From positions 1-64,000 of IMG/VR virus record IMGVR_UViG_3300021378_000007: a stretch of DNA of 64,000 nt. One strand, written 5' to 3'. Source of the DNA: a virus. Below the pieces are notes generated by a model that saw only the letters and a list, made by a program, of their open reading frames with translations, had not been told where the DNA came from and did no database searches. Below are positions 1 to 64,000 of the stretch, in pieces; position 1 is the stretch's first letter, and each line of letters opens with the position of its first letter. Position numbers and translations under genes: made by a program.

Positions 1-25
1 TATCTCCTTTTTTCATTATATACAT

Positions 26-55
26 AGTATACAAAAAAGTGAGGGGCTTTGTCAA
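26..55 (-). promoter_or_regulatory. sigma-70-type promoter reading off the left edge
   Basis: On the minus strand a perfect TTGACA (55-50) is followed after 18 bases by TATACT (31-26). A strong Shine-Dalgarno, AAAAAAGGAGA, lies at 10-3, so the gene it serves starts just beyond the left edge. It resembles an early promoter for host RNA polymerase, unlike the late boxes elsewhere. It sits downstream of the tRNA. Confidence 0.6.
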
Positions 56-78
56 ATTTAATTTGGGGGGGTTTGGAT

Positions 79-155
79 TGGCGTCCCCGATAGGAGTCGA
101 ACCTATAACCTACAGCTTAGAAGGCTGTTGCTCTATCCAGTTGAGCTACAAGGAC
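79..155 (-). tRNA. tRNA-Arg (anticodon UCU)
   Basis: The minus strand folds as a full cloverleaf. The 7-bp acceptor stem pairs GTCCTTG with CGGGGAC through two G-U pairs. The T-arm contains GGTTCGACTCC, the anticodon stem is ACAGC/GCTGT with a CTTCTAA loop, and the 3' CCA is encoded. The anticodon TCT reads AGA/AGG arginine codons, a common tRNA choice in AT-rich phages. It lies downstream of the dioxygenase gene that ends at 191. Confidence 0.93.
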
Positions 156-170
156 TTAATCAATCCAACA

Positions 171-184
171 GATACTATAGTATC
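171..184. repeat. 14-bp perfect palindrome upstream of the tRNA
   Basis: GATACTATAGTATC is its own reverse complement. It lies between the stop of the gene at 191 and the 5' end of the tRNA. It may be a processing or pausing hairpin. There is no good U-tract on the minus strand, so it is not called a terminator. Confidence 0.4.
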
Positions 185-190
185 AAAAAG

Positions 191-793
191 TTACTGGCTT
201 TGTCTAGTGGGTAATTGCATTCCTAGTAAAGAAAATTGGTCTTCTTTAAGGTCATTTGTGACCATATCGGTAAGCATGTTGTTTGGGTCAGCGGAGAACC
301 ACATGGCGATAGTGTAACGAGGACATCTTCGAACCTTCTGTACACCATGTTCGTGATAAAGTCCTTGGAACAGGACTCCCTGTCCCGATACAGGGTCGTG
401 TGTATAGTCATCATCGGGGAAGTATGTCTTACCATCACCAAAGTTGCTATTGAGATTTAATATAAGAGTCCACTCTCTTTTAGGTTTGTCGTCATTCTCT
501 AAACCGTAAATTAGTTCAACTGAAGAGTAGGTATCTTTATGTGGGCGTTGAAAACCACCGATTGGCCACTCTGTCATAATACACATTTCGGGATACTGTT
601 TACTACCAGTTCTTTTATAAATCTCTGCAACAGCATCAAATTGAATTCGTCTAAGGAGTGTCCTTATAAAATGGTCGTGTATGTGTATGATATTGATTCC
701 AACGTAATCGGAACCATCACCAACACTTCTAAGGTCTTGTAAGTTTTCTCTAAACCACTGAATTAGAATCTGATTCTCTTGCGGAGATGTCAT
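191..793 (-). CDS. 2-oxoglutarate/Fe(II)-dependent dioxygenase, prolyl-4-hydroxylase-like
   Basis: This is a 200-residue soluble enzyme of the double-stranded beta-helix dioxygenase class. These use 2-oxoglutarate, O2 and Fe(II) to hydroxylate a substrate. The iron-binding H-x-D is H85-K-D87 (in PHKDTYS), the distal histidine is H147 or H149 (LYHEHGV), and the 2OG-binding arginine is probably R159 (CPRYTIAMWF). I chose the ATG at 793 because the frame upstream to 865 would overlap the deformylase gene by more than 100 bases; 793 still overlaps it by 44. Neither start has a strong Shine-Dalgarno. The substrate is unknown: a virion protein, host protein or small molecule are all possible. It is last in the gp55-gp47-gp46-deformylase run. 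Confidence 0.75.
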   Translation of the reverse strand: MTSPQENQILIQWFRENLQDLRSVGDGSDYVGINIIHIHDHFIRTLLRRIQFDAVAEIYKRTGSKQYPEMCIMTEWPIGGFQRPHKDTYSSVELIYGLENDDKPKREWTLILNLNSNFGDGKTYFPDDDYTHDPVSGQGVLFQGLYHEHGVQKVRRCPRYTIAMWFSADPNNMLTDMVTNDLKEDQFSLLGMQLPTRQSQ

Positions 794-1361
794 CTCGTTC
801 TGAGTTATTAGATTGAGCTTCCTGTTGTTCTTGGATGAATCTTGCATATGCTTGTCGTTTTTCATAATCTAGTCTTTTTCGTTTTTCTTTAGGACGTGAT
901 TTTAAAGCACGTTCTAATTTCAATTTACTCGCTCTTTGTAAGAACAAGATACCGTTGAGATGGTCTAGTTCATGTTGTATACATCTTGCACCGATACCAT
1001 CAAATAGTTGTGTGTTTTCTTCGCCCTTAGCGTTACTCCATCTAAGTTCACACACTTTGGGTCTCTTAATCATAAGGTATATATCGGGGAACGATAAACA
1101 CCCCTCTTTCATTAAGTCTGTTTCTTGAGACACTTTAGTTAACTCGGGATTAAAGAATGCTTGAATACCGTCCTGTGTTCTCATGACAAAAACTCTAGCA
1201 TCTAGTCCCACTTGATTTGCACTCAAACCAAGACCACCATATTGTTCCATGGTCTCCGACAATTTACTCTCTATCTCTTCAGCGTCTTCCCTTGTCTCAA
1301 AATCAAAATCATTTGGACGTGTCCTTAATACTTTACTCGCTTCTTCAACTAATTGATACAT
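750..1361 (-). CDS. def: peptide deformylase
   Basis: This is a 203-residue peptide deformylase, which removes the formyl group from the N-terminal methionine of new proteins. All three family motifs are present: GLGLSANQ at 43-50 (motif I, usually GxGxAAxQ), EGCLS at 86-90 with the metal-binding Cys, and QHELDH at 129-134 with the two metal-binding His and the catalytic Glu. After the catalytic domain comes a very basic helical tail (about 143-185, rich in K/R/E) not needed for catalysis. Its ATG overlaps the TAA of the upstream gene as TAATG, so the two are probably translationally coupled. Deformylases are a known accessory gene of marine T4-like phages. Confidence 0.93.
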   Translation of the reverse strand: MYQLVEEASKVLRTRPNDFDFETREDAEEIESKLSETMEQYGGLGLSANQVGLDARVFVMRTQDGIQAFFNPELTKVSQETDLMKEGCLSFPDIYLMIKRPKVCELRWSNAKGEENTQLFDGIGARCIQHELDHLNGILFLQRASKLKLERALKSRPKEKRKRLDYEKRQAYARFIQEQQEAQSNNSERDDISARESDSNSVV

Positions 1362-2764
1362 TATTTAATCCTAATGCCTGAAGAACTCATATATAATGCT
1401 TTACCTGCCCAACCGCCGGACGCCCTTGTCCTCATAGTAATGGGAAGTTCACAATACTTCTTCAGTGGTTTATATACAAACGACAAAGTAAAACTTTGTT
1501 GTCCCTTCACGTAATTGACTTTGATGTTCCCATAATTTTTAGGATTTTCATCGAGACATACTGCTTTTAATTCTTCATTAGCACCTACGTCTTTCATCTT
1601 TGACCCACTCTCTGAACCAATCAATAACTTGTATGGACATGGTGTAGAGTTAGCATCGGGATAAGTGTAATACCCCATAGTGTTCAACATGTATAATAGG
1701 TTATTTGGTTTAGACAAGTGTTTTGACATCTGTTGGATAACAGAATTTCTAAATGGATAATAGAAATCTTCTGAATAAAAACTCAACCCATGTTTAGTGA
1801 ATAGTTGACCTATCTTATAGAATGATGCTTTTGAACCACCTTCTGTGTACTTCTCTCTCTTAACTTTAGAAGTCCATTTAACTTTCAACTCTTTTTGCAC
1901 TTCTTTGTTTTTAACACTATTGACTGCTTCATCCCATGCAACATCAATGTGATTCATAACTGATTTTAATTGTTTTGAATCCCCAAGTTTACTATACTGT
2001 GCGACAGCAGATGCATTCATCTTTGGTGTCATATCTTTACCAGCAGCAATCTTGTTAGAGTATCCTATGAACGTTCCACTCGAAAGTTCAACCATAACAT
2101 CTGAAGGGTTCTTATCTGAGATACCGCCTGGCTTTCCACGTGGTGTCCAGTATACATTCTTAATTGATTGACCACTTAAGTCTTGCAGAATTGCTCTAGC
2201 ATTGTGTTGACCAATCTTGATATCTCTTTGTGCAGTTTCATCTTTATCTATCAACTGAATCATGGTCTCATAGGTAAGCGGACTTCCGTCTCCAAGTAAC
2301 ACACCAGTCTTGCCTGACTTCTTACCTATTACCATCTCCCATTCCACGGAGTCCATTTTCATCTCACTGGTTTTATCTAAAAAATATACAGATAATAACT
2401 CATTCACATTAGATGAAGCTGTCGAATCCTTTCGTTTACCCATACCTAAGTGCGATTTAACAGCACTCTTAGTAGTCCTTACATAGTATGGAGTGTCACT
2501 TCCATTCTTTTCTACTTGGAAGAAAAACTTACCATTCCCTACAGAAAATATTTCTTGTCCACTTGCACTCTCAACATTCTTAAATTTAATATCACCTTCA
2601 CCAACTTGTGCTGTGATAGCATCCATACTGATATCTAAATCATAATACGGATTCGCTACACCTCTTTGTGTGTAGTATGGAGATACAGTCAACTCACTTA
2701 TTGTAGGTAAGTCTAACTTTATATCTTCTATTTTTGGTGTTTTAAATTCGGAAAAACTTTTCAT
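1361..2764 (-). CDS. conserved-looking phage protein of unknown function, possible nuclease fold
   Basis: This is a 467-residue soluble protein with no signal peptide or membrane segment. The frame is open further upstream, but the ATG at 2764 is preferred because a late-promoter-like GATAAATA ends exactly five bases before it; the product then starts MKSFSEF, a start often seen in marine T4-like phage proteins. I do not recognise the family with certainty. Around residues 220-250 a segment reads NPSDVMVELSSGTF followed by IGYSNK, which resembles the D...(E/D)xK arrangement of PD-(D/E)xK nucleases. This is a visual impression only. It lies directly downstream of gp46/gp47, a DNA-end-processing context. 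Unlike them it seems to have its own late promoter, which argues for late or virion-related expression. Confidence 0.75.
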   Translation of the reverse strand: MKSFSEFKTPKIEDIKLDLPTISELTVSPYYTQRGVANPYYDLDISMDAITAQVGEGDIKFKNVESASGQEIFSVGNGKFFFQVEKNGSDTPYYVRTTKSAVKSHLGMGKRKDSTASSNVNELLSVYFLDKTSEMKMDSVEWEMVIGKKSGKTGVLLGDGSPLTYETMIQLIDKDETAQRDIKIGQHNARAILQDLSGQSIKNVYWTPRGKPGGISDKNPSDVMVELSSGTFIGYSNKIAAGKDMTPKMNASAVAQYSKLGDSKQLKSVMNHIDVAWDEAVNSVKNKEVQKELKVKWTSKVKREKYTEGGSKASFYKIGQLFTKHGLSFYSEDFYYPFRNSVIQQMSKHLSKPNNLLYMLNTMGYYTYPDANSTPCPYKLLIGSESGSKMKDVGANEELKAVCLDENPKNYGNIKVNYVKGQQSFTLSFVYKPLKKYCELPITMRTRASGGWAGKALYMSSSGIRIK

Positions 2765-2769
2765 AATAC

Positions 2770-2777
2770 TATTTATC
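2770..2777 (-). promoter_or_regulatory. late promoter box, GATAAATA
   Basis: GATAAATA differs from the T4 late consensus TATAAATA by one base. It ends five bases before the ATG at 2764, the same spacing seen at six other genes here. It overlaps the last codons region of gene 46. Confidence 0.5.
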
Positions 2778-4493
2778 CTATTCCGCCAGTCGTGAGAAAT
2801 TTTTATGTTTCTCAAATCGAATTACATTCTCAAACCTGTCGTACAGTGCATCTCCCTTGTGACTAATTATAAATGCATTAGTCTTTTCCGTCAAGGTGTT
2901 TAATAGTTTCATGAAGTCATCTGTTCCATTAACGTCTAGTGATGAATCAAACACTTCGTCAAGTATAAGCAAGTTAGTGTTTACACTGTTCTTCATACGT
3001 GCAACTGCTCTCCAAGTAAACAAAAGTGATAAATCGATTCTCATCTTTTCACCTTGTGAGAAGTTGTCGTACTTAAACACGTCTCTAAATCTTGACTTGA
3101 TAGTCTCTTCGAAACTTTCGTTGAGTTCGAACCCAACATAGAATTCTAATTGGGCGAGATACTTGTTAATCATCTTATTCATAACAGGAACATACTGTTT
3201 AATAATCTTCTCCTTTACTCCTTGGTCTCTCAATAGAGTAGAAGCAATATCAAAGTAGTGTGCTTGGTCTACTAGTGTCTTATGTTTTTGATGTAGAATT
3301 TCTAGTGTATCTTCTGATTCTTCGATTCGTTCATGGACATTAGAACTTACATTTTGTTCTATTTTTAGTTCTTCAATTTCCTTTTGAATCTTTGTAATGA
3401 ACTTCTGATTTGAAAGTATCTCAGTTTGTAAAAGACCTTTCTGTTTTTGAATGGATTCTATTTCTCGTTGGACTTCTGTGATTTCCGCCAATCGATTTCG
3501 GGTATCTTCGAGGGTGGTGTCAAGAGAAAGCAGCGCTTTCTTGATTTCATCTGACTTAAGTTTCTTCTCCTCAATGTGTTTCGTCTTGTGTTCATGGTCT
3601 AACCCCTGTTTACATGTTGGACAATCATCATGGTTTTCATAAAACTCTATTTCTTTCAGTGCTTTCTTACGTGCAGTTATAAGTTGCTGTTCTACTGCTT
3701 CTGCTTGTTTAAGTCTATCCCCTTGTGGGTCTCTGTCTGATATGGTCTCAAGCTTATTTACCACATCTTCTTCTTTAACACTTACCTTTTCTAGTAGTGT
3801 ATCAATATTATCTTGCGTTTCTTGTACAGTATCTTCGTACTTTTGTATCTTAAGTTCTCTTGTTTCTCTCAGTGCTTCCAACTGTTCGTTGAGACCACTC
3901 ACACGTTCTTCTATGAGTTCAACTTCATGGTTAGTTTCTTTCAACTCTATCTTATGTGCGGATACTTTCTTCCTTAAAATGTCTTTCATGGTACTGAAGA
4001 TTGAAATGTCCAGCAAGTCTTCGACTAATTTACGTCTCTCTGCCGATTTCAATTGCATGAATGGAGTGAAGTTTGCTGACCCCAAGATAGCAACCTGTGT
4101 GAATGAACGGTAACTCATTTTGAGTACGTTCTTTTCTAAATGTTCTTGATAGTCTTTAACCGTAGCGTCTTGGTCTACCAACATATCATTTACATATAAT
4201 TCAAACTTGTTAGGTTTTGCACCACGTATTACTTTGTATTCTCTTCGGCCAATCGTAAATTCGACCTCAACTATCATTTCTTTTTGATTGATTGAGTTTA
4301 TCAATAAGTCTTTTTTTAGATTCCGAAATCCACGTCCGTACAATCCGAAACACAATGCATCTAATAGTGTGGATTTACCAGCACCGTTCTCACCCAATAC
4401 TAGGGTTGTTTGATTTCTGTCTAATTGTATCTCAGTATATTTGTTGCCTGATGAAAGAAGATTCTTCCACCTCACAGTTTTGAAGTTTATCAT
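2778..4493 (-). CDS. 46: recombination endonuclease large subunit, SbcC/Rad50-like ATPase
   Basis: This is the T4 gp46 homologue, 571 residues against about 560 in T4. With gp47 it forms the Mre11-Rad50-type complex that resects DNA ends for recombination-dependent replication. Walker A is GENGAGKST at about 34-42. A long coiled coil is interrupted by a zinc hook CPTC (C291, C294). The ABC signature is FSQGEK near 476, and Walker B is LLILDE near 508. Its start overlaps the stop of gene 47 by four bases (ATGA), so the two subunits are probably coupled in translation. Confidence 0.95.
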   Translation of the reverse strand: MINFKTVRWKNLLSSGNKYTEIQLDRNQTTLVLGENGAGKSTLLDALCFGLYGRGFRNLKKDLLINSINQKEMIVEVEFTIGRREYKVIRGAKPNKFELYVNDMLVDQDATVKDYQEHLEKNVLKMSYRSFTQVAILGSANFTPFMQLKSAERRKLVEDLLDISIFSTMKDILRKKVSAHKIELKETNHEVELIEERVSGLNEQLEALRETRELKIQKYEDTVQETQDNIDTLLEKVSVKEEDVVNKLETISDRDPQGDRLKQAEAVEQQLITARKKALKEIEFYENHDDCPTCKQGLDHEHKTKHIEEKKLKSDEIKKALLSLDTTLEDTRNRLAEITEVQREIESIQKQKGLLQTEILSNQKFITKIQKEIEELKIEQNVSSNVHERIEESEDTLEILHQKHKTLVDQAHYFDIASTLLRDQGVKEKIIKQYVPVMNKMINKYLAQLEFYVGFELNESFEETIKSRFRDVFKYDNFSQGEKMRIDLSLLFTWRAVARMKNSVNTNLLILDEVFDSSLDVNGTDDFMKLLNTLTEKTNAFIISHKGDALYDRFENVIRFEKHKNFSRLAE

Positions 4494-5557
4494 AAATAAG
4501 AGTGTTCATCCAATGCTTCATTATACAACGTTGTCATCAATTCGTTAAGTGGCTTTTTCTTACCTTGGATTTCTAATCCATCGATGTAATTGGATAGGAT
4601 AGTTAGAGTGTCTTCGATGTCTTCTACCTCATCATCTCCATAAAAATCCATATGTTTATTATCGTCCACAACCGATACATGTAAAGGTGAAGCAGCATGT
4701 ACCTTGTCCAAGAATGTATCAAACCAATACGGATTGTCTTTATTAACGACAATAATTTTCACAAACTTACCAGTGTAATTTGAATAATCTTTTTCACTTA
4801 TAGTTTCAAAAGTTTCTTTAGCGTCATCATAGAAACCCTTTTCAAACATAGTAATAGGATTGTGTATTGGAGTTAGGGATTGGTCTTCAGTATCAAAAAT
4901 ATGGAAGTACTTCTTATCGTTATAATCCGACCAAGTAAATTCCATCTGTGAACCAACGTAGTGAATGTTCTTGACCTCTGACTTTTGATGGAAGTGCCCG
5001 CTATACACTTTATCAAAACGTTTTAAATATGAATGGTCTAGTCCATGTTGACATGTCATGCCTGGCATCATCAATGCACCTTCTATTTCAAAGTGACCCA
5101 TAGCAACAGATGCTGGTGCTGAACGTAAAAATTCTACTGAGTCAGCATAGTTATCACTATTAATCCATGGCACAAGTGCAATAGAAAACCCATCATACTC
5201 TTTAACTTCACACTCAGAATAAACAGATACGTTTGGTTGATTGTAAAGAAGTAATTCGGGAGCATTGACATCATTGGTGTTCTTATAATATGTGTCATGA
5301 TTACCAATTACTAAGTCCATGGTTATACCACGTTCAGTCATAGGTTCAATGAAGTGTTTGATATTTGCTTTCATGGAAGCGAAGTTGATATACTTCCTTC
5401 TATCAAAGTAGTCACCCATGTGAATGATGTGTTTGATATCATGCTCATCTAAGTATGGGAAGAACACTTCATTATAGAAACGTCCTTGATAATTAGACAT
5501 CTCAATCATATCACCTCTCACTCCACAGTGAGTGTCATTCAATATCGCTATTTTCAT
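4490..5557 (-). CDS. 47: recombination endonuclease small subunit, SbcD/Mre11-like nuclease
   Basis: This is the T4 gp47 homologue, 355 residues (T4 about 339), a calcineurin-like metallophosphoesterase. Its metal-binding motifs appear in the usual order: NDTH (D8, H10), GDYFDRR (D49), GNHD (85-88), and further on GHFE and SGHFHQKS. It acts with gp46 on DNA ends. It sits between sigma gp55 and gp46, overlapping both by four bases, as in an operon. The N-terminal methionine opens directly onto the first phosphoesterase strand, which supports the start. Confidence 0.95.
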   Translation of the reverse strand: MKIAILNDTHCGVRGDMIEMSNYQGRFYNEVFFPYLDEHDIKHIIHMGDYFDRRKYINFASMKANIKHFIEPMTERGITMDLVIGNHDTYYKNTNDVNAPELLLYNQPNVSVYSECEVKEYDGFSIALVPWINSDNYADSVEFLRSAPASVAMGHFEIEGALMMPGMTCQHGLDHSYLKRFDKVYSGHFHQKSEVKNIHYVGSQMEFTWSDYNDKKYFHIFDTEDQSLTPIHNPITMFEKGFYDDAKETFETISEKDYSNYTGKFVKIIVVNKDNPYWFDTFLDKVHAASPLHVSVVDDNKHMDFYGDDEVEDIEDTLTILSNYIDGLEIQGKKKPLNELMTTLYNEALDEHSYL

Positions 5558-6117
5558 TTATCTTCGAATTTCTCTAGTGAGTTTTGTTTTGTAGATTTCC
5601 TTGTTCTTTTTGATTTTCTTGGTTCATATGCAACCCTGTTCATATTCTCTTGCATCCATTCCACGTTAGTGTTGGTTAAGGTAGGGTCGTGTATTCCATC
5701 GATTGTATCAAATGCATCGAGTGTGAGTGAAGTAGCATCAATTGCTTGTTGTTTAATGTACACTTGTTTCTTTTCTTTCTGTATTCTTCTCAAGAAAGCA
5801 TAGTAACAAATCTGTGTAACATATGCAAATGCATTGTTTGATTTTTCTACATTGAAGTTGCCAAGATACTGAATACAATTCTCGATTGCATCACATATCA
5901 TTTCATCTCGATAAGTGTAATTGATAAAGTTGGGTCTAGTAGATAGTCTTGTTGCAATCTTATAGATGCATTCTCCTATGTACTCTGACATTTGGGGTGG
6001 AGTTCCTTCCGACTCTTTCGCTTCTTTGATTGCAATTGCATACTCAGAAACTGCCGCTGTGAAGTCCTTGTTGTTGACGTAATGCGCCTGTGTTTTAGGG
6101 TCTTTTTTCTTAGTCAT
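5554..6117 (-). CDS. 55: late-transcription sigma factor
   Basis: This is a 187-residue protein matching T4 gp55 (185) in length and position. It is a divergent sigma-70-family factor that directs host RNA polymerase to TATAAATA late promoters. The centre, about 70-125, has the sigma region 2 character: YRDEMICDAIENCIQYLGNF, then NAFAYVTQICYYAFLRRIQKEK. The C-terminus is basic and ends in EKFEDK, resembling the gp55 tail that contacts the sliding clamp in T4. Upstream, AAGGAG stands 12 bases from the ATG, and a TATAAT lies between the two. The many late boxes in this window are its presumed targets. Confidence 0.88.
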   Translation of the reverse strand: MTKKKDPKTQAHYVNNKDFTAAVSEYAIAIKEAKESEGTPPQMSEYIGECIYKIATRLSTRPNFINYTYRDEMICDAIENCIQYLGNFNVEKSNNAFAYVTQICYYAFLRRIQKEKKQVYIKQQAIDATSLTLDAFDTIDGIHDPTLTNTNVEWMQENMNRVAYEPRKSKRTRKSTKQNSLEKFEDK

Positions 6118-6150
6118 GTATACATTATACTCCTTAGTTATAGGATTCCT

Positions 6151-6208
6151 AGTGGCTTTTTGAAATTATTTGGTAATAAAAAAAGATAAGTTTTTTTAAA
6201 AAGCCACT
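6151..6208. repeat. 11-bp inverted repeat flanking a T/A-rich loop
   Basis: AGTGGCTTTTT (6151-6161) and AAAAAGCCACT (6198-6208) are exact inverted repeats separated by 36 AT-rich bases. They lie between the small membrane-protein cassette and gene 55. They could form a terminator-like or processing structure separating the two. The long loop makes an ordinary rho-independent terminator uncertain. No coding frame is evident in 6118-6258. Confidence 0.45.
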
Positions 6209-6258
6209 TGTGGATTAGAAAATCTATGTTAAAGTAGCTTATGTCCCCACAGGGAAGC

Positions 6259-6369
6259 TTATATAAAGAGATTAACGATTAGAAATAGTACGAGTAGCGG
6301 AATCATTCCTAATAACATCGTTACTATGAAGTGAAATAATATCTCCATATAAGACGGTTCATAAGACAT
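6259..6369 (-). CDS. 36-residue single-pass membrane miniprotein
   Basis: The minus strand encodes 36 codons from ATG at 6369 to TAA at 6259. After a short polar start (MSYEPSYMEI) almost the whole rest is hydrophobic, including MLLGMIPLLVLFLIVNLFI, a clear transmembrane helix. An internal ATG (MEILFHF) would give 29 residues. No convincing Shine-Dalgarno precedes the first ATG. It is last in a run of five tiny membrane-protein genes. The function is unknown; effects on the host membrane, superinfection exclusion or lysis timing would fit such a product. Confidence 0.55.
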   Translation of the reverse strand: MSYEPSYMEILFHFIVTMLLGMIPLLVLFLIVNLFI

Positions 6370-6404
6370 TGTAAATTTACGTTTTACTATATTATATAGT
6401 GTGT

Positions 6405-6605
6405 TCATTGGACTAATTTATTGATGACGGCGAACGAGAGAATCATAAAACCGAATACACAAACCTGTACTATACTTGCCCAAAAGATTTGTTTCATGGG
6501 ATGTACATCTGTTAGTTTTTCTATAACTGATTCGTTGGGCGAGAGGTTGACTATCTGAAGTACTTTCTTTTCAGTCTCGGGTTTGGTAAACCAAGGTACG
6601 TACAT
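6405..6605 (-). CDS. 66-residue single-pass membrane protein
   Basis: The N-terminal 38 residues are polar and the C-terminal part is a transmembrane helix (about 40-62, FWASIVQVCVFGFMILSFAV). It has the best translation signal of the cassette: GGAGG lies seven bases before the ATG, inside the last codons of the preceding 30-residue gene. The gene before it stops two bases upstream of this ATG. I do not recognise the family. The N-terminal segment (KPETEKKVLQIVNLSPNES) would be the soluble, cytoplasmic or external part. Confidence 0.7.
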   Translation of the reverse strand: MYVPWFTKPETEKKVLQIVNLSPNESVIEKLTDVHPMKQIFWASIVQVCVFGFMILSFAVINKLVQ

Positions 6606-6606
6606 A

Positions 6607-6699
6607 TTATACCTCCACTAAAGATAGAATGGTTATCATGAAGATAGATACTAGTGTGCCTATCTCCATGAGGTCTTTGAGGTTGGATGACTTCTTCAT
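6607..6699 (-). CDS. 30-residue membrane miniprotein
   Basis: The ATG at 6699 overlaps the TGA of the preceding gene as ATGA, and the TAA is at 6607-6609. The product is a short charged start (MKKSSNLKDLMEIG) followed by a hydrophobic segment (TLVSIFMITILSLVEV). The ATGA coupling and the embedded GGAGG that serves the next gene suggest that translation of this mini-ORF matters for the 66-residue protein. It could be a true peptide or mainly a coupling leader. Confidence 0.5.
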   Translation of the reverse strand: MKKSSNLKDLMEIGTLVSIFMITILSLVEV

Positions 6700-6818
6700 G
6701 AGTTTGGACTCATATTATTAAACTCTGTGGCATTTCTTAAAGACCGCAAAGAGCCTGGGTCTCGGTCATATAGAATTGCCCATGAACCTAAAATGGTAAG
6801 AAGTATAAGTATCCGCAT
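6696..6818 (-). CDS. 40-residue miniprotein with an N-terminal hydrophobic segment
   Basis: The ATG at 6818 overlaps the preceding gene's stop as TAATG; the TGA at 6696 overlaps the next start as ATGA. The first 18 residues (MRILILLTILGSWAILYD) look like a signal anchor or short membrane helix. A polar tail (RDPGSLRSLRNATEFNN) follows. It is unrecognised. Overlap on both ends makes it a likely translated member of the cassette rather than a chance frame. Confidence 0.5.
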   Translation of the reverse strand: MRILILLTILGSWAILYDRDPGSLRSLRNATEFNNMSPNS

Positions 6819-6982
6819 TAGAAATTTAATAATGTAAAATACATTATCATAAATGGTACTATAAAGGGAAGAGTCATGAATGCTAGAAATTCAATAACAT
6901 CACAGAGAACACACACTTGCTTACTCTCTCTAATCTCTTTAGTTTTTCGCACCATGCTCTTAGCTATCGCAGCTGTTGTCAT
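6818..6982 (-). CDS. 54-residue membrane miniprotein
   Basis: This is the first gene of the cassette, starting at the ATG at 6982 with AGGAAA five bases upstream. A basic amphipathic N-terminus (about 1-22, K/R rich) is followed by CVLCD and a hydrophobic C-terminal half (FLAFMTLPFIVPFMIMYFTLLNF). The C-x-x-C pair in VCVLCD could bind metal or form a disulfide, but nothing shows this. It is unrecognised. Confidence 0.6.
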   Translation of the reverse strand: MTTAAIAKSMVRKTKEIRESKQVCVLCDVIEFLAFMTLPFIVPFMIMYFTLLNF

Positions 6983-7050
6983 GGTATTTTCCTAGTTGTT
7001 GTATATTAAAATATTGTATAATCAAATATAACTCTGATTTATACGCAGAC

Positions 7051-7058
7051 TATTTAGT
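7051..7058 (-). promoter_or_regulatory. possible late promoter for the miniprotein cassette, ACTAAATA
   Basis: ACTAAATA lies 68 bases upstream of the first miniprotein ATG (6982), in the gap after the gene ending at 7071. A second candidate, TATAAATC, is at 7036-7043. Both are variants of the late consensus without the fixed start-codon spacing, so support is weak. The rest of the gap 6983-7070 shows nothing clear. Confidence 0.3.
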
Positions 7059-7070
7059 ATTCTTTTTTGC

Positions 7071-7532
7071 TCAATGAATTATCTTGGGGGTTCCACTAAC
7101 ATCAAGTATATCATCGTCCCATTCTTCGTCAAGTTCAGCATCACCCATGTAGTCTTCGAGTAGTTCATGCATTCTCTGAAGTGATGGGGACTTAATAACT
7201 TGTCCTGTAGAAATGGGAATAGATTGTGCTTCTAACATCGTTGCCCAAGACGATGAAGCTTTATCATAAATGGGAATGAATTGTTCACTAACTTCTGCCC
7301 TGTACATGATATCTTCTTTATCGATAACTATGTTAGTGCTTTTACTAGTTGGTGCAAAGGGATAGAAGGTAGTGTTACTTGTTCCGTCTCCTGCTGGAGT
7401 GAGTGTATAACACATAGGTAGTGTTAACTCCAATTTATCAGCACGGTCTCTAGTCATTGCAACTAGTTCAGTACCAATTTTAAGTTTAACTACTTCATAT
7501 TGTTGTGGTGTGTGCAAGTCTTTTGCCTTCAT
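7071..7532 (-). CDS. uncharacterised protein, possible Sm-like/SH3-type beta barrel
   Basis: This is a 153-residue protein. The N-terminal half alternates short hydrophobic strands (YEVVKLKIGTELVAMTRD, LELTLPMCYTL, NIVIDKEDIMYRAEV), a pattern suggesting a small beta barrel such as an Sm-like fold; this is inference. The C-terminus is very acidic (EDYMGDAELDEEWDDDILDV), as in partners of nucleic-acid-binding proteins or DNA mimics. It overlaps the end of uvsW by four bases and has a perfect TATAAATA 49 bases upstream inside uvsW. The placement suggests expression with uvsW or separately late. Confidence 0.65.
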   Translation of the reverse strand: MKAKDLHTPQQYEVVKLKIGTELVAMTRDRADKLELTLPMCYTLTPAGDGTSNTTFYPFAPTSKSTNIVIDKEDIMYRAEVSEQFIPIYDKASSSWATMLEAQSIPISTGQVIKSPSLQRMHELLEDYMGDAELDEEWDDDILDVSGTPKIIH

Positions 7533-8986
7533 GTAATGTTGAATTGTCTCATTTGATATACAAATCCCTCTTCGTTGTATATATTTATACGTTCCTTAAG
7601 GTGATTCAGAGTATGATTTTCACATTGTAAATCATCTGATATATCAAACAATCGCATTTCAGTTTTACCATCAGCCTTTCTAAGACCTCTACCAATAGAT
7701 TGTAAGTTTCTTATTCGTGATTTGGAAGGAGATGCAAAGACTACATTATCAATCTTCTTAATATTAACACCAGTTGAGAAGGTACCGTATGACGCCAGTA
7801 TGACGTTGTCATTTGCTTTCTCAACGATTTCCCTTACGTTCTCCCTATCCTTGGTATCGGTTCCGCCATAGACATAGTGTAATTGTTCACCCAATCGACA
7901 TGTCATCTTATTATGTAGAAGAACTCCATGTTTTTCGACATATTGAAATAGTACAAGTGTGTTCCCCTTAAGGGAATATACTAGGTTGCATATAAATTCG
8001 TTCCTACTATCATTTCCTACGAGATAATCCATCTCATCTTGGTATGACATTTTCTTCTGTTTGGTATGACGAAGTATGACACATTCTATATTTAAATTTG
8101 CAATCGTCCCTTCGTCCATTAACTCTTTTGTGGTTATGACCTTTTTGACTGGCCCAAACAAACCTTCTAGTTGTAGTCTATGAACTTCACTGCCATCAAG
8201 TGTACCAGTAGTTCCGATACGAATTGCAGTAGTTTTCATCTTCTCTAAAATACCTTTGAGTGTTTGTGCTTTAAATAAATGTGCTTCATCCCCTACCACA
8301 ACATCAAATGATTGTAATACTTCTTTAGGTGCTTTTGCAAAGGACTGCCATGTTGTGACTGTTATAGAGGAATCAAATACTTCTTGTCCACTGTATATTT
8401 TACAAATAGGTTCTTTGTATCCATACTCTTGAAAATCTTTGGTCATCTGTTCAACCAACGAAGTAGTAGGAACTATTATTACAGTCTTACAATTGGGTAG
8501 AGACATCTCTCCTTCAAACCATCTGCATAACATATAAATGATTAATGACTTACCACTAGCAGTAGGAGATAATAATAACTGTCTACCATACTGTACTGTA
8601 GATTTGAATGCATCTATTTGATAATCTCTTGGTGCAAAAGGAAGTCCCAAGCCTGGAATTAAGTCGTCTCCATTGATAAAGAAGTCCACATCTTCATCTG
8701 ATATTCTAGTCTTATCACCTATAACATCTTGGACACCTTCAAACTCAAATCCTCGTTCTCTACAGAACTCATCGATGTATGGAAGTAATCCTATATAAAT
8801 TTTGTTTGTTTTAATTGAGAAGAGTCGTACCTTACCGTCCCACATACGATTCTTATATGATGGCATAAATTTTGCATTGGGTACAGTAAATGAGAAAAAT
8901 TCAAACAAGTCTCTAGAAAGTCCTTTATCACAATGGACTCTTAGAAATACTTCATCACATTTCTCTACTCTTACAATGTTAGACAT
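7529..8986 (-). CDS. uvsW: recombination DNA-RNA helicase UvsW
   Basis: This is a superfamily 2 helicase, 485 residues (T4 UvsW about 503). In T4 it unwinds branched DNA and R-loops and helps switch replication to the recombination-dependent mode. The N-terminal approximately 110 residues form the accessory domain. Walker A is SPTASGKS at 140-147, the DEAH box is 233-236, then GTTGTLDG, and motif VI QSIGRGLRKADG is near the C-terminus. The ATG at 8986 (MSNIVRVEK) is chosen over a TTG at 9001; it overlaps the hydroxylase gene by eight bases. The 3' end holds a TATAAATA box. Confidence 0.94.
   Translation of the reverse strand: MSNIVRVEKCDEVFLRVHCDKGLSRDLFEFFSFTVPNAKFMPSYKNRMWDGKVRLFSIKTNKIYIGLLPYIDEFCRERGFEFEGVQDVIGDKTRISDEDVDFFINGDDLIPGLGLPFAPRDYQIDAFKSTVQYGRQLLLSPTASGKSLIIYMLCRWFEGEMSLPNCKTVIIVPTTSLVEQMTKDFQEYGYKEPICKIYSGQEVFDSSITVTTWQSFAKAPKEVLQSFDVVVGDEAHLFKAQTLKGILEKMKTTAIRIGTTGTLDGSEVHRLQLEGLFGPVKKVITTKELMDEGTIANLNIECVILRHTKQKKMSYQDEMDYLVGNDSRNEFICNLVYSLKGNTLVLFQYVEKHGVLLHNKMTCRLGEQLHYVYGGTDTKDRENVREIVEKANDNVILASYGTFSTGVNIKKIDNVVFASPSKSRIRNLQSIGRGLRKADGKTEMRLFDISDDLQCENHTLNHLKERINIYNEEGFVYQMRQFNIT
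7582..7589 (-). promoter_or_regulatory. late promoter box inside uvsW, TATAAATA
   Basis: A perfect TATAAATA on the minus strand, 49 bases before the start at 7532. It lies inside coding sequence, and a few such matches are expected by chance in this AT-rich DNA, so confidence is moderate. Confidence 0.4.
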
Positions 8987-9647
8987 ATGGGTCGCCAGCA
9001 AACCATCCCACTAGAGATTCACGTGTTCCATGTGTCACTGGTGTTACTTGGTGATATATAAATGATGGGAATATGATACATGTCCCCTTTGTCTTACCAC
9101 TGAATGGTACTGTTCGAACAGAATTATTCATATCCAACTTCATCCCAAAACCTTTCCCCATACCGTTTAGTTGTTGAGTAGGTTCTAACCATTGGAAATT
9201 ACCACCTTCATATTCTTCGGGGTCTGACAATTGAACTGTTAAACTTAATTTACGTATCTTACCATTTGGTAAAGGTTCTGGCCCGCTATCAGTGTGCCAA
9301 GTGTAAAAGTCTCCCTTCTTTTTTTTGGTTTTAGCGGGAGCATTGTATATGGTGTATTGAAGATTCTCAACAAATTCAATTTTATGATTCCATTCAGAAC
9401 TTACATTCGCTTCTTCTATAAGTTTATATAATTTATCATACACATCGGGAATCGAGTTCTGCATATTTTGGTTCATAAACCATTTAACTTTACCCGAGCG
9501 TACTTGAGCATCATCTGCACCGCCTGTGGATGGGTCTCCAACCATTGCTACGACTTCTTCTTGTCCTTTTGCAACTCGTTTTATCTGTTCGACTTCATCG
9601 TCTGTGAATGCATTTTCAATAATGCACATGTTGTTTCGTAATATCAT
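8979..9647 (-). CDS. PKHD-type 2-oxoglutarate/Fe(II) hydroxylase
   Basis: This is a 222-residue dioxygenase resembling the PKHD (PiuC-like) hydroxylases found in many marine T4-like phages. The iron ligands are H118 and D120 (TWHTDSG) and H199 (IYHQVTPV), and R209 (GTRESLVGWFAGDP) would hold 2-oxoglutarate. The stretch from YEGGNFQWL to FPSFIYHQVTPVTHGTR is the core double-stranded beta helix. It sits between uvsY and uvsW with an eight-base overlap into uvsW, so it is co-expressed with recombination genes. The substrate is unknown; it is one of four such enzymes in the window. Confidence 0.88.
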   Translation of the reverse strand: MILRNNMCIIENAFTDDEVEQIKRVAKGQEEVVAMVGDPSTGGADDAQVRSGKVKWFMNQNMQNSIPDVYDKLYKLIEEANVSSEWNHKIEFVENLQYTIYNAPAKTKKKKGDFYTWHTDSGPEPLPNGKIRKLSLTVQLSDPEEYEGGNFQWLEPTQQLNGMGKGFGMKLDMNNSVRTVPFSGKTKGTCIIFPSFIYHQVTPVTHGTRESLVGWFAGDPYV

Positions 9648-9648
9648 C

Positions 9649-10092
9649 TTATTGACCTGCCATAAATTTTCTCCAATCGATTGTATTCTTAATCGTTTGG
9701 TGTCTCCAAGTGATATTTTGCATACAATCTTTTAGGAAGTTGATGGTTATTTTTAAGTATTCAATTTTAGCTTTAATTTCTCTGAGGTCTGAGTCTGAAT
9801 TGTAAAAGAATTGCATGTCACTTTTCATAATCTTAAGACCATCGAATGGGTCATCTGCCCATCCCAGTTCTTTGATTCTATCTGAATCCATCTTACCATT
9901 ATACCACAACCACTTATCTTTGAGAAGTTCATCATATTTGAACTCCCAATTTTTGAGTGTTAGTAATTTATTAGTGAGTTGGTCTTGGTACTTAGCATGA
10001 AGTTTGGGAACTTCGAGAGATGCGTTGTCCAATTCAATATCATCAATTTCACAATCTAATGCCCATTGGGCCTTTAATTCATCTAAAGTCAT
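9649..10092 (-). CDS. uvsY: recombination mediator UvsY
   Basis: This is a 147-residue, highly helical charged protein at the uvsY position, compared with about 137 in T4. UvsY loads the UvsX recombinase onto single-stranded DNA covered with gp32. The N-terminus (MTLDELKAQWALDCEIDDIEL) matches the family pattern of an acidic start before the mediator helices. The C-terminus ends in IDWRKFMAGQ, similar to the T4 end RAFEAGK. No strong Shine-Dalgarno is seen; TATAAT lies nine bases before the ATG. A gap of 31 bases separates it from gene 3. Confidence 0.82.
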   Translation of the reverse strand: MTLDELKAQWALDCEIDDIELDNASLEVPKLHAKYQDQLTNKLLTLKNWEFKYDELLKDKWLWYNGKMDSDRIKELGWADDPFDGLKIMKSDMQFFYNSDSDLREIKAKIEYLKITINFLKDCMQNITWRHQTIKNTIDWRKFMAGQ

Positions 10093-10123
10093 AATGTATA
10101 TATTATATCACGAAAAGGTGATA

Positions 10124-10660
10124 TTAACTAGTGGTTTCTATATCGAAATGTGTAAACCTAAACTCTACTGTACATATAGCTGGTTCAGCATCTGAACCAC
10201 TTTGTAAGTCTATACCGCTCAACGATATAGGGAATGCATCATAGAATTTAAAAAATCTGTTAGGGATATTTTTGTTAGTGTTAGTGACTAGTGTAATCTG
10301 TGAGTATTGTTGAAGGTCATCATTGATATCTGCCAATTGTCCTAGATTAGTTCTTTCAGTACCAGTTAGAGTACTGAAGTCTACTGTATCTGATATAGGA
10401 ATGATACTGTCCATCCAATCATATATCTCTTTATAGTTAGACACATCTTCGTCTACAATAAATGATACACTTAGATTACCAAACTCAACTTTATCGCCTG
10501 GGAAGAAAGCATTAACACCAATCCTTGTTGGTACACTTACTTCAACAAACGATAAACTAGGAATGCTAACACTCTGAACATAGTATTCAACAGTGGGAAC
10601 TTTCTCTATTAGTAATCTAAAATTATTTTTGTTTAATATTGATTTGTTAATATCAGTCAT
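10124..10660 (-). CDS. 3: tail completion/terminator protein
   Basis: This is a 178-residue protein of tail-tube-like beta fold and of T4 gp3 length (176). Family features visible are FRLLIEKV, SIPSLSFVEVSVPTRIG, a central SVSFIVDEDVSNYKEIYDWM (T4 gp3 has a closely similar FIVDE...MYEWM segment), and the C-terminal ICTVEFRFTHFDIE. gp3 caps the finished tail tube before head joining. It lies downstream of gp23, as in marine T4-like phages, and overlaps the small upstream gene by eight bases. A second gp19-type tube protein is the alternative reading. Confidence 0.75.
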   Translation of the reverse strand: MTDINKSILNKNNFRLLIEKVPTVEYYVQSVSIPSLSFVEVSVPTRIGVNAFFPGDKVEFGNLSVSFIVDEDVSNYKEIYDWMDSIIPISDTVDFSTLTGTERTNLGQLADINDDLQQYSQITLVTNTNKNIPNRFFKFYDAFPISLSGIDLQSGSDAEPAICTVEFRFTHFDIETTS

Positions 10661-10880
10661 CTATCTTCATCACCCTCTTGTTAACAGTAGTATCATGGTA
10701 ATCACCATCATTTCTGTAGGTTCTAGTCTTTTCTTCTTCACACAGATATCCATCTGCTATGAATGTCGTCACGACTCGTCTAGCGAGTATTTGATGTGTT
10801 TTTTCAACACCGTCTTCAAAGATTCCTCTTTCCCATGGGCCTTCCAAAACCTTCACATCTTTATAATATTTATTTTCCAT
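10653..10880 (-). CDS. 75-residue protein of unknown function
   Basis: This is a small, charged, soluble protein (MENKYYKDVKVLEGPWERG...). The frame is open to 10931, but only through a TTG start inside the gp23 terminator region. The ATG at 10880 is chosen because CCTAAATA ends exactly five bases upstream, the fixed late-box spacing. It precedes and overlaps gene 3, so it may be a small tail or neck factor; no family is recognised. Confidence 0.65.
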   Translation of the reverse strand: MENKYYKDVKVLEGPWERGIFEDGVEKTHQILARRVVTTFIADGYLCEEEKTRTYRNDGDYHDTTVNKRVMKIDD

Positions 10881-10885
10881 ACTTA

Positions 10886-10893
10886 TATTTAGG
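10886..10893 (-). promoter_or_regulatory. late promoter box variant, CCTAAATA
   Basis: CCTAAATA ends five bases before the ATG at 10880, immediately after the gp23 terminator. A new transcript would therefore start here for the small gene and gene 3. Confidence 0.5.
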
Positions 10894-10894
10894 T

Positions 10895-10922
10895 AAAAAA
10901 AAAGGTCTCCGAAGAGACCTTT
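10895..10922 (-). terminator. rho-independent terminator after gp23
   Basis: On the minus strand a 9-bp stem AAAGGTCTC/GAGACCTTT closes a TTCG tetraloop and runs into a T-tract. It starts 21 bases after the gp23 stop. This is the clearest terminator in the window, fitting a gene that needs a high, separately ended transcript. Confidence 0.9.
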
Positions 10923-10942
10923 TAAAATCAATTACTTCAGAT

Positions 10943-12247
10943 TTATAGGATGTTAGAAACAGCCATTTTTCTGTAGTATTGGTTAAGACCAGCAGTTGCA
11001 AGACCATCTCTGTCTTGTACGTTACCTGTGTCAACGAATGGGTTTGAAACCATACCGTATCTTGTCTTAAATCCGATTTTTGGTTGGAATGTGTTCTCAC
11101 CAACAGCACGTACCATTTGTAATGGAACGTATGGGCAATAGAACATACCAGCGTCATAAGGATTTGAACCTCTGTAACCAACAGTCATGTAATCGGCACT
11201 TGCATAAGGGTCGATATAGACTTTAACTCTTCCGTTTAGAACACCAGCAAAAGTATTACCAGTATCGTCTACAGACAAGTTTGTTGATAAAGCAGGAGTG
11301 TAATCTAATACACCTGCCATTGAAAGAGCAGAAGCAACATCAGATGAACAAAGGATAAAGTTACCTTTTCCTCTTCTTGTATCTTTAGCGATGAAGTTTG
11401 ATTCTCTTTCGATTTGGAACAATAGACCTTTGAACTTTTCAACTGACCATCTACCGTTAGCGTCAACATCTAAGTTGAAAGTACCAGCAGAAGCAGTGCC
11501 TTGAGCACCAGTTTTTGCTTGGTTGTTTACGCTTCTGATTACTTCCCTGTTGATTTCAGCAAGGATTTCAGATGATAGGATGTTAGCGAGTTCTGACTCA
11601 GCGTCAAGACCGTGAATTGCTTTAAGGTCTTGTGCAAGTTCTAGTGTATATTCAGCTTTTAATGCTCTGGATTTGGCAGTTACAGTAGCCTTCTCAATAG
11701 TGAATGACATTTCAGCAAACTGATTACCAGCAGCATCACCAAGTGCTTCTGCACTTGCTGTTGACATACCAGTAGAGGTTTGTGAAGCATATGAACCGTT
11801 GAAAGGGTCGCCTGAATGGTCTGTACCAACTGAAGTGGATGCAGTTTGTGCTGCTGCTGAGTAACCAGTTCTTGCTTCGTTGTGAAGCGCTTCTGATTCT
11901 GCAGTTCTAACAGCGTCTACATCGTCATGATATCTTGCTTTCATAGCAAAAATCAGACCAGTTGGGCCAGTCATTGGTTGAACGCCACAAATGTCGTAAG
12001 CAACGAGATTTGGCATAGCACGTCTTACTAATGAAATCAAAATCGGATCCCAGTTAGAAATAGGTGCCCCAGTAGCATTTAAAGGTGCAGCTTCTTCAAG
12101 AGTTGCTCTATCTTCTTTAAGAGCCTTTTCTTGGTTTTCAAGAATTACTGCAGTAACCGCTTTCTTGTAGTTGTCTTCGATTTTTGGTAAATCGGAGTGC
12201 TCTAGAATTGGCGCCCACTTTTCTTGTAAGTTTTCTGATTGAAACAT
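10943..12247 (-). CDS. 23: major capsid protein
   Basis: This is the T4 gp23 homologue, 434 residues, shorter than T4 (521), as is usual in marine members. It forms the hexamers of the head shell. The N-terminal region is charged and helical and contains L50-E-E52-A, matching the (L/I)-x-E cleavage rule of the gp21 protease, so maturation probably removes about 52 residues; that is inference. The rest is HK97-fold-like, with WDPILISLVRRAMPNLVAYDICGVQPMTGPTGLIFAM at its start. The Shine-Dalgarno is AAAGGAAAATAAAA-ATG. It lies 17 bases after the scaffold gene and is followed by a strong terminator. No separate gp24 vertex gene is seen. Confidence 0.95.
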   Translation of the reverse strand: MFQSENLQEKWAPILEHSDLPKIEDNYKKAVTAVILENQEKALKEDRATLEEAAPLNATGAPISNWDPILISLVRRAMPNLVAYDICGVQPMTGPTGLIFAMKARYHDDVDAVRTAESEALHNEARTGYSAAAQTASTSVGTDHSGDPFNGSYASQTSTGMSTASAEALGDAAGNQFAEMSFTIEKATVTAKSRALKAEYTLELAQDLKAIHGLDAESELANILSSEILAEINREVIRSVNNQAKTGAQGTASAGTFNLDVDANGRWSVEKFKGLLFQIERESNFIAKDTRRGKGNFILCSSDVASALSMAGVLDYTPALSTNLSVDDTGNTFAGVLNGRVKVYIDPYASADYMTVGYRGSNPYDAGMFYCPYVPLQMVRAVGENTFQPKIGFKTRYGMVSNPFVDTGNVQDRDGLATAGLNQYYRKMAVSNIL

Positions 12248-12264
12248 TTTTATTTTCCTTTAAA

Positions 12265-13599
12265 TTAACCTAATGGTTTTAGTTTAGATAATGCGTTAGC
12301 ATATGTTGCGATTTCAGGTGCAAGTCTTGGTTCGTCTGATTCCTCAGAGATAACACCAGTACCTTCTTCAACAACAGTATCTTCAACTAGTTTTTCACCA
12401 TCTACAGGGAAGTATGCATTCTTAACTTCTGAAACTTTCTCAGCGAAATCTTCTTCAGTCTTAAAGTCTACTCCTTCTGCAAGTGAAACTAGTTTCTCTT
12501 TTTGTGATTCGGATAGGTCTTCGCAGGCCTCTCTTATCACGTTTGCTCTTTTGAGTGTATCCAACTCTTCAGTGACATCCATATTTCTATTTACTTCACC
12601 GTCAAGTTTTTGTTCCATCTCATCGAGACGATTTGCGAGTTCATCAATAACATCATACTTATCTTCAGGAACGTCAACATAATGTTCTACGAACAATGTT
12701 TTCATACCTTCAATAAAGTTTTCAGTCATTTCCGACCTCAAACCACGTTCAATTGCAAGTTCATTTTCTTTCGTCCACTCTTCTGCAACATATGTTAGAT
12801 ACTTGTCTACGGATTCCGCAAGGTCACCTTTAACTTTTTCTACTGTGGTTTGTAATTCTTCTGAGTACTGTGACTCAAGTGATTCTTTAATTTCTGCAAC
12901 TTTTGAAGTTACAGCAGCCTTAAAGATAGTCTTTGCCTTCTCAGCATTTTCTTCAGAAAGTTCTAGCGCTTCTGAAATTGCGGATAGGTCGTCATCTATT
13001 TCAATTTCAACGAGTGAAGACTCTAGTTCAGCAGAAACTTCTTCGTCAACTTCAACTTCTGTTTCAGCGACTTCTTCTTCTACTTCTTCTTTCTTCTTCA
13101 TCTTGCCATAAACTTCAGCGACCGACTCTTCGTCCATACCTTTTAAAGTATCAACAATCTTTCTAGCTTGTTCTGCTTTTGTCAAACTTTCGTCAACTTC
13201 TTCTTCTGTCAATCCACTACAGACTGTTTGAAGTTCTTCCTTTGTCATTTCCTTCATAGTGTTGACGATAGCTTTTATTGATTCCATTTTAGAAGGAGTA
13301 GACTCTTCTGACTCTTCTTCTTCTTTAACTTTTTGCAATTTAGGTTGACTATCAGCTTTACTAGCATTCTTTTGTGGGGCGTCACCACTGACTGCCTTAA
13401 CATTTTCCGCCTTCTTTACTGAGTCAACTGCTTTGTCAACAGGATTTTCTTCAGGTTTAACGACTTCAACTTTGCCTGCCTCGATTGATTCGGCATCAGA
13501 TGAACCTTGTTTGACTGGTTTTGAATCTCCCTTCTCAGCTTTAGCGTCAGGCTGACCTGCCTCTAAGACTGTTTCTAGGTTATTTTCTAACTCTGCCAT
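12265..13599 (-). CDS. 22: prohead core scaffold protein
   Basis: This is a 444-residue, extremely acidic, Lys/Glu/Ser-rich protein between the prohead protease and the capsid gene, the position of T4 gene 22. The N-terminal third is low complexity and likely disordered. From about 110 on it is predicted helical and coiled coil (LEQKL, LESQYSEELQTTVEKVKGDL). Scaffold proteins of this family fill the prohead and are degraded by gp21. It is longer than T4 gp22 (about 269). AGGAG precedes the ATG, and a perfect TATAAATA stands 28 bases upstream, so genes 22 and 23 form a late unit ending at the terminator. Confidence 0.8.
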   Translation of the reverse strand: MAELENNLETVLEAGQPDAKAEKGDSKPVKQGSSDAESIEAGKVEVVKPEENPVDKAVDSVKKAENVKAVSGDAPQKNASKADSQPKLQKVKEEEESEESTPSKMESIKAIVNTMKEMTKEELQTVCSGLTEEEVDESLTKAEQARKIVDTLKGMDEESVAEVYGKMKKKEEVEEEVAETEVEVDEEVSAELESSLVEIEIDDDLSAISEALELSEENAEKAKTIFKAAVTSKVAEIKESLESQYSEELQTTVEKVKGDLAESVDKYLTYVAEEWTKENELAIERGLRSEMTENFIEGMKTLFVEHYVDVPEDKYDVIDELANRLDEMEQKLDGEVNRNMDVTEELDTLKRANVIREACEDLSESQKEKLVSLAEGVDFKTEEDFAEKVSEVKNAYFPVDGEKLVEDTVVEEGTGVISEESDEPRLAPEIATYANALSKLKPLG

Positions 13600-13627
13600 G
13601 TTTATCTCCTGTTTGAGTTTACTTTTT

Positions 13628-13635
13628 TATTTATA
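13628..13635 (-). promoter_or_regulatory. late promoter box for genes 22-23, TATAAATA
   Basis: A perfect T4-type late box, 28 bases before the scaffold ATG and in the short gap after gene 21. The leader contains AGGAG, so this is a conventional late promoter with a Shine-Dalgarno. Confidence 0.75.
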
Positions 13636-13637
13636 TA

Positions 13638-14291
13638 TTATAGGTTTTTAACAAACTTTTTCCATAGATTAAGTTTGGTTTCTTCAAGATTATTTAGTGA
13701 TGCAGTCTTTAACTCATTTTGCATCCTTTCCATATCTACTGCCTTCAATATACCATTCTCCATTACCCATTCTACCCCTTCATAAATACCTTCAACGAAA
13801 GCTTCGGGAGCGGATGGGTCTGCAACGATATCACCTGCCGTTGCAAGTTGGAAATCGTCTTTTACGTATTGAGCGCCACCCTTCTGTTCGAGCGAACCCA
13901 AACCTCTTGATGAAACACCCAACTTAGCACCGTCACTGATAAGACTTCTTACTATCTGACCGTTTGGTGTACTTAAAATCTTTGCACGTCCCACGTAATT
14001 ATTTCCATCTTCTTCTAAAGATGTAATCATGTGTGACACTTTGTCTAAATTAATTGTTGGCCCTTCGGGATGTCCTAACTCACCGAATGCCCTATCCTTG
14101 GCAACAAATTCCTTAACGTAACGGTTAACTTCTTTTTGCATTACTTCTTTAGGATATACTCTACCATTTCTGTTTTTGATTTCAGATTGCATAAAAATAC
14201 CTTCAATAAAGTATTCTTTCTCACCCTTTTCGTTCTGTTCTATAATAACAGGGGTTACACTGTAATCATTAAACTCTGATATTAATTTCAT
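13638..14291 (-). CDS. 21: prohead core protease
   Basis: This is the T4 gp21 homologue, 217 residues (T4 212), a serine protease that cleaves scaffold and capsid N-termini in the prohead. The catalytic histidine is H74 in FGELGHPEGP and the nucleophile is in the GVSSRG motif (S127/S128). Downstream DIVADPSAPEAFVEGIYEG is the conserved tail of the domain. The start MKLISEFNDYSV is typical. It overlaps the upstream small gene by 23 bases. Confidence 0.93.
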   Translation of the reverse strand: MKLISEFNDYSVTPVIIEQNEKGEKEYFIEGIFMQSEIKNRNGRVYPKEVMQKEVNRYVKEFVAKDRAFGELGHPEGPTINLDKVSHMITSLEEDGNNYVGRAKILSTPNGQIVRSLISDGAKLGVSSRGLGSLEQKGGAQYVKDDFQLATAGDIVADPSAPEAFVEGIYEGVEWVMENGILKAVDMERMQNELKTASLNNLEETKLNLWKKFVKNL

Positions 14292-14568
14292 TTATAATTT
14301 CTCCAAAAGGTATATCCTCTTTCACCATCTCTTCCATCATATGTCGGATAAGTTTAAATTCTCTCTCAGCCACCTTGAGGTCTTCGTAGGACTCCTCTAA
14401 GACGTTGCCGTTTAAAACTATATGTGTGAGTCCTTTTCTGACAACAAATGCCACATCAACTGACTCTCCACAAAATCTCAATGTATTCCTTCTCATAGGA
14501 AAGAATCCAGCAGGAATGGTGTACTTCGCTTCCCTCAACTCGTTAGAGATTGATGAAAAGGTTTTCAT
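14269..14568 (-). CDS. 99-residue head-cluster protein of unknown function
   Basis: This is a small basic protein between genes 20 and 21, where T4 has the prohead core genes 67 and 68. A TTG frame opens at 14601, but the ATG at 14568 (MKTFSSISNELREAKY) has AGGAAGG just upstream and is preferred. The C-terminal half is helical and charged (ESYEDLKVAEREFKLIRHMMEEMVKED). By position it may be a gp68-like core protein; sequence alone does not show it. Confidence 0.7.
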   Translation of the reverse strand: MKTFSSISNELREAKYTIPAGFFPMRRNTLRFCGESVDVAFVVRKGLTHIVLNGNVLEESYEDLKVAEREFKLIRHMMEEMVKEDIPFGEIINEINIRV

Positions 14569-14569
14569 A

Positions 14570-14734
14570 CTAACCTTCCTGTGGTTGTGACATCCAATCA
14601 ACTTGCATCTCTACACGTTTCATGTCCACAACTTCTGCAGCTTTTTGTTTGATTCCATCATTGATAGAATCCTTTGCATCCTGTAACTGACCATCTTGTA
14701 TTTGGTCTACGATTGTTTTCGCTATTTCGCTCAT
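14570..14734 (-). CDS. 54-residue prohead-region miniprotein, gp67-like position
   Basis: ATG at 14734 to TAG at 14570. The product is a helical, charged peptide (MSEIAKTIVDQIQDGQLQDA...). GGAGG lies inside the last codons of gene 20, just before its stop, at suitable distance. Its own end contains AGGAAGG, which serves the next gene, so 20, this gene and the 99-residue gene are chained. In T4 this slot holds the small prohead core protein gp67; homology is suggested by position only. Confidence 0.65.
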   Translation of the reverse strand: MSEIAKTIVDQIQDGQLQDAKDSINDGIKQKAAEVVDMKRVEMQVDWMSQPQEG

Positions 14735-14737
14735 TTA

Positions 14738-16273
14738 TTAAAAGCCTCCAAAATTATCTTCGTCATCTTCGCCGTCATCACTTCCACCTTCGGATTTGAT
14801 TTGAGCATCAATGACCTTTATTTCTTCTTCAGTTTGTCTTAGTATATACTTTCTGACATATTCGTCTGAGTAATACTTACCAACATACTCTGAAGCCTGA
14901 CTTAGTGTATCAAGTCTTTCTCTTATAATCTCTGCATCTTTCAACTCTGTAAAGTGGTTGTCCGTTGCAAAATCAAATTGTAGAAAGTCTTTGTTCTTAT
15001 CGAACTCTTCCACTGTCATTATTTCTTTGAGAACTAATTGTGTTCTCAACATATCTACAAACACCCTAGCAAATTTCTTCTGCAATCTGTTTGTAAACTT
15101 ATTAAACTTAAGTTCATCTCTAGAAATTTCTGAAGCACGACCCATATTGAATCCATTATCTGCTTCCATTCTAGTTGACGGTACGTTTAGTGACTGATAT
15201 AGTTTCTTCTTGAAGTATTCTATATCATCTATGTCAGCAAGGTTCTGACCGCCAGGAAGTGTACTAATTTCTGTTCCTCTTCCGCCCTCTCTTCTTGGTA
15301 ACCAAAAATCTTCCAACATACTCATATGTTTTCTGTCATCTTTGATTTCACCAGTGTCTGCATTGTAAACAAGTTTATTTTTATACTTGTTCATTACCTC
15401 TGCAAGGTACTGTTCTGCTTTTGCTTTAGGAAGGTTACCTACGTCAATGTAGAATATTCTTCTCTCGGGAGCCCTTGATATACGGTATATAACAAGTGCA
15501 TCCTCCATCATTGATAACTGATTTGCAGTCTTCAATGCTTTATGCAAATAACCGATTACAACATTCTTAGTGTAATCTAATAATCCCGAAGTAGTGTATG
15601 TCACTGCTTCAGGTGCAATCTTTACAACATGTCCTTCTTGTGATGAGGATTTATCAAAACCCTTATCATTGAAGACATAGAACTCCTCAATCTTCTTGAT
15701 TTGGTCTATTCCTGTCTTCTTGTCCTTTTCTTTTTCTACGTTTCTAACCTTCTTAATTTTAAGAGGGTCAACATTTCTTACGTCAACAATACCAAGTTTG
15801 GGTCTCTTGCCATCAACGACTTTATGGAAGTATATTCTTCCATCTACGTACCATTTTCTGAATAATTCATGAGAGTTCTGATTGAACTTCATTAGAGATA
15901 AGATGTGACTAAACTCGTCTTGCACCTTTTTCTTGATGCTTTCAGAGAGTTTTACATCTCTGAGGTCGAGCGTCACGATTCTATCTGAACTATCAGACGT
16001 GATACACTCATTAATAATATCTTCGATTGCAGAATCACATTCTGGCACCAAAGATGTTTCACGATATCTTCGAATGAGTTCTGCCTCATTCTTAATGCCG
16101 CCTTCCATGTCAACATAAGCACCATAAGCTCCGCCTGTAATGAACCCACTCTGTTGTTGAATGACGGGGGTACCGTCATCCTCTAGAGAAGGTACAAACG
16201 ACTTAGCGTTTGGTGCCTCTTTGACTCTTAACTCGTCTTTCTTACGAGTAATTTCAAACCCAAATATATCCAT
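14738..16273 (-). CDS. 20: portal vertex protein
   Basis: This is the T4 gp20 homologue, 511 residues (T4 524). It forms the dodecameric ring through which DNA enters the head and to which the neck attaches. The start MDIFGFEITRKKDELRV and the block ELIRRYRETSLVPECDSAIEDIINE (about 63-88) are typical; the central region includes the ALVIYRISRAPERRIFYIDVGNLPK family block and a C-terminal acidic tail (SDDGEDDEDNFGGF). TATAAATA ends five bases before the ATG with no Shine-Dalgarno between, so the mRNA may be leaderless. Confidence 0.95.
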   Translation of the reverse strand: MDIFGFEITRKKDELRVKEAPNAKSFVPSLEDDGTPVIQQQSGFITGGAYGAYVDMEGGIKNEAELIRRYRETSLVPECDSAIEDIINECITSDSSDRIVTLDLRDVKLSESIKKKVQDEFSHILSLMKFNQNSHELFRKWYVDGRIYFHKVVDGKRPKLGIVDVRNVDPLKIKKVRNVEKEKDKKTGIDQIKKIEEFYVFNDKGFDKSSSQEGHVVKIAPEAVTYTTSGLLDYTKNVVIGYLHKALKTANQLSMMEDALVIYRISRAPERRIFYIDVGNLPKAKAEQYLAEVMNKYKNKLVYNADTGEIKDDRKHMSMLEDFWLPRREGGRGTEISTLPGGQNLADIDDIEYFKKKLYQSLNVPSTRMEADNGFNMGRASEISRDELKFNKFTNRLQKKFARVFVDMLRTQLVLKEIMTVEEFDKNKDFLQFDFATDNHFTELKDAEIIRERLDTLSQASEYVGKYYSDEYVRKYILRQTEEEIKVIDAQIKSEGGSDDGEDDEDNFGGF

Positions 16274-16278
16274 ACTAA

Positions 16279-16286
16279 TATTTATA
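16279..16286 (-). promoter_or_regulatory. late promoter box for gene 20, TATAAATA
   Basis: A perfect late box ending five bases before the portal ATG. A small hairpin, ACCAC/GTGGT, lies immediately upstream at about 16287-16303. Confidence 0.7.
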
Positions 16287-16318
16287 CCACCAATATGTGG
16301 TAGTTTTTCACTGTTTTA

Positions 16319-16816
16319 TTAAAGAACTCTTTCCCAGTGAGAATAAGTGAATCCTACCTCAAATGTCTCAACTTCAGATGCTTCTGCACTTGATAGTGCA
16401 ATTTCACCGATTGATGTTGGGAACATGTTGAAGAATTCATATCTCGCAAGGACGGAGTCATCTTTGTGTAATTGTTCTACAAATGCACGTGATAGCAAGT
16501 AGTCTGTATCAGTTGCAGCTTCTGTTGTTGATAAAGATGCAATGTCATTTGACCATGCTTCGAGAGCAGTTCTTGTTGAAAAGTCTAGGTCATTGATAAC
16601 CGTAATTGACCAGTCAGCGAATGTTCTATCACCAGCAAGTTTCAAATTTTGACCTCTGAAAGGTACACTAATAGTATTAATTGTACTCTCAGGTATTTTA
16701 GTTGCGGTACACAAGAATTCTAATCTCTGACCAGCACGAGGTACAAACACTCTAAATCGGTTAGCTCTTGGGCCACCGCCGATTAGGTTTGCTTTAAATT
16801 GGTCTATTGTTGCCAT
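16319..16816 (-). CDS. 19: tail tube protein
   Basis: This is the T4 gp19 homologue, 165 residues (T4 163), the hexamer-forming inner tail tube. Visible family features are NRFRVFVP, CTATKIPESTINTISVPFRGQNLKLAGDRTF, SITVINDLDF and the C-terminal FEVGFTYSHWE. AGGAG stands seven bases before the ATG. It follows the sheath gene by 13 bases; both are presumably transcribed from the promoter at 18846. Confidence 0.95.
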   Translation of the reverse strand: MATIDQFKANLIGGGPRANRFRVFVPRAGQRLEFLCTATKIPESTINTISVPFRGQNLKLAGDRTFADWSITVINDLDFSTRTALEAWSNDIASLSTTEAATDTDYLLSRAFVEQLHKDDSVLARYEFFNMFPTSIGEIALSSAEASEVETFEVGFTYSHWERVL

Positions 16817-16829
16817 TTATATACTCCTA

Positions 16830-18803
16830 TTAAACTGCACTGTAAATCTCTTCAAAGTCGACACCACTTCTGGCAGCAACAAAGTTGAGAGTAATAAAGT
16901 TAATCGACCTAGCAGGTTTGACAAATATAGAACATACAAATTCATTTCTGTCAATTACTGTGTCTGTGTTATTTGATTCGTCACAAACTACTGAGAAGTC
17001 TGTTAGACCACGTCTATTTTTAACGTCTCTTAAGAATGGTTCTACCGCAGCCCTAAACTGAGCACGTGTAAATGCATCGTTGAATTCGAACAACTGAGAC
17101 TTAGCAGCAATTGCGATTGCCTTTTCTAATATGATAAACAATCTTCTTACGTTGATTCTATCGAATGCAGAAGGCGAACTTAAAGCAGTCTTGTCACCGA
17201 ATAATACGGTTCCTTGTCCAGCAAAAGTTACAATCGGGTTAACTCTTTGTCTATAAAGGTCATCTCTAGATGCCTTTTTAGGGTTGTAAGCAAGTTTAGT
17301 AATACCTAAGTATTGACCTCTTGAGAATCCAGCAGGTGAGAACCATGGGTCTCTTAGTAAGTCTGACCTTACCATAATACCTGTTGTATGTCCGTTGCCT
17401 GGCACCCATACATATCTGTCGTTGAATCTATCATACTGGTATACCCATCCACTGTCGAATGAAGCATATGATGAAGATGTTACTGAAGCGAAATCAGCAA
17501 GAACGTTAGTTGTTTGTAATGATTCTGAAGAAACGTTAACTACTGAAGTTCTTCTAGGTGATGCAATGACCATACAATCTTTTCTCAATTCACAATCAAG
17601 AATTAACTGATTGACGATTGTATTATGGTCTGTAACTGAATCTGAACCTTGTGTTCTTGTTGAACCTACTATCATGAATGAAACATCTATTGAATCTGCA
17701 TCACTGAAGTTATCAGTGTAAGCAGCACTCTTTTGTCCAGCAGTAGGTAAACTACCATCGTTTCCGTTTGAAAGAACTGATTTTACTGGTAAAGCAGGTG
17801 TTGGGAAAGCAGAACCACCAGCAATATCTGCAATAGTGTAGTGTGTACTTGCAGCTGCGTGTGAAGTTCCGTGACCTGACCACCAAATCCAATCTGATTT
17901 TTGTGCGATTACGTTTCTGTAATAGTTTAATTGACCGCCTGAATCTTTAGCATCTGAACACTTAGACACGAAACCGTATGTTTCTAATACTGTCTGTGGT
18001 GTTCCTGTGATTACGCCTGTTCTGTCGACAACAACTACGTGCATCTCATCATTCGCAATACCACCGTTAACGGCAGCAGCTGATGAGCCTGGTGCTTTAT
18101 CAAATAAAGCGTAGTGTTCCCAATATCTATCGACTGCAATGTTATCTGCAATTGCAGTTGTTAGACCACCTTTAACTGGTTGTCCGATTGATTCGATAGT
18201 TAAAGCGTTAGTGTTGATTGCGGTAATTCTGTATTGTGTTGAGTGACCTGAGAAAGTAATAATGTCTCTGACTAGGAAATTAGCTCCAGCGTCTACAGCA
18301 ACCACAGTAGCGCCGGCGGCGTAACCACTGACATTATCTACGAGAGATGCAGAACCTTTGAAATATGCATCACTTGTTGCACATACGTGTACGTCTATAT
18401 TATTACCTAAAGCGCCTGGGCACCTAGCAATAAATGAACCAACACCGCCTGCACCACCTTCATATGTTGATGCATAGTCTTCTGAACCTTTCAGAAGTTT
18501 ACTTGCCGTATTGGCAGCGTTTGCGTTAGACATACCTGTGGTATTAATCCTAACTACTCTTAGTGATGAACCATATTTCAGAAATGACTCAGCAGTATAG
18601 AAATCTTCTGCACCAGCATCTGTGTTAGCAGGTGTGAAGAAAGATTCTATTAAACCGTTTGAGTCTGAAACTGTTACTACTTCATCAACAGGGCCCCATT
18701 GAAATGAACCAGCGTATGCACCTACTGTAGATGATACTGCGGGCACAACATTTGTAAGGTCAACTTCCTTGACCTGTACGCCTGGTGATACTTGAAATGC
18801 CAT
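16830..18803 (-). CDS. 18: contractile tail sheath protein
   Basis: This is the T4 gp18 homologue, 657 residues (T4 659). It forms the contractile sheath around the gp19 tube. The N-terminus MAFQVSPGVQVKEVDLTNVVPAVSSTVGAYAG is diagnostic. The C-terminal block from YRQRVNPIVTF through DRINVRRLFIILEKAIAIAAKSQLFEFND to the end is the conserved sheath core with the interlocking arms. Between about 120 and 200 is a beta-rich insertion (AAGATVVAVDAGANFLVRDIITFSG), similar in style to modules in gp14, gp15, gp53 and gp7. AGGAG precedes the ATG. Confidence 0.96.
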   Translation of the reverse strand: MAFQVSPGVQVKEVDLTNVVPAVSSTVGAYAGSFQWGPVDEVVTVSDSNGLIESFFTPANTDAGAEDFYTAESFLKYGSSLRVVRINTTGMSNANAANTASKLLKGSEDYASTYEGGAGGVGSFIARCPGALGNNIDVHVCATSDAYFKGSASLVDNVSGYAAGATVVAVDAGANFLVRDIITFSGHSTQYRITAINTNALTIESIGQPVKGGLTTAIADNIAVDRYWEHYALFDKAPGSSAAAVNGGIANDEMHVVVVDRTGVITGTPQTVLETYGFVSKCSDAKDSGGQLNYYRNVIAQKSDWIWWSGHGTSHAAASTHYTIADIAGGSAFPTPALPVKSVLSNGNDGSLPTAGQKSAAYTDNFSDADSIDVSFMIVGSTRTQGSDSVTDHNTIVNQLILDCELRKDCMVIASPRRTSVVNVSSESLQTTNVLADFASVTSSSYASFDSGWVYQYDRFNDRYVWVPGNGHTTGIMVRSDLLRDPWFSPAGFSRGQYLGITKLAYNPKKASRDDLYRQRVNPIVTFAGQGTVLFGDKTALSSPSAFDRINVRRLFIILEKAIAIAAKSQLFEFNDAFTRAQFRAAVEPFLRDVKNRRGLTDFSVVCDESNNTDTVIDRNEFVCSIFVKPARSINFITLNFVAARSGVDFEEIYSAV

Positions 18804-18845
18804 ACTTTTCTCCTGTTAATGTAAAAAGTTTTGTTTTACTTGATA

Positions 18846-18853
18846 TATTTATA
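18846..18853 (-). promoter_or_regulatory. late promoter box for genes 18-19, TATAAATA
   Basis: A perfect late box 42 bases before the sheath ATG, in the gap after gene 17. The leader contains a Shine-Dalgarno. Confidence 0.75.
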
Positions 18854-18875
18854 ACTTTAAAGATTCTAAGAATTC

Positions 18876-20474
18876 TTAAGGATTGTTCCTTTCGGCTTCA
18901 AAGAACCATCTATCTCCACCCTCATCTACAAAACTGCCCTCTGTATATGGGTCACCCCCAAATATTCCAGCTGGTAACATATCATCTTCAATGACTCTTT
19001 GTTGCTCTGAGTATAAGAGATTTTTAACTTGATGGTTTGTGAGGTGAGTAAAATAATCAGTTGTAATAAACCAAGAAAATAATACGCAATTCATAACCAT
19101 ATCATCGTGATATCCTCTATCTGCTTCAAAAGACATCCCTTTATTTATGAAAGTCATAAGCTCGGTAATCGTGCTTCTGTCAATCAAATTTAATCGGTTC
19201 TCCTCTAATATCTCTTTTAGTGTAGAACATCCGATTCTTTTAATTTTTTTGGTCATGGTAACACCAATATCTTCAGCTTTAGTCATCCCCTGTGTGAATA
19301 CATTGTCGTATTCTATATCATAGTGTAACTGACTTGCTACCATAGACCCTTCTGCATTGTTTTCTATTATAACTAATGCAGTGTTGTATGCTGTTGCATA
19401 CTTATTTATAATATCGGGAAATAACATAGGTGATATCATACTATCCCGATACGTTGCAACTTGTGTGAATGGGTCTGTACTCACATCAAATATAGTCATG
19501 GTAGAGAAATCCATTCCTCTGCCTTTTGCAACATCTACTGTACATATATAGGTGTGGTCTTCAACAGGTTTTTGATACACACTAAAACCATCCTTGTACC
19601 ACTCAGCATCCCATGCTTTTAGACCTAGTAGTGTATTAGAATTGATAAGTGTATTACCTGTTCCTAAGAAACTGTTACCGTACTCTTGTTCGAATTGTGC
19701 TTCTGAAGTGTTTGCAATAGTTTCTTTCTTCCATTCTTCGTCTCTGCCTGGCACATCATACCAGTTGATTGTGAATGATTTATACTCAGATTGTTCATGT
19801 ATTGCAGATTCGTATATCTTGTGGAACATATTACCCACACCATTTGCAGTAGATGTGATAATAACCTTTGAATCCTTACCCGAGGTCACAACGGGATATG
19901 TTGCAGTATAGAATGTCTCTGCATCGTCTACGAATGCAAACTCATCTAGGTATAGTAGGTTAATTGACAATCCACGAATGGATGATGATGACGTTGCAGC
20001 TGCTACAATCTTACTATCGTTTGCAAACTCTATTGAACCTTTGTTGAGAATCTTTACACCAGGCTGCAAGAAGAACGGAACAGACTCTAACATGGTTACA
20101 ATACGTGCAATCATCTCTCTAGAAATTGCACCTTTGTTAGCAAGAACCGCTACTGTTACTTCGGGTTTAAATAACAGAAACCACAACAAGTATGCACACG
20201 AAGTAATTGATTTACCACTCTGACGTGATGCAAGGACTACATTGAAACGATTTGCATCATAGTGTTCAATAAGTTTATCTTGATAACCACGAAGTTTAAA
20301 GGGTACCATACCTTCATCTAGTGATATAATCTGTGTGTAGTTTTCAATGAAATGACATGGGTTCTCAGAACACTTTAAATATTCAGCCATTTCATCTGTA
20401 GTGTACTGGTGTTCGATACCAGCACGTTTAATCATGCTGTTACCTAAGTAACCTTCATTCTTATTAACTGTCAT
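18876..20474 (-). CDS. 17: terminase large subunit
   Basis: This is the T4 gp17 homologue, 532 residues (T4 610). It is the packaging motor that pumps DNA into the prohead and cuts it. In the ATPase domain, Walker A SRQSGKS is at 83-89 and Walker B LLYLDE at 173-178. The RNase H-like nuclease domain begins at CTVDVAKGRGMDFST with D314 as the first metal ligand. There is no frameshift or intron. The start overlaps gene 16 by 11 bases. Confidence 0.96.
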   Translation of the reverse strand: MTVNKNEGYLGNSMIKRAGIEHQYTTDEMAEYLKCSENPCHFIENYTQIISLDEGMVPFKLRGYQDKLIEHYDANRFNVVLASRQSGKSITSCAYLLWFLLFKPEVTVAVLANKGAISREMIARIVTMLESVPFFLQPGVKILNKGSIEFANDSKIVAAATSSSSIRGLSINLLYLDEFAFVDDAETFYTATYPVVTSGKDSKVIITSTANGVGNMFHKIYESAIHEQSEYKSFTINWYDVPGRDEEWKKETIANTSEAQFEQEYGNSFLGTGNTLINSNTLLGLKAWDAEWYKDGFSVYQKPVEDHTYICTVDVAKGRGMDFSTMTIFDVSTDPFTQVATYRDSMISPMLFPDIINKYATAYNTALVIIENNAEGSMVASQLHYDIEYDNVFTQGMTKAEDIGVTMTKKIKRIGCSTLKEILEENRLNLIDRSTITELMTFINKGMSFEADRGYHDDMVMNCVLFSWFITTDYFTHLTNHQVKNLLYSEQQRVIEDDMLPAGIFGGDPYTEGSFVDEGGDRWFFEAERNNP

Positions 20475-20883
20475 TCTTATTTTTCTTCAGAAACTTCTGT
20501 AGTTCGGAAGTAGAACCAACATATAAATGATTCTCTTGTTTCCCTATTCTCTGTTGGTCTTCGCCCTCTAACTTCTTTAATTTGGTTTGAACATCTAGTA
20601 ATTTCTCAGCGGTTTCTCCTACAGTTTTAATTAACTGACCAGCAACTTCATATGCACGTGGGTTTTCTGTCTCCTTACATACATCTAAGATGCCGTCAAT
20701 TGCATCCTGTCCTCGCTCAACGAGACCATAGAGATTCTCTCTAGTGTATTTGTAATCGGTTTCTATATTTTTAGAACGTTTGTCATCTGTTGGAACAGAT
20801 TTGACAATCTCTCCAGTCTGTATTTGAATATCCGAAGTTATATCTAGAACTTCGTCTAATTTAGAATCTATATCTTTTGCCAT
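20464..20883 (-). CDS. 16: terminase small subunit
   Basis: This is a 139-residue mostly helical protein directly upstream of gene 17, the place and approximate size of T4 gp16 (164). It regulates the gp17 ATPase and nuclease and recognises DNA for packaging. The central coiled-coil region (about 50-105, LYGLVERGQDAIDGILDVCK and AGQLIKTVGETAEKLLDVQTKLKKLEG) matches the oligomerisation helices of the family. The N and C termini are charged and likely flexible. Confidence 0.88.
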   Translation of the reverse strand: MAKDIDSKLDEVLDITSDIQIQTGEIVKSVPTDDKRSKNIETDYKYTRENLYGLVERGQDAIDGILDVCKETENPRAYEVAGQLIKTVGETAEKLLDVQTKLKKLEGEDQQRIGKQENHLYVGSTSELQKFLKKNKNDS

Positions 20884-20885
20884 AA

Positions 20886-21944
20886 TTAACTCGCATCGGT
20901 AACCTTATCATCAGCAAATGTACTGATTGTTCCGTCATCATAAAATGTAACATTTTCAGCAACAACAAATGTATCATTTGGTTGTACCGACCCAACAAAC
21001 TTTAGTGTTTCTCCTTCCGAAATAGCATTTGCTTCGTTAGTAGTTATTGTACGTCTGTCATCAGAAATTGTGGCCACAACCACATTTCCAAATGCGCCTC
21101 TGAAACCAAATACTTCATCCCCAACACTTATCTTACTATTTATTGCATTCGCAAAGGTATATGTTGTCGAAGTGCCATCATTTGCAGCACTAACAATCTC
21201 AGCGAATGCTGGTTCATAGTGCTTGACCTCTTTAACAAGACCAGCACCATCAATTTGTGTTGTAGTAAATGTACCACTTGTTTGATTTATATAATCTCTT
21301 TCGACAACACTCTTAATAACATCTCCAGTATACACAGGCCCAAAGAAGTATAACTTCATAGTGAATTCTAGTGCATAAGATATGACACGTCTTTCAGTGA
21401 AATCACCTTCGTATGTGTCTTCCATATTAACACTAGTTAATTGAATTGGTACGTCTCTAATGTCTGACATAGAATCTACCATCTTCATTGTAACTGTATA
21501 CTCGGGTTGAAAGTATGGTAAGATTTGTTCTACAATCTGTAGAGCATCATTCATATTCTTTGCAAGAACATTCAAAGTAAAGTTCAAGTTGTACGGAGCT
21601 GGTTGGTATTGATATCCTCTCTTATTACCATCACTAGTTTCTAGTTGCGATTTACTGTGACGTAATAGTTTATTTTGTTGTCTAGTAGCATCATACTCAA
21701 ACCCTGTAAGTTCGAATGCAAGTCTTGGTAAAGATATCGCACTTCTATTGTTATCACTTAAGTCTGCTTCTTGTTGTAGTCTGGCGAGGAACTTTTGTTT
21801 TGGCCCATATGAAATTGGAACCTTCTGTTCATGTAATACAGTTCCGTCTTCTTTTATTTTCTTGACTGTTATGTTATTAAATACGGTACCAAAGATTGAC
21901 ACCGCTCGCTTCATTGTCTCATTATAAAAAAATGTTCCAAACAT
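20886..21944 (-). CDS. 15: tail sheath stabiliser and terminator
   Basis: This is the T4 gp15 homologue, 352 residues against 272 in T4. It caps the tail and binds the neck. The start MFGTFFYNETMKRAVSIFGTVFNNI and the block ALQIVEQILPYFQPEYTVTMKMV are diagnostic. The last approximately 120 residues are extra: a beta-rich module (KISVGDEVFGFRGAFGNVVVATISDDRRTITT...) resembling those in gp14, gp53 and gp7. The ATG is used, giving a one-base overlap with gene 14. Confidence 0.93.
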   Translation of the reverse strand: MFGTFFYNETMKRAVSIFGTVFNNITVKKIKEDGTVLHEQKVPISYGPKQKFLARLQQEADLSDNNRSAISLPRLAFELTGFEYDATRQQNKLLRHSKSQLETSDGNKRGYQYQPAPYNLNFTLNVLAKNMNDALQIVEQILPYFQPEYTVTMKMVDSMSDIRDVPIQLTSVNMEDTYEGDFTERRVISYALEFTMKLYFFGPVYTGDVIKSVVERDYINQTSGTFTTTQIDGAGLVKEVKHYEPAFAEIVSAANDGTSTTYTFANAINSKISVGDEVFGFRGAFGNVVVATISDDRRTITTNEANAISEGETLKFVGSVQPNDTFVVAENVTFYDDGTISTFADDKVTDAS

Positions 21945-22798
21945 TATGTAACCTCACCGAATGGGTTTGTCTCTGAGAAGTCTAAGTATCCATCTGCTTT
22001 TGTTTCAAAGTCTTTGTTTTGTGCAGACTTATCATAAGAGAAGTTTAAAACATCTTCAATACTATAAACAATATATTCTGCTCCTGAGTCTACACCTATG
22101 AGTGTATTACCAACAGCAATCGCTGTAGTGTTATCTTTGATATTCAGTTCTCTAGTGGTAGGAACCCAACCAACAACTTCACCCACAACTGCACCACCAA
22201 GGGTAACATTCTCACCACGTGTGTAGTTTCCAGTACCATCTGCTTGTAGAATCATATCTATTGTGTAGGCGTTTTCAGTTTCAATTAAGTCGACAGCACC
22301 ACCAACATCAAAATCTTCTCCACTGTATTCAAAGAGTTCACATTGTAATTTAAATACAAATAGTTTTCCAACTTGATAGAAAGGATTTTCGTGTTCTACA
22401 AATTTGATTTCAAACATAGAACCACTAAGTGGGAAGTAAATCAAGTCTCCTTCGTTTGGTCTTAATGATGTTGCAAGGTTAGAGTCTAGTGATATAAATC
22501 TTTCCCACGTTCTTAAAGAAAGAACAAAGGTTGCTTGGTCTCTTACTTGTATACCAAACTTGGACATAAGGTCTCCTTCTCCCTCATATCCTTCTGTATT
22601 TTCTAAATACATTTCTACAGAATATGCATCTCCAAATTTAGACTGTACATCTTCACCAAGTATAGCGTCTTCCTCTACAATTTCTCTTGGTAGATAGTAC
22701 GTCTCATTACCATACATACGTAATGACTCAACAACCAAATCTTCGTATAGGTGTTGTTCAGTCTGTACTGCATGGTTAAAAAATACGTTTGTTGGCAT
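21944..22798 (-). CDS. 14: neck protein
   Basis: This is the T4 gp14 homologue, 284 residues (T4 256), a neck protein joining head and tail. The conserved blocks are LVVESLRMYGNETYYLPREIVEEDAILGEDVQSKF, then LENTEGYEGEGDLMSKFGIQVRDQ and GDLIYFPLSGSMFEIKFVEHENPFYQVG. A beta module of about 60 residues (NYTRGENVTLGGAVVGEVVGW...) is inserted near the C-terminus before FETKADGYLDFSETNPFGE. It ends at the first base of gene 15's start. Confidence 0.93.
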   Translation of the reverse strand: MPTNVFFNHAVQTEQHLYEDLVVESLRMYGNETYYLPREIVEEDAILGEDVQSKFGDAYSVEMYLENTEGYEGEGDLMSKFGIQVRDQATFVLSLRTWERFISLDSNLATSLRPNEGDLIYFPLSGSMFEIKFVEHENPFYQVGKLFVFKLQCELFEYSGEDFDVGGAVDLIETENAYTIDMILQADGTGNYTRGENVTLGGAVVGEVVGWVPTTRELNIKDNTTAIAVGNTLIGVDSGAEYIVYSIEDVLNFSYDKSAQNKDFETKADGYLDFSETNPFGEVT

Positions 22799-22801
22799 AT
22801 A

Positions 22802-23617
22802 TTATCCCATCATATCGAGAACTGGCATTTCAAAATTCAGTCTCGACTCTTCTTCTAATCTTGTAATTTCTTCTTGCGCTTCAGTTTTCATCTGAGTAGC
22901 GTCTAGTGTGACTCCGCCTGGAAGTTGAATACCTGAGAACTTAGATAAATTTTCACCCCACTGATACTTAACTAAAGCGGTACAATACTTTTTCAACCAC
23001 ATATCGTTATAGATATCAGTCATATCTGTTGGGTCTAACTTTCTATAACACTCGATGATAATGTACTCACCTACGTTAAATTTCTCAACACTGTAGTCTA
23101 GATACAATCTATTTGAGTGTGACTTGTATCTGATTGGAACTTGTCCAACTAGAATATCATTCATCATAGATAGATGCGACTGTACTTGAGCATAGTATAA
23201 AACACTAGTTGATGTTAAATCCCATAAATCATTGAGTCTTAACTGATACTGGATATCAAACATACTCGATGTTGTGCCTGAACTGAATGGAAATACTTGT
23301 ATTACACTTAACACATGTTCGGGTAGTGTGATGTAACTATTACTCTCTAAGTACGTCTGATTTGATACAGCTTGTGTACCAGTTGTAGCTGCGTTATGTG
23401 TTGCATTCGTTTTAAATGAGTCAATATCTGATTGGGTTAGTTGGTGTTTTAGATATGTTTTAACTGCACCATCGTAATGGTACTCTCTGAAATACTGAAG
23501 ACCCTCATCGATTCTATCATCGAATTGGTCATCATCAACGTTAACCTCTAGTACAGGAGCTCCGAGTTTTCTTTTTATATACTCTTTTAAAGATGCTTTT
23601 GAATTTGGTTCTGCCAT
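22802..23617 (-). CDS. 13: neck protein
   Basis: This is the T4 gp13 homologue, 271 residues (T4 309), which with gp14 forms the neck. The start LKEYIKRKLGAPVLEVNVDDDQFDDRIDEGLQYFREYHYDG and the later IIIECYRKLDPTDMTDIYNDMWLKKY...WGENLSKFSGIQLPGGVTLDA are characteristic. It opens the unit 13-14-15-16-17, with a late box 31 bases upstream. Confidence 0.92.
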   Translation of the reverse strand: MAEPNSKASLKEYIKRKLGAPVLEVNVDDDQFDDRIDEGLQYFREYHYDGAVKTYLKHQLTQSDIDSFKTNATHNAATTGTQAVSNQTYLESNSYITLPEHVLSVIQVFPFSSGTTSSMFDIQYQLRLNDLWDLTSTSVLYYAQVQSHLSMMNDILVGQVPIRYKSHSNRLYLDYSVEKFNVGEYIIIECYRKLDPTDMTDIYNDMWLKKYCTALVKYQWGENLSKFSGIQLPGGVTLDATQMKTEAQEEITRLEEESRLNFEMPVLDMMG

Positions 23618-23648
23618 GTTTTAAATCCGTAGTATTTGTGTCTACTAC

Positions 23649-23656
23649 TATTTATA
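23649..23656 (-). promoter_or_regulatory. late promoter box for genes 13-17, TATAAATA
   Basis: A perfect late box 31 bases before the gp13 ATG, in the short gap after the membrane-protein gene ending at 23669. Confidence 0.75.
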
Positions 23657-23668
23657 ACAGTTGAGAAC

Positions 23669-23929
23669 CTATTCTTGGAAGTAAGTTTTAGAAACTACTC
23701 TATCTAGTTTAGAATCTAGTTTATCCATCTTGTCGATAATTCTCTGAAACTCTGTTTCTATTTGGTCTCTTGTGACATATTCACGGGCTATTTCTTCCCT
23801 AGTTTTATTAACCAAAATGTCTATACGTTTTTGTTCGGATAAGAGTGTTCTAACAAGAAATCCCATAGGTAGGACAAAAAGTGTTAGAAATATATTCCAA
23901 AGTACGCCTGGCGAGATAGCAATTTCCAT
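23669..23929 (-). CDS. 86-residue membrane-anchored coiled-coil protein, holin-like architecture
   Basis: The N-terminal transmembrane segment (VLWNIFLTLFVLPMGFLVRTLL, about 9-30) is followed by a charged helical domain (KRIDILVNKTREEIAREY, then FQRIIDKMDKLDSKLDRVV). The frame opens at 24019, inside the preceding gene. The ATG at 23929 is chosen because CCTAAATA ends exactly five bases before it. Small proteins of this plan with a REEIAREYVT-type segment are common in phages and sometimes annotated as holin-like; no function is shown here. Confidence 0.7.
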   Translation of the reverse strand: MEIAISPGVLWNIFLTLFVLPMGFLVRTLLSEQKRIDILVNKTREEIAREYVTRDQIETEFQRIIDKMDKLDSKLDRVVSKTYFQE

Positions 23930-23934
23930 ACAGT

Positions 23935-23942
23935 TATTTAGG
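23935..23942 (-). promoter_or_regulatory. late promoter box variant, CCTAAATA
   Basis: The same eight bases and spacing to the ATG (five bases) as at 10886. It lies just upstream of the stop of the preceding dioxygenase gene. Confidence 0.5.
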
Positions 23943-23954
23943 AAAGTATGCCTG

Positions 23955-24698
23955 TCAACCCTGCTCTTTTTCCCAGTCAATAGGTTCATATTGATACTTT
24001 TGTAACATACCATTTTCATCTAAACCGAATGTATTCTCATCGGGATGCCAACCTGTAGCGAAATTATTTCTATAAGCATCATAGTCTTTAATTTGAAATG
24101 CTGAGTTGAATGATATTGAATATCTGTCTTTGTCTGTCAAGTTTGGTGCTACCATATGCATCATACCACTAGGGAATAAAATCAATTCCCCTGTTCTTGG
24201 TTTGAAGTCCCATGACTCTTGGTGTCTATTGGAGTTTGGCATATCAGAAACAACTTTAGGGTCTGTATTAATAGCAACAAAATCTCCTTCGTCACCATCA
24301 GCATGGATATAGAAGACGCCACTATACCAACAACCATTATGTAAGTGTGGTCTGTTCCATGCAGTTTTATCATTTATATTTGCCCAACAGTTACCCATTT
24401 GAAATGCTGTTTTTGTTGGGTCAATCCCAAAGTAATTCCAAACCTCTTGGTAGAATACTGTACTAATTCGATTCATCAATTTTTGGAACGTTGGATTATT
24501 GTCTACACCATCGTTAGACTGCCATCCAGTATAAGCATTTGAAACTTGTCTACCAACACCATCACGTCTACGCATAGCATCCATCTCATCTTTCAGCATC
24601 TTCATGTATTCATCATCTAGAACGAGGTCATCCCCCATCTGTGTCGGACATGTCATGTTTCTTTGAAAGATAACGGTTGGGAATAAATATCTAATCAT
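23955..24698 (-). CDS. putative 2-oxoglutarate/Fe(II) oxygenase (TIGR02466-like)
   Basis: This is a 247-residue protein with the pattern of the putative 2OG-Fe(II) oxygenase family common in marine phages. It has MGNCWANIND (about 101-110), then RPHLHNGCWYSGVFYIH with H118 or H120 as first ligand, ELILFPSGMMHMV with H181 as distal histidine, and DRYSISFN with R192 for 2-oxoglutarate. The substrate is unknown. It is the 3' member of an accessory block and overlaps the upstream gene by eight bases. Confidence 0.82.
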   Translation of the reverse strand: MIRYLFPTVIFQRNMTCPTQMGDDLVLDDEYMKMLKDEMDAMRRRDGVGRQVSNAYTGWQSNDGVDNNPTFQKLMNRISTVFYQEVWNYFGIDPTKTAFQMGNCWANINDKTAWNRPHLHNGCWYSGVFYIHADGDEGDFVAINTDPKVVSDMPNSNRHQESWDFKPRTGELILFPSGMMHMVAPNLTDKDRYSISFNSAFQIKDYDAYRNNFATGWHPDENTFGLDENGMLQKYQYEPIDWEKEQG

Positions 24699-25602
24699 TA
24701 AAGTCTAACTCCAGTTGAACCTCAGTAGGTTCTTGTTCTTCACTTATGTGCATAGGGCATTCGGGTGGGGGATTATCATTTTTAAATAGTCTAGCTTTAG
24801 GCACCCAATAACCTTTATTTCTATACGGGCCCAAATCTCTAATGCCATCCTTCCCTTCAAATGGCGCTTTATGACCCCATTCTTGCATTGATAAAACCGT
24901 CTCAGTAGAACTGTCATGTGGGTCTATCTTATACCCTCTTCCTTTAGTTTCTTGCCAGTGTTCATGTGATTTTATTTCAAATGAAGCATGCCACTCTTCT
25001 CTCTTAAACGGTATAATCTGACAAAGAGGGGTTCCTTTTGGTATAACAAATGAATGGTCGACTTTAGGATAAAAAATTATCTGTGCATTGTCTAGACCAA
25101 CATTAAATGTATCAGTATCAATAATACCCTGCCAACATGCAAAGTATTTATTCTGAAATAAGAATGGGTCTAAGTAGAAGCATGAATAGCCTGGCGGAGT
25201 TTTTATGTTCCACGGATTTCTAAATTTAAATGCATCTTTTATAGGAGCTTTACCGTCACCGCTACCATAGTATTCAAAAGATTCTCTAACTTGTTCTTTA
25301 GGATGAGACATTGAATGGGTTCCAGCATCTTTACCATCCCAAGTAAATACTTTATTGGTACCACTATCTGTGATACTATCACCATTTATAACATGAATGT
25401 CTCTATTAGCAACAATAATCCATCCGCTCTTTAACCAATCATCCATTGCTGGACAAGCACGAATAGTTTGTTGTGTTCTGGCTTGAGTAAACTCCGCTAC
25501 CTTAGTTTTCTTCCACCACTCGGGTAAAATACTCTTTGCTAATACTGGTTTAAAATCAGCGAGGGTCTCTGAGCTGTAACTGTGAAATTCTATCATTGGC
25601 AT
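24691..25602 (-). CDS. DUF6065-like protein
   Basis: This is a 303-residue protein. The ATG at 25602 is used because AAGGAG stands nine bases upstream; an earlier ATG at 25641 lies deep in the preceding gene. I recognise the DUF6065 pattern from memory: a start with FHSYS...FKPVLAKSILPEWWKKT, RACPAMDDWLKSGWII, the central NPWNIKTPPGYSCFYLDPF, GIIDTDTF and KGTPLCQIIPFKREEWHASFE. The function is unknown; the fold looks like a beta sandwich or cupin. It is between two dioxygenase genes and overlaps both, which suggests work on the same pathway. Confidence 0.75.
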   Translation of the reverse strand: MPMIEFHSYSSETLADFKPVLAKSILPEWWKKTKVAEFTQARTQQTIRACPAMDDWLKSGWIIVANRDIHVINGDSITDSGTNKVFTWDGKDAGTHSMSHPKEQVRESFEYYGSGDGKAPIKDAFKFRNPWNIKTPPGYSCFYLDPFLFQNKYFACWQGIIDTDTFNVGLDNAQIIFYPKVDHSFVIPKGTPLCQIIPFKREEWHASFEIKSHEHWQETKGRGYKIDPHDSSTETVLSMQEWGHKAPFEGKDGIRDLGPYRNKGYWVPKARLFKNDNPPPECPMHISEEQEPTEVQLELDFND

Positions 25603-26335
25603 GATATTCTTCTCCTTCATGTGTAAGTGATACTTCATCACCTCTTAATACTATGGAACGTCTGTCCATGTATCGTGCTTTTGATGTAGGTGCATCCGCA
25701 CCATGTGGTATTCTTCCATCAAACATTAATAATCTATTTGGTTTATATTCTACAGAAGCAACTTGGTGATTCTTGACGTGGTCTTCTCTCCCATCAAGTC
25801 CAAATTGCATAGTATCATAAATTCTCAAATCTCCACCCCATGATGGATACCATACAGGGCTACAATAATATAAGAACGATATATTCCAATCTTCATCTTG
25901 AGCGCAATCAGAATGTGTTGTCCCATCTAGTCCTTGTGTTTGAGAGTTCAATCCCATGTATTGAAATTTCTCCCATTTAAATCCAAATTCAGTTCTCAGT
26001 CTGCTATCTATATATCTAGCAAACACGGCATTCAATGGGTCTGACCCTCTCTCAAGAACCAAATTACCTTTACCTAGTCTGCCATCCTCTTGAAATGCTC
26101 CTCTAAAGTAAGTTGCACCCCAAAAACTATGATGGGGGAATCCAGTAGCACTATCGCTCTGAACTTCATTTGTTTTAGACCATTCACTATAAGTCCTTAG
26201 ATGGACATTTGCATAGTGATGAAATAAATCAACACTGAGCCAATCATCTAATACATAGATATCTTGTAAAGGTAGGTCTTGAATCTTAAAAGGTTTATCA
26301 ATATGAACAACCTTTGGATTTAAATTAACCGCCAA
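25556..26335 (-). CDS. 2-oxoglutarate/Fe(II) dioxygenase, prolyl-hydroxylase-like
   Basis: This is a 259-residue dioxygenase. The iron-binding H-x-D is in GTTHSDCAQDEDWN, the distal His in FDGRIPHGADAP, and the 2OG-binding Arg in MDRRSIVLRG. WYPSWGGDLRIYD between them is typical of prolyl-4-hydroxylase-like phage enzymes (GGxLxxY/F). The start is uncertain: a TTG at 26335 has AAAAGGA eight bases upstream and overlaps the preceding gene by only 11 bases, whereas an ATG at 26407 without a Shine-Dalgarno would overlap by more than 80. It lies next to the glycosyltransferase and repeat-protein genes. Confidence 0.78.
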   Translation of the reverse strand: MAVNLNPKVVHIDKPFKIQDLPLQDIYVLDDWLSVDLFHHYANVHLRTYSEWSKTNEVQSDSATGFPHHSFWGATYFRGAFQEDGRLGKGNLVLERGSDPLNAVFARYIDSRLRTEFGFKWEKFQYMGLNSQTQGLDGTTHSDCAQDEDWNISFLYYCSPVWYPSWGGDLRIYDTMQFGLDGREDHVKNHQVASVEYKPNRLLMFDGRIPHGADAPTSKARYMDRRSIVLRGDEVSLTHEGEEYHANDRISQLQLRDPR

Positions 26336-26915
26336 TTTTTGTATCCTTTTGAAATTGGTGATTATCTGTTTCGGGAATTGATTGTGGTTGTGGTAGTTGT
26401 TCCACATAACTAGCAAAATCTCTAAGAGTATCTTCTCTAGTTCCTACAATCTCATTCATGACTTGGTCAAAGATGTGCCATAATGCATCAGCATACTCCA
26501 TAACACGTCTAGCATTAGACCTGTAAGGATGGTTGGAACCTTCTCTGCCAACATAGACAACCTCTGCTATATCAGAAAAATTAAATCCGCCAGCACATGC
26601 TTCAACATTCTTATTACACATATAAGCTAGTTGTTCAATGTATTGACCATTTAAGGTGACACCCATAGGTGGTTCTGAATTTTTAATGTAAGTTTCGACA
26701 GCGTCCTTTTCATCCGCACTTAAAGGAATTTGTTCTTGGTCTGGGAATTCTTTTTGGACATCCCAGTTTAGAATCTTAAGTTCTTCTTCAGCGTAGACTA
26801 GAACATCATAATCAAATCCCAATTCGGGTTTGTCGACATTATCAAACTTATAATGCAAACCATTAGGTTTAGTAATCATAAGTTCATTGTTTTCTGTGTA
26901 AATTAGTGCATTCAT
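26325..26915 (-). CDS. accessory protein of unknown function
   Basis: This is a 196-residue soluble protein. The N-terminal approximately 65 residues are acidic and mixed alpha/beta. The C-terminal half contains a helical region (RSNARRVMEYADALWHIFDQVMNEIVGTREDTLRDFASYVEQLPQP) that resembles the alpha-helical tail domain in tail-fibre-assembly or virion-associated phage proteins; this is inference. AAAAGGA precedes the ATG, and a TATAAT lies further upstream. It leads into the dioxygenase gene with an 11-base overlap. Confidence 0.7.
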   Translation of the reverse strand: MNALIYTENNELMITKPNGLHYKFDNVDKPELGFDYDVLVYAEEELKILNWDVQKEFPDQEQIPLSADEKDAVETYIKNSEPPMGVTLNGQYIEQLAYMCNKNVEACAGGFNFSDIAEVVYVGREGSNHPYRSNARRVMEYADALWHIFDQVMNEIVGTREDTLRDFASYVEQLPQPQSIPETDNHQFQKDTKIGG

Positions 26916-26953
26916 AATATATCCTTTTTCTCCATTATATCATAAGATTGTTA

Positions 26954-28549
26954 TCACAACAAGCTGTTTTTAACTTTGTTGTAGTGTTCTAAATTATTTA
27001 TGTGTCCTGTATCCATCCCATTTATCCATGGCCCACCTCTTGTATAGTGAACAGCAGAGAAATCCCACTTAACCTCGGGGTCATCATATCCCTCAACGAA
27101 CACATACTTCTCGGGGATGGGAGCAATCTTATCAGTCCATTCGAATTGATGTAATTGGGCACCTGTCCAAGTGTTAACCACTTCGGGTGTCAACTTCTTA
27201 CAGTCGGGATGACTGTTATTGAAGAACATCATAGATGACCATAGTTTACATGGATAATCTATATTAACTTCTCCATCAAACTTGGTTTCATCATGTTTAA
27301 TTTGTGGATACTTGATACATGCTACTGCATCATCTTGACCTAGGTAATAGAACATAGGCATAGGGTTTTTATTAAAGATGAAGTCATCATCTACAAACAT
27401 ACTAAACCCTTCATAGTTCTCAAGATACGGTATTAAGAATCTACTGTATGTAAATTCAGTAGATTGATTTGCATACTCTCTAGTGTACTCGGGTATCTTT
27501 GAAATGTCAAGTATTTTAATTTCTGGCGTAAACCTAGTGTAATCAACAAATCTCCCACCACCAACACTTCTCTTCACTGCATCTAATATAGATTGCTTGG
27601 AGTACAACTCTAGATTATTGTGTCTAGGGTCATAACCAATATAAATTGTTAGAGGTTTTCCAGCAGAAAGTTCTGTAAACTTCTTACTATGTTTCCAAAC
27701 TTCTCTTCTAAATTCTATATTGGAATGGTCGGATTGATATTCAAGTGTACCATTAGTAAATATAACACTCAAGTTTTTATGATTGCATTTTGTATTACCA
27801 TTGAGGATGGTTTCTTTCCAGTAATTCAAAGAATCGTCTATGGACATTGCTGGAATGTCGGGGAATGTATCTTGGAAATCCCATATCAAAAGTTCATGTG
27901 TTGGGTCTTCCATCTCTTCAAATACACCTGAACGTACACTGCCTGGATGTATCATAAGTTGTGTGAAATTAGTACCGTTAGGAGATTGAGTATATCCTTG
28001 AATAGGAGCCCACAATCCCTCCTCTCTAATACTTTGTGTAATCCAATGAGCTTTCGCACTATGATAATACATTGAATTCATAGACATGTCAAAATCTTCT
28101 GAATAAAAGTCACGTGGGTCGGTTGCTTCACCACAGTAGTCTTGAATTTTTTGCACTTCATCATCAACAGTGGCAACTTGGAATTTTGTTGTTATGTTTG
28201 TTTCACCTTCGGGTTGGATTCCTGAAGTGTAAATATCTGGCATGAATTTGTGATATGCATTACACTGAAATTGTAATCCATTAAAGGTCGTAATCTCTTT
28301 CTTTCTTCTCAGTGTATCAAGGTCTGACCACTTAAGAAGTCGTAGGGGAGGCATAACATTATCAAAAAAGTATGATAAGACTTTATAGAACTCGCTGTCT
28401 TTATCAATCTCATCAATATTAGTAGACCCTAAATGATATTGGGGTAATAGATGTCTCTGAGCATGACCATAGGTTTTGAGTTCTTCAGTTGGTATAGGGG
28501 TTTCTTCTAATTTTAGAAGTAGTGCATCAAGTGTTGTTATTTTTTCCAT
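26954..28549 (-). CDS. glycosyltransferase (GT-A type) with a large N-terminal domain
   Basis: This is a 531-residue protein. The C-terminal region (about 299-531) looks like a GT8-like nucleotide-sugar glycosyltransferase: LTIYIGYDPRHNNLELYSKQSI, then NQSTEFTYSRFLIPYLENYEGFSMFVDDDFIF with D387-D-D389 as the metal-binding DxD, and VHYTRGGPWI near the end. The N-terminal approximately 290 residues are not recognised; they contain YYHSAKAHWITQSIREEGLWAPIQGY and LMIHPGSVRSGVFEEM, conserved-looking and perhaps binding a substrate. The neighbours are two dioxygenases downstream and a P/Y/T-rich repeat protein directly upstream, so it may glycosylate that protein or its hydroxyprolines. This is a hypothesis. 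Confidence 0.8.
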   Translation of the reverse strand: MEKITTLDALLLKLEETPIPTEELKTYGHAQRHLLPQYHLGSTNIDEIDKDSEFYKVLSYFFDNVMPPLRLLKWSDLDTLRRKKEITTFNGLQFQCNAYHKFMPDIYTSGIQPEGETNITTKFQVATVDDEVQKIQDYCGEATDPRDFYSEDFDMSMNSMYYHSAKAHWITQSIREEGLWAPIQGYTQSPNGTNFTQLMIHPGSVRSGVFEEMEDPTHELLIWDFQDTFPDIPAMSIDDSLNYWKETILNGNTKCNHKNLSVIFTNGTLEYQSDHSNIEFRREVWKHSKKFTELSAGKPLTIYIGYDPRHNNLELYSKQSILDAVKRSVGGGRFVDYTRFTPEIKILDISKIPEYTREYANQSTEFTYSRFLIPYLENYEGFSMFVDDDFIFNKNPMPMFYYLGQDDAVACIKYPQIKHDETKFDGEVNIDYPCKLWSSMMFFNNSHPDCKKLTPEVVNTWTGAQLHQFEWTDKIAPIPEKYVFVEGYDDPEVKWDFSAVHYTRGGPWINGMDTGHINNLEHYNKVKNSLL

Positions 28550-28580
28550 AAACTAAATTCCAGTAAATTGCTTCTACCAG

Positions 28581-28588
28581 TATTTAGT
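28581..28588 (-). promoter_or_regulatory. possible late promoter box, ACTAAATA
   Basis: A CTAAATA-type variant 31 bases before the glycosyltransferase ATG, in the 51-base gap after the repeat-protein gene. The leader has no strong Shine-Dalgarno. Confidence 0.35.
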
Positions 28589-28600
28589 CGATGAAAAAAA

Positions 28601-30280
28601 TTAACTTATATCAGCAGCAGGCCACTGTTGTGACAAGTTACCATCCCAACGTATAACAGGTGTTCTACCTTGTCTAGCATATGTTGAAGGTTGTCTGTTC
28701 TGATAAGTGAACGGTGTTCTACCTTGTCTACTATATGTTGAAGGTTGTCTGTGTTGATACGTGAAAGGAGTTTGTCCTTGTCGTGCATATGTGCCAGGTT
28801 GTCTATTTTGATAAGTGAACGGTGTTCTACCCTGTCTAGCATATGTGCCAGGTTGTCTAGCGTTAGCGATATATGGTTGTTGACCATTCACTGGGTTTCT
28901 ATACGTACTAGGTTGTCTAGCGTTAGCGATATATGGTTGTTGTCCATTCACTGGGTTTCTATACGTACTAGGTTGTCTATTTTGGTACGTAAATGGCGTT
29001 TGACCTTGTCTAGCATATGTGCCAGGTTGTCTATTACTGTATGTAAATGGTGTCTGACCTTGTCTAGCATACGTGCCAGGTTGTCTATTTTGGTACGTAA
29101 ATGGCGTTTGACCTTGTCTAGCATATGTACTAGGTTGTCTGTTCTGATACGTAAATGGTATCTGATAACTTACAGGGTTTCCATAGATAGCAGGTTGTCT
29201 ATTACTGTATGTAAATGGTACTTGATAACCTACAGGGTTTCTATATGTAAACGGAGACCTGTTCTGATACGTAAATGGCGATTGACCATTCACTGGGTTT
29301 CTATACGTACTCGGTTGTCTATTTTGGTACGTGAAAGGAGTTTGTCCTTGTCGTGCATATGTGCCAGGCTGTCTGTTCTGATACGTAAATGGCGTTTGAC
29401 CTTGTCTAGCATATGTGCCAGGTTGTCTATTACTGTATGTAAATGGTGTTTGAGCATTTACTGGGTTTCTATACGTACTAGGTTGTCTATTACTGTATGT
29501 AAATGGTGTTTGACCTTGTCTAGCATATGTACCAGGCTGTCTATTTTGGTATGTGAACGGTGTTCTACCCTGTCTAGCATATGTACTAGGTTGCCTATTT
29601 TGATACGTGAACGGTGTTTGACTGTTCGCAATATATGGATACGGTTGTTGAGCACTTGCAATGTACGGTTGTTGACCGTTTACAGGGTTCCTATATGTGA
29701 ATGGGTTTCTTGCGTTAGCAATATATGGTTGCTGTGCTGATACTGGATTTCTGTAACCAGCAGGTTGTCTAGCGTTAGCGATATATGGTTGTTGTCCTGA
29801 AACAGGGTTTCTGTAACCAGCAGGTTGTCTAGCGTTAGCAATATAAGGCGATTGAGCATTTACAGGGTTTCTATATGTAAATGGTTGTCTATTATTATAA
29901 GTAAATGGCACACGATAACTTACAGGGTTCCTATATGTAAATGGAGACCTGTTTTGGTATGTGAACGGAACCCTATATGTGAATGGGTTACGATATGTAC
30001 TAGGTTGTCTAGCATTCGCAATATAAGGCACACGATACGTGAATGGGTTACGATATGTACTAGGTTGTCTAGCATTCGCAATATAAGGCACACGATACGT
30101 AAATGGGTTCCTATAGGTGCCAGGCTGTCTTGCGTTAGCAATATAAGGCACACGATACGTAAATGGGTTCCTATAGGTGCCAGGCTGTCTTGCGTTAGCA
30201 ATGTATGGCACACGATACGATGCGCTGTACGTGAACGGTTGTTGTGCAATGGACGGAACCTGATAACTGCCTTGTGCCAT
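28601..30280 (-). CDS. P/Y/T/N/Q-rich repeat protein, probable tail fibre or adhesin
   Basis: This is a 559-residue protein that is almost wholly repeat. Building blocks are 8-10 residues of the form (Q/R)-x-P-x-(T/I)-(Y/A), for example QTPFTYQNR, RQPGTYARQG, RQPSTYRNPVN and GQQPYIANAR. They combine into 18- and 20-residue superunits. Near the N-terminus a 20-residue unit, VPYIANARQPGTYRNPFTYR, recurs in tandem with S/G changes. There are almost no acidic residues, Lys or Cys; Arg is the main charge. Only about 20 residues at each end are unique (MAQGSYQVPSIAQQ and VIRWDGNLSQQWPAADIS). It is probably a beta-structured fibre. AGGAAAAA precedes the ATG. Confidence 0.8.
   Translation of the reverse strand: MAQGSYQVPSIAQQPFTYSASYRVPYIANARQPGTYRNPFTYRVPYIANARQPGTYRNPFTYRVPYIANARQPSTYRNPFTYRVPYIANARQPSTYRNPFTYRVPFTYQNRSPFTYRNPVSYRVPFTYNNRQPFTYRNPVNAQSPYIANARQPAGYRNPVSGQQPYIANARQPAGYRNPVSAQQPYIANARNPFTYRNPVNGQQPYIASAQQPYPYIANSQTPFTYQNRQPSTYARQGRTPFTYQNRQPGTYARQGQTPFTYSNRQPSTYRNPVNAQTPFTYSNRQPGTYARQGQTPFTYQNRQPGTYARQGQTPFTYQNRQPSTYRNPVNGQSPFTYQNRSPFTYRNPVGYQVPFTYSNRQPAIYGNPVSYQIPFTYQNRQPSTYARQGQTPFTYQNRQPGTYARQGQTPFTYSNRQPGTYARQGQTPFTYQNRQPSTYRNPVNGQQPYIANARQPSTYRNPVNGQQPYIANARQPGTYARQGRTPFTYQNRQPGTYARQGQTPFTYQHRQPSTYSRQGRTPFTYQNRQPSTYARQGRTPVIRWDGNLSQQWPAADIS
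28660..30205 (-). repeat. 54/60-bp tandem protein-coding repeats
   Basis: Repeats in frame in the 28601 gene. Two 60-bp copies at 28857-28976 differ by a single base, and several 60-bp copies run through 30000-30200. Most other copies differ at synonymous sites while keeping the protein motif, so selection seems to act on the protein. The opposite strand also lacks stops over long stretches because of this composition. Confidence 0.85.
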
Positions 30281-30292
30281 GTCTTTTTCCTA

Positions 30293-30553
30293 TTATTCTC
30301 TTAGTTCACTTGGATTCAGAGGGTTTTGGTAATACTTCTGCCAAGCCCAAACTTCCAAGTTGTTTGCAATACAAGAATCGATATCCGCCTCAGCTTGTAC
30401 TAAGTCCGTATTGTCTCCTACTGTGTATGCTGCTTTAAATCCTGTTTGTGTACAAGTTACATCTCCACCAATATCAGAGAATACGAAATCTTTATTTAAA
30501 GCAATTTCAGTACTTCCATCGGGGTTTGTTATTGTTGTTTCATATAATGCCAT
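30293..30553 (-). CDS. 86-residue virion-region protein of unknown function
   Basis: This is a small acidic protein between two repeat-protein genes. The N-terminal half is beta-like (YETTITNPDGSTEIALNKDFVFSDIGGDVTCTQTGFKAAYTV) and the C-terminal half helical (VQAEADIDSCIANNLEVWAWQKYYQNP). AGGAATT stands before the ATG. It may be an assembly helper or a fibre-associated factor; the helical tail resembles that of tail-fibre assembly proteins only loosely. Confidence 0.7.
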   Translation of the reverse strand: MALYETTITNPDGSTEIALNKDFVFSDIGGDVTCTQTGFKAAYTVGDNTDLVQAEADIDSCIANNLEVWAWQKYYQNPLNPSELRE

Positions 30554-30564
30554 ATTTCTAATTC

Positions 30565-32772
30565 CTATTTTGTTACACTTATTCTAAGAGCCCCGTAAAC
30601 ACCGGCAGGACTGTTTTCTCTTATCATATTTCTACCTTGTATATACCATCTACCTTGTGAGAACTGCATGTACTGGAATGGTAGAGAGAACGGTGATGGG
30701 TAATAACCTCTAGTCCACTGAGTCATAATTTGACTAAGCGGCCCAATTGGTAGTGAATTTGTACCACCAATGAAAAACGTTGTAGGTGCGCTAGAAGAAT
30801 TTTGGTATGCAATGACAGAGTAAAATGGCGATTGAGAACCAGTAACAATACCAAACTGCTGTAAAGAACCAAGTGATGACTGATAAGTTCCCAAGGCGGC
30901 ACCGAAGGCTGAATATTTACCCACTCCCTCAGCATATCCCATCTGATAACTTTGAACATAATTAGTACTAGATTCCCAATAACCAACAGGTGCCCTGTAT
31001 GGATAGGTGCCAGGAGTTCTTGAACTCACAGATGCTCTAGCATTAGCAGTATAAATCGCTGGATACCTAGCATTGTAAGTAAACGGTGTTTGAGAGTTAC
31101 TTGGTGACTGAGCGCTAGCAGGGTATCTTGCGTTGTAAGTAAACGGTGTTTGTGAGTTACTTGGTGACTGAGCATTAGCAGGATACCTAGCATTGTAAGT
31201 AAACGGCGACTGAGCGTTACTAGGACTCTGAGCGTTAGCAGGGTATCTTGCGTTGTAAGTAAACGGCGACTGAGCGTTACTAGGACTCTGAGCGTTAGCA
31301 GGGTATCTAGCGTTAGCAATATATGGTTGCTGTGCTGATACTGGATTTCTATATCCAGCAGGTTGCCTTGCATTAGCAATGTAAGGTTGCTGTCCATTCA
31401 CTGGGTTTCTATACGTACTTGGTTGTCTGTTTTGGTATGTAAACGGTACTCGATAACCTACAGGGTTTCTGTAAGTAAACGGTGACCTATTTTGATACGT
31501 AAACGGTACTTGGTATCCTACAGGATTTCTGTATGTAAATGGAGACCTGTTTTGGTACGTAAATGGTTGTTGTCCGTTTACTGGACTCCTATATGTAAAT
31601 GGAGACCTGTTTTGATACGTAAACGGTGTTCTACCTTGTCGGGCGTATGTGTTTGGTTGTCTAGCGTTAGCAATATAAGGCGTTTGAGCATTAGCAATAT
31701 ATGGATACGGTTGCTGAGCATTTGCAATATAAGGACTTTGACTATTTGCTATATACGGATATGGTTGTTGAGCATTCGCAATGTAAGGTGTCTGTGCATT
31801 TACTGGGTTTCTATACGTACTAGGTTGTCTAGCATTCGCAATGTATGGAGTCTGACTGTTAGCAATATATGGATACGGTTGCTGTGCATTCGCAATATAA
31901 GGCGTTTGACTATTAGCAATGTAAGGATACGGTTGCTGTGCATTCGCAATATAAGGCGATTGAGCATTTACAGGGTTTCTATATGTAAATGGTTGTCTAG
32001 CGTTAGCGATATATGGTTGTTGTGCAGAAACAGGGTTTCTATATCCAGCAGGTTGTCTTGCCTGAGCAATGTAAGGTGTCTGTGAACTTGATGGATTCTG
32101 ATAAATAGCAGGTTGTCTAGCGTTAGCAATATAAGGCGATTGAGCATTAGCAATGTACGGATACGGTTGCTGTGCATTCGCAATATATGGTGTTTGACTA
32201 TTAGCAATGTAAGGATACGGTTGTTGAGCATCCGCAATATATGGGGTCTGACTATTAGCAATGTAAGGATACGGTTGCTGAGCGTTAGCGATATAAGGCG
32301 TTTGAGCGTTAACTGGGTTCCTATATGTAAATGGTGTCCTGTTCTGATACGTAAATGGTGTCTGTGCATTTACAGGATTCCTATATGTAAATGGACTCCT
32401 ATTCTGATACGTAAATGGGGTTTGACTATCCGCTATATAAGGATACGGTTGTTGTGCATTTGCAATGTAAGGTGTCTGATTATTGGCAATGTACGGATAC
32501 GGTTGCTGAGCGTTAGCGATATAAGGCGTCTGTGCATTAGCAATGTAAGGATACGGTTGCTGTGCATTCGCAATATATGGGGTCTGACTATTAGCAATGT
32601 ATGGGTAAGGTTGTTGTACAGACTGTTGACCCGATGCATTATTCCACCCTGTAGGTGTCTTAACATAAATTTGGTCTACCGCTTTCCATGTGGATGAACC
32701 TGTTTTAACCCAAGCACCTTGGGTAGAATTCCAGCCCTGCGGTGTTTTTACCTTCTGTGAACCTGATGCCAT
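30565..32772 (-). CDS. large P/Y/A/N-rich repeat fibre protein with a C-terminal domain
   Basis: This is a 735-residue protein. The N-terminal approximately 50 residues (KVKTPQGWNSTQGAWVKTGSSTWKAVDQIYVKTPTGWNN) are a recognisable phage structural start with a duplicated V-K-T-P-x-G-W-N. Then come about 550 residues of repeats, chiefly QTPYIANAQQPYPYIANS (18 residues), mixed with FTYQNR/FTYRNPVN units and a block of NARYPANAQSPSNAQSPFTY. The last approximately 130 residues are non-repetitive and Gly/Ser/Tyr-rich (YAEGVGKYSAFGAALGTY... WYIQGRNMIRENSPAGVYGALRISV), resembling the end domain of the 41290 gene and a candidate receptor-binding tip. The upstream gene ends in a terminator. Confidence 0.82.
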   Translation of the reverse strand: MASGSQKVKTPQGWNSTQGAWVKTGSSTWKAVDQIYVKTPTGWNNASGQQSVQQPYPYIANSQTPYIANAQQPYPYIANAQTPYIANAQQPYPYIANNQTPYIANAQQPYPYIADSQTPFTYQNRSPFTYRNPVNAQTPFTYQNRTPFTYRNPVNAQTPYIANAQQPYPYIANSQTPYIADAQQPYPYIANSQTPYIANAQQPYPYIANAQSPYIANARQPAIYQNPSSSQTPYIAQARQPAGYRNPVSAQQPYIANARQPFTYRNPVNAQSPYIANAQQPYPYIANSQTPYIANAQQPYPYIANSQTPYIANARQPSTYRNPVNAQTPYIANAQQPYPYIANSQSPYIANAQQPYPYIANAQTPYIANARQPNTYARQGRTPFTYQNRSPFTYRSPVNGQQPFTYQNRSPFTYRNPVGYQVPFTYQNRSPFTYRNPVGYRVPFTYQNRQPSTYRNPVNGQQPYIANARQPAGYRNPVSAQQPYIANARYPANAQSPSNAQSPFTYNARYPANAQSPSNAQSPFTYNARYPANAQSPSNSQTPFTYNARYPASAQSPSNSQTPFTYNARYPAIYTANARASVSSRTPGTYPYRAPVGYWESSTNYVQSYQMGYAEGVGKYSAFGAALGTYQSSLGSLQQFGIVTGSQSPFYSVIAYQNSSSAPTTFFIGGTNSLPIGPLSQIMTQWTRGYYPSPFSLPFQYMQFSQGRWYIQGRNMIRENSPAGVYGALRISVTK
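30972..32619 (-). repeat. 54-bp and related tandem protein-coding repeats
   Basis: In-frame repeats of the 30565 gene, based on an 18-residue unit (YIAN-A/S-Q-x-P-Y plus QPYPYIAN). A distinct 20-residue unit, NARYPANAQSPSNAQSPFTY, repeats four times at about 31065-31320. Copies vary mainly at third codon positions. Confidence 0.85.
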
Positions 32773-32790
32773 TTATATTATACCTTAAAA

Positions 32791-32820
32791 ATTAAAAAAA
32801 TATACTCTATTAAGAGTATA
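32791..32820 (-). terminator. rho-independent terminator overlapping a stop codon
   Basis: On the minus strand a perfect 8-bp stem TATACTCT/AGAGTATA with a TAAT loop runs directly into a T-rich tract. The TAA stop of the fibre gene ending at 32810 lies at the loop, so the last codons form the stem's left arm. Confidence 0.8.
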
Positions 32821-35368
32821 AAATCCACATATCACCAACTGCGCCATCAGAACTTTGGGGTGCTGATGTGTTTTGATATATGTTTCTCACATATCCACCT
32901 GAATTACTAGCGTTAGTTGTAGTAATTGTTCCTAGTGTTGCGTTTGAACCACTCTCGTATTTAGTGTTCAAAGCAGTCTGTAATCCGTCAACATTTGCAA
33001 TCGTATGATTATGTGAATCATCTGCAACTGCAGCTGAAATTGTAATATTACCAGTTCCATCAAATGATGCAGACCCTGATAAATCTCCACCCAATGCAAT
33101 TGTTCTTGCAGTAGTTAACTTAGCAGCACTAGATGCAGTTGAAGCGTTTCCTGTTAATGAACCTTCAAAAGAAGATGCCTTAACATTATATGAACCAAAT
33201 GTCCACTCGTCTTCCGACTCGTCCCATGTTAATGAAACATTAGCAGAAGTTCCTCTTTCAACTTCAATACCTGAATCCTGTGAAGGTGTCCCAGTAACAT
33301 CATTGTTAAGTGTAATGATATTATCAGACACATTAAGCGTTGCAGTGTTAACAGTTGTTGTAGTTCCATTTACTGTCAAGTTGCCAGAAAGCGTAAGGTC
33401 TGCAAATGATACATCACTTGTAGTTGCAACTGCCTGACCGATACTAAATGCACCGCCTGAATATGATACACCAGTTCCAGCACTTAAATGCGCCCTTACT
33501 TCTGAAGAACTTGGGCCTGTATATGTTATTACACCAGTACCACTATTGTATGCAAGTGAACCATCTCCACCACCATCTGTGACTGAGATTTTACCTCTTA
33601 CTTGTGAATCACTAATACCTGAGTATGTAATCGCACCAGTTGAAGAGTTGTATGATAATGAACCGTCTCCAGCATTATCAGTAACAGAAATTAATCCTCT
33701 TACTTCAGCATCTGTTCTCTCTGTGAATGAGAATGCACCAGTTCCACTGTTGTATGATAAATCACCACCAGCAGATACTAATCCTCTGATATTTGCATCT
33801 GACAAACCAGCAAGTGTAAGTGTTCCAGCAGTATCGTCATATGTTGATGTGATGTTTGTTCCACCAACTATCAAACCATTTACGATATCTTCGATTTCTT
33901 CTTCAGTTTTTCCTGAAGAGTTAATTGTAAGTGTTCCAGCAGAGTCATCGTATGCAAGTGTTATGTTTGTTCCAGCAGTCGCCATACCACCAACAACATC
34001 TTGAACTCTTTCTGTTGTATGATAAAGGTTTCCATTTTCTGATACATCACCAGTGTCTAGTGTGACTGCACTACCTAAGGCAGTTGCACTTCCGTTAACT
34101 GTGATTGAACTATTAGCAAGTTTTGCGTTTGATATAGAACCCGCCAACATAGCGTCTGTAATACCAAGTGCTTTTACTTGTAATGTGTCTGAACTTGTTT
34201 CGATTGAACTATCGTCAACATTTACTGCAAGTGATAATGCACCTGTAGTTCCACCACCTGATAAACCGTCTCCAGCAGTGACACTTTCGATATCACCAGC
34301 ATCGTTTGTGAAACTAATTACACCAGTTGAGTTATCGTATGATAAATCTCCACTTGCTGATATTAAACCCCTAACATGTGATGTTGATACTGCAAGGTCG
34401 ATTGCACCGTCACCAGCATCATCGTAAGTTGCTGTAAGACCAGTGTGTGAACCGTTGGTTGCAAACTGAGTACCAACTGTATCTTGTATATTCTCGTAAG
34501 GTACTCTAATTTCTAAATCGCCATTCGCATCATCATAAGTCAATGCGACATTGACACCTGCAGATAATAAACCGTTTACTCTATCGTCAACTCTTTCGTT
34601 TGTGAAGAATAGATTTCCGTTTTCTGCAAAATCACCAGTGTCTAAATTTAATGTCCCACCCAATGATAGTGCATTAGAATTTATTGTTACACTTGAATTG
34701 GATAGTTTATTATTATCAACAGAACCCGCCAACATGGCATTAGTAATACCACCCGCTTTGACTCTTAGTGTGTCTGAATCTGTTTCAATTGAACTATCGT
34801 CTACTTGGACAGCAAGTGATACATCACCACTTGTACCGCCACCTGTAAGACCATCACCAGCAGTAACACCTGTAATATCACCAACTTGTCCGTTAAGTGT
34901 AAGTGTTCCAGCACTGTCATCATATGTAGATGTAAGTCCTGTTCCAGCAACAATTAAAGAATTAACTCTGTCGTCAACTCTTTCATTTGTAAAGTAAAGG
35001 TTTGACCCTTCTGATAAGTCACCCGTATCGAATGCAGACATATTAACTGCGATATCATCTGCGTTTACAGTGATACCTGTACCAGCACCGATGTTTAATG
35101 TTGCATCACCCGAACTTGCAGTACCAGTTAAACCAGCACCAGCATTAACTCCAGTGATATCACCTTGTTGTCCGTTAATTGTTAGTGTATTAGCAGCATC
35201 GTCATATGTCAATGACACACCTGTTCCTGCTGTTAGTAACGAAGCGACTCTATCGTCAATTGTTTCAGTACCAATAGCAGCACCAGTAATTTGACCACTT
35301 GAGTCAATTACCTCAACACCATTGACGTTTAACCCATTCTTAATATTAAAATTCTTTTCACCAGCCAT
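32810..35368 (-). CDS. beta-helical tail fibre protein with long internal repeats
   Basis: This is an 852-residue fibre-like protein. After MAGEKNFNIKNGLNVNGVEVIDSSGQI, long units repeat several times. They contain GDITGVxAGxGLTGG..., VDDSSIETxSDTLxVKA, GITxAMLAGS, LDTGDxxEGNLYFTNERVDDRVN and LxAGTGVxLTYDDAxGTLTING. A later part carries AEVRGLISxxGDLSYNSGTGAxxFT units, then a shared TLSGNLTVNGTTTTVNT block also present in the 37785 protein. Such Gly/Asp/Thr repeats build trimeric beta-helix fibres in marine myoviruses. The C-terminus (YQNTSAPQSSDGAVGDMWILYS) resembles the common end of phage structural proteins. It overlaps the upstream small gene by one base (TAATG), with GGAGG before its ATG. 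Confidence 0.85.
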   Translation of the reverse strand: MAGEKNFNIKNGLNVNGVEVIDSSGQITGAAIGTETIDDRVASLLTAGTGVSLTYDDAANTLTINGQQGDITGVNAGAGLTGTASSGDATLNIGAGTGITVNADDIAVNMSAFDTGDLSEGSNLYFTNERVDDRVNSLIVAGTGLTSTYDDSAGTLTLNGQVGDITGVTAGDGLTGGGTSGDVSLAVQVDDSSIETDSDTLRVKAGGITNAMLAGSVDNNKLSNSSVTINSNALSLGGTLNLDTGDFAENGNLFFTNERVDDRVNGLLSAGVNVALTYDDANGDLEIRVPYENIQDTVGTQFATNGSHTGLTATYDDAGDGAIDLAVSTSHVRGLISASGDLSYDNSTGVISFTNDAGDIESVTAGDGLSGGGTTGALSLAVNVDDSSIETSSDTLQVKALGITDAMLAGSISNAKLANSSITVNGSATALGSAVTLDTGDVSENGNLYHTTERVQDVVGGMATAGTNITLAYDDSAGTLTINSSGKTEEEIEDIVNGLIVGGTNITSTYDDTAGTLTLAGLSDANIRGLVSAGGDLSYNSGTGAFSFTERTDAEVRGLISVTDNAGDGSLSYNSSTGAITYSGISDSQVRGKISVTDGGGDGSLAYNSGTGVITYTGPSSSEVRAHLSAGTGVSYSGGAFSIGQAVATTSDVSFADLTLSGNLTVNGTTTTVNTATLNVSDNIITLNNDVTGTPSQDSGIEVERGTSANVSLTWDESEDEWTFGSYNVKASSFEGSLTGNASTASSAAKLTTARTIALGGDLSGSASFDGTGNITISAAVADDSHNHTIANVDGLQTALNTKYESGSNATLGTITTTNASNSGGYVRNIYQNTSAPQSSDGAVGDMWILYS

Positions 35369-35598
35369 TAGATAGTTCCTCCGTCAATCTGAACATTATT
35401 CAGTGTCTTAGATGTCGATGCATCCGACATGTGTGTGTCTACTAAAGAGTTTGCGTAGTACTTAGCGGAACCTTCGGAAAGATTATCAGTTGTTAAATCT
35501 GAAATTGCAGCTGCAACGATTTTTCCTGATGAATTAATTACTTCGGTGGTTCCAACACTGACTCCGTACTCTACTACAAATTTATTTTGTGTTGCCAT
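35368..35598 (-). CDS. 76-residue fibre-module protein
   Basis: This small protein looks like a single fibre module: MATQNKFVVEYGVSVGTTEVINSSGKIVAAAISDL, then DNLSEGSAKYYANSLVDTH and an ending NNVQIDGGTI. Its ending IDGGT(I/F) recurs at the ends of the proteins at 37785 and 39568. The N-terminus parallels that of the 32810 fibre (NGVEVIDSSGQI). AGGAC precedes the ATG. It may be a fibre adaptor made together with the 852-residue fibre to which it is coupled. Confidence 0.75.
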   Translation of the reverse strand: MATQNKFVVEYGVSVGTTEVINSSGKIVAAAISDLTTDNLSEGSAKYYANSLVDTHMSDASTSKTLNNVQIDGGTI

Positions 35599-35641
35599 TT
35601 TTGCGTGTGTCCTGTACGTTAAATGTGATTTCTTACTACTG

Positions 35642-35649
35642 TATTTAGA
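35642..35649 (-). promoter_or_regulatory. possible late promoter box, TCTAAATA
   Basis: A CTAAATA-type variant in the 83-base gap upstream of 35598, 43 bases before the ATG. Nothing else is evident in the gap. Confidence 0.35.
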
Positions 35650-35681
35650 ACATTGGAGTGTTCATAACAGGGGGAATCGGG

Positions 35682-36425
35682 TTAAACTTTTAAAATATTT
35701 CTACTAAATTTAAATACTGTTGAAGTCGCTGAAGCGGGGGTGACTCTAAGTCTAACACTACCCGATGAAGTGTCAACAGAAAGTGTGAAAAGGGAACTTC
35801 CTGTTGTTATATCACCATACTGTGAGAAGTAAGCATTGGTTCCATCATGGATTACCATCACTTCTGTAGCATGATAATTACTACCACTAGATGCTTGTAC
35901 ATGGTACTTACCACTTCTATATGCTAGTAGTGAAAACGTATCTAATGTAGCTTCAGTTGTTGAAGTTGTAGTGACTGAATCATTAGCATCTACTCTTAGA
36001 TTGCCTAAACTCAGTGGCCCAACTGCTGTCAGCTGACCTGTCGCCTCTATATCACCAGCTTTAAAATCTGCAAATGCAAATCCTGAACCAGTAGCGTCAA
36101 CAGTATTGCCTGGTTCTAATTCTAATCCGTCAAACAACTTCCATGTTGAGTCGGAAGCATCTCTGAATAAACCAGTATATTCAGTTGCGCCATCTGACAA
36201 TCCATCATCATAGTTTCCATAGAGACCAATATCGATTAAGTCACTTGAAGTGTTTCCACTTGCAAGTTCAAACATAGAATCTGTAACAGAAACTGTTGTT
36301 GAATCAATTGTAAAACTAGTACCCGAAACAGTTAGATTGCCAGTGACTGTTAAGTCACCATCTACTGTCGAGTTATCTTGGGATGCTATCCCTAGGTCTG
36401 TGTAGAACTTTGATTTCGTTGCCAT
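35682..36425 (-). CDS. structural protein with a shared C-terminal module
   Basis: This is a 247-residue fibre-like protein. The N-terminal part (MATKSKFYTDLGIASQ, then DGDLTVTGNLTVSGTSFTIDSTTVSV) is a short beta-helix start, followed by a globular middle (IGLYGNYDDGLSDGATEYTGLFRD). The C-terminal approximately 95 residues (YRSGKYHVQASSG...TEVMVIHDGTNAYFSQYG...VRLRVTPASATSTVFKFSR) are shared with the next two genes upstream. TATAAATA ends five bases before the ATG without a Shine-Dalgarno, so the transcript may be leaderless. Confidence 0.82.
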   Translation of the reverse strand: MATKSKFYTDLGIASQDNSTVDGDLTVTGNLTVSGTSFTIDSTTVSVTDSMFELASGNTSSDLIDIGLYGNYDDGLSDGATEYTGLFRDASDSTWKLFDGLELEPGNTVDATGSGFAFADFKAGDIEATGQLTAVGPLSLGNLRVDANDSVTTTSTTEATLDTFSLLAYRSGKYHVQASSGSNYHATEVMVIHDGTNAYFSQYGDITTGSSLFTLSVDTSSGSVRLRVTPASATSTVFKFSRNILKV

Positions 36426-36430
36426 GATAC

Positions 36431-36438
36431 TATTTATA
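36431..36438 (-). promoter_or_regulatory. late promoter box, TATAAATA
   Basis: A perfect late box ending five bases before the ATG at 36425 and following the terminator at 36452-36477. Confidence 0.7.
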
Positions 36439-36451
36439 CATTATGAGAGTT

Positions 36452-36477
36452 AAAAAAAGGGGACTGAAAAGTCCCCT
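36452..36477 (-). terminator. rho-independent terminator
   Basis: On the minus strand a GC-rich stem AGGGGAC/GTCCCCT with a six-base loop is followed by seven T. It ends the unit whose last gene stops at 36498 and separates it from the late box at 36431. Confidence 0.88.
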
Positions 36478-36497
36478 AAAAATAGTTTTTTTAATAA

Positions 36498-36908
36498 TTA
36501 AGCGTCTACCGTTGTCCTATCAAATTTGATAACTGTAGATGAACCACTTGCTGGAGTTACTTTTAATCTTACATCTGAACCACTAATGTCAGCATCAAAC
36601 GATGCAAGGTTAGATGATTTCAATGTTCCATATTGAGTTAGAGTCACTGCTGAACCGTCATGTACTACGACAATTTCAGTAGAGTGAAACTCTGACCCTT
36701 GGGACATAGCAACAACATATCTTGCAGCTCTATACGTTGCGTGAGCAAATGTATCGAGTGCAACCTCTGTTACTGCAGTAGTGGTAGAACCACCCTGTGT
36801 ATGTCCATTAGAACGAATATCCTTTGTAGTAGTAATAACATCATTACTGACATCAAACTGTATACCACGGATTAACTCGGCAAGTTCGAAACCTCTTGTT
36901 TTAGCCAT
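36498..36908 (-). CDS. 136-residue structural protein, shared C-terminal module
   Basis: This is a short protein consisting of a small N-terminal piece (AKTRGFELAELIRGIQFDVSNDVITTTKDIRS) and the approximately 95-residue module also found at 35682 and 36922. Here the module reads YRAARYVVAMSQGSEFHSTEIVVVHDGSAVTLTQYG...VRLKVTPASGSSTVIKFDR. GGGAGG stands before the ATG. It is probably a virion component, perhaps a minimal receptor-binding or decoration protein. Confidence 0.8.
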   Translation of the reverse strand: MAKTRGFELAELIRGIQFDVSNDVITTTKDIRSNGHTQGGSTTTAVTEVALDTFAHATYRAARYVVAMSQGSEFHSTEIVVVHDGSAVTLTQYGTLKSSNLASFDADISGSDVRLKVTPASGSSTVIKFDRTTVDA

Positions 36909-36921
36909 TTCTTATGCCTCC

Positions 36922-37746
36922 CTATTGCATTCTAATTTGGAACGTTTTGAATGTAGTATTCGTATTAGCAGGTGTTACCAGCAATCTCATGTTGTTACTA
37001 TTCATATCACTAGAAAGTGTGAATAGAGATGAACCTGAGTATGCATCACCATACTGAACGAAGTATACATTCGTACCGTCATTGATTAAAAGAACCTCAG
37101 CAGCGTGAGTACCACCAGTAGCATGTGTTGCAACAATTACATGTTTAATTGCAATTACTGCTTTTGCGTTAGAAGTCAATACTTGGTCAGCAGTCGTTGC
37201 TGTTAAAGCAACTGTCGTGAAGAAACCTTGTACAAGGTTTGATATTGAAGTCTGTGCAACTACTTGTAATACATCTCCCGCCACAGCGTTCGCCTGTAAT
37301 GTGATAACTGAAGTACTAGTTGTAGCATAGTCATCACCACTCACTAATTTAACACCATTCAGATAGACTTGTTCTAGTCCAACAGTGTAAGCAAGTGTTA
37401 CACCATTATCATCTGAACCTGAAATTACGGTTGTGTTACCAGTTATATCATATTTGAAAGTTACAACACCAGTGCTTGGTGCATTTACGAAACCTAAAGT
37501 TCCACTTCCATTTGTTGATAATAACTGACCACTTGTACCGTCTGCAGTTGGGAATGTTAAAGCATCATTGATAGTAAGAGAAGTCGGGTTAGACCCAACT
37601 TCTACAACAGCAGCAGAACCATCATTCTTCTCAGTGTAAAACCTACCGTGGTAAGTGTTTACCGCTAATTCACCAAGTGCAAGGTCACTTACGCCTGGTA
37701 ATGCGTTCTGAGTAGAACTTCTTTTAAATTGGATTACTGTTGCCAT
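36922..37746 (-). CDS. tail fibre-like protein, shared C-terminal module
   Basis: This is a 274-residue protein. The N-terminus (MATVIQFKRS...PGVSDLALGELAVNTYHGRFYTEKND) is the standard virion-attachment start of many phage fibres, shared with the 37785 gene. The middle is beta-rich (VTFKYDITGNTTVISGSDDNGVTLAYTVGLEQVYLNGVKLVSGDDY). The C-terminal module (IKHVIVATHATGGTHAAEVLLINDGTNVYFVQYG...MRLLVTPANTNTTFKTF) is shared with the two genes downstream. AGGAG precedes the ATG. Confidence 0.83.
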   Translation of the reverse strand: MATVIQFKRSSTQNALPGVSDLALGELAVNTYHGRFYTEKNDGSAAVVEVGSNPTSLTINDALTFPTADGTSGQLLSTNGSGTLGFVNAPSTGVVTFKYDITGNTTVISGSDDNGVTLAYTVGLEQVYLNGVKLVSGDDYATTSTSVITLQANAVAGDVLQVVAQTSISNLVQGFFTTVALTATTADQVLTSNAKAVIAIKHVIVATHATGGTHAAEVLLINDGTNVYFVQYGDAYSGSSLFTLSSDMNSNNMRLLVTPANTNTTFKTFQIRMQ

Positions 37747-37784
37747 TTTCTTCTCCTATTGAATCGGTTAATTTGGATTATTAA

Positions 37785-39419
37785 TTAAAATGTTCCGCCG
37801 TCAATAGCAGTAACTGTTACCGCACCACTTGATACTGTAAAGTTACTTGAAGCAAAAGAAGCAATACCTTTTACTGAAGCTGTTGCATCTTTAATAGATA
37901 CAGCACCACTTGAAACATCAAAGATAGCAGAAGCAAAGCTTGCGATACCTTTATTAGATGTTGTAGCATCTTCAGCAGCGATTGTTATTGCACCGTCAGC
38001 ATTAGTTACATCGATACCTTCACCAGCAGTTAGAGTTGCAAGTTCCATGTCTCCATTAGAACCATTACCAACCAATAACTCACCAGCAGCAGGAGCCGCA
38101 CCGTCTACAGAAGTGATTGAACCACTTAATGCAAGACCAGCACCTGAAAGGTTACCACCTGTTGAAAGACTACCAACTGTTAATGCACCAAATTCTGCAT
38201 CACCAACACTTCCTGAGAAGACTGAAGATGTATCTGTTGCATCTTGGATGAACTTAAACTTACCGTCTGAATCGTCCATACCAAAGAAACCAATCTTAGC
38301 AGCTGAACCATTGTGCCAGTTAAATTTAATACCTCTGTCTAAGTTATCGTCTGAAGTTCCTTCACCGATTTCAAATACAGGGTCATCAATTTCTACTGTT
38401 GTAGAGTTAACTGTTGTTGTAGTACCGTTTACTGTCAAGTTGCCTGAAACTGTTAGGTTACCTGAAGCAGCGATGTTTGTAGATGTGATGTCATCCGATG
38501 TAAGTGTTCCATCAACGTCTACGTTGTTGAAAGTTACGTTAGATGTTGTTGCAACTGCCTGACCAATAGCGAAAGTCGCTGCTTGACCTGAAACAGAAGT
38601 TGTTACACCAGTTCCACCAGTAAATGTGATTGACTGAGAGTCTAAGTCGACTGAACCACTTCCACTGTCACCAGCAAGGTCTAAGTCCTGTGCTGTGATG
38701 TTTGAATCTACATATGCTTTAACAGATTGCTGAGAAGGAACTTTGACTGCTGAATCAGATGACATGTCATCTTCGTCAACTAAGAAGTTAATCTTATCTA
38801 CTGTTACATTAGCGTTTAGAATCTTAGCAGTTGTAACTTTATCGTTTCCGATTGTTACTGCACCACTAGATGCCATAGTTGCATCACCACTCATTGATAC
38901 GTTATCGAATGAATTACTTCCATCATGAACAAGCATTTGTCCGCCTGTTGGAGATGAAATATCTGAATCCGTTGCACCTGCTAGTGTTGATGTTGTTGAT
39001 AAGAATGATAAGTTTCCACTACCATCTGTACCAATTACTTGGTTTGCAGAACCGTCTGCTGTAGGTAGAGTAAAGGTTGTCGAAGCACCCAATGTGTCAG
39101 CAGCTTTTAATGCAACGAAGTTCGTTCCATTATCACTGTCTTCCATTAACTGAACACTTGCACCAGCAGTTGCACCATTACCAACTTTAAAGTTAGCAGG
39201 CGTTGCAGCTGAACCACCTAGTATATCCGTATAATATTTACCACCAATTGCTTGAATAAGTGGAGTAGAGTTATCTGAGTCTACTGATTCGATATATAGT
39301 TTCGCACCAGCACCTGAATTCGCTCTATCTTGTACATATGCCAACTCACCTACTGATAAATCACTCGTAGATGGAGCCGCAACACCTGTACTTCTTTTAA
39401 TTTGAATTACTGTTGCCAT
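37785..39419 (-). CDS. tail fibre protein with attachment domain and beta-helical repeats
   Basis: This is a 544-residue protein. The N-terminus MATVIQIKRSTGVAAPSTSDLSVGELAYVQDRA marks a virion-attachment domain. It continues with a GNGATAGASVQLMEDSDNGTNFVALKA block, then VKAYVDSNITAQDLDLAGDSGSGSVDLDSQSI and GNLTVSGNLTVNGTTTTVNSTTVEI, which the 32810 fibre shares in part. The C-terminus has two closely similar units (KGIASFASAIFDVSSGAVSI and KGIASFASSNFTVSSGAVTV) and ends AIDGGTF. AGGAG precedes the ATG. Confidence 0.85.
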   Translation of the reverse strand: MATVIQIKRSTGVAAPSTSDLSVGELAYVQDRANSGAGAKLYIESVDSDNSTPLIQAIGGKYYTDILGGSAATPANFKVGNGATAGASVQLMEDSDNGTNFVALKAADTLGASTTFTLPTADGSANQVIGTDGSGNLSFLSTTSTLAGATDSDISSPTGGQMLVHDGSNSFDNVSMSGDATMASSGAVTIGNDKVTTAKILNANVTVDKINFLVDEDDMSSDSAVKVPSQQSVKAYVDSNITAQDLDLAGDSGSGSVDLDSQSITFTGGTGVTTSVSGQAATFAIGQAVATTSNVTFNNVDVDGTLTSDDITSTNIAASGNLTVSGNLTVNGTTTTVNSTTVEIDDPVFEIGEGTSDDNLDRGIKFNWHNGSAAKIGFFGMDDSDGKFKFIQDATDTSSVFSGSVGDAEFGALTVGSLSTGGNLSGAGLALSGSITSVDGAAPAAGELLVGNGSNGDMELATLTAGEGIDVTNADGAITIAAEDATTSNKGIASFASAIFDVSSGAVSIKDATASVKGIASFASSNFTVSSGAVTVTAIDGGTF

Positions 39420-39567
39420 TTTTTTCTCCTGAAAAAATTAGTTATTTTTTAATAAAATTATGTTAATTCTAGTTGTCTAGAATATGAATCATTATGTAGT
39501 CTGTCCACTCACTATGTGGGTCGCTGTCTCACTGTCGACAACCTTGATTTGTCTTTTATTTAGACAA
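39420..39567 (-). promoter_or_regulatory. 148-base intergenic leader with a possible late box
   Basis: This is the longest gap in the fibre region. TCTAAATA lies at 39557-39564, just after the stop of the 84-residue gene, and AGGAGAAAAA stands right before the ATG at 39419. The leader between them is AT-rich with short self-complementary pieces, such as CCAC...GTGG near 39507-39525. No open frame of interest is present. A transcript from this box would have a leader of about 130 bases. Confidence 0.35.
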
Positions 39568-39822
39568 TTAGAATGTTCCACCATCGAGGATGGTAGTTGT
39601 AGTCCACTTGTCTGAAGCTGCATCATATGATAACAATCCGTTATCAGTTTCTGTTGCATCTACGTCTGCAAGTTCATTGATAGATTTTGCAGTGATGTCT
39701 GAACCACCTGCTACAGAAGCTGCGTTACCTACTGCGACTTGTTTCGCACGTAAGTTACTTCCACCTTGTACTCTGCCACCTATTGTTGCGACTCTGCTTA
39801 ATGTTCCTTTAATATTGCTCAT
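39568..39822 (-). CDS. 84-residue fibre-module protein
   Basis: This is a small structural-type protein: a basic N-terminal part (MSNIKGTLSRVATIGGRVQGGSNLRAKQV), then the widespread fibre unit INELADVDATETDNGLLSYDAASDKW, ending TILDGGTF. The ending matches those of 37785 and 35368. The ATG overlaps the upstream gene by four bases. It is possibly an adaptor or stub for attaching fibres. Confidence 0.75.
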   Translation of the reverse strand: MSNIKGTLSRVATIGGRVQGGSNLRAKQVAVGNAASVAGGSDITAKSINELADVDATETDNGLLSYDAASDKWTTTTILDGGTF

Positions 39823-40151
39823 CTTGTAACTCCCGGCGTAATTATAGCTTGTCCCTCAACAACACGTGTCTTGAGACCACTACCATCAGTTGTGACCAAG
39901 TCATAAACATACCTGCCTGGACTCATAGCTGCTGTTACAGCGTCGGTGAGTGACATAGTGACCTGTCCTGAGGCCTCTGTTACAGTACAAGTAAATGTTG
40001 CTGCTACTGTACTAGATTCATAAGTTTTTCGAATTTGTCCTGTTGCAGTATACCCTGACATATTCAAAACTGCACCGTTAACATCTGTAACGTCAACAGT
40101 AATCTGAAAGTCAGCGCCTTGGTCTATGAATATATTTGCAATTATGGCCAT
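39819..40151 (-). CDS. 110-residue beta-sandwich structural protein
   Basis: The pattern IANIFIDQGADFQITVDVTDVNGAVLNMSGYTATGQIRK...GQVTMSLTDAVTAAMSPGRYVYDLV looks like a small Ig-like or BppU-type beta domain used at the base of phage adhesins; family membership is inference. TATAAATA ends five bases before the ATG, with no Shine-Dalgarno. It is coupled to the next small gene by a four-base overlap. Confidence 0.78.
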   Translation of the reverse strand: MAIIANIFIDQGADFQITVDVTDVNGAVLNMSGYTATGQIRKTYESSTVAATFTCTVTEASGQVTMSLTDAVTAAMSPGRYVYDLVTTDGSGLKTRVVEGQAIITPGVTR

Positions 40152-40156
40152 TTAAC

Positions 40157-40164
40157 TATTTATA
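40157..40164 (-). promoter_or_regulatory. late promoter box, TATAAATA
   Basis: A perfect late box ending five bases before the ATG at 40151. It lies in the 18-base gap after the repeat gene ending at 40170. Confidence 0.7.
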
Positions 40165-40169
40165 CCTTT

Positions 40170-41288
40170 TTATGTTTTACTAAACTGTGCAGTTGGAACA
40201 GATTGGTGAATCTTCTCTACAGTGCCACTATCATTGACATACACTTTATCTAGTTTCTTTATTTGGTTTCCATCATTTACATATATCCCTTTAACTTTAG
40301 CGATCGGCCCAATACTTCTAGTTGTACTATAATCTTGTTGGTATATGTAAGGTTGCTGTACTTGGTATGCAACTTGATATGTAACTTGGTATGTAGTGGG
40401 TTGTCTAGCATTAGCAATATAAGGTTGTTGTGCATTCGCAATATACGGATAAGGTTGTTGTGTTATCCTAATAACAGGGGTGTTATATGCCCTCTGTAAA
40501 ATGTAAGGTGTCTGTGCATTAGCAATGTAAGGTGTCTGTGCATTTACAGGATTCCTATATGTAAATGGACTCCTATTCTGATACGTAAACGGTGTTTGTG
40601 CATTAGCAACTGCAGTACTAGGTTGTCTATGTTGATAGGTGAACGGTGTCTGTGCATCAGCAGTAAATGGATACGTTTGTATCGCTGGTTGTTGATGATT
40701 ATAATTCCTATCTGATATTACAGGGTATGTAGTAGGTTGTCTAGCATTAGCAATATAAGGTTGTCTAGCTTCTCTAGTATATGTAAACGGGGTTTGTCCT
40801 TGTCGTGCATATGTGAATGGATGTCTATAAGACACCTGTGTTTGTGCAACACCTTGTCTAGAATACGTTGTCGGGTGTTGATATGCAACTTGATATATAG
40901 CAGGTTGTCTATGTTGATAAGTAGACGGTTGCTGTGAAGTAGTCGGACTCTGAAGCTGATACGTAGAAGGTTGTTGGTTTATATACGGAGCATTTTGTTG
41001 TATAGATACCTGTATTTCTTTTTGTGCAGTTCTAGAATATGTAAATGGACTCTGATAAGTCGTCTGTGCTTGAGCATTTGTAGTATATGGGTAAGTACCG
41101 ATAACAGGTGTCCTATAACTAGCAGGGTGTTGATACGTAACCTGATAATCTTGCTGTCCGATAGCAGGATATGAATACGTAGCTGGTTGTTGTGCTATAG
41201 CAGGTACAGGTCTTTGCCCTTCAGTTTCCACATTCAACGTTTGTTGGAATGTGAAAGGGTTATTTTGTTGTGTAAATCCTATAGCCAT
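40170..41288 (-). CDS. P/Y/Q-rich repeat protein with a C-terminal anchor-like domain
   Basis: This is a 372-residue protein of the same repeat type as 28601 and 30565 but more diverged: ATYSYPAIGQQDYQ, QPSTYQHRQPAIYQVAYQHP, QTPYIANAQTPYI and TTYQVTYQVAYQVQQ. Unlike the others its non-repeat domain is at the end: SIGPIAKVKGIYVNDGNQIKKLDKVYVNDSGTVEKIHQS, a duplicated Y-V-N-D motif resembling the structural start of 30565 in style. The order of anchor and repeat is thus reversed. GAGG precedes the ATG. It is one base away from the upstream repeat gene. Confidence 0.8.
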   Translation of the reverse strand: MAIGFTQQNNPFTFQQTLNVETEGQRPVPAIAQQPATYSYPAIGQQDYQVTYQHPASYRTPVIGTYPYTTNAQAQTTYQSPFTYSRTAQKEIQVSIQQNAPYINQQPSTYQLQSPTTSQQPSTYQHRQPAIYQVAYQHPTTYSRQGVAQTQVSYRHPFTYARQGQTPFTYTREARQPYIANARQPTTYPVISDRNYNHQQPAIQTYPFTADAQTPFTYQHRQPSTAVANAQTPFTYQNRSPFTYRNPVNAQTPYIANAQTPYILQRAYNTPVIRITQQPYPYIANAQQPYIANARQPTTYQVTYQVAYQVQQPYIYQQDYSTTRSIGPIAKVKGIYVNDGNQIKKLDKVYVNDSGTVEKIHQSVPTAQFSKT

Positions 41289-41289
41289 C

Positions 41290-42900
41290 TTAATAGAACC
41301 TCAATCGTTTAGGGGCATTCAATACTGTGTAACCTTGAACAGATGATGGTAGTCCTCCACCAACAATCCAATTCACCCCTTGAATATCATATATTCCTTG
41401 AGTTGGGCCTTGGACATTGACTGCTTGCATATATATTACTGGTATTCCACCGATATGATTCCATGTATTGGAGCTATAACTCCAGTAAGCATATTCTATC
41501 CTATTCCACTGACCAGTAGCATTTAATCTCATAGGTTGACTTGGTTTTAATTGTATATGATTATTCACAGATGGGTCATGTGAGTACAATCCAGTCCAAG
41601 GCATTGTTCCACCCATTCTTTGAGTTGTCTTCCAAGTTGGTGATACGCCTGGTGTCGCTTGACCCGCTAGCGCCTGAGCGGGTACGCCAACGGTCGGCGG
41701 TAAGTAAGCACCTGTTGCGCCATTTTGAGGGGAACCACTGTTAGTATTACCATCAACACCTGCTGGAGCATAGTATGTCCCAAGTGGGGCACCCATAGCG
41801 GCATATAGGTCTGTTCCGACTAGTCCCCCATACGAATAACTTTGGAAATTTCCTGTACCATGGAAATATTCTCCAATTATAGGGTCGGGATAATTATATG
41901 AGACTGCTAATTGGTTTTGTCCTGAAGCAGGAACCTGATTTGGTTGTTGATATATGTAAGGTTGTTGTAATTGGGTTTGATAACTTGCTTGGTAATTACC
42001 AGTCGCTGTATATATCACTGGTCTTTGAGCAATTGCTTGTGTAGTGAACTGATATGATGCTGGTTGTCTAAACCCATAATTAGCTTGCACCTGAGCAATA
42101 TAAGGTGATTGAGCTTGCACACTCGCCTGGGCGTTTGCTTGATATGTGTATTCTTGTATTGCTGGTTGTTGTGCAATAACTTGATATGTAGCATTCACCG
42201 CTGTTTGTCTACTTGCAATTGAAGGATTAGCATTATCAATCGTAGTTTGTCTATTTGCAATTACAGGATGTCTGTAAGACGCTGGTTGTTGAGCAGTGTT
42301 TTGTCTATTTGCAATGTACGGATATGTATAAGGTTGTTGTGTTTGTGCTACATATTGTCCATTAGCAATGTACGGATACGGTTGCTGGGCATTAGCAGTA
42401 TACTGATACGTTGTTTGATTGGTATACGTAAACGGTATCTGTTTATTAACTTGGTTTTGATAAGGTTGTTGTGCAATAACAGGATTCTGATACGGAATAT
42501 TACCCTGTAGGTTATAGATACTAGGTTGCCTTGCATTAGCAATATAAGGTGTTTGAATCTGATTTTGATACGTACTCGGTTGTCTAGCGCTAGCGATATA
42601 TGGTTGTTGACCATTCACTGGATTTCTATACGTACTAGGTTGTTGATTTACATAAGTAGAGGGTTGTCTACCTTGTCCAACATATGTAGCAGGAACTTGA
42701 TGATTATATGGTGCTGGCGTTCGACCCTGTCTAGCATAGGTGAATGGACTTCTATTAGAATATGTAAAGGGTACTTGTTGATTGGCAGGCTGACGAGCTA
42801 TACGTTGTCTTATGATTGGTGCTGTACCAGTTGCAATAGCTTGTCCTTGATACGGTTGTTGTATCGTAGAGCCAATGTTTATATAAATTTCATCTGCCAT
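41290..42900 (-). CDS. P/Y/Q-rich repeat fibre protein with a C-terminal receptor-type domain
   Basis: This is a 536-residue protein. The N-terminus MADEIYINIGSTIQQPYQGQAI leads into about 300 residues of degenerate P/Y/A/N/Q repeats (VPFTYSNRSPFTYARQGRTP, QQPYIASARQPSTYQNQ, YIANGQYVAQTQQPYTYPYIANRQ). The C-terminal approximately 200 residues are unique and aromatic/Gly-rich (GTDLYAAMGAPLGTYYAPAG...; PVIYMQAVNVQGPTQGIYDIQGVNWIVGGGLPSSVQG), related in style to the end of the 30565 protein. It is probably an adhesin whose tip is at the C-terminus. It follows the 831-residue fibre gene by one base. Confidence 0.8.
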   Translation of the reverse strand: MADEIYINIGSTIQQPYQGQAIATGTAPIIRQRIARQPANQQVPFTYSNRSPFTYARQGRTPAPYNHQVPATYVGQGRQPSTYVNQQPSTYRNPVNGQQPYIASARQPSTYQNQIQTPYIANARQPSIYNLQGNIPYQNPVIAQQPYQNQVNKQIPFTYTNQTTYQYTANAQQPYPYIANGQYVAQTQQPYTYPYIANRQNTAQQPASYRHPVIANRQTTIDNANPSIASRQTAVNATYQVIAQQPAIQEYTYQANAQASVQAQSPYIAQVQANYGFRQPASYQFTTQAIAQRPVIYTATGNYQASYQTQLQQPYIYQQPNQVPASGQNQLAVSYNYPDPIIGEYFHGTGNFQSYSYGGLVGTDLYAAMGAPLGTYYAPAGVDGNTNSGSPQNGATGAYLPPTVGVPAQALAGQATPGVSPTWKTTQRMGGTMPWTGLYSHDPSVNNHIQLKPSQPMRLNATGQWNRIEYAYWSYSSNTWNHIGGIPVIYMQAVNVQGPTQGIYDIQGVNWIVGGGLPSSVQGYTVLNAPKRLRFY

Positions 42901-42901
42901 A

Positions 42902-45397
42902 TCATATCACAAACCATAGATGACCACTACTAGTACTTCCGACTGCTGTAGGTGCGCTACTTGTTATTTCATAATCTAATGCCAAATCTATTCTCCCATC
43001 GGTAGTGGTATTGTCACCACCATCAGCGTTATCGTTATATGATAATTTAATACCATTATTATATGTAGGTGTTCCGTTTGAGACCTTTAATGTGTCTGCA
43101 ACTCTATTGTCTGTGAAATATACAAAGTCGCTGGTCTCTTGTACAGAACTTGTAGTTGTACTTTGGTCGCCTGGCACCCAAGAAGAACCACTCCACACTA
43201 GTACCTGACCATTGCCTGCACCAGCAGAAACATTACTTAGGTCTTCTATACTAGCAGCACCAATTCTTCCGTCTGCTCTGGCATCTGCTCTTGCGTTTGT
43301 AAAGTACAGATTGGTTTCTTCTGTTATCCCTGAAGTTTTAAGTGTAATATTTGCACTACCATCGAATGATTGACCTGAAATACTTCTTGCAGTAGCAAGT
43401 GTAGTTGCTGTGGCTGCATTACCGCTTGTATCTTGATTACCTGTAGTGTTTACGCCAGGAAGGTTAATAGCTTGTGTACCATCGAATGACACTCCACCAA
43501 TATTTCTTGCAGTTTCCAATGCTGTAGCAGTAGCTGCGTTACCAGTAGTGTCTTGATTACCTTGAGCGTTTACGCCAGGCAAATTGATATTTGCACTACC
43601 ATCAAAAGATACACCACCAAGAGTTCTTGCAGTTGCTAAAGTTGTCGCTGTTGAAGCGTTTCCGTTCAATTCACCATAGAAATTTGTTGAGTAGACTTTC
43701 GCCCACTTCTTAGTATCTGAACCTAAATCATATGTATTATTATCATCTGGCATGATATCTGAATCAACATCAGCACCAAAAACAATATTGTCTGTGTCTG
43801 CATCACCTAGTGTTATGTCACCGTTTGCAGTAATACTTCCAGTAGCAGTAATGTTACCACCAACATTTAAATTCTTTGCGATTGCAACACCACCATCAAC
43901 AATCAAAGCACCACTTGACAAAGATGAAGATTGTGTAGTGTTGTTTAAATTTGTTACACCAGTTACGTCTAGTATGTTTGATAATGTTGTAGCACCTGTA
44001 ACACCAAGTGTACCGCTCAAGGATGCATTACTTAAAGATGTATCTCCTGTAACTCCTAGAGTTCCACCTACAGTTGTGTTTCCTGTAACTCCTAGAGTTC
44101 CACCTACAGTTGTGTTTCCTGTAACACCCAATGTACTTGATAATGTTGCAGCGCCTGTAACTCCTAATGTACTTGATAATGTTGTAGCGCCTGTAACTCC
44201 TAAAGTTCCGCCTATTAATGCGTTAGTAGAGATGTTTGCACTACCGTTAAGGTCTAAATCACCATCGATTGTAGTACCGTCTAGTGTTGTAGCACCATCA
44301 ACATCCAGCGTTCCTGTCATTGATGTATTACCAGCAACACTTAAATCTGCTCGTAATGTTGTGTTATTAAGAACGTCTAGTGTCGAATCGATATCTGTAG
44401 CACCATCAATGTTAACACTTCCACTTAATACTGAGTTACCATCTACTTGTAGATTTGCAGCAAAGTCGGCATTCCCACCGACAAATAATTTCTTTTTGAT
44501 TCCAACACCACCATCAACAATCAAAGCACCTGTTGAAATACTTGAAGATTCTGTCGTGTTGTTTAAATTTGTTATACCAGTTACATCTAATGAACTAGAT
44601 AATGTTGAAGCACCTTGAACACCAAATGTGCCTCCAACTGTTGTATTACCTGTGACACCAAGTGTACCACCAAACGTACCAGCATCGCCGACACTCAAGT
44701 CTCCAGTAAGTGTTGCATCAATACCAGCGTAATCACCACCAGTAATTGTAGCACCACTACCATCTGTAAGTGTTGGAGATGTTAATGTACCTCCAGTATG
44801 GACGGTTACATCACCATTGATTTTTGTCTTACCTTCTAACTGAATTTTGATATCAGAACTTTCACGAGAGGTTACCCTAGGGTCAACCTCACCGTTAATG
44901 ATAACACCTTTTGAGTTATTATTATAGATATCACCTGTAGCAGTGGTAGACCAAAAACCTGTTGTTGAACCAGCGGCATCTGTTCCTAAGTATGAACCTG
45001 TGAATGAGAAAACGGTTACTTCATCGCCGACTGAAGCAGCAGACTGTAACTGGATTGAATTGTAAGTAGTTGCGTTAAGTATACCAAATCCACCGATAGA
45101 ATATTCACTAGAAAAGTTCTTTTGTATACCATTGACATACACTTGAACTCTATTAGCTTTAAATTCTAACTCGTGATTTGCAACATCATTACCACTAAAC
45201 GTGGTTTGACCTGCTGTTGCAACGAAGCGATATTCTTGGAAAAAGAATGCTTTATCTTCAATACTATTAACTGCATCGACAAGAGTTTCTTGACTCTCTG
45301 TTCTCAGACCACTTGTGTCTCCCATATCCGAAGATACTTCATTGAAGACTTGTCTGAATGTTTCTATAGTACTGTATTGGTCTACTTGTTTAGCCAT
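42902..45397 (-). CDS. long beta-helical tail fibre protein
   Basis: This is an 831-residue protein. The N-terminal approximately 170 residues form an attachment region (AKQVDQYSTIETFRQVFNEVSSDMG, then FFFQEYRFVATAGQTTFSGNDVANHELEFKANRVQVYVNG). A long middle of 12-residue-type repeats (GTLGVTGATTLSS, GNTTVGGTLGVT) follows, a classical trimeric beta-helix signature. Then come GELNGNASTATTLATARTIGGVSFDGSANINLPGVN-type units and an end FTDNRVADTLKV...SSGHLWFVI. It lies next to the DUF4815-like gene as the fibre genes do in marine T4-like phages. It overlaps the small upstream gene by eight bases. Confidence 0.87.
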   Translation of the reverse strand: MAKQVDQYSTIETFRQVFNEVSSDMGDTSGLRTESQETLVDAVNSIEDKAFFFQEYRFVATAGQTTFSGNDVANHELEFKANRVQVYVNGIQKNFSSEYSIGGFGILNATTYNSIQLQSAASVGDEVTVFSFTGSYLGTDAAGSTTGFWSTTATGDIYNNNSKGVIINGEVDPRVTSRESSDIKIQLEGKTKINGDVTVHTGGTLTSPTLTDGSGATITGGDYAGIDATLTGDLSVGDAGTFGGTLGVTGNTTVGGTFGVQGASTLSSSLDVTGITNLNNTTESSSISTGALIVDGGVGIKKKLFVGGNADFAANLQVDGNSVLSGSVNIDGATDIDSTLDVLNNTTLRADLSVAGNTSMTGTLDVDGATTLDGTTIDGDLDLNGSANISTNALIGGTLGVTGATTLSSTLGVTGAATLSSTLGVTGNTTVGGTLGVTGNTTVGGTLGVTGDTSLSNASLSGTLGVTGATTLSNILDVTGVTNLNNTTQSSSLSSGALIVDGGVAIAKNLNVGGNITATGSITANGDITLGDADTDNIVFGADVDSDIMPDDNNTYDLGSDTKKWAKVYSTNFYGELNGNASTATTLATARTLGGVSFDGSANINLPGVNAQGNQDTTGNAATATALETARNIGGVSFDGTQAINLPGVNTTGNQDTSGNAATATTLATARSISGQSFDGSANITLKTSGITEETNLYFTNARADARADGRIGAASIEDLSNVSAGAGNGQVLVWSGSSWVPGDQSTTTSSVQETSDFVYFTDNRVADTLKVSNGTPTYNNGIKLSYNDNADGGDNTTTDGRIDLALDYEITSSAPTAVGSTSSGHLWFVI
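44046..44125 (-). repeat. 36-bp perfect tandem repeat in a fibre gene
   Basis: Two identical 36-bp copies (44046-44081 and 44082-44117) and the first eight bases of a third encode the 12-residue unit GNTTVGGTLGVT. Flanking units are diverged copies. Perfect identity suggests a recent duplication that lengthens the fibre by one helix turn. Confidence 0.8.
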
Positions 45398-45602
45398 GAA
45401 TTTTATCTACCAGTTGTGTTAATAATGTTTTAATATCTGAAACATCTTTCTTTAAATTATTTATCTCTTCTACTTGTCTTTTGAAGCTTTCTTTCCTAAG
45501 TTTTTGCGCCCTATAAGCATTAATATCAGTATTCACCACAGCAGTAGATTCTGAATCTCTTGCTAATGATGAATGACCATCTACTTTCCAATATTCAGAC
45601 AT
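45390..45602 (-). CDS. 70-residue coiled-coil protein of the tail region
   Basis: This is a small charged protein starting MSEYWKVDGHSSLARDSESTAVVNTD. Its C-terminal half is a likely coiled coil (RKESFKRQVEEINNLKKDVSDIKTLLTQLVDK). The ATG at 45602 overlaps the TAA of the giant upstream gene as TAATG, and its end overlaps the fibre gene by eight bases. It may be a trimerisation or assembly factor for the fibre; no family is recognised. Confidence 0.72.
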   Translation of the reverse strand: MSEYWKVDGHSSLARDSESTAVVNTDINAYRAQKLRKESFKRQVEEINNLKKDVSDIKTLLTQLVDKIHG

Positions 45603-48600
45603 TATGCAAGTCCTAAACATCTAAGAGCAGATACCATAGGAATTACTGAAGTGTTTGTTGCTTTACCTACAATCTTAACTGAGAAAGCACTAAACTCTGG
45701 CAAGTCTTCGACTGACCATTCGTTTTCTTTAAAGTTTCTAGCATCCGACTCTACTGCAGTGTCTGGCGAACCATCACCATTAAAGTATGACCACCCTAAA
45801 TCATCAAACGGTGTTGAGTCATCATTCTTCAGCACTTTATATAGTACTTCAACACCTGTAGTTTCGGGTTTAAATACATCTGCAACAACTCTTAGAGATG
45901 TAGCAGGAGTTTTTAGATTGACTTTTCTAGTGATATAAACCATTGCATTGTTATCACCATCGGGGTCTGTTGACGGGATATAATTAGTAACAGGACTTCC
46001 TGGCTCTCCAGGCACGTCTGCAGAAGTATCAATGTTGTTAATTCTATTCAATATCGCAATAGCACCAACTGTACCCACGTCTATGACTGGTGATATATTA
46101 GGTGTTGCTGATTGTAGTTGCAACGTACACGTAAAGGATTTCGTACTTGCCATTTCATTTTGTTCATTGATTGGCGATGCAACAACACTTGATGTTCCAA
46201 AGTATGCGTTGTCATTTAGTGTAATGAAATCTTGTGTTGAGTTCTTATCATATGCGTTCCCACCTTGGTTATAACCTTCAGGCGAATCCATAGGTGTTCT
46301 AGTTACTGCAGCCAAAACTCTTGTCAATGGCGGAATAACATTCGGAATCATTGTGTGTATAGAATCGTAGTAGTAGTTTCTTGTTGCAAAAGAATTCGAA
46401 CCACCACCTACTGTAGATTCCAAGGCACCATAACTTGATTTTAAATCATATGATGATAGGTCGGGTACTATTGTGAATGCATCGATTTCTATATTACTAA
46501 TAGTACTATATCCAAGAGTTCTATTCAACTCTTCGATTGGGAACCCACCTAGAGTATCACCAACCTTATCGATAACTATTGTACAATCCGCTGTTCCACC
46601 ATCAAAGTCTGTGAATGTTAAAGTGTTACCAACAGCATGTCCTTCGCCAGGGTTCGTAATAGTAGAACTAGTGATGTTATTATTTACAACTACAATTTCT
46701 ACAGAACAACCAGTACCACTACCAGTTGTACTTGTTTGTTGTACAGTATATGTACCAGCACTTGGTGTTCCCGATACACTAGGTGTTGCAATTCGTAATA
46801 CACCATTTAATGCATTACCTGTTATGCCACTTAGAATAACATTTGAATCTGACTTATACATACCATGTGAGTAGTTATATACCTTCACATAGTTTTTACC
46901 AATGTATGTTTCAATCGGGTTCGATTGCAGTTTTGTAGTTGGTAATGCATCATTTTCAAATACCAATTTTGGTGTTTTTGATTGGTTAAATACAGCCCTT
47001 TTGATTGTAAACTTGAGGTCATCTTCCTGTGTAGCAGTCCATGTTGATGCGTTCTGTGATAAGAACAATGAACCAGCATATGGTTGTCCAGCAATTGTCT
47101 GACCTGTTGCAATATCTTTTTCACCCATTCTAGATATGAAAGCCTCATACTCATTTGAGTTAGAGTAAACTACAAAACAATACTCAACATCTTGTTGAAG
47201 GTATACTGGTGATTCAAAAGTAAATGTTGTCGCCTTGCTTCCATCTTGTGATATGTTGACAGCAGATGGGTTCAATGTTACCACTGAGAAAGGCATTACT
47301 ATTTGGCCAGGATATCCATTAACCATGTTTCTAATTTCAACAGAAACTGGGATATGTGTATCTTTAGACTGGAAGAATACATCAATTCCAGTTGCAAAGG
47401 TACCACCTGATTGTTCCACTAGGAATGATTGAGCAAGTGGGTCACCCCATCCTCTTTCCATCTCGGGGAATTGAGGTGATATATTTCGACCCGTGAAATC
47501 TCGCCAAGTGTCTATGGGTTCATTTATGACTACAGGTTCTGGCGGTGACACTGGAACGGGCGGAACAAAAACAGGTGGCGGAGTTGTATCATTTGGTATT
47601 GGAATGAAAACAGGCGGTGATTGAATTACTGATATAACAGGAACTTCAACCTCCACGATTCTTTCAATAATAACTTCTTCTATTAAAATCTGTGGTGGAA
47701 GTTCAATGTAAACTTCTCTAATAGGTGGTATTTCGGGAATAGGCACTGGTGGTGCAACAGTATCCCAAGGCAAGATATTCGTCCTTTCGCCAGGTTTTGT
47801 AATCTGTCTTTCGCCACTTGTTCTTTCACGAATAACTCTACCATTTCTTGTAGATGTAACTTCAGTTTGAGTTGATGTTAAATGACCCTGAGCCTGATAC
47901 ATACCACTACCATGTGAATTAGGTGATGATATATTACTGTAACTTGAAGTAACTCTTAATTCTCTTTGACCAGTAGGGAATTTTCCGCCTGGCAAAAAGA
48001 AGTTCGCCTTCAGTTCACCATTTTTGTCTGTCTTTGAAATTGATAGGACGGTTGTTCCACCATTATGTGAGTATGTAGAACTAGTAGGTGCGATGAAATC
48101 ATCTATTCTTTCGTTATCAAAGAAGAAATAATGGAATGTATTTGGTTTTAAGTTTGTACAATGTATCGCAATAGTTCTAGCACGCATGAATGGTATAAGT
48201 GTTACACTTACAACTCTGTCATTTCTTGTTTCTACAAAGTCTTCAACAACACTTGTTGATACACCAGTTCTTGTTTGTGTTTCTACAGTCTCTGTAATCT
48301 CTCTTGTTACCTGAAATCCTGAAGTCCATTGACCATGTTGTGTTGGGTCTCCATTCCAAGAACCATTTGAAGTTGCTTGTACTTCAGTAGCAACCATTTC
48401 GGGTTTACCCGCCCATGTAGTCTGCCATTCGTTCCAAACGGTTCCCATAGCATTTTTATTTTCAGACACAAGTGCATCGAAGTTACCTTCTCTATTAATT
48501 CTTACTTCTGGCAATTGGTCTCTGTCTTGCCAAATATCTGTTTCGGGTGTTAACTTAACATTACCAAAGAAACTGAATACGTGATATGGGTTGACATTGA

Positions 48601-51600
48601 TATGTCTAGAGGCCTTATCATTTTGTGCTAAATTAATAGTTGTATATGGTAAGGTAATTAAATCCCCTGTCTTCTGATAATCAGAAGAAAGAGCAGTGTT
48701 TAAAGATATATCAAAGAACTGTGAGAAGTTCTTAGGTCTCATAGCACCAAGTTCAGTGTCAATAGCAACGTTATAGTCGGGATGGTTAACATCTCCAACT
48801 CTGTGTCCTTTAAAGTTATCAACTAAGAAACCTGACTTGAATCTATCGAATCCATCTGCATCTAGTATTTGTTTTGTTTGTGTGTCTTTTTCTAATAGAG
48901 AAAGAGATGTAATTCTTTCTAAGTTAGTCACACGGTTATTAATCCTACCGATATCTTTCATCGTAAATCTACGATGGTCATGTGACCTTACTTTAACATT
49001 TTTTATACTAGAAGTATAAGCAGGAACCTGTAGTTCAAATAACTCAATAGCATCATCTATACCTTTTGGTTTAGTTGGTGATAGTGAAGGTATCCCTACT
49101 GCAGTTTGGAATGTACCTGATTTGTGTAGATATACTTTATCGGTTCTACCTACATAGAATTTTATATCACCAGTTACACTTGAGCCTGGAACTGGGGAAT
49201 CATTTGTGATTGCATGTGTTTGTGTAATGCCAACTCTTGAGTCACTAAAGTTTCTACCTGTATCATAACCAAACGGAGCAAATACAGCACCAGTTGTATT
49301 ATTTGATAAATCAATTGCGTTGGTTGGAGTTTTTGAATTGTCTATTTTAAAATTAGAAGTTCCAAGAATCTGTCCAGCAACTGGTCTAAAGTCAATACAA
49401 TCTGAAAGTTCAAATGTTCCATCGGGTTCTAAACCACCCAAGTCTATTCTATTGGGGGAATATACTGGTATGTCATCATAGTCGATTGACTTATATGATT
49501 CAACATCAAAATATTCTCCAGCAGCAGCAGAAAAATAATCGAAACAAATAAGTAGTGGGCCGTTAGGAGCAGGTTCTCCAGTTTTTCTTGTTAGTTTTCC
49601 AAGGTCATAGTAACCATCTCTTTGACCATTATCAAAGAAGTATCTACTCTTAATATCTTCTGAACCTTGATGTACGTTTGATATAGTAACAGATGCACTT
49701 GATGATGCGCCAACAATTACCTCATTCTCAACAAATGAACCACTAACCATTCTATAATGAGATATAGCACCACTACCAGCATAGTATACCAATATTGCAC
49801 GTGCATTTGATGTCTGACCAACCAAAGTTTCGTATTGTGTAAATGTTCCAGTAACTGTACCAAAACTTGCATTCGGCATAACTGGTGCAGTTCCACCTTC
49901 GTATATTGCATGAATCTTATGAACGTCAGCAACACCTAGTGTAATTTCTTTATCATCATATGCAGTTCCATAATAACCATTAGCACTTCTAGGTTGAGTG
50001 ACTTTAAGCAATCTTGATTTGTTTAGTGTTTTAGAACGAGATGTTGGAGAAGTCAACAATACTGTAGATGTAACTTTAAGAACCGCACCACTATTGTTTG
50101 CTAGTGTACATGTTAATTGATTACCAGTCACATTGGGACTTAGGTCTTCGATGTCTAGTAAATCCCCAGCATCGAATGCGCCACTATCTGTAGATGCTTT
50201 TACCACTGCGATTGAGAAGTTATCTGTATTTCTAGCTTCGAAGGTTGCTTGAGAACCAGCACTAATAGTGAATGCACCACTGTTTATTGTTACTATGTGT
50301 TGTCTTCTTACTTTAACATTCTTACCAGTATGTTCAGCAACCCAATCTCTAGGCCATGCGTAGATAGCTGCAGTTTGGTCTTGTTTATGAATTCTAACTC
50401 TACGTCTTGTTACATTACCATTTGAGATTGGAGATACGCCAGTGTTGTCGGTACACTGAGCATTACTAGAATCTGTAACAGTTTGAATAACTCTTTCGTT
50501 GCCAGTACCATCAATGATGATGTCACCTTCTTTAAGTTCGGATGCGAATCTTGAACCAAATCCTGTTAGTGCGCCTTGTGCCGTTAATGAAATAGAACCT
50601 GATAAAGTATTGTCGGCATCTGCAACAGCATCACCAACGAATGTTTGTAAAGTAGTATCTTTTGAAGCTTGTGTAACCCCACGAGTACGGTCTACGTTAT
50701 AGGTTCTTGTCTCTGTAATTGTTCCTGTTGCACTTGTCTTACCTTTAGTGGATATAGTATCACCAGTATAGAAACCACCAGTAACATCGTGAATATATAC
50801 AGTTGTGTTACTTGTGTTGTATGCGACAATACCTGTACCAACTATTTGACCTGCTGAGTTTGTAGATACTATTTGGTCGCCTTCAGTAAATGTACCAGTA
50901 AATGTATTTGCTTTAACTTCAGTATACATTTTGATATCAAATAGATATATGTTCCAAATAGAAGTAGTTTGGTTATATTCACCACTTGAATCCGAAGCAC
51001 CACTATGTAAGTCTACATTTCTAATACGTGCTTTACCAATATGCTTTCCAGCAAAACTTGGCGACCCAGCATTAACGTTTGTTGAATTCTGTACAGTATC
51101 ATACAAGTCCATATCACCATATCTTTCTTGACTTGCATTTGTGCCTTCATTACCAAATTCTGGCAATCCATGTGCATTTGTGACTCTTAAAATATTACCT
51201 AATCTGACTGGTGTATTAGAACCAGCGAGTGTGACTGTTGACCTCGCTTTTGCAAAGTTTAGAGATGTTGTACCAATTTTATCAATCTCAAAACCTTTAA
51301 CATACGCTTTACCTGGCGATATTTGCATAACAAATCTGTCTGCATCACCACCATATTGTTCAGTATAAAAACCATTATTTGTTGTGTTGTTTAGATGTTC
51401 TCTAAGACTATGTGTAAATTGATTAACAACAAAATCACCGTTAGCATCAAATGTTCTTCGTGCTAATGTTTGTTCAATCTGACCATACTGCGGTCTACTG
51501 ATTTTACTTTCGATGATACCACCATTAACTCTTGCAAGTTCAATAAAGTCAGCGTCATCTGTTGTGTCTAATTTAAATTTAGAGAGGACAAGTTCCATCT

Positions 51601-52375
51601 TAAGTCTGTCTGCTCCAGCAGCATTCTCGTTTGATGTACCTTGTGAGTTGTCCAATAGTGTAGTGTCTGTTGCACTATCTATAATTGTTTCTGTTACGTT
51701 TAGACCTATTCTATAACTTGGAGCAGCAGAATATTTCTCTAGAACAATTTGTTGTTTATCTACTAAACAGAAGAATCCTCTAATAAAAACAATACCTTCT
51801 GAAATACTAGCAAGAGATGCCCTACCTATCGGGTCGTCTGTAGTTGCTTTAATTGTAAACTCATTATTATTACCACCAACAACGTTAATCGTACCATCTT
51901 CAGAAATCGATACTTCTTGTAGTACCTCATTTTGATAGAATACTGGTGAGTTATAAACATCTGTACCCTGTGAATGGAAATGAAGGAATAGTGTTACAGG
52001 GTCGTCTGTAGTTTCTGCTGTAGAGTTTGTTACCTTTGCAACAACACCTGAACTTTTACCTTGAACATATTTACCATGAAATGCAGTTCTGTACGTTTCA
52101 ACCGATGTTTGACCGCTAGCATTAGGATTAGCAGACTTGACCTTCACATAAAAGACATCCATGTCAATATCAGATTCCGCACCTGTTACTAATGAACCTT
52201 CTTCAAAGATATGAGAACCAAATCTCTCAATCTGTCCTTGAAGAATGGATTGGGATTGTGTTAGTTCTCTTGCTTGTAGAGGACGCCCAGCTCGATAAAG
52301 TATTTTACTATACTTTTTATCTTCTGAATAATCGTCATAATACGGAGATATATTTAAATCTGTCTTTTCTGGCAT
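45602..52375 (-). CDS. giant DUF4815-like virion structural protein
   Basis: At 2257 residues this is the largest gene in the window. The N-terminus (LNISPYYDDYSEDKKYSKILYRAGRPLQARELTQSQSILQGQIERFGSHIFEEGS) is the DUF4815 pattern of marine myovirus baseplate or tail proteins. Further on are beta modules such as FTEGDQIVSTNSAGQIVGTG, then a structural core, a Pro/Val/Ile-rich linker (about 1540-1630: IPEIPPIREVYIELPPQILIEEVIIERIVEVEV...), and a jelly-roll-like domain (AQSFLVEQSGGTFATGIDVFFQSKD). It occupies the place of T4 genes 9-12 and may replace the short-fibre and plug proteins; that is inference. The frame is intact. Confidence 0.88.
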   Translation of the reverse strand: MPEKTDLNISPYYDDYSEDKKYSKILYRAGRPLQARELTQSQSILQGQIERFGSHIFEEGSLVTGAESDIDMDVFYVKVKSANPNASGQTSVETYRTAFHGKYVQGKSSGVVAKVTNSTAETTDDPVTLFLHFHSQGTDVYNSPVFYQNEVLQEVSISEDGTINVVGGNNNEFTIKATTDDPIGRASLASISEGIVFIRGFFCLVDKQQIVLEKYSAAPSYRIGLNVTETIIDSATDTTLLDNSQGTSNENAAGADRLKMELVLSKFKLDTTDDADFIELARVNGGIIESKISRPQYGQIEQTLARRTFDANGDFVVNQFTHSLREHLNNTTNNGFYTEQYGGDADRFVMQISPGKAYVKGFEIDKIGTTSLNFAKARSTVTLAGSNTPVRLGNILRVTNAHGLPEFGNEGTNASQERYGDMDLYDTVQNSTNVNAGSPSFAGKHIGKARIRNVDLHSGASDSSGEYNQTTSIWNIYLFDIKMYTEVKANTFTGTFTEGDQIVSTNSAGQIVGTGIVAYNTSNTTVYIHDVTGGFYTGDTISTKGKTSATGTITETRTYNVDRTRGVTQASKDTTLQTFVGDAVADADNTLSGSISLTAQGALTGFGSRFASELKEGDIIIDGTGNERVIQTVTDSSNAQCTDNTGVSPISNGNVTRRRVRIHKQDQTAAIYAWPRDWVAEHTGKNVKVRRQHIVTINSGAFTISAGSQATFEARNTDNFSIAVVKASTDSGAFDAGDLLDIEDLSPNVTGNQLTCTLANNSGAVLKVTSTVLLTSPTSRSKTLNKSRLLKVTQPRSANGYYGTAYDDKEITLGVADVHKIHAIYEGGTAPVMPNASFGTVTGTFTQYETLVGQTSNARAILVYYAGSGAISHYRMVSGSFVENEVIVGASSSASVTISNVHQGSEDIKSRYFFDNGQRDGYYDLGKLTRKTGEPAPNGPLLICFDYFSAAAGEYFDVESYKSIDYDDIPVYSPNRIDLGGLEPDGTFELSDCIDFRPVAGQILGTSNFKIDNSKTPTNAIDLSNNTTGAVFAPFGYDTGRNFSDSRVGITQTHAITNDSPVPGSSVTGDIKFYVGRTDKVYLHKSGTFQTAVGIPSLSPTKPKGIDDAIELFELQVPAYTSSIKNVKVRSHDHRRFTMKDIGRINNRVTNLERITSLSLLEKDTQTKQILDADGFDRFKSGFLVDNFKGHRVGDVNHPDYNVAIDTELGAMRPKNFSQFFDISLNTALSSDYQKTGDLITLPYTTINLAQNDKASRHINVNPYHVFSFFGNVKLTPETDIWQDRDQLPEVRINREGNFDALVSENKNAMGTVWNEWQTTWAGKPEMVATEVQATSNGSWNGDPTQHGQWTSGFQVTREITETVETQTRTGVSTSVVEDFVETRNDRVVSVTLIPFMRARTIAIHCTNLKPNTFHYFFFDNERIDDFIAPTSSTYSHNGGTTVLSISKTDKNGELKANFFLPGGKFPTGQRELRVTSSYSNISSPNSHGSGMYQAQGHLTSTQTEVTSTRNGRVIRERTSGERQITKPGERTNILPWDTVAPPVPIPEIPPIREVYIELPPQILIEEVIIERIVEVEVPVISVIQSPPVFIPIPNDTTPPPVFVPPVPVSPPEPVVINEPIDTWRDFTGRNISPQFPEMERGWGDPLAQSFLVEQSGGTFATGIDVFFQSKDTHIPVSVEIRNMVNGYPGQIVMPFSVVTLNPSAVNISQDGSKATTFTFESPVYLQQDVEYCFVVYSNSNEYEAFISRMGEKDIATGQTIAGQPYAGSLFLSQNASTWTATQEDDLKFTIKRAVFNQSKTPKLVFENDALPTTKLQSNPIETYIGKNYVKVYNYSHGMYKSDSNVILSGITGNALNGVLRIATPSVSGTPSAGTYTVQQTSTTGSGTGCSVEIVVVNNNITSSTITNPGEGHAVGNTLTFTDFDGGTADCTIVIDKVGDTLGGFPIEELNRTLGYSTISNIEIDAFTIVPDLSSYDLKSSYGALESTVGGGSNSFATRNYYYDSIHTMIPNVIPPLTRVLAAVTRTPMDSPEGYNQGGNAYDKNSTQDFITLNDNAYFGTSSVVASPINEQNEMASTKSFTCTLQLQSATPNISPVIDVGTVGAIAILNRINNIDTSADVPGEPGSPVTNYIPSTDPDGDNNAMVYITRKVNLKTPATSLRVVADVFKPETTGVEVLYKVLKNDDSTPFDDLGWSYFNGDGSPDTAVESDARNFKENEWSVEDLPEFSAFSVKIVGKATNTSVIPMVSALRCLGLA

Positions 52376-52397
52376 AATTCCACTCTTTTATTTTAAT

Positions 52398-52416
52398 GTG
52401 GGGAACAAGTCCCCAC
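52398..52416. other. hairpin between gene 8 and the giant structural gene
   Basis: GTGGGGA/TCCCCAC with a five-base loop lies four bases after the gene 8 stop. On the minus strand it is followed by ATTAAAATAAAAG rather than a T-tract, so it is more likely an mRNA-stabilising or processing hairpin than a terminator. Confidence 0.5.
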
Positions 52417-52419
52417 GAA

Positions 52420-53901
52420 TTACATTTCGATGATAAGTTTAATATCTTCGATTTGGTCAGCAGCACGTGTTACCGCACCTCTGTTTTCAACATATAATAA
52501 ATTACCACTGAATCTTTCTACTTCGGGGAATGCAGCATCTACTGAAGAAACATCACTAATACTACTTGAACCTCTGAATACTGTATCAGAAGCTGTAAAG
52601 GCGACATATTGACCTTTAGCATTGGCAATCGGTTGGTGAGTAACAACGTTACCACTAACTGAAATCACTCTTGATTTTGCAGTTCCAGCCACTTCTGTAC
52701 CAGCAGAAGCAATTAAGTCATCAACCTCTAAAGAACTAGCGTTTGCAAGTGTCATTTTTGAACATACATTTGCAGTTGTATCTGTAAACACAGATGTAGT
52801 ACCCTTAGCAAATGGGTCTTGTAGAAGACCGATTCTTCTAAAGTCATTATCTGTTGGGAAGTCCCCTGAACCTTCAGCAAACTCAAATCTTGAGTTTACA
52901 ATGATATGGTTACCACCAAGTTCTTCAACTGGGTCTGCACCATGTCCGTTCATAGGTGAAATTATTGGTGTTAATACCGCACCCGAACCAGCAACAAGTC
53001 CTGATTGACCTGATTCAGCAAGTTCGATTGAAGCACGTTTGTAACCCGAACCATATGCGGTTGTGGTTAAGTTAACTGCATCGATAGCGCCATCACTACC
53101 AACAACAATTGAACATGTAGCACCTGTACCGTCACCAGCAATTGGAACTCCAGTATATGTTCCAGCAGTGTAACTTGCACCACCGTTATCAACTCTTACG
53201 TGATATATAGCACCATTAACTGCACTATTCTCAACATCCCACAATGATGAAGAATCGTCTGTTGCAGTAGAACCCAATGTACCATTAGTACCAGTACCAG
53301 CAACAGCTGCTACAGCACCAAGAGTTTTAACTGGGATGAAATCTGAAGTAACATATTTGATTGTATCAGCGGCAGTAACTGTATACATATATTTCCAAAT
53401 ATATCCTTGTGGATAAGCGTTGTTTGAACCATCAACATCTGAAGTGTAAATTAAAGATGTTGCGGATGTTCCTGTAGGTTTAACGTTTGAACCAACTACA
53501 GCGCCTGCACTGTTTCTTGCAGTTCTAATACATTTGTATACATTGTAGTCATCTGTCATTACATAGAATTTACCACCCCATAGATTACTACCATTATTTG
53601 GTGTAGTGTTTGCTGTACTGTAATCGTGTGCGTACTCATCGTAAATTGTGTTTAGAGTCCAATCGTATCTTGGTAAACAATGTGATACATCACCACTACC
53701 CACTTTCTTCATTGAAAGCATGTCATCAAATGAATCCATCTCTTCGCTGGTTCCGTTTACTGGAACAGGGGGTGAAGTATCAGTTGGCCATGCGTGTGAC
53801 CTTCCTATGAAAATATACGTTGATGAAGCTGATTCACCAAAGTCCTCTTTGAACTGTTTCGCATTATGGGTACGAAACTTTTCTGTTATAATTGCTGCCA
53901 T
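52420..53901 (-). CDS. 8: baseplate wedge protein
   Basis: This is the T4 gp8 homologue, 493 residues (T4 334). The marine form has an enlarged middle. The start MAAIITEKFRTHNAKQFKEDFGESASSTYIFIGRSHAWP and the block YPQGYIWKYMYTVTAADTIKYVTSDFIPVK are diagnostic. The C-terminal half contains SRFEFAEGSGDFPTDNDFRRIGLLQDPF and a beta module (SLEVDDLIASAGTEVAGTAKSRVISVSG). The Shine-Dalgarno is TAGGAGATAAC. A perfect late box is upstream. Confidence 0.9.
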   Translation of the reverse strand: MAAIITEKFRTHNAKQFKEDFGESASSTYIFIGRSHAWPTDTSPPVPVNGTSEEMDSFDDMLSMKKVGSGDVSHCLPRYDWTLNTIYDEYAHDYSTANTTPNNGSNLWGGKFYVMTDDYNVYKCIRTARNSAGAVVGSNVKPTGTSATSLIYTSDVDGSNNAYPQGYIWKYMYTVTAADTIKYVTSDFIPVKTLGAVAAVAGTGTNGTLGSTATDDSSSLWDVENSAVNGAIYHVRVDNGGASYTAGTYTGVPIAGDGTGATCSIVVGSDGAIDAVNLTTTAYGSGYKRASIELAESGQSGLVAGSGAVLTPIISPMNGHGADPVEELGGNHIIVNSRFEFAEGSGDFPTDNDFRRIGLLQDPFAKGTTSVFTDTTANVCSKMTLANASSLEVDDLIASAGTEVAGTAKSRVISVSGNVVTHQPIANAKGQYVAFTASDTVFRGSSSISDVSSVDAAFPEVERFSGNLLYVENRGAVTRAADQIEDIKLIIEM

Positions 53902-53933
53902 TTTTAGTTATCTCCTACAGATATTTATTATAC

Positions 53934-53941
53934 TATTTATA
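53934..53941 (-). promoter_or_regulatory. late promoter box for gene 8, TATAAATA
   Basis: A perfect late box 32 bases before the gp8 ATG. A near-match AATAAATA lies 12 bases downstream of it. The leader carries a Shine-Dalgarno. Confidence 0.75.
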
Positions 53942-53944
53942 CAG

Positions 53945-56900
53945 TTATGCCGACTTTACGTAGGCAGAATATGATAAATCTATGCGTTTTCTTTCGTTAG
54001 TCTTAAACTTAGGCATAAACATCTTCGGATAAACAAAATCCAAATCTGAAATTCTAAGTCCTTCGGGTATGGAATCTTCATTTAACATGGTTCCATATCC
54101 GTCCTCCATCAATATACCATCATCTTCTTCATCTTTAATATAATAGGAGATGCGATATGTCTGCTGACCGCTCATTGTATTTATGGTTTTAAATGTTGGG
54201 CCAAATGGGATATATGTTGTAATACTATTTTCAGAAGCTTCTTCGTCTGTTATCGGTGAACCATCTTCCATCACCAATCTTAAACCGTCTTCTGTCAATG
54301 TATATTTATCATCATAATCAATTGTAGCTTCTGAGACAAAGAATGTTTTTTCTTCGTCTGTTGTAGCACTTTCTAATCTTATATTGAACTCACCATCCTC
54401 TGATATGAAGGTGGAACCAAACTCACCTTTAACGATAGCACCCAGTTGTTCTTCTGCTCTCATTAAACATGCATCTTCTTCGAATTCTATATAACAACCG
54501 TCTTCCATAATGAGTTTTTCTTCACTATGTACATGTAAACTTTGTATCTTACCTTGGTCAGCTGCAACGAACTTTCTATTATGATAATCAAGTGTTATTT
54601 GATTGTCCATTAAATTGACTGAACCTACAGACCTAACAACACCTCTTACATTATCTACTCTAACTGAAGGAACTGATTTATTAACAATCTTAAGGATGTT
54701 CATATGTCGACTTCTATGTGAAGAATCACCATATTCTGTTCTTGGTTCTGTTATTCCACCACCAGTTCTAGGGTCTGTATTAGATACAGGTTGTCCTGCT
54801 TCGTCAAGCGTTAATAGTCCAACACCACCTTCGGGGCCTGTTGAAGACATGTCTGCATGGAGTAAATATGTTCTCAATGAGTTTGAGAATGCATCGGGTA
54901 CATACAAAACAGGTTTCATAACCAAGATAATTGTTGGTACAAATTTAGATGTAGGTGAAATACCTGTTACTGACTTTTCTAGTCCAACCTCACCAAAGAA
55001 TATATGTCCAGCAGGATGTAACAAGTCCTTTACTACTGACCTGTATTTGTTAATAGACTCTGCAACTTTAATTACATATGAGTGTGTTTGATAATACAAA
55101 CTATCTTGTAAGTGGTTAGCGGAAGTATTGAGTTGTCCTTTGTCTGTGACAAACTGTTCTTGCATGTTACCTTCACCAGCAAACTTACCAATACCATTAT
55201 ATGGATTTGTTTTTAAAATCTTAAATGTGTCGACATTGTTAAATGCAACAGTCTCATTATCAGCGAAACAGCCACTTAAGTTTTTATACACTAGTATGTG
55301 TCTTGTTGCATCATACTTAACAATGGTTGCAGTACTTCCTGAAACTTGTCCTTCAATGACTACATTTTGTTGTGGTACTGCTGATGGACTACTAATTAAC
55401 ATTGGGAAGAAACTAGTATCTGATAAAATACCATCTGAATAGAAATGACTACCCTGTTCGATGAGATTTATAGATGTGATACCACCGATATCATCTGAGT
55501 ATGCAAATAATCTAGCACCCTCACCTCTAGTAACCTGTGTTTCGACATTCACTCTACTAGTGGATGTTGTACCACCAATAATTGTTTCCCCATTTTGGTA
55601 TCCACCAGTGTCTGTCGGCAATCGTTTGACCACTAGTCGGTTTCTATCTTCTTCTATACGCAAGATAGTAGATGTTGCACCAGTTGTGCCACCTGTAACT
55701 GTTTCACCAACTTCAAATCCACTAAGGTCATTAAAGTAAATGTAACCACCAGGCCAACAAGCAGGGACTTGTTCGTATCCACTACCACCTGATTTAATTC
55801 GTACACTTCTAACATTTCCTATGGTAGTTTCTAGTACAATGGTATCTCCATTGTTTGTATTATCTTCATATGTTAGTCTGTTAAATTCGGTATATAAGTC
55901 GACTCTATCGCCAGCATTCAAACCTGCAGTGAATACAACTCTATCGTTTCTATGTGTATAATCGTGTGTAGTGTAAGTAGTGTTTGGTGTTTGTCTTATA
56001 TCATTTTTAAAAACTACAAGGTCTGCATCATTGAAGAATATTGCCATACCATTGTCATCTGTAACTCCAGCACCACCAAATAGTGTTTGCCCTTGAGTTG
56101 CAGTAATAGTAAAGTGACCATATGCTGTACCACCTTCGAGCATGACTTCGTCACCTACAGAACCAATTACTGCTTCTGCACCACCACCTGAAGTTCCAAC
56201 ATTATCAAATACAATTAAGTCCTCACCCTCATAACCAGTACCTTCTGCATCGATGTAGATTTTAGTGATACCACCTCTAGTCAAACCATCAACAGCACCT
56301 CTAGCGTTTAGTGCTGTGTGATTACTTTTACTTCCAGTGAATTCTATAATATCATTCTTAGTGTATAATGAACCTAAACCTTGTTGTTCGAATAATAGTC
56401 CACCTTCATCTTCACCTTCTAGTAAGATGACACCGTTATCGTCATGCGATACATAAGTTGAAGAGGATTCTCTACTAACTTGATTGATGATACCTAATAC
56501 AGTACCAGTATATTCTGTTATACCATCTCTGTCAATGAAAGTTACTACACTACCTTGAGTGAATGTGCCTGAGTGATTTATAGTAATCTCTAAGGCATAC
56601 TCTTTTGCATCGAAGTTATCTACGAACACATTTTCGATAATAGCTTCTGCTTCTACAAATTTGCTGTTGGGGGTGTATTGAATAATTCTATCTGTTGCAG
56701 ATGGTAGTCCTGTATCTACTACAACACGTAATCTTCTAATTTCGTTATAACCCGATTCAGATATATACTGTGTTTCATTATCGGGATATCTAATTGTTGC
56801 ATCCTCACCGTACAACAATCTCATAAGGAACTTGACTGATTCAGCAGTACCTTTTGATTGATATAAATCTTTTATGTTTTTAATCGTAAGTCTACGATTA

Positions 56901-57484
56901 ACAGTATTACCAATATCTAAAGATGGGATTAAATCATTTTGGAAATACTGAAGGAATTCTTCTGTTGTTCTGTCTACATCTGAATAGTCTAACAACTTAT
57001 TTGTTGCAAGAACTGTATTCTGTTTGAAACTTTCTACAACTGCTGTTTGTAAAGACTCTCTACCAGTAATAGTTTCTTCTTTTTGAAAACCATGTCCTTC
57101 AATTGTCTGTACATATAGTTTATCAGTTGTAACTAATGTTATCTTACCAACTGACTTACTTTTACTACCAACAACATACTCACCCTTAATAAACGGGGAA
57201 GCAGTCTTTTCTGTGTTAGTAATACTTTGTTCTGTGACTATGTTTCTTGACTCATCACTAAACCTGTTAGAGACGGTGCCGTCTTCTAATATTAAGTCCC
57301 CGACACCGTCTTCTAAACTCAAGTTATCTAAAGTAGATTGTGAAGAGAGAGTAATAATCTCTGCTTCTAAAAATTCAAAGTACGCCTTTAGAAAGCTTTC
57401 AAGCGCTGGAGATTCTTCCTTCAAATACTCGGGAAGTAAAGAAGGAAGTCTCGAACTCAAACTATCTGTTTGGTACTCTTGCAT
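53945..57484 (-). CDS. 7: baseplate wedge protein, gp7 position
   Basis: This is a 1179-residue protein between genes 6 and 8, where T4 has gp7 (1032). The N-terminus (SLSSRLPSLLPEYLKEESPALESFLKAYFEFLE) and the block FLQYFQNDLIPSLDIGNTVNRRLTIKNIKDLYQSKGTAESVKFLMRLLYGEDATIRYP (about 180-240) are typical of the marine T4-like protein in this slot. Several beta modules follow (FEVGETVTGGTTGATSTILRIEEDRNRLVVK; GYQNGETIIGGTTSTSRVN). Six or more short LEDG/MEDG/NED motifs are spread along the chain. Homology to T4 gp7 rests mainly on position. No strong Shine-Dalgarno is seen. Confidence 0.75.
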   Translation of the reverse strand: MQEYQTDSLSSRLPSLLPEYLKEESPALESFLKAYFEFLEAEIITLSSQSTLDNLSLEDGVGDLILEDGTVSNRFSDESRNIVTEQSITNTEKTASPFIKGEYVVGSKSKSVGKITLVTTDKLYVQTIEGHGFQKEETITGRESLQTAVVESFKQNTVLATNKLLDYSDVDRTTEEFLQYFQNDLIPSLDIGNTVNRRLTIKNIKDLYQSKGTAESVKFLMRLLYGEDATIRYPDNETQYISESGYNEIRRLRVVVDTGLPSATDRIIQYTPNSKFVEAEAIIENVFVDNFDAKEYALEITINHSGTFTQGSVVTFIDRDGITEYTGTVLGIINQVSRESSSTYVSHDDNGVILLEGEDEGGLLFEQQGLGSLYTKNDIIEFTGSKSNHTALNARGAVDGLTRGGITKIYIDAEGTGYEGEDLIVFDNVGTSGGGAEAVIGSVGDEVMLEGGTAYGHFTITATQGQTLFGGAGVTDDNGMAIFFNDADLVVFKNDIRQTPNTTYTTHDYTHRNDRVVFTAGLNAGDRVDLYTEFNRLTYEDNTNNGDTIVLETTIGNVRSVRIKSGGSGYEQVPACWPGGYIYFNDLSGFEVGETVTGGTTGATSTILRIEEDRNRLVVKRLPTDTGGYQNGETIIGGTTSTSRVNVETQVTRGEGARLFAYSDDIGGITSINLIEQGSHFYSDGILSDTSFFPMLISSPSAVPQQNVVIEGQVSGSTATIVKYDATRHILVYKNLSGCFADNETVAFNNVDTFKILKTNPYNGIGKFAGEGNMQEQFVTDKGQLNTSANHLQDSLYYQTHSYVIKVAESINKYRSVVKDLLHPAGHIFFGEVGLEKSVTGISPTSKFVPTIILVMKPVLYVPDAFSNSLRTYLLHADMSSTGPEGGVGLLTLDEAGQPVSNTDPRTGGGITEPRTEYGDSSHRSRHMNILKIVNKSVPSVRVDNVRGVVRSVGSVNLMDNQITLDYHNRKFVAADQGKIQSLHVHSEEKLIMEDGCYIEFEEDACLMRAEEQLGAIVKGEFGSTFISEDGEFNIRLESATTDEEKTFFVSEATIDYDDKYTLTEDGLRLVMEDGSPITDEEASENSITTYIPFGPTFKTINTMSGQQTYRISYYIKDEEDDGILMEDGYGTMLNEDSIPEGLRISDLDFVYPKMFMPKFKTNERKRIDLSYSAYVKSA

Positions 57485-57494
57485 ATATATCTAC

Positions 57495-57974
57495 TTAAGC
57501 AAAACTTACTGTTGCGCCAGTGTTTGCGACTAGGTTCCATGCAGTACCAGTCCAAATCAATACAACAGCTTCACCTTGTGAATCCAATACGATTTGTGGA
57601 GCAGCTGTAGTTGACTTCTGCCAATTAGTAACTGTAACTCTACCTTCGTATGAAGATGCTGGTTCTGTGCCTGCGATAATAATTTTTAACTGACCAACTG
57701 CAGTACCATCATCCAACGTAAAGTTGGTATGAGCACCCCAACCATTACCATTAATAATAGTAACGAATGAAGATGCAAGGTCTGTTGCACTTGCTGTTAA
57801 AGTTGTGATATCGTCACTCGCCAAGAATGTAGGGATGTTTTTAAAAAGTTGAGCAATAGTCATCTTTTTATTAACAGGTGTACCGCCTGGGTTGTCTACG
57901 ATATGTAGTAAATCATCTCCACCAATTGCTGCGTCAGCAACCGCTGTTAATGCGCTAATTTTTTTATCTGCCAT
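57495..57974 (-). CDS. 159-residue virion structural protein
   Basis: The start MADKKISALTAVADAAIGGDDLLHIVDNPGGTPVNKKMTIAQLF is a widespread phage structural N-terminus. The C-terminal half is beta-rich (GQLKIIIAGTEPASSYEGRVTVTNW...IVLDSQGEAVVLIWTGTAWNLVAN). AGGAGAAAAAC precedes the ATG. It lies between genes 6 and 7, where T4 has no gene, so it is an accessory virion protein, perhaps a decoration on the baseplate. Confidence 0.8.
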   Translation of the reverse strand: MADKKISALTAVADAAIGGDDLLHIVDNPGGTPVNKKMTIAQLFKNIPTFLASDDITTLTASATDLASSFVTIINGNGWGAHTNFTLDDGTAVGQLKIIIAGTEPASSYEGRVTVTNWQKSTTAAPQIVLDSQGEAVVLIWTGTAWNLVANTGATVSFA

Positions 57975-58016
57975 TTTGTTTTTCTCCTATAAAAACCAAG
58001 TTAATGGAATGCTACT

Positions 58017-58040
58017 CTAGGCACACACCATGTGTCCTAG
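58017..58040. other. imperfect hairpin upstream of the gene at 57495
   Basis: CTAGG and ACAC pair with GTGT and CCTAG around an ACCAT loop with one bulged base, in the 81-base gap after gene 6. No U-tract follows. It may protect or pause the transcript; the rest of the gap shows no clear promoter. Confidence 0.4.
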
Positions 58041-58055
58041 ACCACTTTATGCATA

Positions 58056-59930
58056 CTAATATGATGTACTAGATGTTGAGTTATACCCAACACCAGCACT
58101 ACTTTCACCACTTGCGATGGTGTCTATCTCACCTTTAACCGAAATCATTTGTTGGTCGATGTCAACTAGATTACCTCTAGAAGCAACAACATCAAATGAT
58201 GCTGGTATAATGGTGAAGTCAATCGTACTATCTGTCTTCTCTGTTGAAGTGAAGAAGATATTATTAATTGAAATTTTACCAGTAGAATACTCAACTGTTC
58301 CAGCTGAATTATCTAGATAAATTCTTGTTGCGCCTGATAGATAGAATCTTCTTAGATTTCCTTTTCCATCATCGTCAAAATATTGTGTGTTTACTGTGTC
58401 CCCTGACACTTTGAAACCAGTGGTAACTATGATACCACCTATTTCTGTTGCATAACCTGCTACAGGGTTGTAGAACCCATTACCAAAGTCTACTGTAACA
58501 CCTTTGGATTGGTCTGTACTCACTTTCTGTGATTTACGTAATCTTAGGTTTGTGATGTTAGAAAGTATAGAATCATTTGCTTCGTCTATAGATTTCACTA
58601 AATTAGAATGTCTGAATATAGAATCGAAGTTACTTAAATTAGATGCATCAAATGTGTTAATAGCATTGGTTATAATACTCTCAAGTTCACCTTTACTTAG
58701 TGTGGTTCCAGCAGGGTTATATTTGAATGTAGTAGAAATTAATATCTTAATAATCTCGGGGTTGACAATAGTTGGTCTAACTGTTAACATGTTTAATGCA
58801 TTCAGTTTTTGGACAACTTGTTTCTGTTCTACTTCTGATAGGTAGTCTGCGTTCTTAGGTTTAAGTGCAATAAACACTTTACCATATTCGGGTGGATTGT
58901 TGTCTTCACCACCCCATACTGCAACTGCATCTGCGTTTGGATAATACTCACTGACCTTTGCTTTATAGTCATTCAACGTTACCAGTCTGTTTTGTGAAGT
59001 GTAAAACTTTGTTGCTTTAAATTTGATTGAGTCGATAGATTCTTTTTCAGAACCACCAGCGGCCTTGCTACTAGTCAATACAGAAATATTACTGAAACCA
59101 TTAATACCATTTACAGGTGTGAATGTCTGAGCACCATTTGCATGATAGTCATCGACTACGATATAAGTTACTGTAATGATGTCACCATCTTTAAGAGCTG
59201 CACCTAGTACACCATCCCCAAAATATATTTCTCTATACCCATCTTCGTTTTCTTGTTCATAGAATACTTTAGATGTAGTTGTGATATTTGAGATACCAGT
59301 TGACAGTGTGTAAGTAGAAGAAGTCCCACCTGAATTCACACTTATTTGGATGTGTTGTTTATCTACTCTGGCATTACTAAGGACAAACTTTGGATTTGAC
59401 ATTTGTGTATCAAATACAAAGGTATCATTTGCATAAGTGCCTTGTGTGAGTCCTACGTTTGAATATCTAAATTCATTTCCGTTCTGAGATGGTTTCACAC
59501 TCTCTGTAACAACAAAATCATAAGTACTTCCATCATATACAGTTTGATAGATTGAACCCCTGTTGAGTGTCATGTCGCCAGAAGTTGGTATACTACCATC
59601 GCCATTTCTAACACTTGAAACAGTCAAATCAACAAGTGCTGTTGCACCAGTTTCTGAAGAGGGAACAAATCCTAAATCTTTAGCACGAGATACTACATTC
59701 TTTCTTATCTGTGCGGAATCAAGAAACAATTCACTACCAGCAATGTTAGTGTTAACTGCACTGATATGAGAAGAGTATGCAAGAAGGTCAATCAATACTG
59801 ACATAGTTGACCCTTCGAAGTTATAATCTTTTAGTTGGTCTTGTCCCTTTAAAAAGTCTTTTAGATTCAGAGCAATATTATCAAAGTCTAATTCCGTAAT
59901 GTTTAATTGTGAACTGTTTACTTTTGCCAT
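58056..59930 (-). CDS. 6: baseplate wedge protein
   Basis: This is the T4 gp6 homologue, 624 residues (T4 660). gp6 dimers form the ring that joins the wedges. The N-terminus LNITELDFDNIALNLKDFLKGQDQLKDYNFEGSTMSVLIDLLAYSSHISAVNTNIAGSELFLDSAQIRKNVVSRAKDLGF is diagnostic. A baseplate J-like core follows (YREIYFGDGVLGAALKDGDIITVTYIV; VTLNDYKAKVSEYYPNADAVAVWGGEDNNPPEYGKVFIALKP). GAGGG stands before the ATG. It begins one base after gene 25. Confidence 0.94.
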   Translation of the reverse strand: MAKVNSSQLNITELDFDNIALNLKDFLKGQDQLKDYNFEGSTMSVLIDLLAYSSHISAVNTNIAGSELFLDSAQIRKNVVSRAKDLGFVPSSETGATALVDLTVSSVRNGDGSIPTSGDMTLNRGSIYQTVYDGSTYDFVVTESVKPSQNGNEFRYSNVGLTQGTYANDTFVFDTQMSNPKFVLSNARVDKQHIQISVNSGGTSSTYTLSTGISNITTTSKVFYEQENEDGYREIYFGDGVLGAALKDGDIITVTYIVVDDYHANGAQTFTPVNGINGFSNISVLTSSKAAGGSEKESIDSIKFKATKFYTSQNRLVTLNDYKAKVSEYYPNADAVAVWGGEDNNPPEYGKVFIALKPKNADYLSEVEQKQVVQKLNALNMLTVRPTIVNPEIIKILISTTFKYNPAGTTLSKGELESIITNAINTFDASNLSNFDSIFRHSNLVKSIDEANDSILSNITNLRLRKSQKVSTDQSKGVTVDFGNGFYNPVAGYATEIGGIIVTTGFKVSGDTVNTQYFDDDGKGNLRRFYLSGATRIYLDNSAGTVEYSTGKISINNIFFTSTEKTDSTIDFTIIPASFDVVASRGNLVDIDQQMISVKGEIDTIASGESSAGVGYNSTSSTSY

Positions 59931-59931
59931 T

Positions 59932-60354
59932 TTATCTTACCCTCGTTACTGCGATTTTTACGGATTGGTCTTTTACTCCATTTTTAATACTATATGATAC
60001 TGATACATCTAGTGTGTTGGTATCGAATTTATCTTCATCTATACGAATTGTTACATTCTCAACTCTTGGTTCAAAGGTTGTTATAGTTTTAGATAACGAT
60101 TCCCCAACTCTTCGGATTCCTCTATCTGTATTTAATTCAAATAGTTTACTTGTTAGATTGCCACCAAAGCCTGGTTTGAATGGTCTTTCATATGCATTTG
60201 TTAGAACAATATTTCTTACTGCCCTTTTAATAGATGCAACATCTGTTTTCCTAGTCACATCGCCAGTAACTGGATGTGGTTGAAACAATAAATCCAAATC
60301 AGAATATAAATTTGAAGTTGCTACGGTTGAAGCATTGTTTTTTACATCTTTCAT
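59932..60354 (-). CDS. 25: baseplate wedge protein, gp25
   Basis: This is the T4 gp25 homologue, 140 residues (T4 132), the lysozyme-named but structural wedge protein that nucleates the sheath. The core YSDLDLLFQPHPVTGDVTRKTDVASIKRAVRNIVLTNAYERPFKPGFGGNLTSKLFEL contains the conserved ERPF(K/R)P-x-F-G motif. TATAAATA ends five bases before the ATG with no Shine-Dalgarno, so gene 25 and perhaps gene 6 come from a leaderless late transcript. Confidence 0.95.
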   Translation of the reverse strand: MKDVKNNASTVATSNLYSDLDLLFQPHPVTGDVTRKTDVASIKRAVRNIVLTNAYERPFKPGFGGNLTSKLFELNTDRGIRRVGESLSKTITTFEPRVENVTIRIDEDKFDTNTLDVSVSYSIKNGVKDQSVKIAVTRVR

Positions 60355-60359
60355 AGTTC

Positions 60360-60367
60360 TATTTATA
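60360..60367 (-). promoter_or_regulatory. late promoter box for gene 25, TATAAATA
   Basis: A perfect late box ending five bases before the gene 25 ATG, in the short gap after gene 5. Confidence 0.7.
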
Positions 60368-60381
60368 CGTTCTTACAGCGC

Positions 60382-61701
60382 TTATGCATCGGGAACACTT
60401 GTATTTTTCTTCTTACCAGCATTTGAACCTGAACCAGTATCTTGTGAAGTTGCTTTGTGTTTATGGGTTGCAAGTGTTGGGCCATTTCCAGCATCAGTTG
60501 ATATATCACCAACTGCATCAATTGTGGAGTCATTTGTCTGAGCACCAGTGATATGAACCGTACCGTCAACTGTTAAATTTGTAGTCATTTTTGTAGTTGG
60601 TGAAGTGAATGTTGTGTTACCCACTACATCTGCATTTAATGTTCCACCTATCTGTGCATCTACATTACCATCAATGACCTCGGATACATTACCCTTAACA
60701 TATAAGTCAACGTTTCCTTCCATAACCTTAGTGTCAACATTACCCTTGAGTACTGTTGTAGATACATTACCTGTATTCACATTGATAGTGACATTACCTT
60801 TTTCTACAGTTATATCAGCATTACCTGCTATATAAAGTTTGTCGTCCTTTGCAATTACTTGATAGTTATCATTTACTATACGTTGCACCACACTACCATC
60901 GGGATGGATTTCCTGAAACGTTCCTGAACGATGTTCAATCGCTAGTCTTTCTAGTGTAGGAGTGTCATCAATTTCTATCAAGTGACCCGATTCAGTTTCT
61001 ATTGTTTTGTTAAAAGGATATATTGGTGCCGCTACTGAAGGTATCATACCCATCGGTGTATCGGGTTTGGAGTTAACTGCACTTATATCTCTACTAGTGT
61101 AATCTTTATCTCCTGTTGCGGATTGAGATACATCTGTCTTATCATAATACAAAGGATAGTAAGGCAAATCCGTCTCTGTAAGTTCTAATTCTGTTATTGT
61201 AGACCCTGTACCATCTACGAGATTTATCTCAATCTCTTTAGGTTTCTTGGGGAACTCATCTAAACCTTTCTCTAAACCAAATGTACGATTTGGAGATTGT
61301 GCAGGCGAAGCGCCATCGGGGGTGTCAGCATAGTCTGCTGATGTTAATCTACGTGGGTCATTAAATCCTTTGATGACCTCTCTCTTTATTAACTCATCGG
61401 TTATAGATTCTTTATATCCTTGAGCAGGAATCCCAGCAACAGACCCTGTTACTACAAAATCTTGTTGGACATTTTCATCTCTAAAGTAACCAATAACAGT
61501 AGACCCCTCAACGAGTCCGTGTTGTGTTCCGAATCCCGATAGTCCAGCAGAAGTTGTTGGTAGAATAACTTGAGACCATGACAAATCGGGGGTTGCAATC
61601 ATCTGTTTATCATCTGTATGTAAACCATGTACACGAACTCTAACACGACCAATCTTCAATGGGTCGTTACGGTCTTCTACTATACCATAAAACATTTTCA
61701 T
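60382..61701 (-). CDS. 5: baseplate hub spike protein, gp5-like without a lysozyme domain
   Basis: This is a 439-residue protein (T4 575). The N-terminal OB fold reads FYGIVEDRNDPLKIGRVRVRVHGLHTDDKQ, followed by DLSWSQVILPTTSAGLSGFGTQHGLVEGSTVIGYF. After a linker with ESGHLIEIDDTPTLERLAIEHRSGTFQEIHPDGSVV comes a needle-like beta prism (ADITVEKGNVTINVNTGNVSTTV, KGNVDTKVMEGNVDLYV, DGNVDAQIGGTLNADVVGNTTF). The lysozyme domain that splits the T4 protein between OB fold and needle is not seen. The ATG overlaps the hub gene's TAA as TAATG. The C-terminus is His/Lys-rich (THKHKATSQD). Confidence 0.88.
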   Translation of the reverse strand: MKMFYGIVEDRNDPLKIGRVRVRVHGLHTDDKQMIATPDLSWSQVILPTTSAGLSGFGTQHGLVEGSTVIGYFRDENVQQDFVVTGSVAGIPAQGYKESITDELIKREVIKGFNDPRRLTSADYADTPDGASPAQSPNRTFGLEKGLDEFPKKPKEIEINLVDGTGSTITELELTETDLPYYPLYYDKTDVSQSATGDKDYTSRDISAVNSKPDTPMGMIPSVAAPIYPFNKTIETESGHLIEIDDTPTLERLAIEHRSGTFQEIHPDGSVVQRIVNDNYQVIAKDDKLYIAGNADITVEKGNVTINVNTGNVSTTVLKGNVDTKVMEGNVDLYVKGNVSEVIDGNVDAQIGGTLNADVVGNTTFTSPTTKMTTNLTVDGTVHITGAQTNDSTIDAVGDISTDAGNGPTLATHKHKATSQDTGSGSNAGKKKNTSVPDA

Positions 61702-63164
61702 TAATCGTCCTCGGGTGCTTCCATAGTGTCTTGTGGGTTGATGGATGTTATTGATTTAGCAAAACTCTCCTTAACACACTCTATATTACATAGACCACCA
61801 TTCTCTAATACATTTCCTTGGAAACATATATCAGTAATTAAATATCTACCGTCATTCAGTTTATCTTTACTTTCTGCATTAGATGCTAGTTGCGGTTCGG
61901 GCAATTCTAACTTGATAATAGTTCCGCAACTAATATCTGTTCTAAATGGAATAGACACTACCATAGTATGTTGTTGTAGTATCTCCATCATCGATTGTCT
62001 TTCTAATTTTGCGTTGTCTTTATTCTTCTGACCTTGAAACACCTCATTTTCAGTAAGAGATGTTGATTGGTCAAATACATGTGTAGTAGTGTAATCATAG
62101 ACCACAACACTATCAAATGCTTTGTTGGGTGCTAAATTTGCATCCACCTCAGTTACATTGGGAGATACAAATTTGTCAACAATATCTTCTGTAGTAAGTG
62201 TCATCTCAGTAAAAGATTCACCACCATCTGTTAATATTATTGGATTTTTGCCAGAAACATGATTGCCCTTTTTAAAACTTTCTTCCAAGTCAAATACAAT
62301 ATCCTCTTCAATTTTCCTGACGGGGTCATACACTTTCATGGAACTAGCATACGCTCCAGCGATAGTACCTCTAAGCGTATCGAATGCTTGTGGTTTAGTG
62401 TAACTTATAATTTGTGTGTTCAAACCACTTGGGGCATTGATGTCGGTTTCTCCAGTATCTAAGTTTTCTGTTCTTGGTCTGAAAGAAAATGACAGTGGGT
62501 ATTCTTGTTCCATCATAGTGTCAATGGATTTGAACTTATACTTACCATTTAATGTTTGGAAAAAGAACATACCATTTTTAAATGATGTCTTGTTTCCTAT
62601 AGATGAGTTTTGTGTTATCCAGTCTATTATTTTAGAGACTTTCCAGTTGGGCCATATCATCTGATTGTTGTCGGGCATGGTCGTTTCCCATGAGTCGAAC
62701 TCTTCGGGTTTCATCTTAACGTCTTCTACTAAGATATTTTGTAACATCTTATCATACGAACCACGCATCGCCTTACTTACACGTACACGTTCACACGCAA
62801 ACATTCGTGGGTCACATAGTCTCAATACATACGTCTGTGTAGTATCATTGACACGGTTTATATTTGATGCCTTATATACACGAAAGTCTCTATCGATACT
62901 ATCTTCTTTAGCCGCCTTTTCTCCAGTTCCCTGTTTCATAGATATAGAAACACGTATGAACTCCTGACCAGTAAACCTGAAATTTTTAATTAGATTAAGA
63001 CCATCAATGAAGTGTACTTCTCCAGTAGTGTACTTTTTATAGATAGATTCGTACAAGCGAAATCCAGTTATGAGTTTGGTTATCTCAACGGATTCTTTAA
63101 ATTGATTGGAGAGTGTTATTGAGTTTATAAAAAACTCACCACCCTTACGGTTATCTGTTGTCAT
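61701..63164 (-). CDS. baseplate hub protein, gp27-like
   Basis: This is a 487-residue protein directly before gp5. The N-terminal region (SITLSNQFKESVEITKLITGFRLYESIYKKYTTGEVHFIDGLNLIKNFRFTGQEFIRVSI) and AGAYASSMKVYDPVRKIEEDIVFDL resemble the gp27/gpD hub fold that forms the ring holding the gp5 spike. The C-terminal part (VVSIPFRTDISCGTIIKLELPEP...GRYLITDICFQGNVLENGGLCNIECVKES) also fits the hub's second beta barrel. In T4 gene 27 is elsewhere, so the pairing with gp5 is a helpful context clue. I am sure it is a hub protein but less sure of strict gp27 orthology. Confidence 0.78.
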   Translation of the reverse strand: MTTDNRKGGEFFINSITLSNQFKESVEITKLITGFRLYESIYKKYTTGEVHFIDGLNLIKNFRFTGQEFIRVSISMKQGTGEKAAKEDSIDRDFRVYKASNINRVNDTTQTYVLRLCDPRMFACERVRVSKAMRGSYDKMLQNILVEDVKMKPEEFDSWETTMPDNNQMIWPNWKVSKIIDWITQNSSIGNKTSFKNGMFFFQTLNGKYKFKSIDTMMEQEYPLSFSFRPRTENLDTGETDINAPSGLNTQIISYTKPQAFDTLRGTIAGAYASSMKVYDPVRKIEEDIVFDLEESFKKGNHVSGKNPIILTDGGESFTEMTLTTEDIVDKFVSPNVTEVDANLAPNKAFDSVVVYDYTTTHVFDQSTSLTENEVFQGQKNKDNAKLERQSMMEILQQHTMVVSIPFRTDISCGTIIKLELPEPQLASNAESKDKLNDGRYLITDICFQGNVLENGGLCNIECVKESFAKSITSINPQDTMEAPEDD

Positions 63165-63167
63165 ATA

Positions 63168-63905
63168 TTAAACTTGCAAAAGTGATTCGTATTGGGTTAC
63201 CACAGTTTTTATATACTGTGGTTTGATTACTTTAATTTTTCTCTTATCTTCATTAAGTGCATTTTCCATTTCCCATATACTTACACTTTGAAATCCAGCC
63301 TGAGGTGTTGTGGATTTTATACCCTTACTATTAATGTAGTGTGATATGGAATCTCTTGGTTGCACTACACCTTGTACTGTAGAACTCTTGAGAGAGCCTG
63401 TTATAGTTTGGTCTGCAACCCAATCTCCAGCAGTAACTCTAAGTCGATTGTTTGATGGGTCGACCTGTAATACGTGTCCTGTTGTTGTACCTTGTGTGAC
63501 TAGTTCACCCAATAAAAATTTATTATCGGATGTGATATTGCCCTGACCATCTGTGTTGTGTGGGCCAACAATATCTGTTGAAGATGATGCGGTTAGATAT
63601 ACACCTTCATATTTTCTATCTAGATAATTATTAAAAGTGGAGTTGTCCATATACCAATCATAGTAATTATCTATCTCATTCACTAGGAATAGTACCCAGT
63701 GTAAATCACTATCTCCGTATAGTTTGGAAGCAACTATATCGGGTCTTTCACCTTCATCTAATTGATAAAATTCATAATCAATCAGTGTATTAACTTTTTG
63801 TAATTCAATCTTACCCTTACGGAAGAAATCTTTGATGTGGATAATTCTGCCATCATTAAGTTTATACTGTATCGTTGGAAAGTTTTTAAATAATTGTGAT
63901 GCCAT
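63168..63905 (-). CDS. 53: baseplate wedge protein, gp53
   Basis: This is the T4 gp53 homologue, 245 residues (T4 196). The start LFKNFPTIQYKLNDGRIIHIKDFFRKGKIELQKVNTLIDYEFYQLDEGERPDIVASKLYGDSDLHWVLFLVNEIDNYYDWYMD contains the LysM-like wedge-clamping part. The extra middle (about 120-180) is a beta module (KFLLGELVTQGTTTGHVLQVDPSNNRLRVTAGDWVADQTITGS). The C-terminal IKVIKPQYIKTVVTQYESLL is the usual end. It is followed by the hub genes, as in marine T4-like phages. Confidence 0.9.
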   Translation of the reverse strand: MASQLFKNFPTIQYKLNDGRIIHIKDFFRKGKIELQKVNTLIDYEFYQLDEGERPDIVASKLYGDSDLHWVLFLVNEIDNYYDWYMDNSTFNNYLDRKYEGVYLTASSSTDIVGPHNTDGQGNITSDNKFLLGELVTQGTTTGHVLQVDPSNNRLRVTAGDWVADQTITGSLKSSTVQGVVQPRDSISHYINSKGIKSTTPQAGFQSVSIWEMENALNEDKRKIKVIKPQYIKTVVTQYESLLQV

Positions 63906-63910
63906 AATTG

Positions 63911-64000
63911 TTATCCGTTGGTTGTATCTCTAGTGTCGAGTATACTTCGTGTACCACCACCTATACTAGTGTCTGCTTTTGGGTGTGGTGATATCATCTG
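63911..64000 (-). CDS. 3' end of an upstream gene (partial)
   Basis: On the minus strand a frame enters from the right edge and runs 29 codons to the TAA at 63911-63913, five bases before the gp53 ATG. The visible residues are polar (KADTSIGGGTRSILDTRDTTNG). It is probably the C-terminus of another baseplate or tail gene; too short to identify. Confidence 0.6.
   Translation of the reverse strand, partial: QMISPHPKADTSIGGGTRSILDTRDTTNG

Follow-up and report, generated by a model that had tools for sequence, protein, structure and literature searches.

Plant extensins are Pro/Tyr-rich repeat proteins with contiguous prolines (Ser-Pro-Pro-Pro) that are matured by prolyl 4-hydroxylases and glycosyltransferases, and the animal adhesive mussel foot protein 1 is built from hydroxylated, Pro/Tyr/Thr-rich decapeptide repeats. 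Among viruses, the chlorovirus PBCV-1 shares with the phage described here a 2OG oxygenase of the prolyl-hydroxylase type; we know of no dedicated repeat protein and glycosyltransferase cassette in that virus. Passages of PMC7019647 describe the PBCV-1 prolyl 4-hydroxylase as acting on Pro-containing peptides and report that hydroxyproline was looked for in the virions and none was found, so conservation of a viral prolyl hydroxylase does not imply hydroxyproline in the virion. In Mimivirus, according to sections of PMC9546862, the lysyl hydroxylase/glucosyltransferase L230 and the glucosyltransferase R699 modify repeat structural proteins of a collagen system. The phage parallels Mimivirus in combining genes for putative structural repeat proteins with genes for a 2OG hydroxylase and a glycosyltransferase, which here would act on the repeats; Mimivirus differs in its collagen repeats, lysine target, eukaryotic host and enzyme families.

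Oxygenase/halogenase clusters of the Kyanoviridae (S-SSM6a, HTVC008M, Sf-FP1, Mosig, S-CAM1) likewise contain 2OG oxygenases, which in Mosig, HTVC008M and Sf-FP1 have fibre-region genes on one side and neck genes on the other, and which in S-CAM1 surround a short tail fibre gene. In contrast to the locus described here, the stretches scanned (of these phages except S-SSM6a) encode no alternating Pro/aromatic protein, protein a and the glycosyltransferase are not in the slot, and OG1 is represented by distant relatives only. No phage fibre hydroxylation-glycosylation system is described in the parts of the open-access (PMC) literature on which we drew.

Here, we analyzed a 64-kb stretch of DNA (the window) from an uncultured marine T4-like (Kyanoviridae-like) phage. 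Four repeat genes sit among its fibre genes, and repeat proteins 3 and 4 are followed by the cassette genes in the order GT, a, OG1, D, OG2 (Table 1). The gene positions of the initial annotation proved to be open reading frames, with all repeat and cassette frames on the minus strand; those at 26325, 25556, 24691 and 23955 each overlap the next.

Table 1. Repeat genes, cassette genes and neighbouring features in the window
Feature	Coordinates	Strand	Description
Tail-fibre protein	42902..45397	-	Upstream of repeat block
Repeat protein 1, 536 aa	41290..42900	-	N-terminal ~340 aa (by eye) alternating Pro/aromatic; C-terminal domain non-repeat
Repeat protein 2, 372 aa	40170..41288	-	Alternating repeats; C-terminal KVKG-Y-VNDSGT segment conserved
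Fibre-assembly-like protein	39819..40151	-	Within repeat block; PHROG 3304, L-shaped tail fibre assembly, 1.7e-22
Late-promoter-like box TATAAATA	36431..36438	-	Closest exact box upstream of the genes for repeat proteins 3/4 and of the cassette
Structural protein	32810..35368	-	Directly upstream of repeat protein 3; PHROG 697
Repeat protein 3, 735 aa	30565..32772	-	N-terminal KTP-GW domain conserved, repeat tract, C-terminal domain variable
Repeat protein 4, 559 aa	28601..30280	-	Nearly all repeat; RWDG C-terminal end conserved
Glycosyltransferase (GT), 531 aa	26954..28549	-	C-terminal half GT8-like
Cassette protein a, 196 aa	26325..26915	-	Conserved; between GT and OG1 in main lineage
OG1, 286-aa frame	25556..26416	-	Prolyl-4-hydroxylase-like 2OG/Fe(II) oxygenase
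D, 316-aa frame	24691..25641	-	Weakly DUF6065-like; dUTPase-type fold in predicted model
OG2, 247 aa	23955..24698	-	PF13759/TIGR02466 oxygenase
Small conserved neighbour	23669..24019	-	PHROG 462/12220
Neck protein (head-tail adaptor Ad2)	22802..23617	-	Survey anchor gene; P-HM2 homologue annotated gp13

Repeat proteins with a two-residue period

As first noted, all four proteins are rich in proline (9.5-13.2%) and tyrosine (9.7-11.6%). Their residues follow a strict two-residue alternation: across 200 distinct proteins of this kind, 8227 of 8971 Pro-to-Pro spacings and 9631 of 10431 Tyr/Phe spacings are even. With proline defining the phase, tyrosine reaches 22.45% in one phase and 0.23% in the other, and phenylalanine 9.04% and 0.24%; threonine (12.8%) and asparagine (10.5%) are found on the proline face. 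The 744 odd proline spacings lie mostly at the margins, with 508 touching the first or last 60 residues and 10 having three even units on both flanks. A super-repeat of 18/20 residues is superimposed (strongest lags, all even: 18, 36, 8 and 20). Repeat protein 1 has an alternation score of 1.50, and homologues of repeat protein 3 carry, in some cases, a Hint/intein-like C-terminal domain.

Chance or repeat expansion at the DNA level was ruled out by codon diversity and by the number of distinct even units. The unit TPFTYQNR, for example, occurs in 8 copies with 7 DNA forms, and such identical peptides with varied codons indicate selection on the protein. Distinct Pro-to-Pro unit types of up to 20 aa are even in 32/33, 41/43, 33/34 and 41/48 cases in the four proteins, and short Pro spacings in the control of 45 other window proteins are even in 149 of 282.

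The initial annotation had likened the repeats to plant extensins. The two systems do have Pro/Tyr-rich repeats, a hydroxylase and a transferase in common, but contiguous prolines are typical of extensins, whereas adjacent prolines are nearly absent here (17 of 8971 spacings). We therefore rejected an extensin or polyproline reading, owing to this scarcity together with the two-residue rule. Mussel foot protein 1 resembles the phage repeats in its short Pro/Tyr/Thr-rich units. Collagen-like Gly-X-Y triplets with a period of three were not found (Gly 2.7-7.6% in the four proteins, even lags). Judged from the residue pattern, the alternation would fit a beta strand whose side chains point alternately to a Pro/Thr/Gln/Arg face and a Tyr/Phe/Ala face; AF2 gave no fold for repeat protein 4 (pLDDT 36).

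The alternating rule is encoded in 274 IMG/VR stretches. Searches returned no Pfam family for it, no PDB relative by sequence for the two repeat proteins compared (28601, 30565) and no convincing relative in cultured phages for the two searched (30565, 41290). Pro-rich matches occur in Pseudomonas, Mycobacterium and Escherichia phages as well, and one alternation flag (L449) falls on a minus-strand frame. Several other candidates were discarded: motif matches in proteins of 1900-2200 aa are scattered chance hits of a loose pattern, of which the 2257-aa protein of the window has five too; the Pro-rich match in MW202485 has recombination and DNA genes as annotated neighbours; and a further flag (L392) is due to a V-T-G-N repeat, which is not Pro/aromatic.

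Enzymes and companions in the downstream cassette

Pfam confirmed the 2OG oxygenase assignment of OG1 (1.7e-8) and OG2 (2.9e-19). The intact H-x-D...H...R motif that had been ascribed to both holds for OG1, where H168-x-D170...H238...R252 is invariant in all 84-85 family sequences aligned, but not for OG2, which reads H118-x-H120...H181...R192, invariant in all 97-98 family sequences aligned (H118-x-H120 in 98 of 98 rows). The PF13640 domain was detected in 20/20 members of the OG1 family. The best PDB match of OG1, and its sole significant solved relative, is P4H alpha (E 6.6e-4), followed by HIF prolyl hydroxylase and TPA1 at E 0.26; the nearest NCBIfam model, FlmC, is not that of a prolyl hydroxylase and stays far under its cut-off (31.9 bits vs 240). 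Judged by alignment, the true start of OG1 is probably about 40 codons inside the annotated frame. OG2 passes the curated cut-offs of TIGR02466 (94 bits vs 62.5) and PF13759 (69.8 vs 27).

The gene at 26954 had been called a glycosyltransferase, and this assignment stands for the C-terminal half, which is GT8-like; the protein of the window itself has no Pfam match. In the family, Glyco_transf_8 was found in 12 of 20 members, all under the cut-off (best 21.7 bits vs 24.3, 1.7e-4), and D387-x-D389 is invariant in all 88-89 family sequences aligned. A ParB/sulfiredoxin-like N-terminal half, suggested by its motifs, was supported by no tool and was dropped.

For protein a, we obtained no Pfam match below E 0.13, no PHROG, no NCBIfam and no significant PDB relative. 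The likeness of D to DUF6065 persists only as a weak match in 1 of 20 members (E 0.048), and the PF19541 cut-off was not reached. Homologues of D start near residue 15 of the frame. A predicted D model, with a mean pLDDT of only 56, resembles dUTPase: 49 of the 50 Foldseek matches listed carry that name (best E 1.4e-3), and VIA-align Z values rise to 8.3, a range that is common by the tool's own scale. dUTPases carry a catalytic PRSG motif, and the corresponding stretch of D, matched by eye, reads DPF. No dUTPase family members were found in four cultured phage records.

Joint occurrence of repeats and cassette

Relatives were drawn from protein scans, taking the best 80 matches per scan. In the survey of related phages that the initial annotation had proposed, all 187 testable neck-anchored loci (38 clusters when grouped at 95% identity) combine repeats with the full set of OG2, D, OG1, a and GT (best 80 per scan), and the combination recurs in a sister lineage. 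Likewise within the best 80 per scan, a repeat gene lies directly upstream in 237/237 GT-anchored loci, and GT is present in 190/190 repeat-anchored loci. These main-lineage counts are not independent events, because all loci share ancestry and synteny. In one scan, 15 of 36 loci had the GT family without repeats in the locus; of the eight that were checked, three are sister-lineage contigs with repeats elsewhere and five are records (fragments) in which none were found.

The sister lineage has one repeat protein with exchanged units, of which two short types are common with the main lineage. The rule is preserved in it, as Pro spacings are even in 71/76 and 66/71 cases and distinct unit types in 27/32. 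Its repeat gene is followed by a-OG1-D-OG2, and GT lies elsewhere on the same contig; in contig G006, GT is retained even though some 17 kb separate it from the repeat gene.

Among Mosig-type cousins, 39 neck-anchored loci (15 with more than 6.5 kb upstream) showed no repeats and no homologue of GT, protein a, OG1 or D upstream of the neck gene. A repeat profile (A7) matched none of 15 records, including three with sister OG1 and a, two of which also carry the sister repeat. These negatives are weak, because the profile missed records with the sister repeat; the alternation scan is the better negative and covered the fetched stretches only.

A candidate maturation pathway for the fibres

We propose, with confidence about evenly balanced, that fibres with a two-residue period are matured by a late cassette hydroxylating and glycosylating their proline face. 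The four repeat proteins would be tail-fibre proteins of the virion, each an extended or beta-solenoid chain of period two and super-repeat 18 or 20, one face presenting Pro, Thr, Gln, Arg, Asn and Ile and the opposite face Tyr, Phe, Ala, Gly and Val. The downstream genes would form a maturation cassette expressed late. Late-promoter-like boxes number 10, every one on the coding (minus) strand; 6.3 were expected over both strands, and 10 were reached in 6 of 100 shuffles. A link to fibres is also seen in the cultured phage S-CAM1, where an OG1-like protein and two 2OG oxygenases are encoded around a short tail fibre and a tail assembly chaperone. On the proline face, OG1 and probably OG2 would hydroxylate residues, with proline as the most likely target, and the GT8-like enzyme would then transfer a sugar onto hydroxylated or Thr residues, with D and protein a as putative chaperone or scaffold helpers. 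Fibres matured in this way would be stiff and adhesive, bearing both hydroxyl groups and glycans.

A doubtful but possible variant of this explanation, not exclusive of it, is that OG1/OG2 hydroxylate Asn, Arg or Tyr and that GT glycosylates Thr or Tyr directly. The frequency of Thr and Asn on the proline face, the abundance of Tyr on the other and the unusual OG2 motif would suit it, but the solved structure closest to OG1 is that of a prolyl hydroxylase, and the one-phase proline is constant in both lineages.

We consider it unlikely that the enzymes modify a non-repeat target, i.e., host capsule, lipopolysaccharide or a small molecule. Such a role has been proposed for jumbo cyanophage oxygenase/halogenase clusters, as parts of PMC7824862 relate for S-SSM6a. 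In Mosig, HTVC008M and Sf-FP1 the corresponding slot is taken by OG2-like oxygenases, and in Sf-FP1 the OG2-like gene and a D-like gene adjoin a tryptophan halogenase. The GT family is found in other neighbourhoods too, with one relative elsewhere in the Mosig genome and others in Caulobacter and other phages, and the Mosig slot contains a very weak OG1-like frame (E 9.5e-4). The stretches scanned of Mosig, HTVC008M, Sf-FP1 and S-CAM1 encode no alternating Pro/aromatic protein. OG2-like, D-like and GT relatives are not specific to such repeats. Against another target, the cassette lies in the fibre/neck block and tracks the repeats even after unit exchange, and the 39 repeat-free cousin loci lack OG1, a, GT and D next to their neck gene.

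Rather improbable is co-inheritance without function, with the cassette only staying near fibre genes in conserved order. The whole block is indeed highly syntenic and all loci belong to one broad lineage and its sister, but there are no losses in 187 loci (best 80 per scan), the active-site columns are invariant and G006 keeps its distant GT.

The oxygenase gene at 8979, initially listed along with the system, lies between UvsW (7529) and UvsY (9649, Pfam 8.1e-27), an order shared with Pelagibacter phage Mosig, and we place it outside the fibre system because of these flanks. A role of the oxygenases in DNA repair or host 2-oxoglutarate/nitrogen metabolism, as suggested for cyanophage 2OG oxygenases in passages of PMC3037559 and PMC2984593, would agree with this gene and with the OG1 relative among replication genes in P-SSM2, but is very improbable for OG1 and OG2, which lie among fibre and neck genes, OG1 being tied to the repeats.

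Tentatively, and with somewhat less than even confidence, we would see in the locus a new phage fibre class, a Pro/aromatic polymer of period two functional only after hydroxylation and glycosylation of its proline face by a dedicated five-gene cassette, and the first phage counterpart of extensin/collagen/mussel-type maturation. The repeats reveal a sequence rule for fibres in which the two-residue alternation is strict while the units can be exchanged. The literature passages drawn on either leave the 2OG oxygenases of marine T4-like phages cryptic or attribute them to DNA repair, to modulation of 2-oxoglutarate or to the synthesis of capsule or metabolites; for these enzymes, the locus offers a concrete substrate hypothesis.

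Alternating repeats in four fibre-like proteins

The window, 64 kb of a virus record of 120,692 bases, carries T4-like portal, sheath, major head protein, terminase, neck and baseplate genes and was assigned to a T4-like myovirus. Its neck protein (22802) shares 47-50% identity over the full length with the counterparts in Mosig, P-TIM40, Melnitz and HTVC008M; GenBank classifies Mosig, HTVC008M and Melnitz as Kyanoviridae. All genes which the initial annotation had named for a fibre modification system were present at the stated positions, on the minus strand. Tail-fibre genes (42902; 39819, Table) flank the repeat/cassette block on one side and neck genes on the other. The cassette comprises a putative glycosyltransferase (GT, 26954), protein a (26325), the oxygenase OG1 (25556), protein D (24691) and the oxygenase OG2 (23955).

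For the four repeat proteins, no Pfam family scored above cut-off and PHROG gave nothing convincing: 30565 and 41290 had no match, 40170 matched phrog_13729 (0.0015), and 28601 matched phrog_4041 (3.5e-8) and phrog_33328, both of unknown function, with no stretch passing singly. Among 50,697 cultured phage records, 30565 had three weak matches and 41290 none; relatives of 30565 are encoded in 274 IMG/VR stretches.

Successive prolines in the repeat proteins lie 2, 4, 6, 8, 10, 12 or more residues apart and odd spacings are rare (even in 72/73, 90/93, 34/36 and 42/50 cases for the four window genes), whereas other window proteins mix even and odd. In a set of 200 distinct repeat proteins (first three scans), even spacings made up 8227 of 8971; 508 of the 744 odd ones touched the first or last 60 residues, and only 10 had three even units on each side. 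Because repeat copies are not independent, distinct unit types were counted as well, and 32/33, 41/43, 33/34 and 41/48 had even length, compared with 149/282 even spacings in 45 other window proteins. Different DNA encodes identical peptide units, and a second-order repeat has a period of 18 or 20 residues.

Within even spacings, the proline phase holds Pro (27.8%), Gln (18.2%), Thr (12.8%), Arg (12.1%), Asn (10.5%) and Ile (8.5%), with Tyr at 0.23% and Phe at 0.24%. The opposite phase, from which Pro is absent by construction, holds Tyr (22.5%), Ala (18.1%), Phe (9.0%), Ser (8.2%), Gln (8.1%) and Gly (5.3%). Measured independently of Pro, Tyr/Phe spacings were even in 9631 of 10431 cases. This two-residue rule is the pattern that a two-faced beta-type chain would show. 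It is at odds with the proposed likeness to extensins, which are rich in polyproline, and with a collagen triplet reading. Modelled by AF2 with 27 homologues, 28601 showed no secondary structure (pLDDT 36).

Judged by pattern, a Hint/intein-like domain (Table) ends 15 of the 200 repeat proteins, most of them homologues of 30565, and is usually preceded by a Gly-rich stretch; the four of these 15 that were checked all gave Pfam hits to Hint/intein families (down to 1.2e-11). Self-cleavage of the fibre, or its ligation at the C-terminus, is possible.

Coordinates of selected features in the window and in surveyed loci (L)
Record	Position	Feature	Setting
Window	39819	PHROG 3304 'L-shaped tail fiber protein assembly'	fibre side of block
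Window	8979-9647	2OG oxygenase	between UvsY (9649) and UvsW (7529)
L062	9440-11263	repeat protein with Hint/intein-like end (one example among others)	
L027	5095-7023	repeat protein with Hint/intein-like end	
L080	478-2238	repeat protein with Hint/intein-like end	
L200	7863-9167	repeat protein with Hint/intein-like end	
L392	905-2905	V-T-G-N alternating repeat, another two-residue-period tract	cousin-phage structural protein
L233 (Sf-FP1)	7467-13490	tryptophan halogenase, D-like protein, several 2OG oxygenases	one run, tail fibres to neck
L232 (HSTV-2)	8896-9765	24691 homologue, haloarchaeal tailed virus	adjoins thymidylate synthase

Co-occurrence of repeats and cassette

We collected loci from four IMG/VR scans and one scan of GTDB genomes, each protein scan giving the best 80 relatives and one contig sometimes several loci; 335 remained after removal of the window's own contig and cultured records, and the counts cover only loci meeting the length limits. 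The expected co-occurrence was borne out: in all 187 loci with a full neck protein and >6.5 kb upstream (38 clusters at 95% identity, 14 at 85%), a repeat gene accompanies OG2, D, OG1, a and GT. A repeat gene lies directly upstream of GT in 237/237 loci with a near-full GT and >700 bases upstream (55 clusters at 95%, 22 at 70%), and GT is present in all 190 loci with repeats, >2 kb downstream and a homologue of 32810, the structural gene upstream of 30565. Since the surveyed loci form one lineage, the survey shows the absence of loss rather than many gains. One block (L348), from the GTDB scan, lies on a contig of 121 kb that had been placed in a Sphingobacteriales MAG; this either hints weakly at the host or reflects misbinning of a phage.

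Searching with a divergent transferase yielded 36 loci, of which 21 are of the usual type, including L364, which ends before the repeat gene, and L067, already found earlier. The other 15 (L369-L383) lack repeats in the locus itself; in 13 of them, GT lies beside UvsY and an 8979-like oxygenase, with UvsW too except on one short contig. Three of those records (G004-G006) carry OG1 and a elsewhere; in five others (G001-G003, G007 and G008, fragments of 12-19 kb) no OG1, a or repeat was found. Between fibre and neck genes, G006 and G004 have the order 42902 homologue, one 459-aa repeat protein, a, OG1, D, OG2, neck, and in G006 about 17 kb separates repeat gene and transferase. The N-terminal domain of this repeat protein is that of 30565 (74.7 bits), and inspection by eye shows the RWDG end known from 28601. 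The units, in contrast, are new (RPATYPAQ, QQPYGYQQNYQVAF), with only two trivial unit types common to the window, yet Pro spacings (71/76), Tyr/Phe spacings (62/63) and distinct unit types (27/32) are mostly even. A further relative (L481) has 66/71 and 56/58 even Pro and Tyr/Phe spacings, with a-OG1-D-OG2 downstream. Judged from these sequences, rule and cassette therefore outlasted the exchange of repeat units and were retained with GT located elsewhere.

The Mosig neck protein served as query for repeat-free cousins of the Mosig type; among its best 80 loci, 39 had >2.9 kb upstream and 15 had >6.5 kb. Upstream of the neck gene, repeats, GT, OG1, a and D were all absent in 39/39; an OG2-like gene was present in 3/39 and 1/15, respectively. 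No frame of at least 80 aa exceeded an alternation score of 1.0 across 36-37 kb each of Mosig, HTVC008M and Melnitz or across 19 kb of Sf-FP1; the 200 repeat proteins score at least 1.27 and the next-highest window protein 0.70. OG2-like genes do occur in Mosig, HTVC008M and Sf-FP1, several in the same slot as in the window, whereas the Melnitz slot has no annotated oxygenase. OG1-like similarity was very weak in the Mosig slot (E 9.5e-4) and weak elsewhere in Sf-FP1 (1.4e-4), whose D-like gene adjoins a tryptophan halogenase; protein a was found in none of these four cultured records. OG2 is therefore a general tenant of the slot, and OG1 proper and a go together with the repeats. The Sf-FP1 run (Table) is possibly a halogenating variant of fibre modification.

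Predicted enzymes and proposed fibre maturation

All 20 OG1 family members examined contain PF13640. The intact HxD...H...R reported for both oxygenases held for OG1 (invariant in 85/85 rows), but OG2 has an invariant HxH...H...R instead. The best solved relative of OG1 is a prolyl 4-hydroxylase (6.6e-4), followed by HIF prolyl hydroxylase and TPA1 (0.26); the nearest NCBIfam model, FlmC, is far below cut-off. OG2 belongs to TIGR02466/PF13759, with uncharacterised proteins as related structures. For 26954, it is the C-terminal half that fits the glycosyltransferase assignment: it has an invariant DxD and resembles nucleotide-sugar transferases of other phages including Mosig, but GT8 similarity is below cut-off. 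The suggested DUF6065 likeness of D is at best weak. Its model (mean pLDDT only 56, some blocks 70-87) retrieved dUTPases in 49 of the 50 Foldseek rows listed (best E 1.4e-3; VIA-align Z up to 8.3), and homologues occur in haloarchaeal tailed viruses, where the position of the HSTV-2 gene beside thymidylate synthase fits a dUTPase-like fold.

The PHROG label 'DNA endonuclease V' of 25556 and 8979 clashes with Pfam, and these families look mislabelled. In the window, 'DNA endonuclease V' or 'DNA endonuclease' (PHROG 274 and 2297) falls on 2OG oxygenases; 'DNA endonuclease' labels likewise mark neighbours in oxygenase runs of annotated phages. The 8979 oxygenase is separate from the fibre cassette; its UvsY-oxygenase-UvsW order recurs in Mosig and 12 sister-type loci.

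Ten exact late-promoter-like boxes (TATAAATA) occur in the window, all on the coding (minus) strand, a number reached in 6/100 shuffles; eight are no more than 50 bases ahead of a gene start, and four of these stand exactly 6 bases from it. With the nearest box upstream of the cassette at 36431, they are weakly compatible with its late expression.

We propose that the cassette matures the fibre: OG1 would hydroxylate the proline face of the repeats, OG2 may contribute a second oxidation and the transferase would glycosylate the fibre. The cultured phage S-CAM1 encodes an OG1-like protein (25.5% identity to sister OG1, E 1e-7) and two more annotated 2OG oxygenases around its short tail fibre and tail assembly chaperone, which supports a fibre role of such enzymes; the OG1 relative of P-SSM2 lies among replication genes and lends no support. 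In published work, DNA repair or 2-oxoglutarate modulation is proposed for cyanophage 2OG oxygenases (PMC3037559, PMC2984593), an oxygenase/halogenase cluster is interpreted as capsule or metabolite synthesis (PMC7824862), viral use of prolyl hydroxylase is termed cryptic (PMC9301287) and the phage-borne, collagen-like fibres known from E. coli are said to be unhydroxylated (PMC3368898). Two further accounts concern viral modification: Mimivirus modifies its own collagen (PMC9546862), and PBCV-1 urges caution, its prolyl hydroxylase being conserved, yet hydroxyproline not found in virions (PMC7019647). Taken together, there is strong genomic evidence for a lasting partnership between an unusual alternating fibre-like protein and an oxygenase/transferase cassette, whose chemistry is only predicted.
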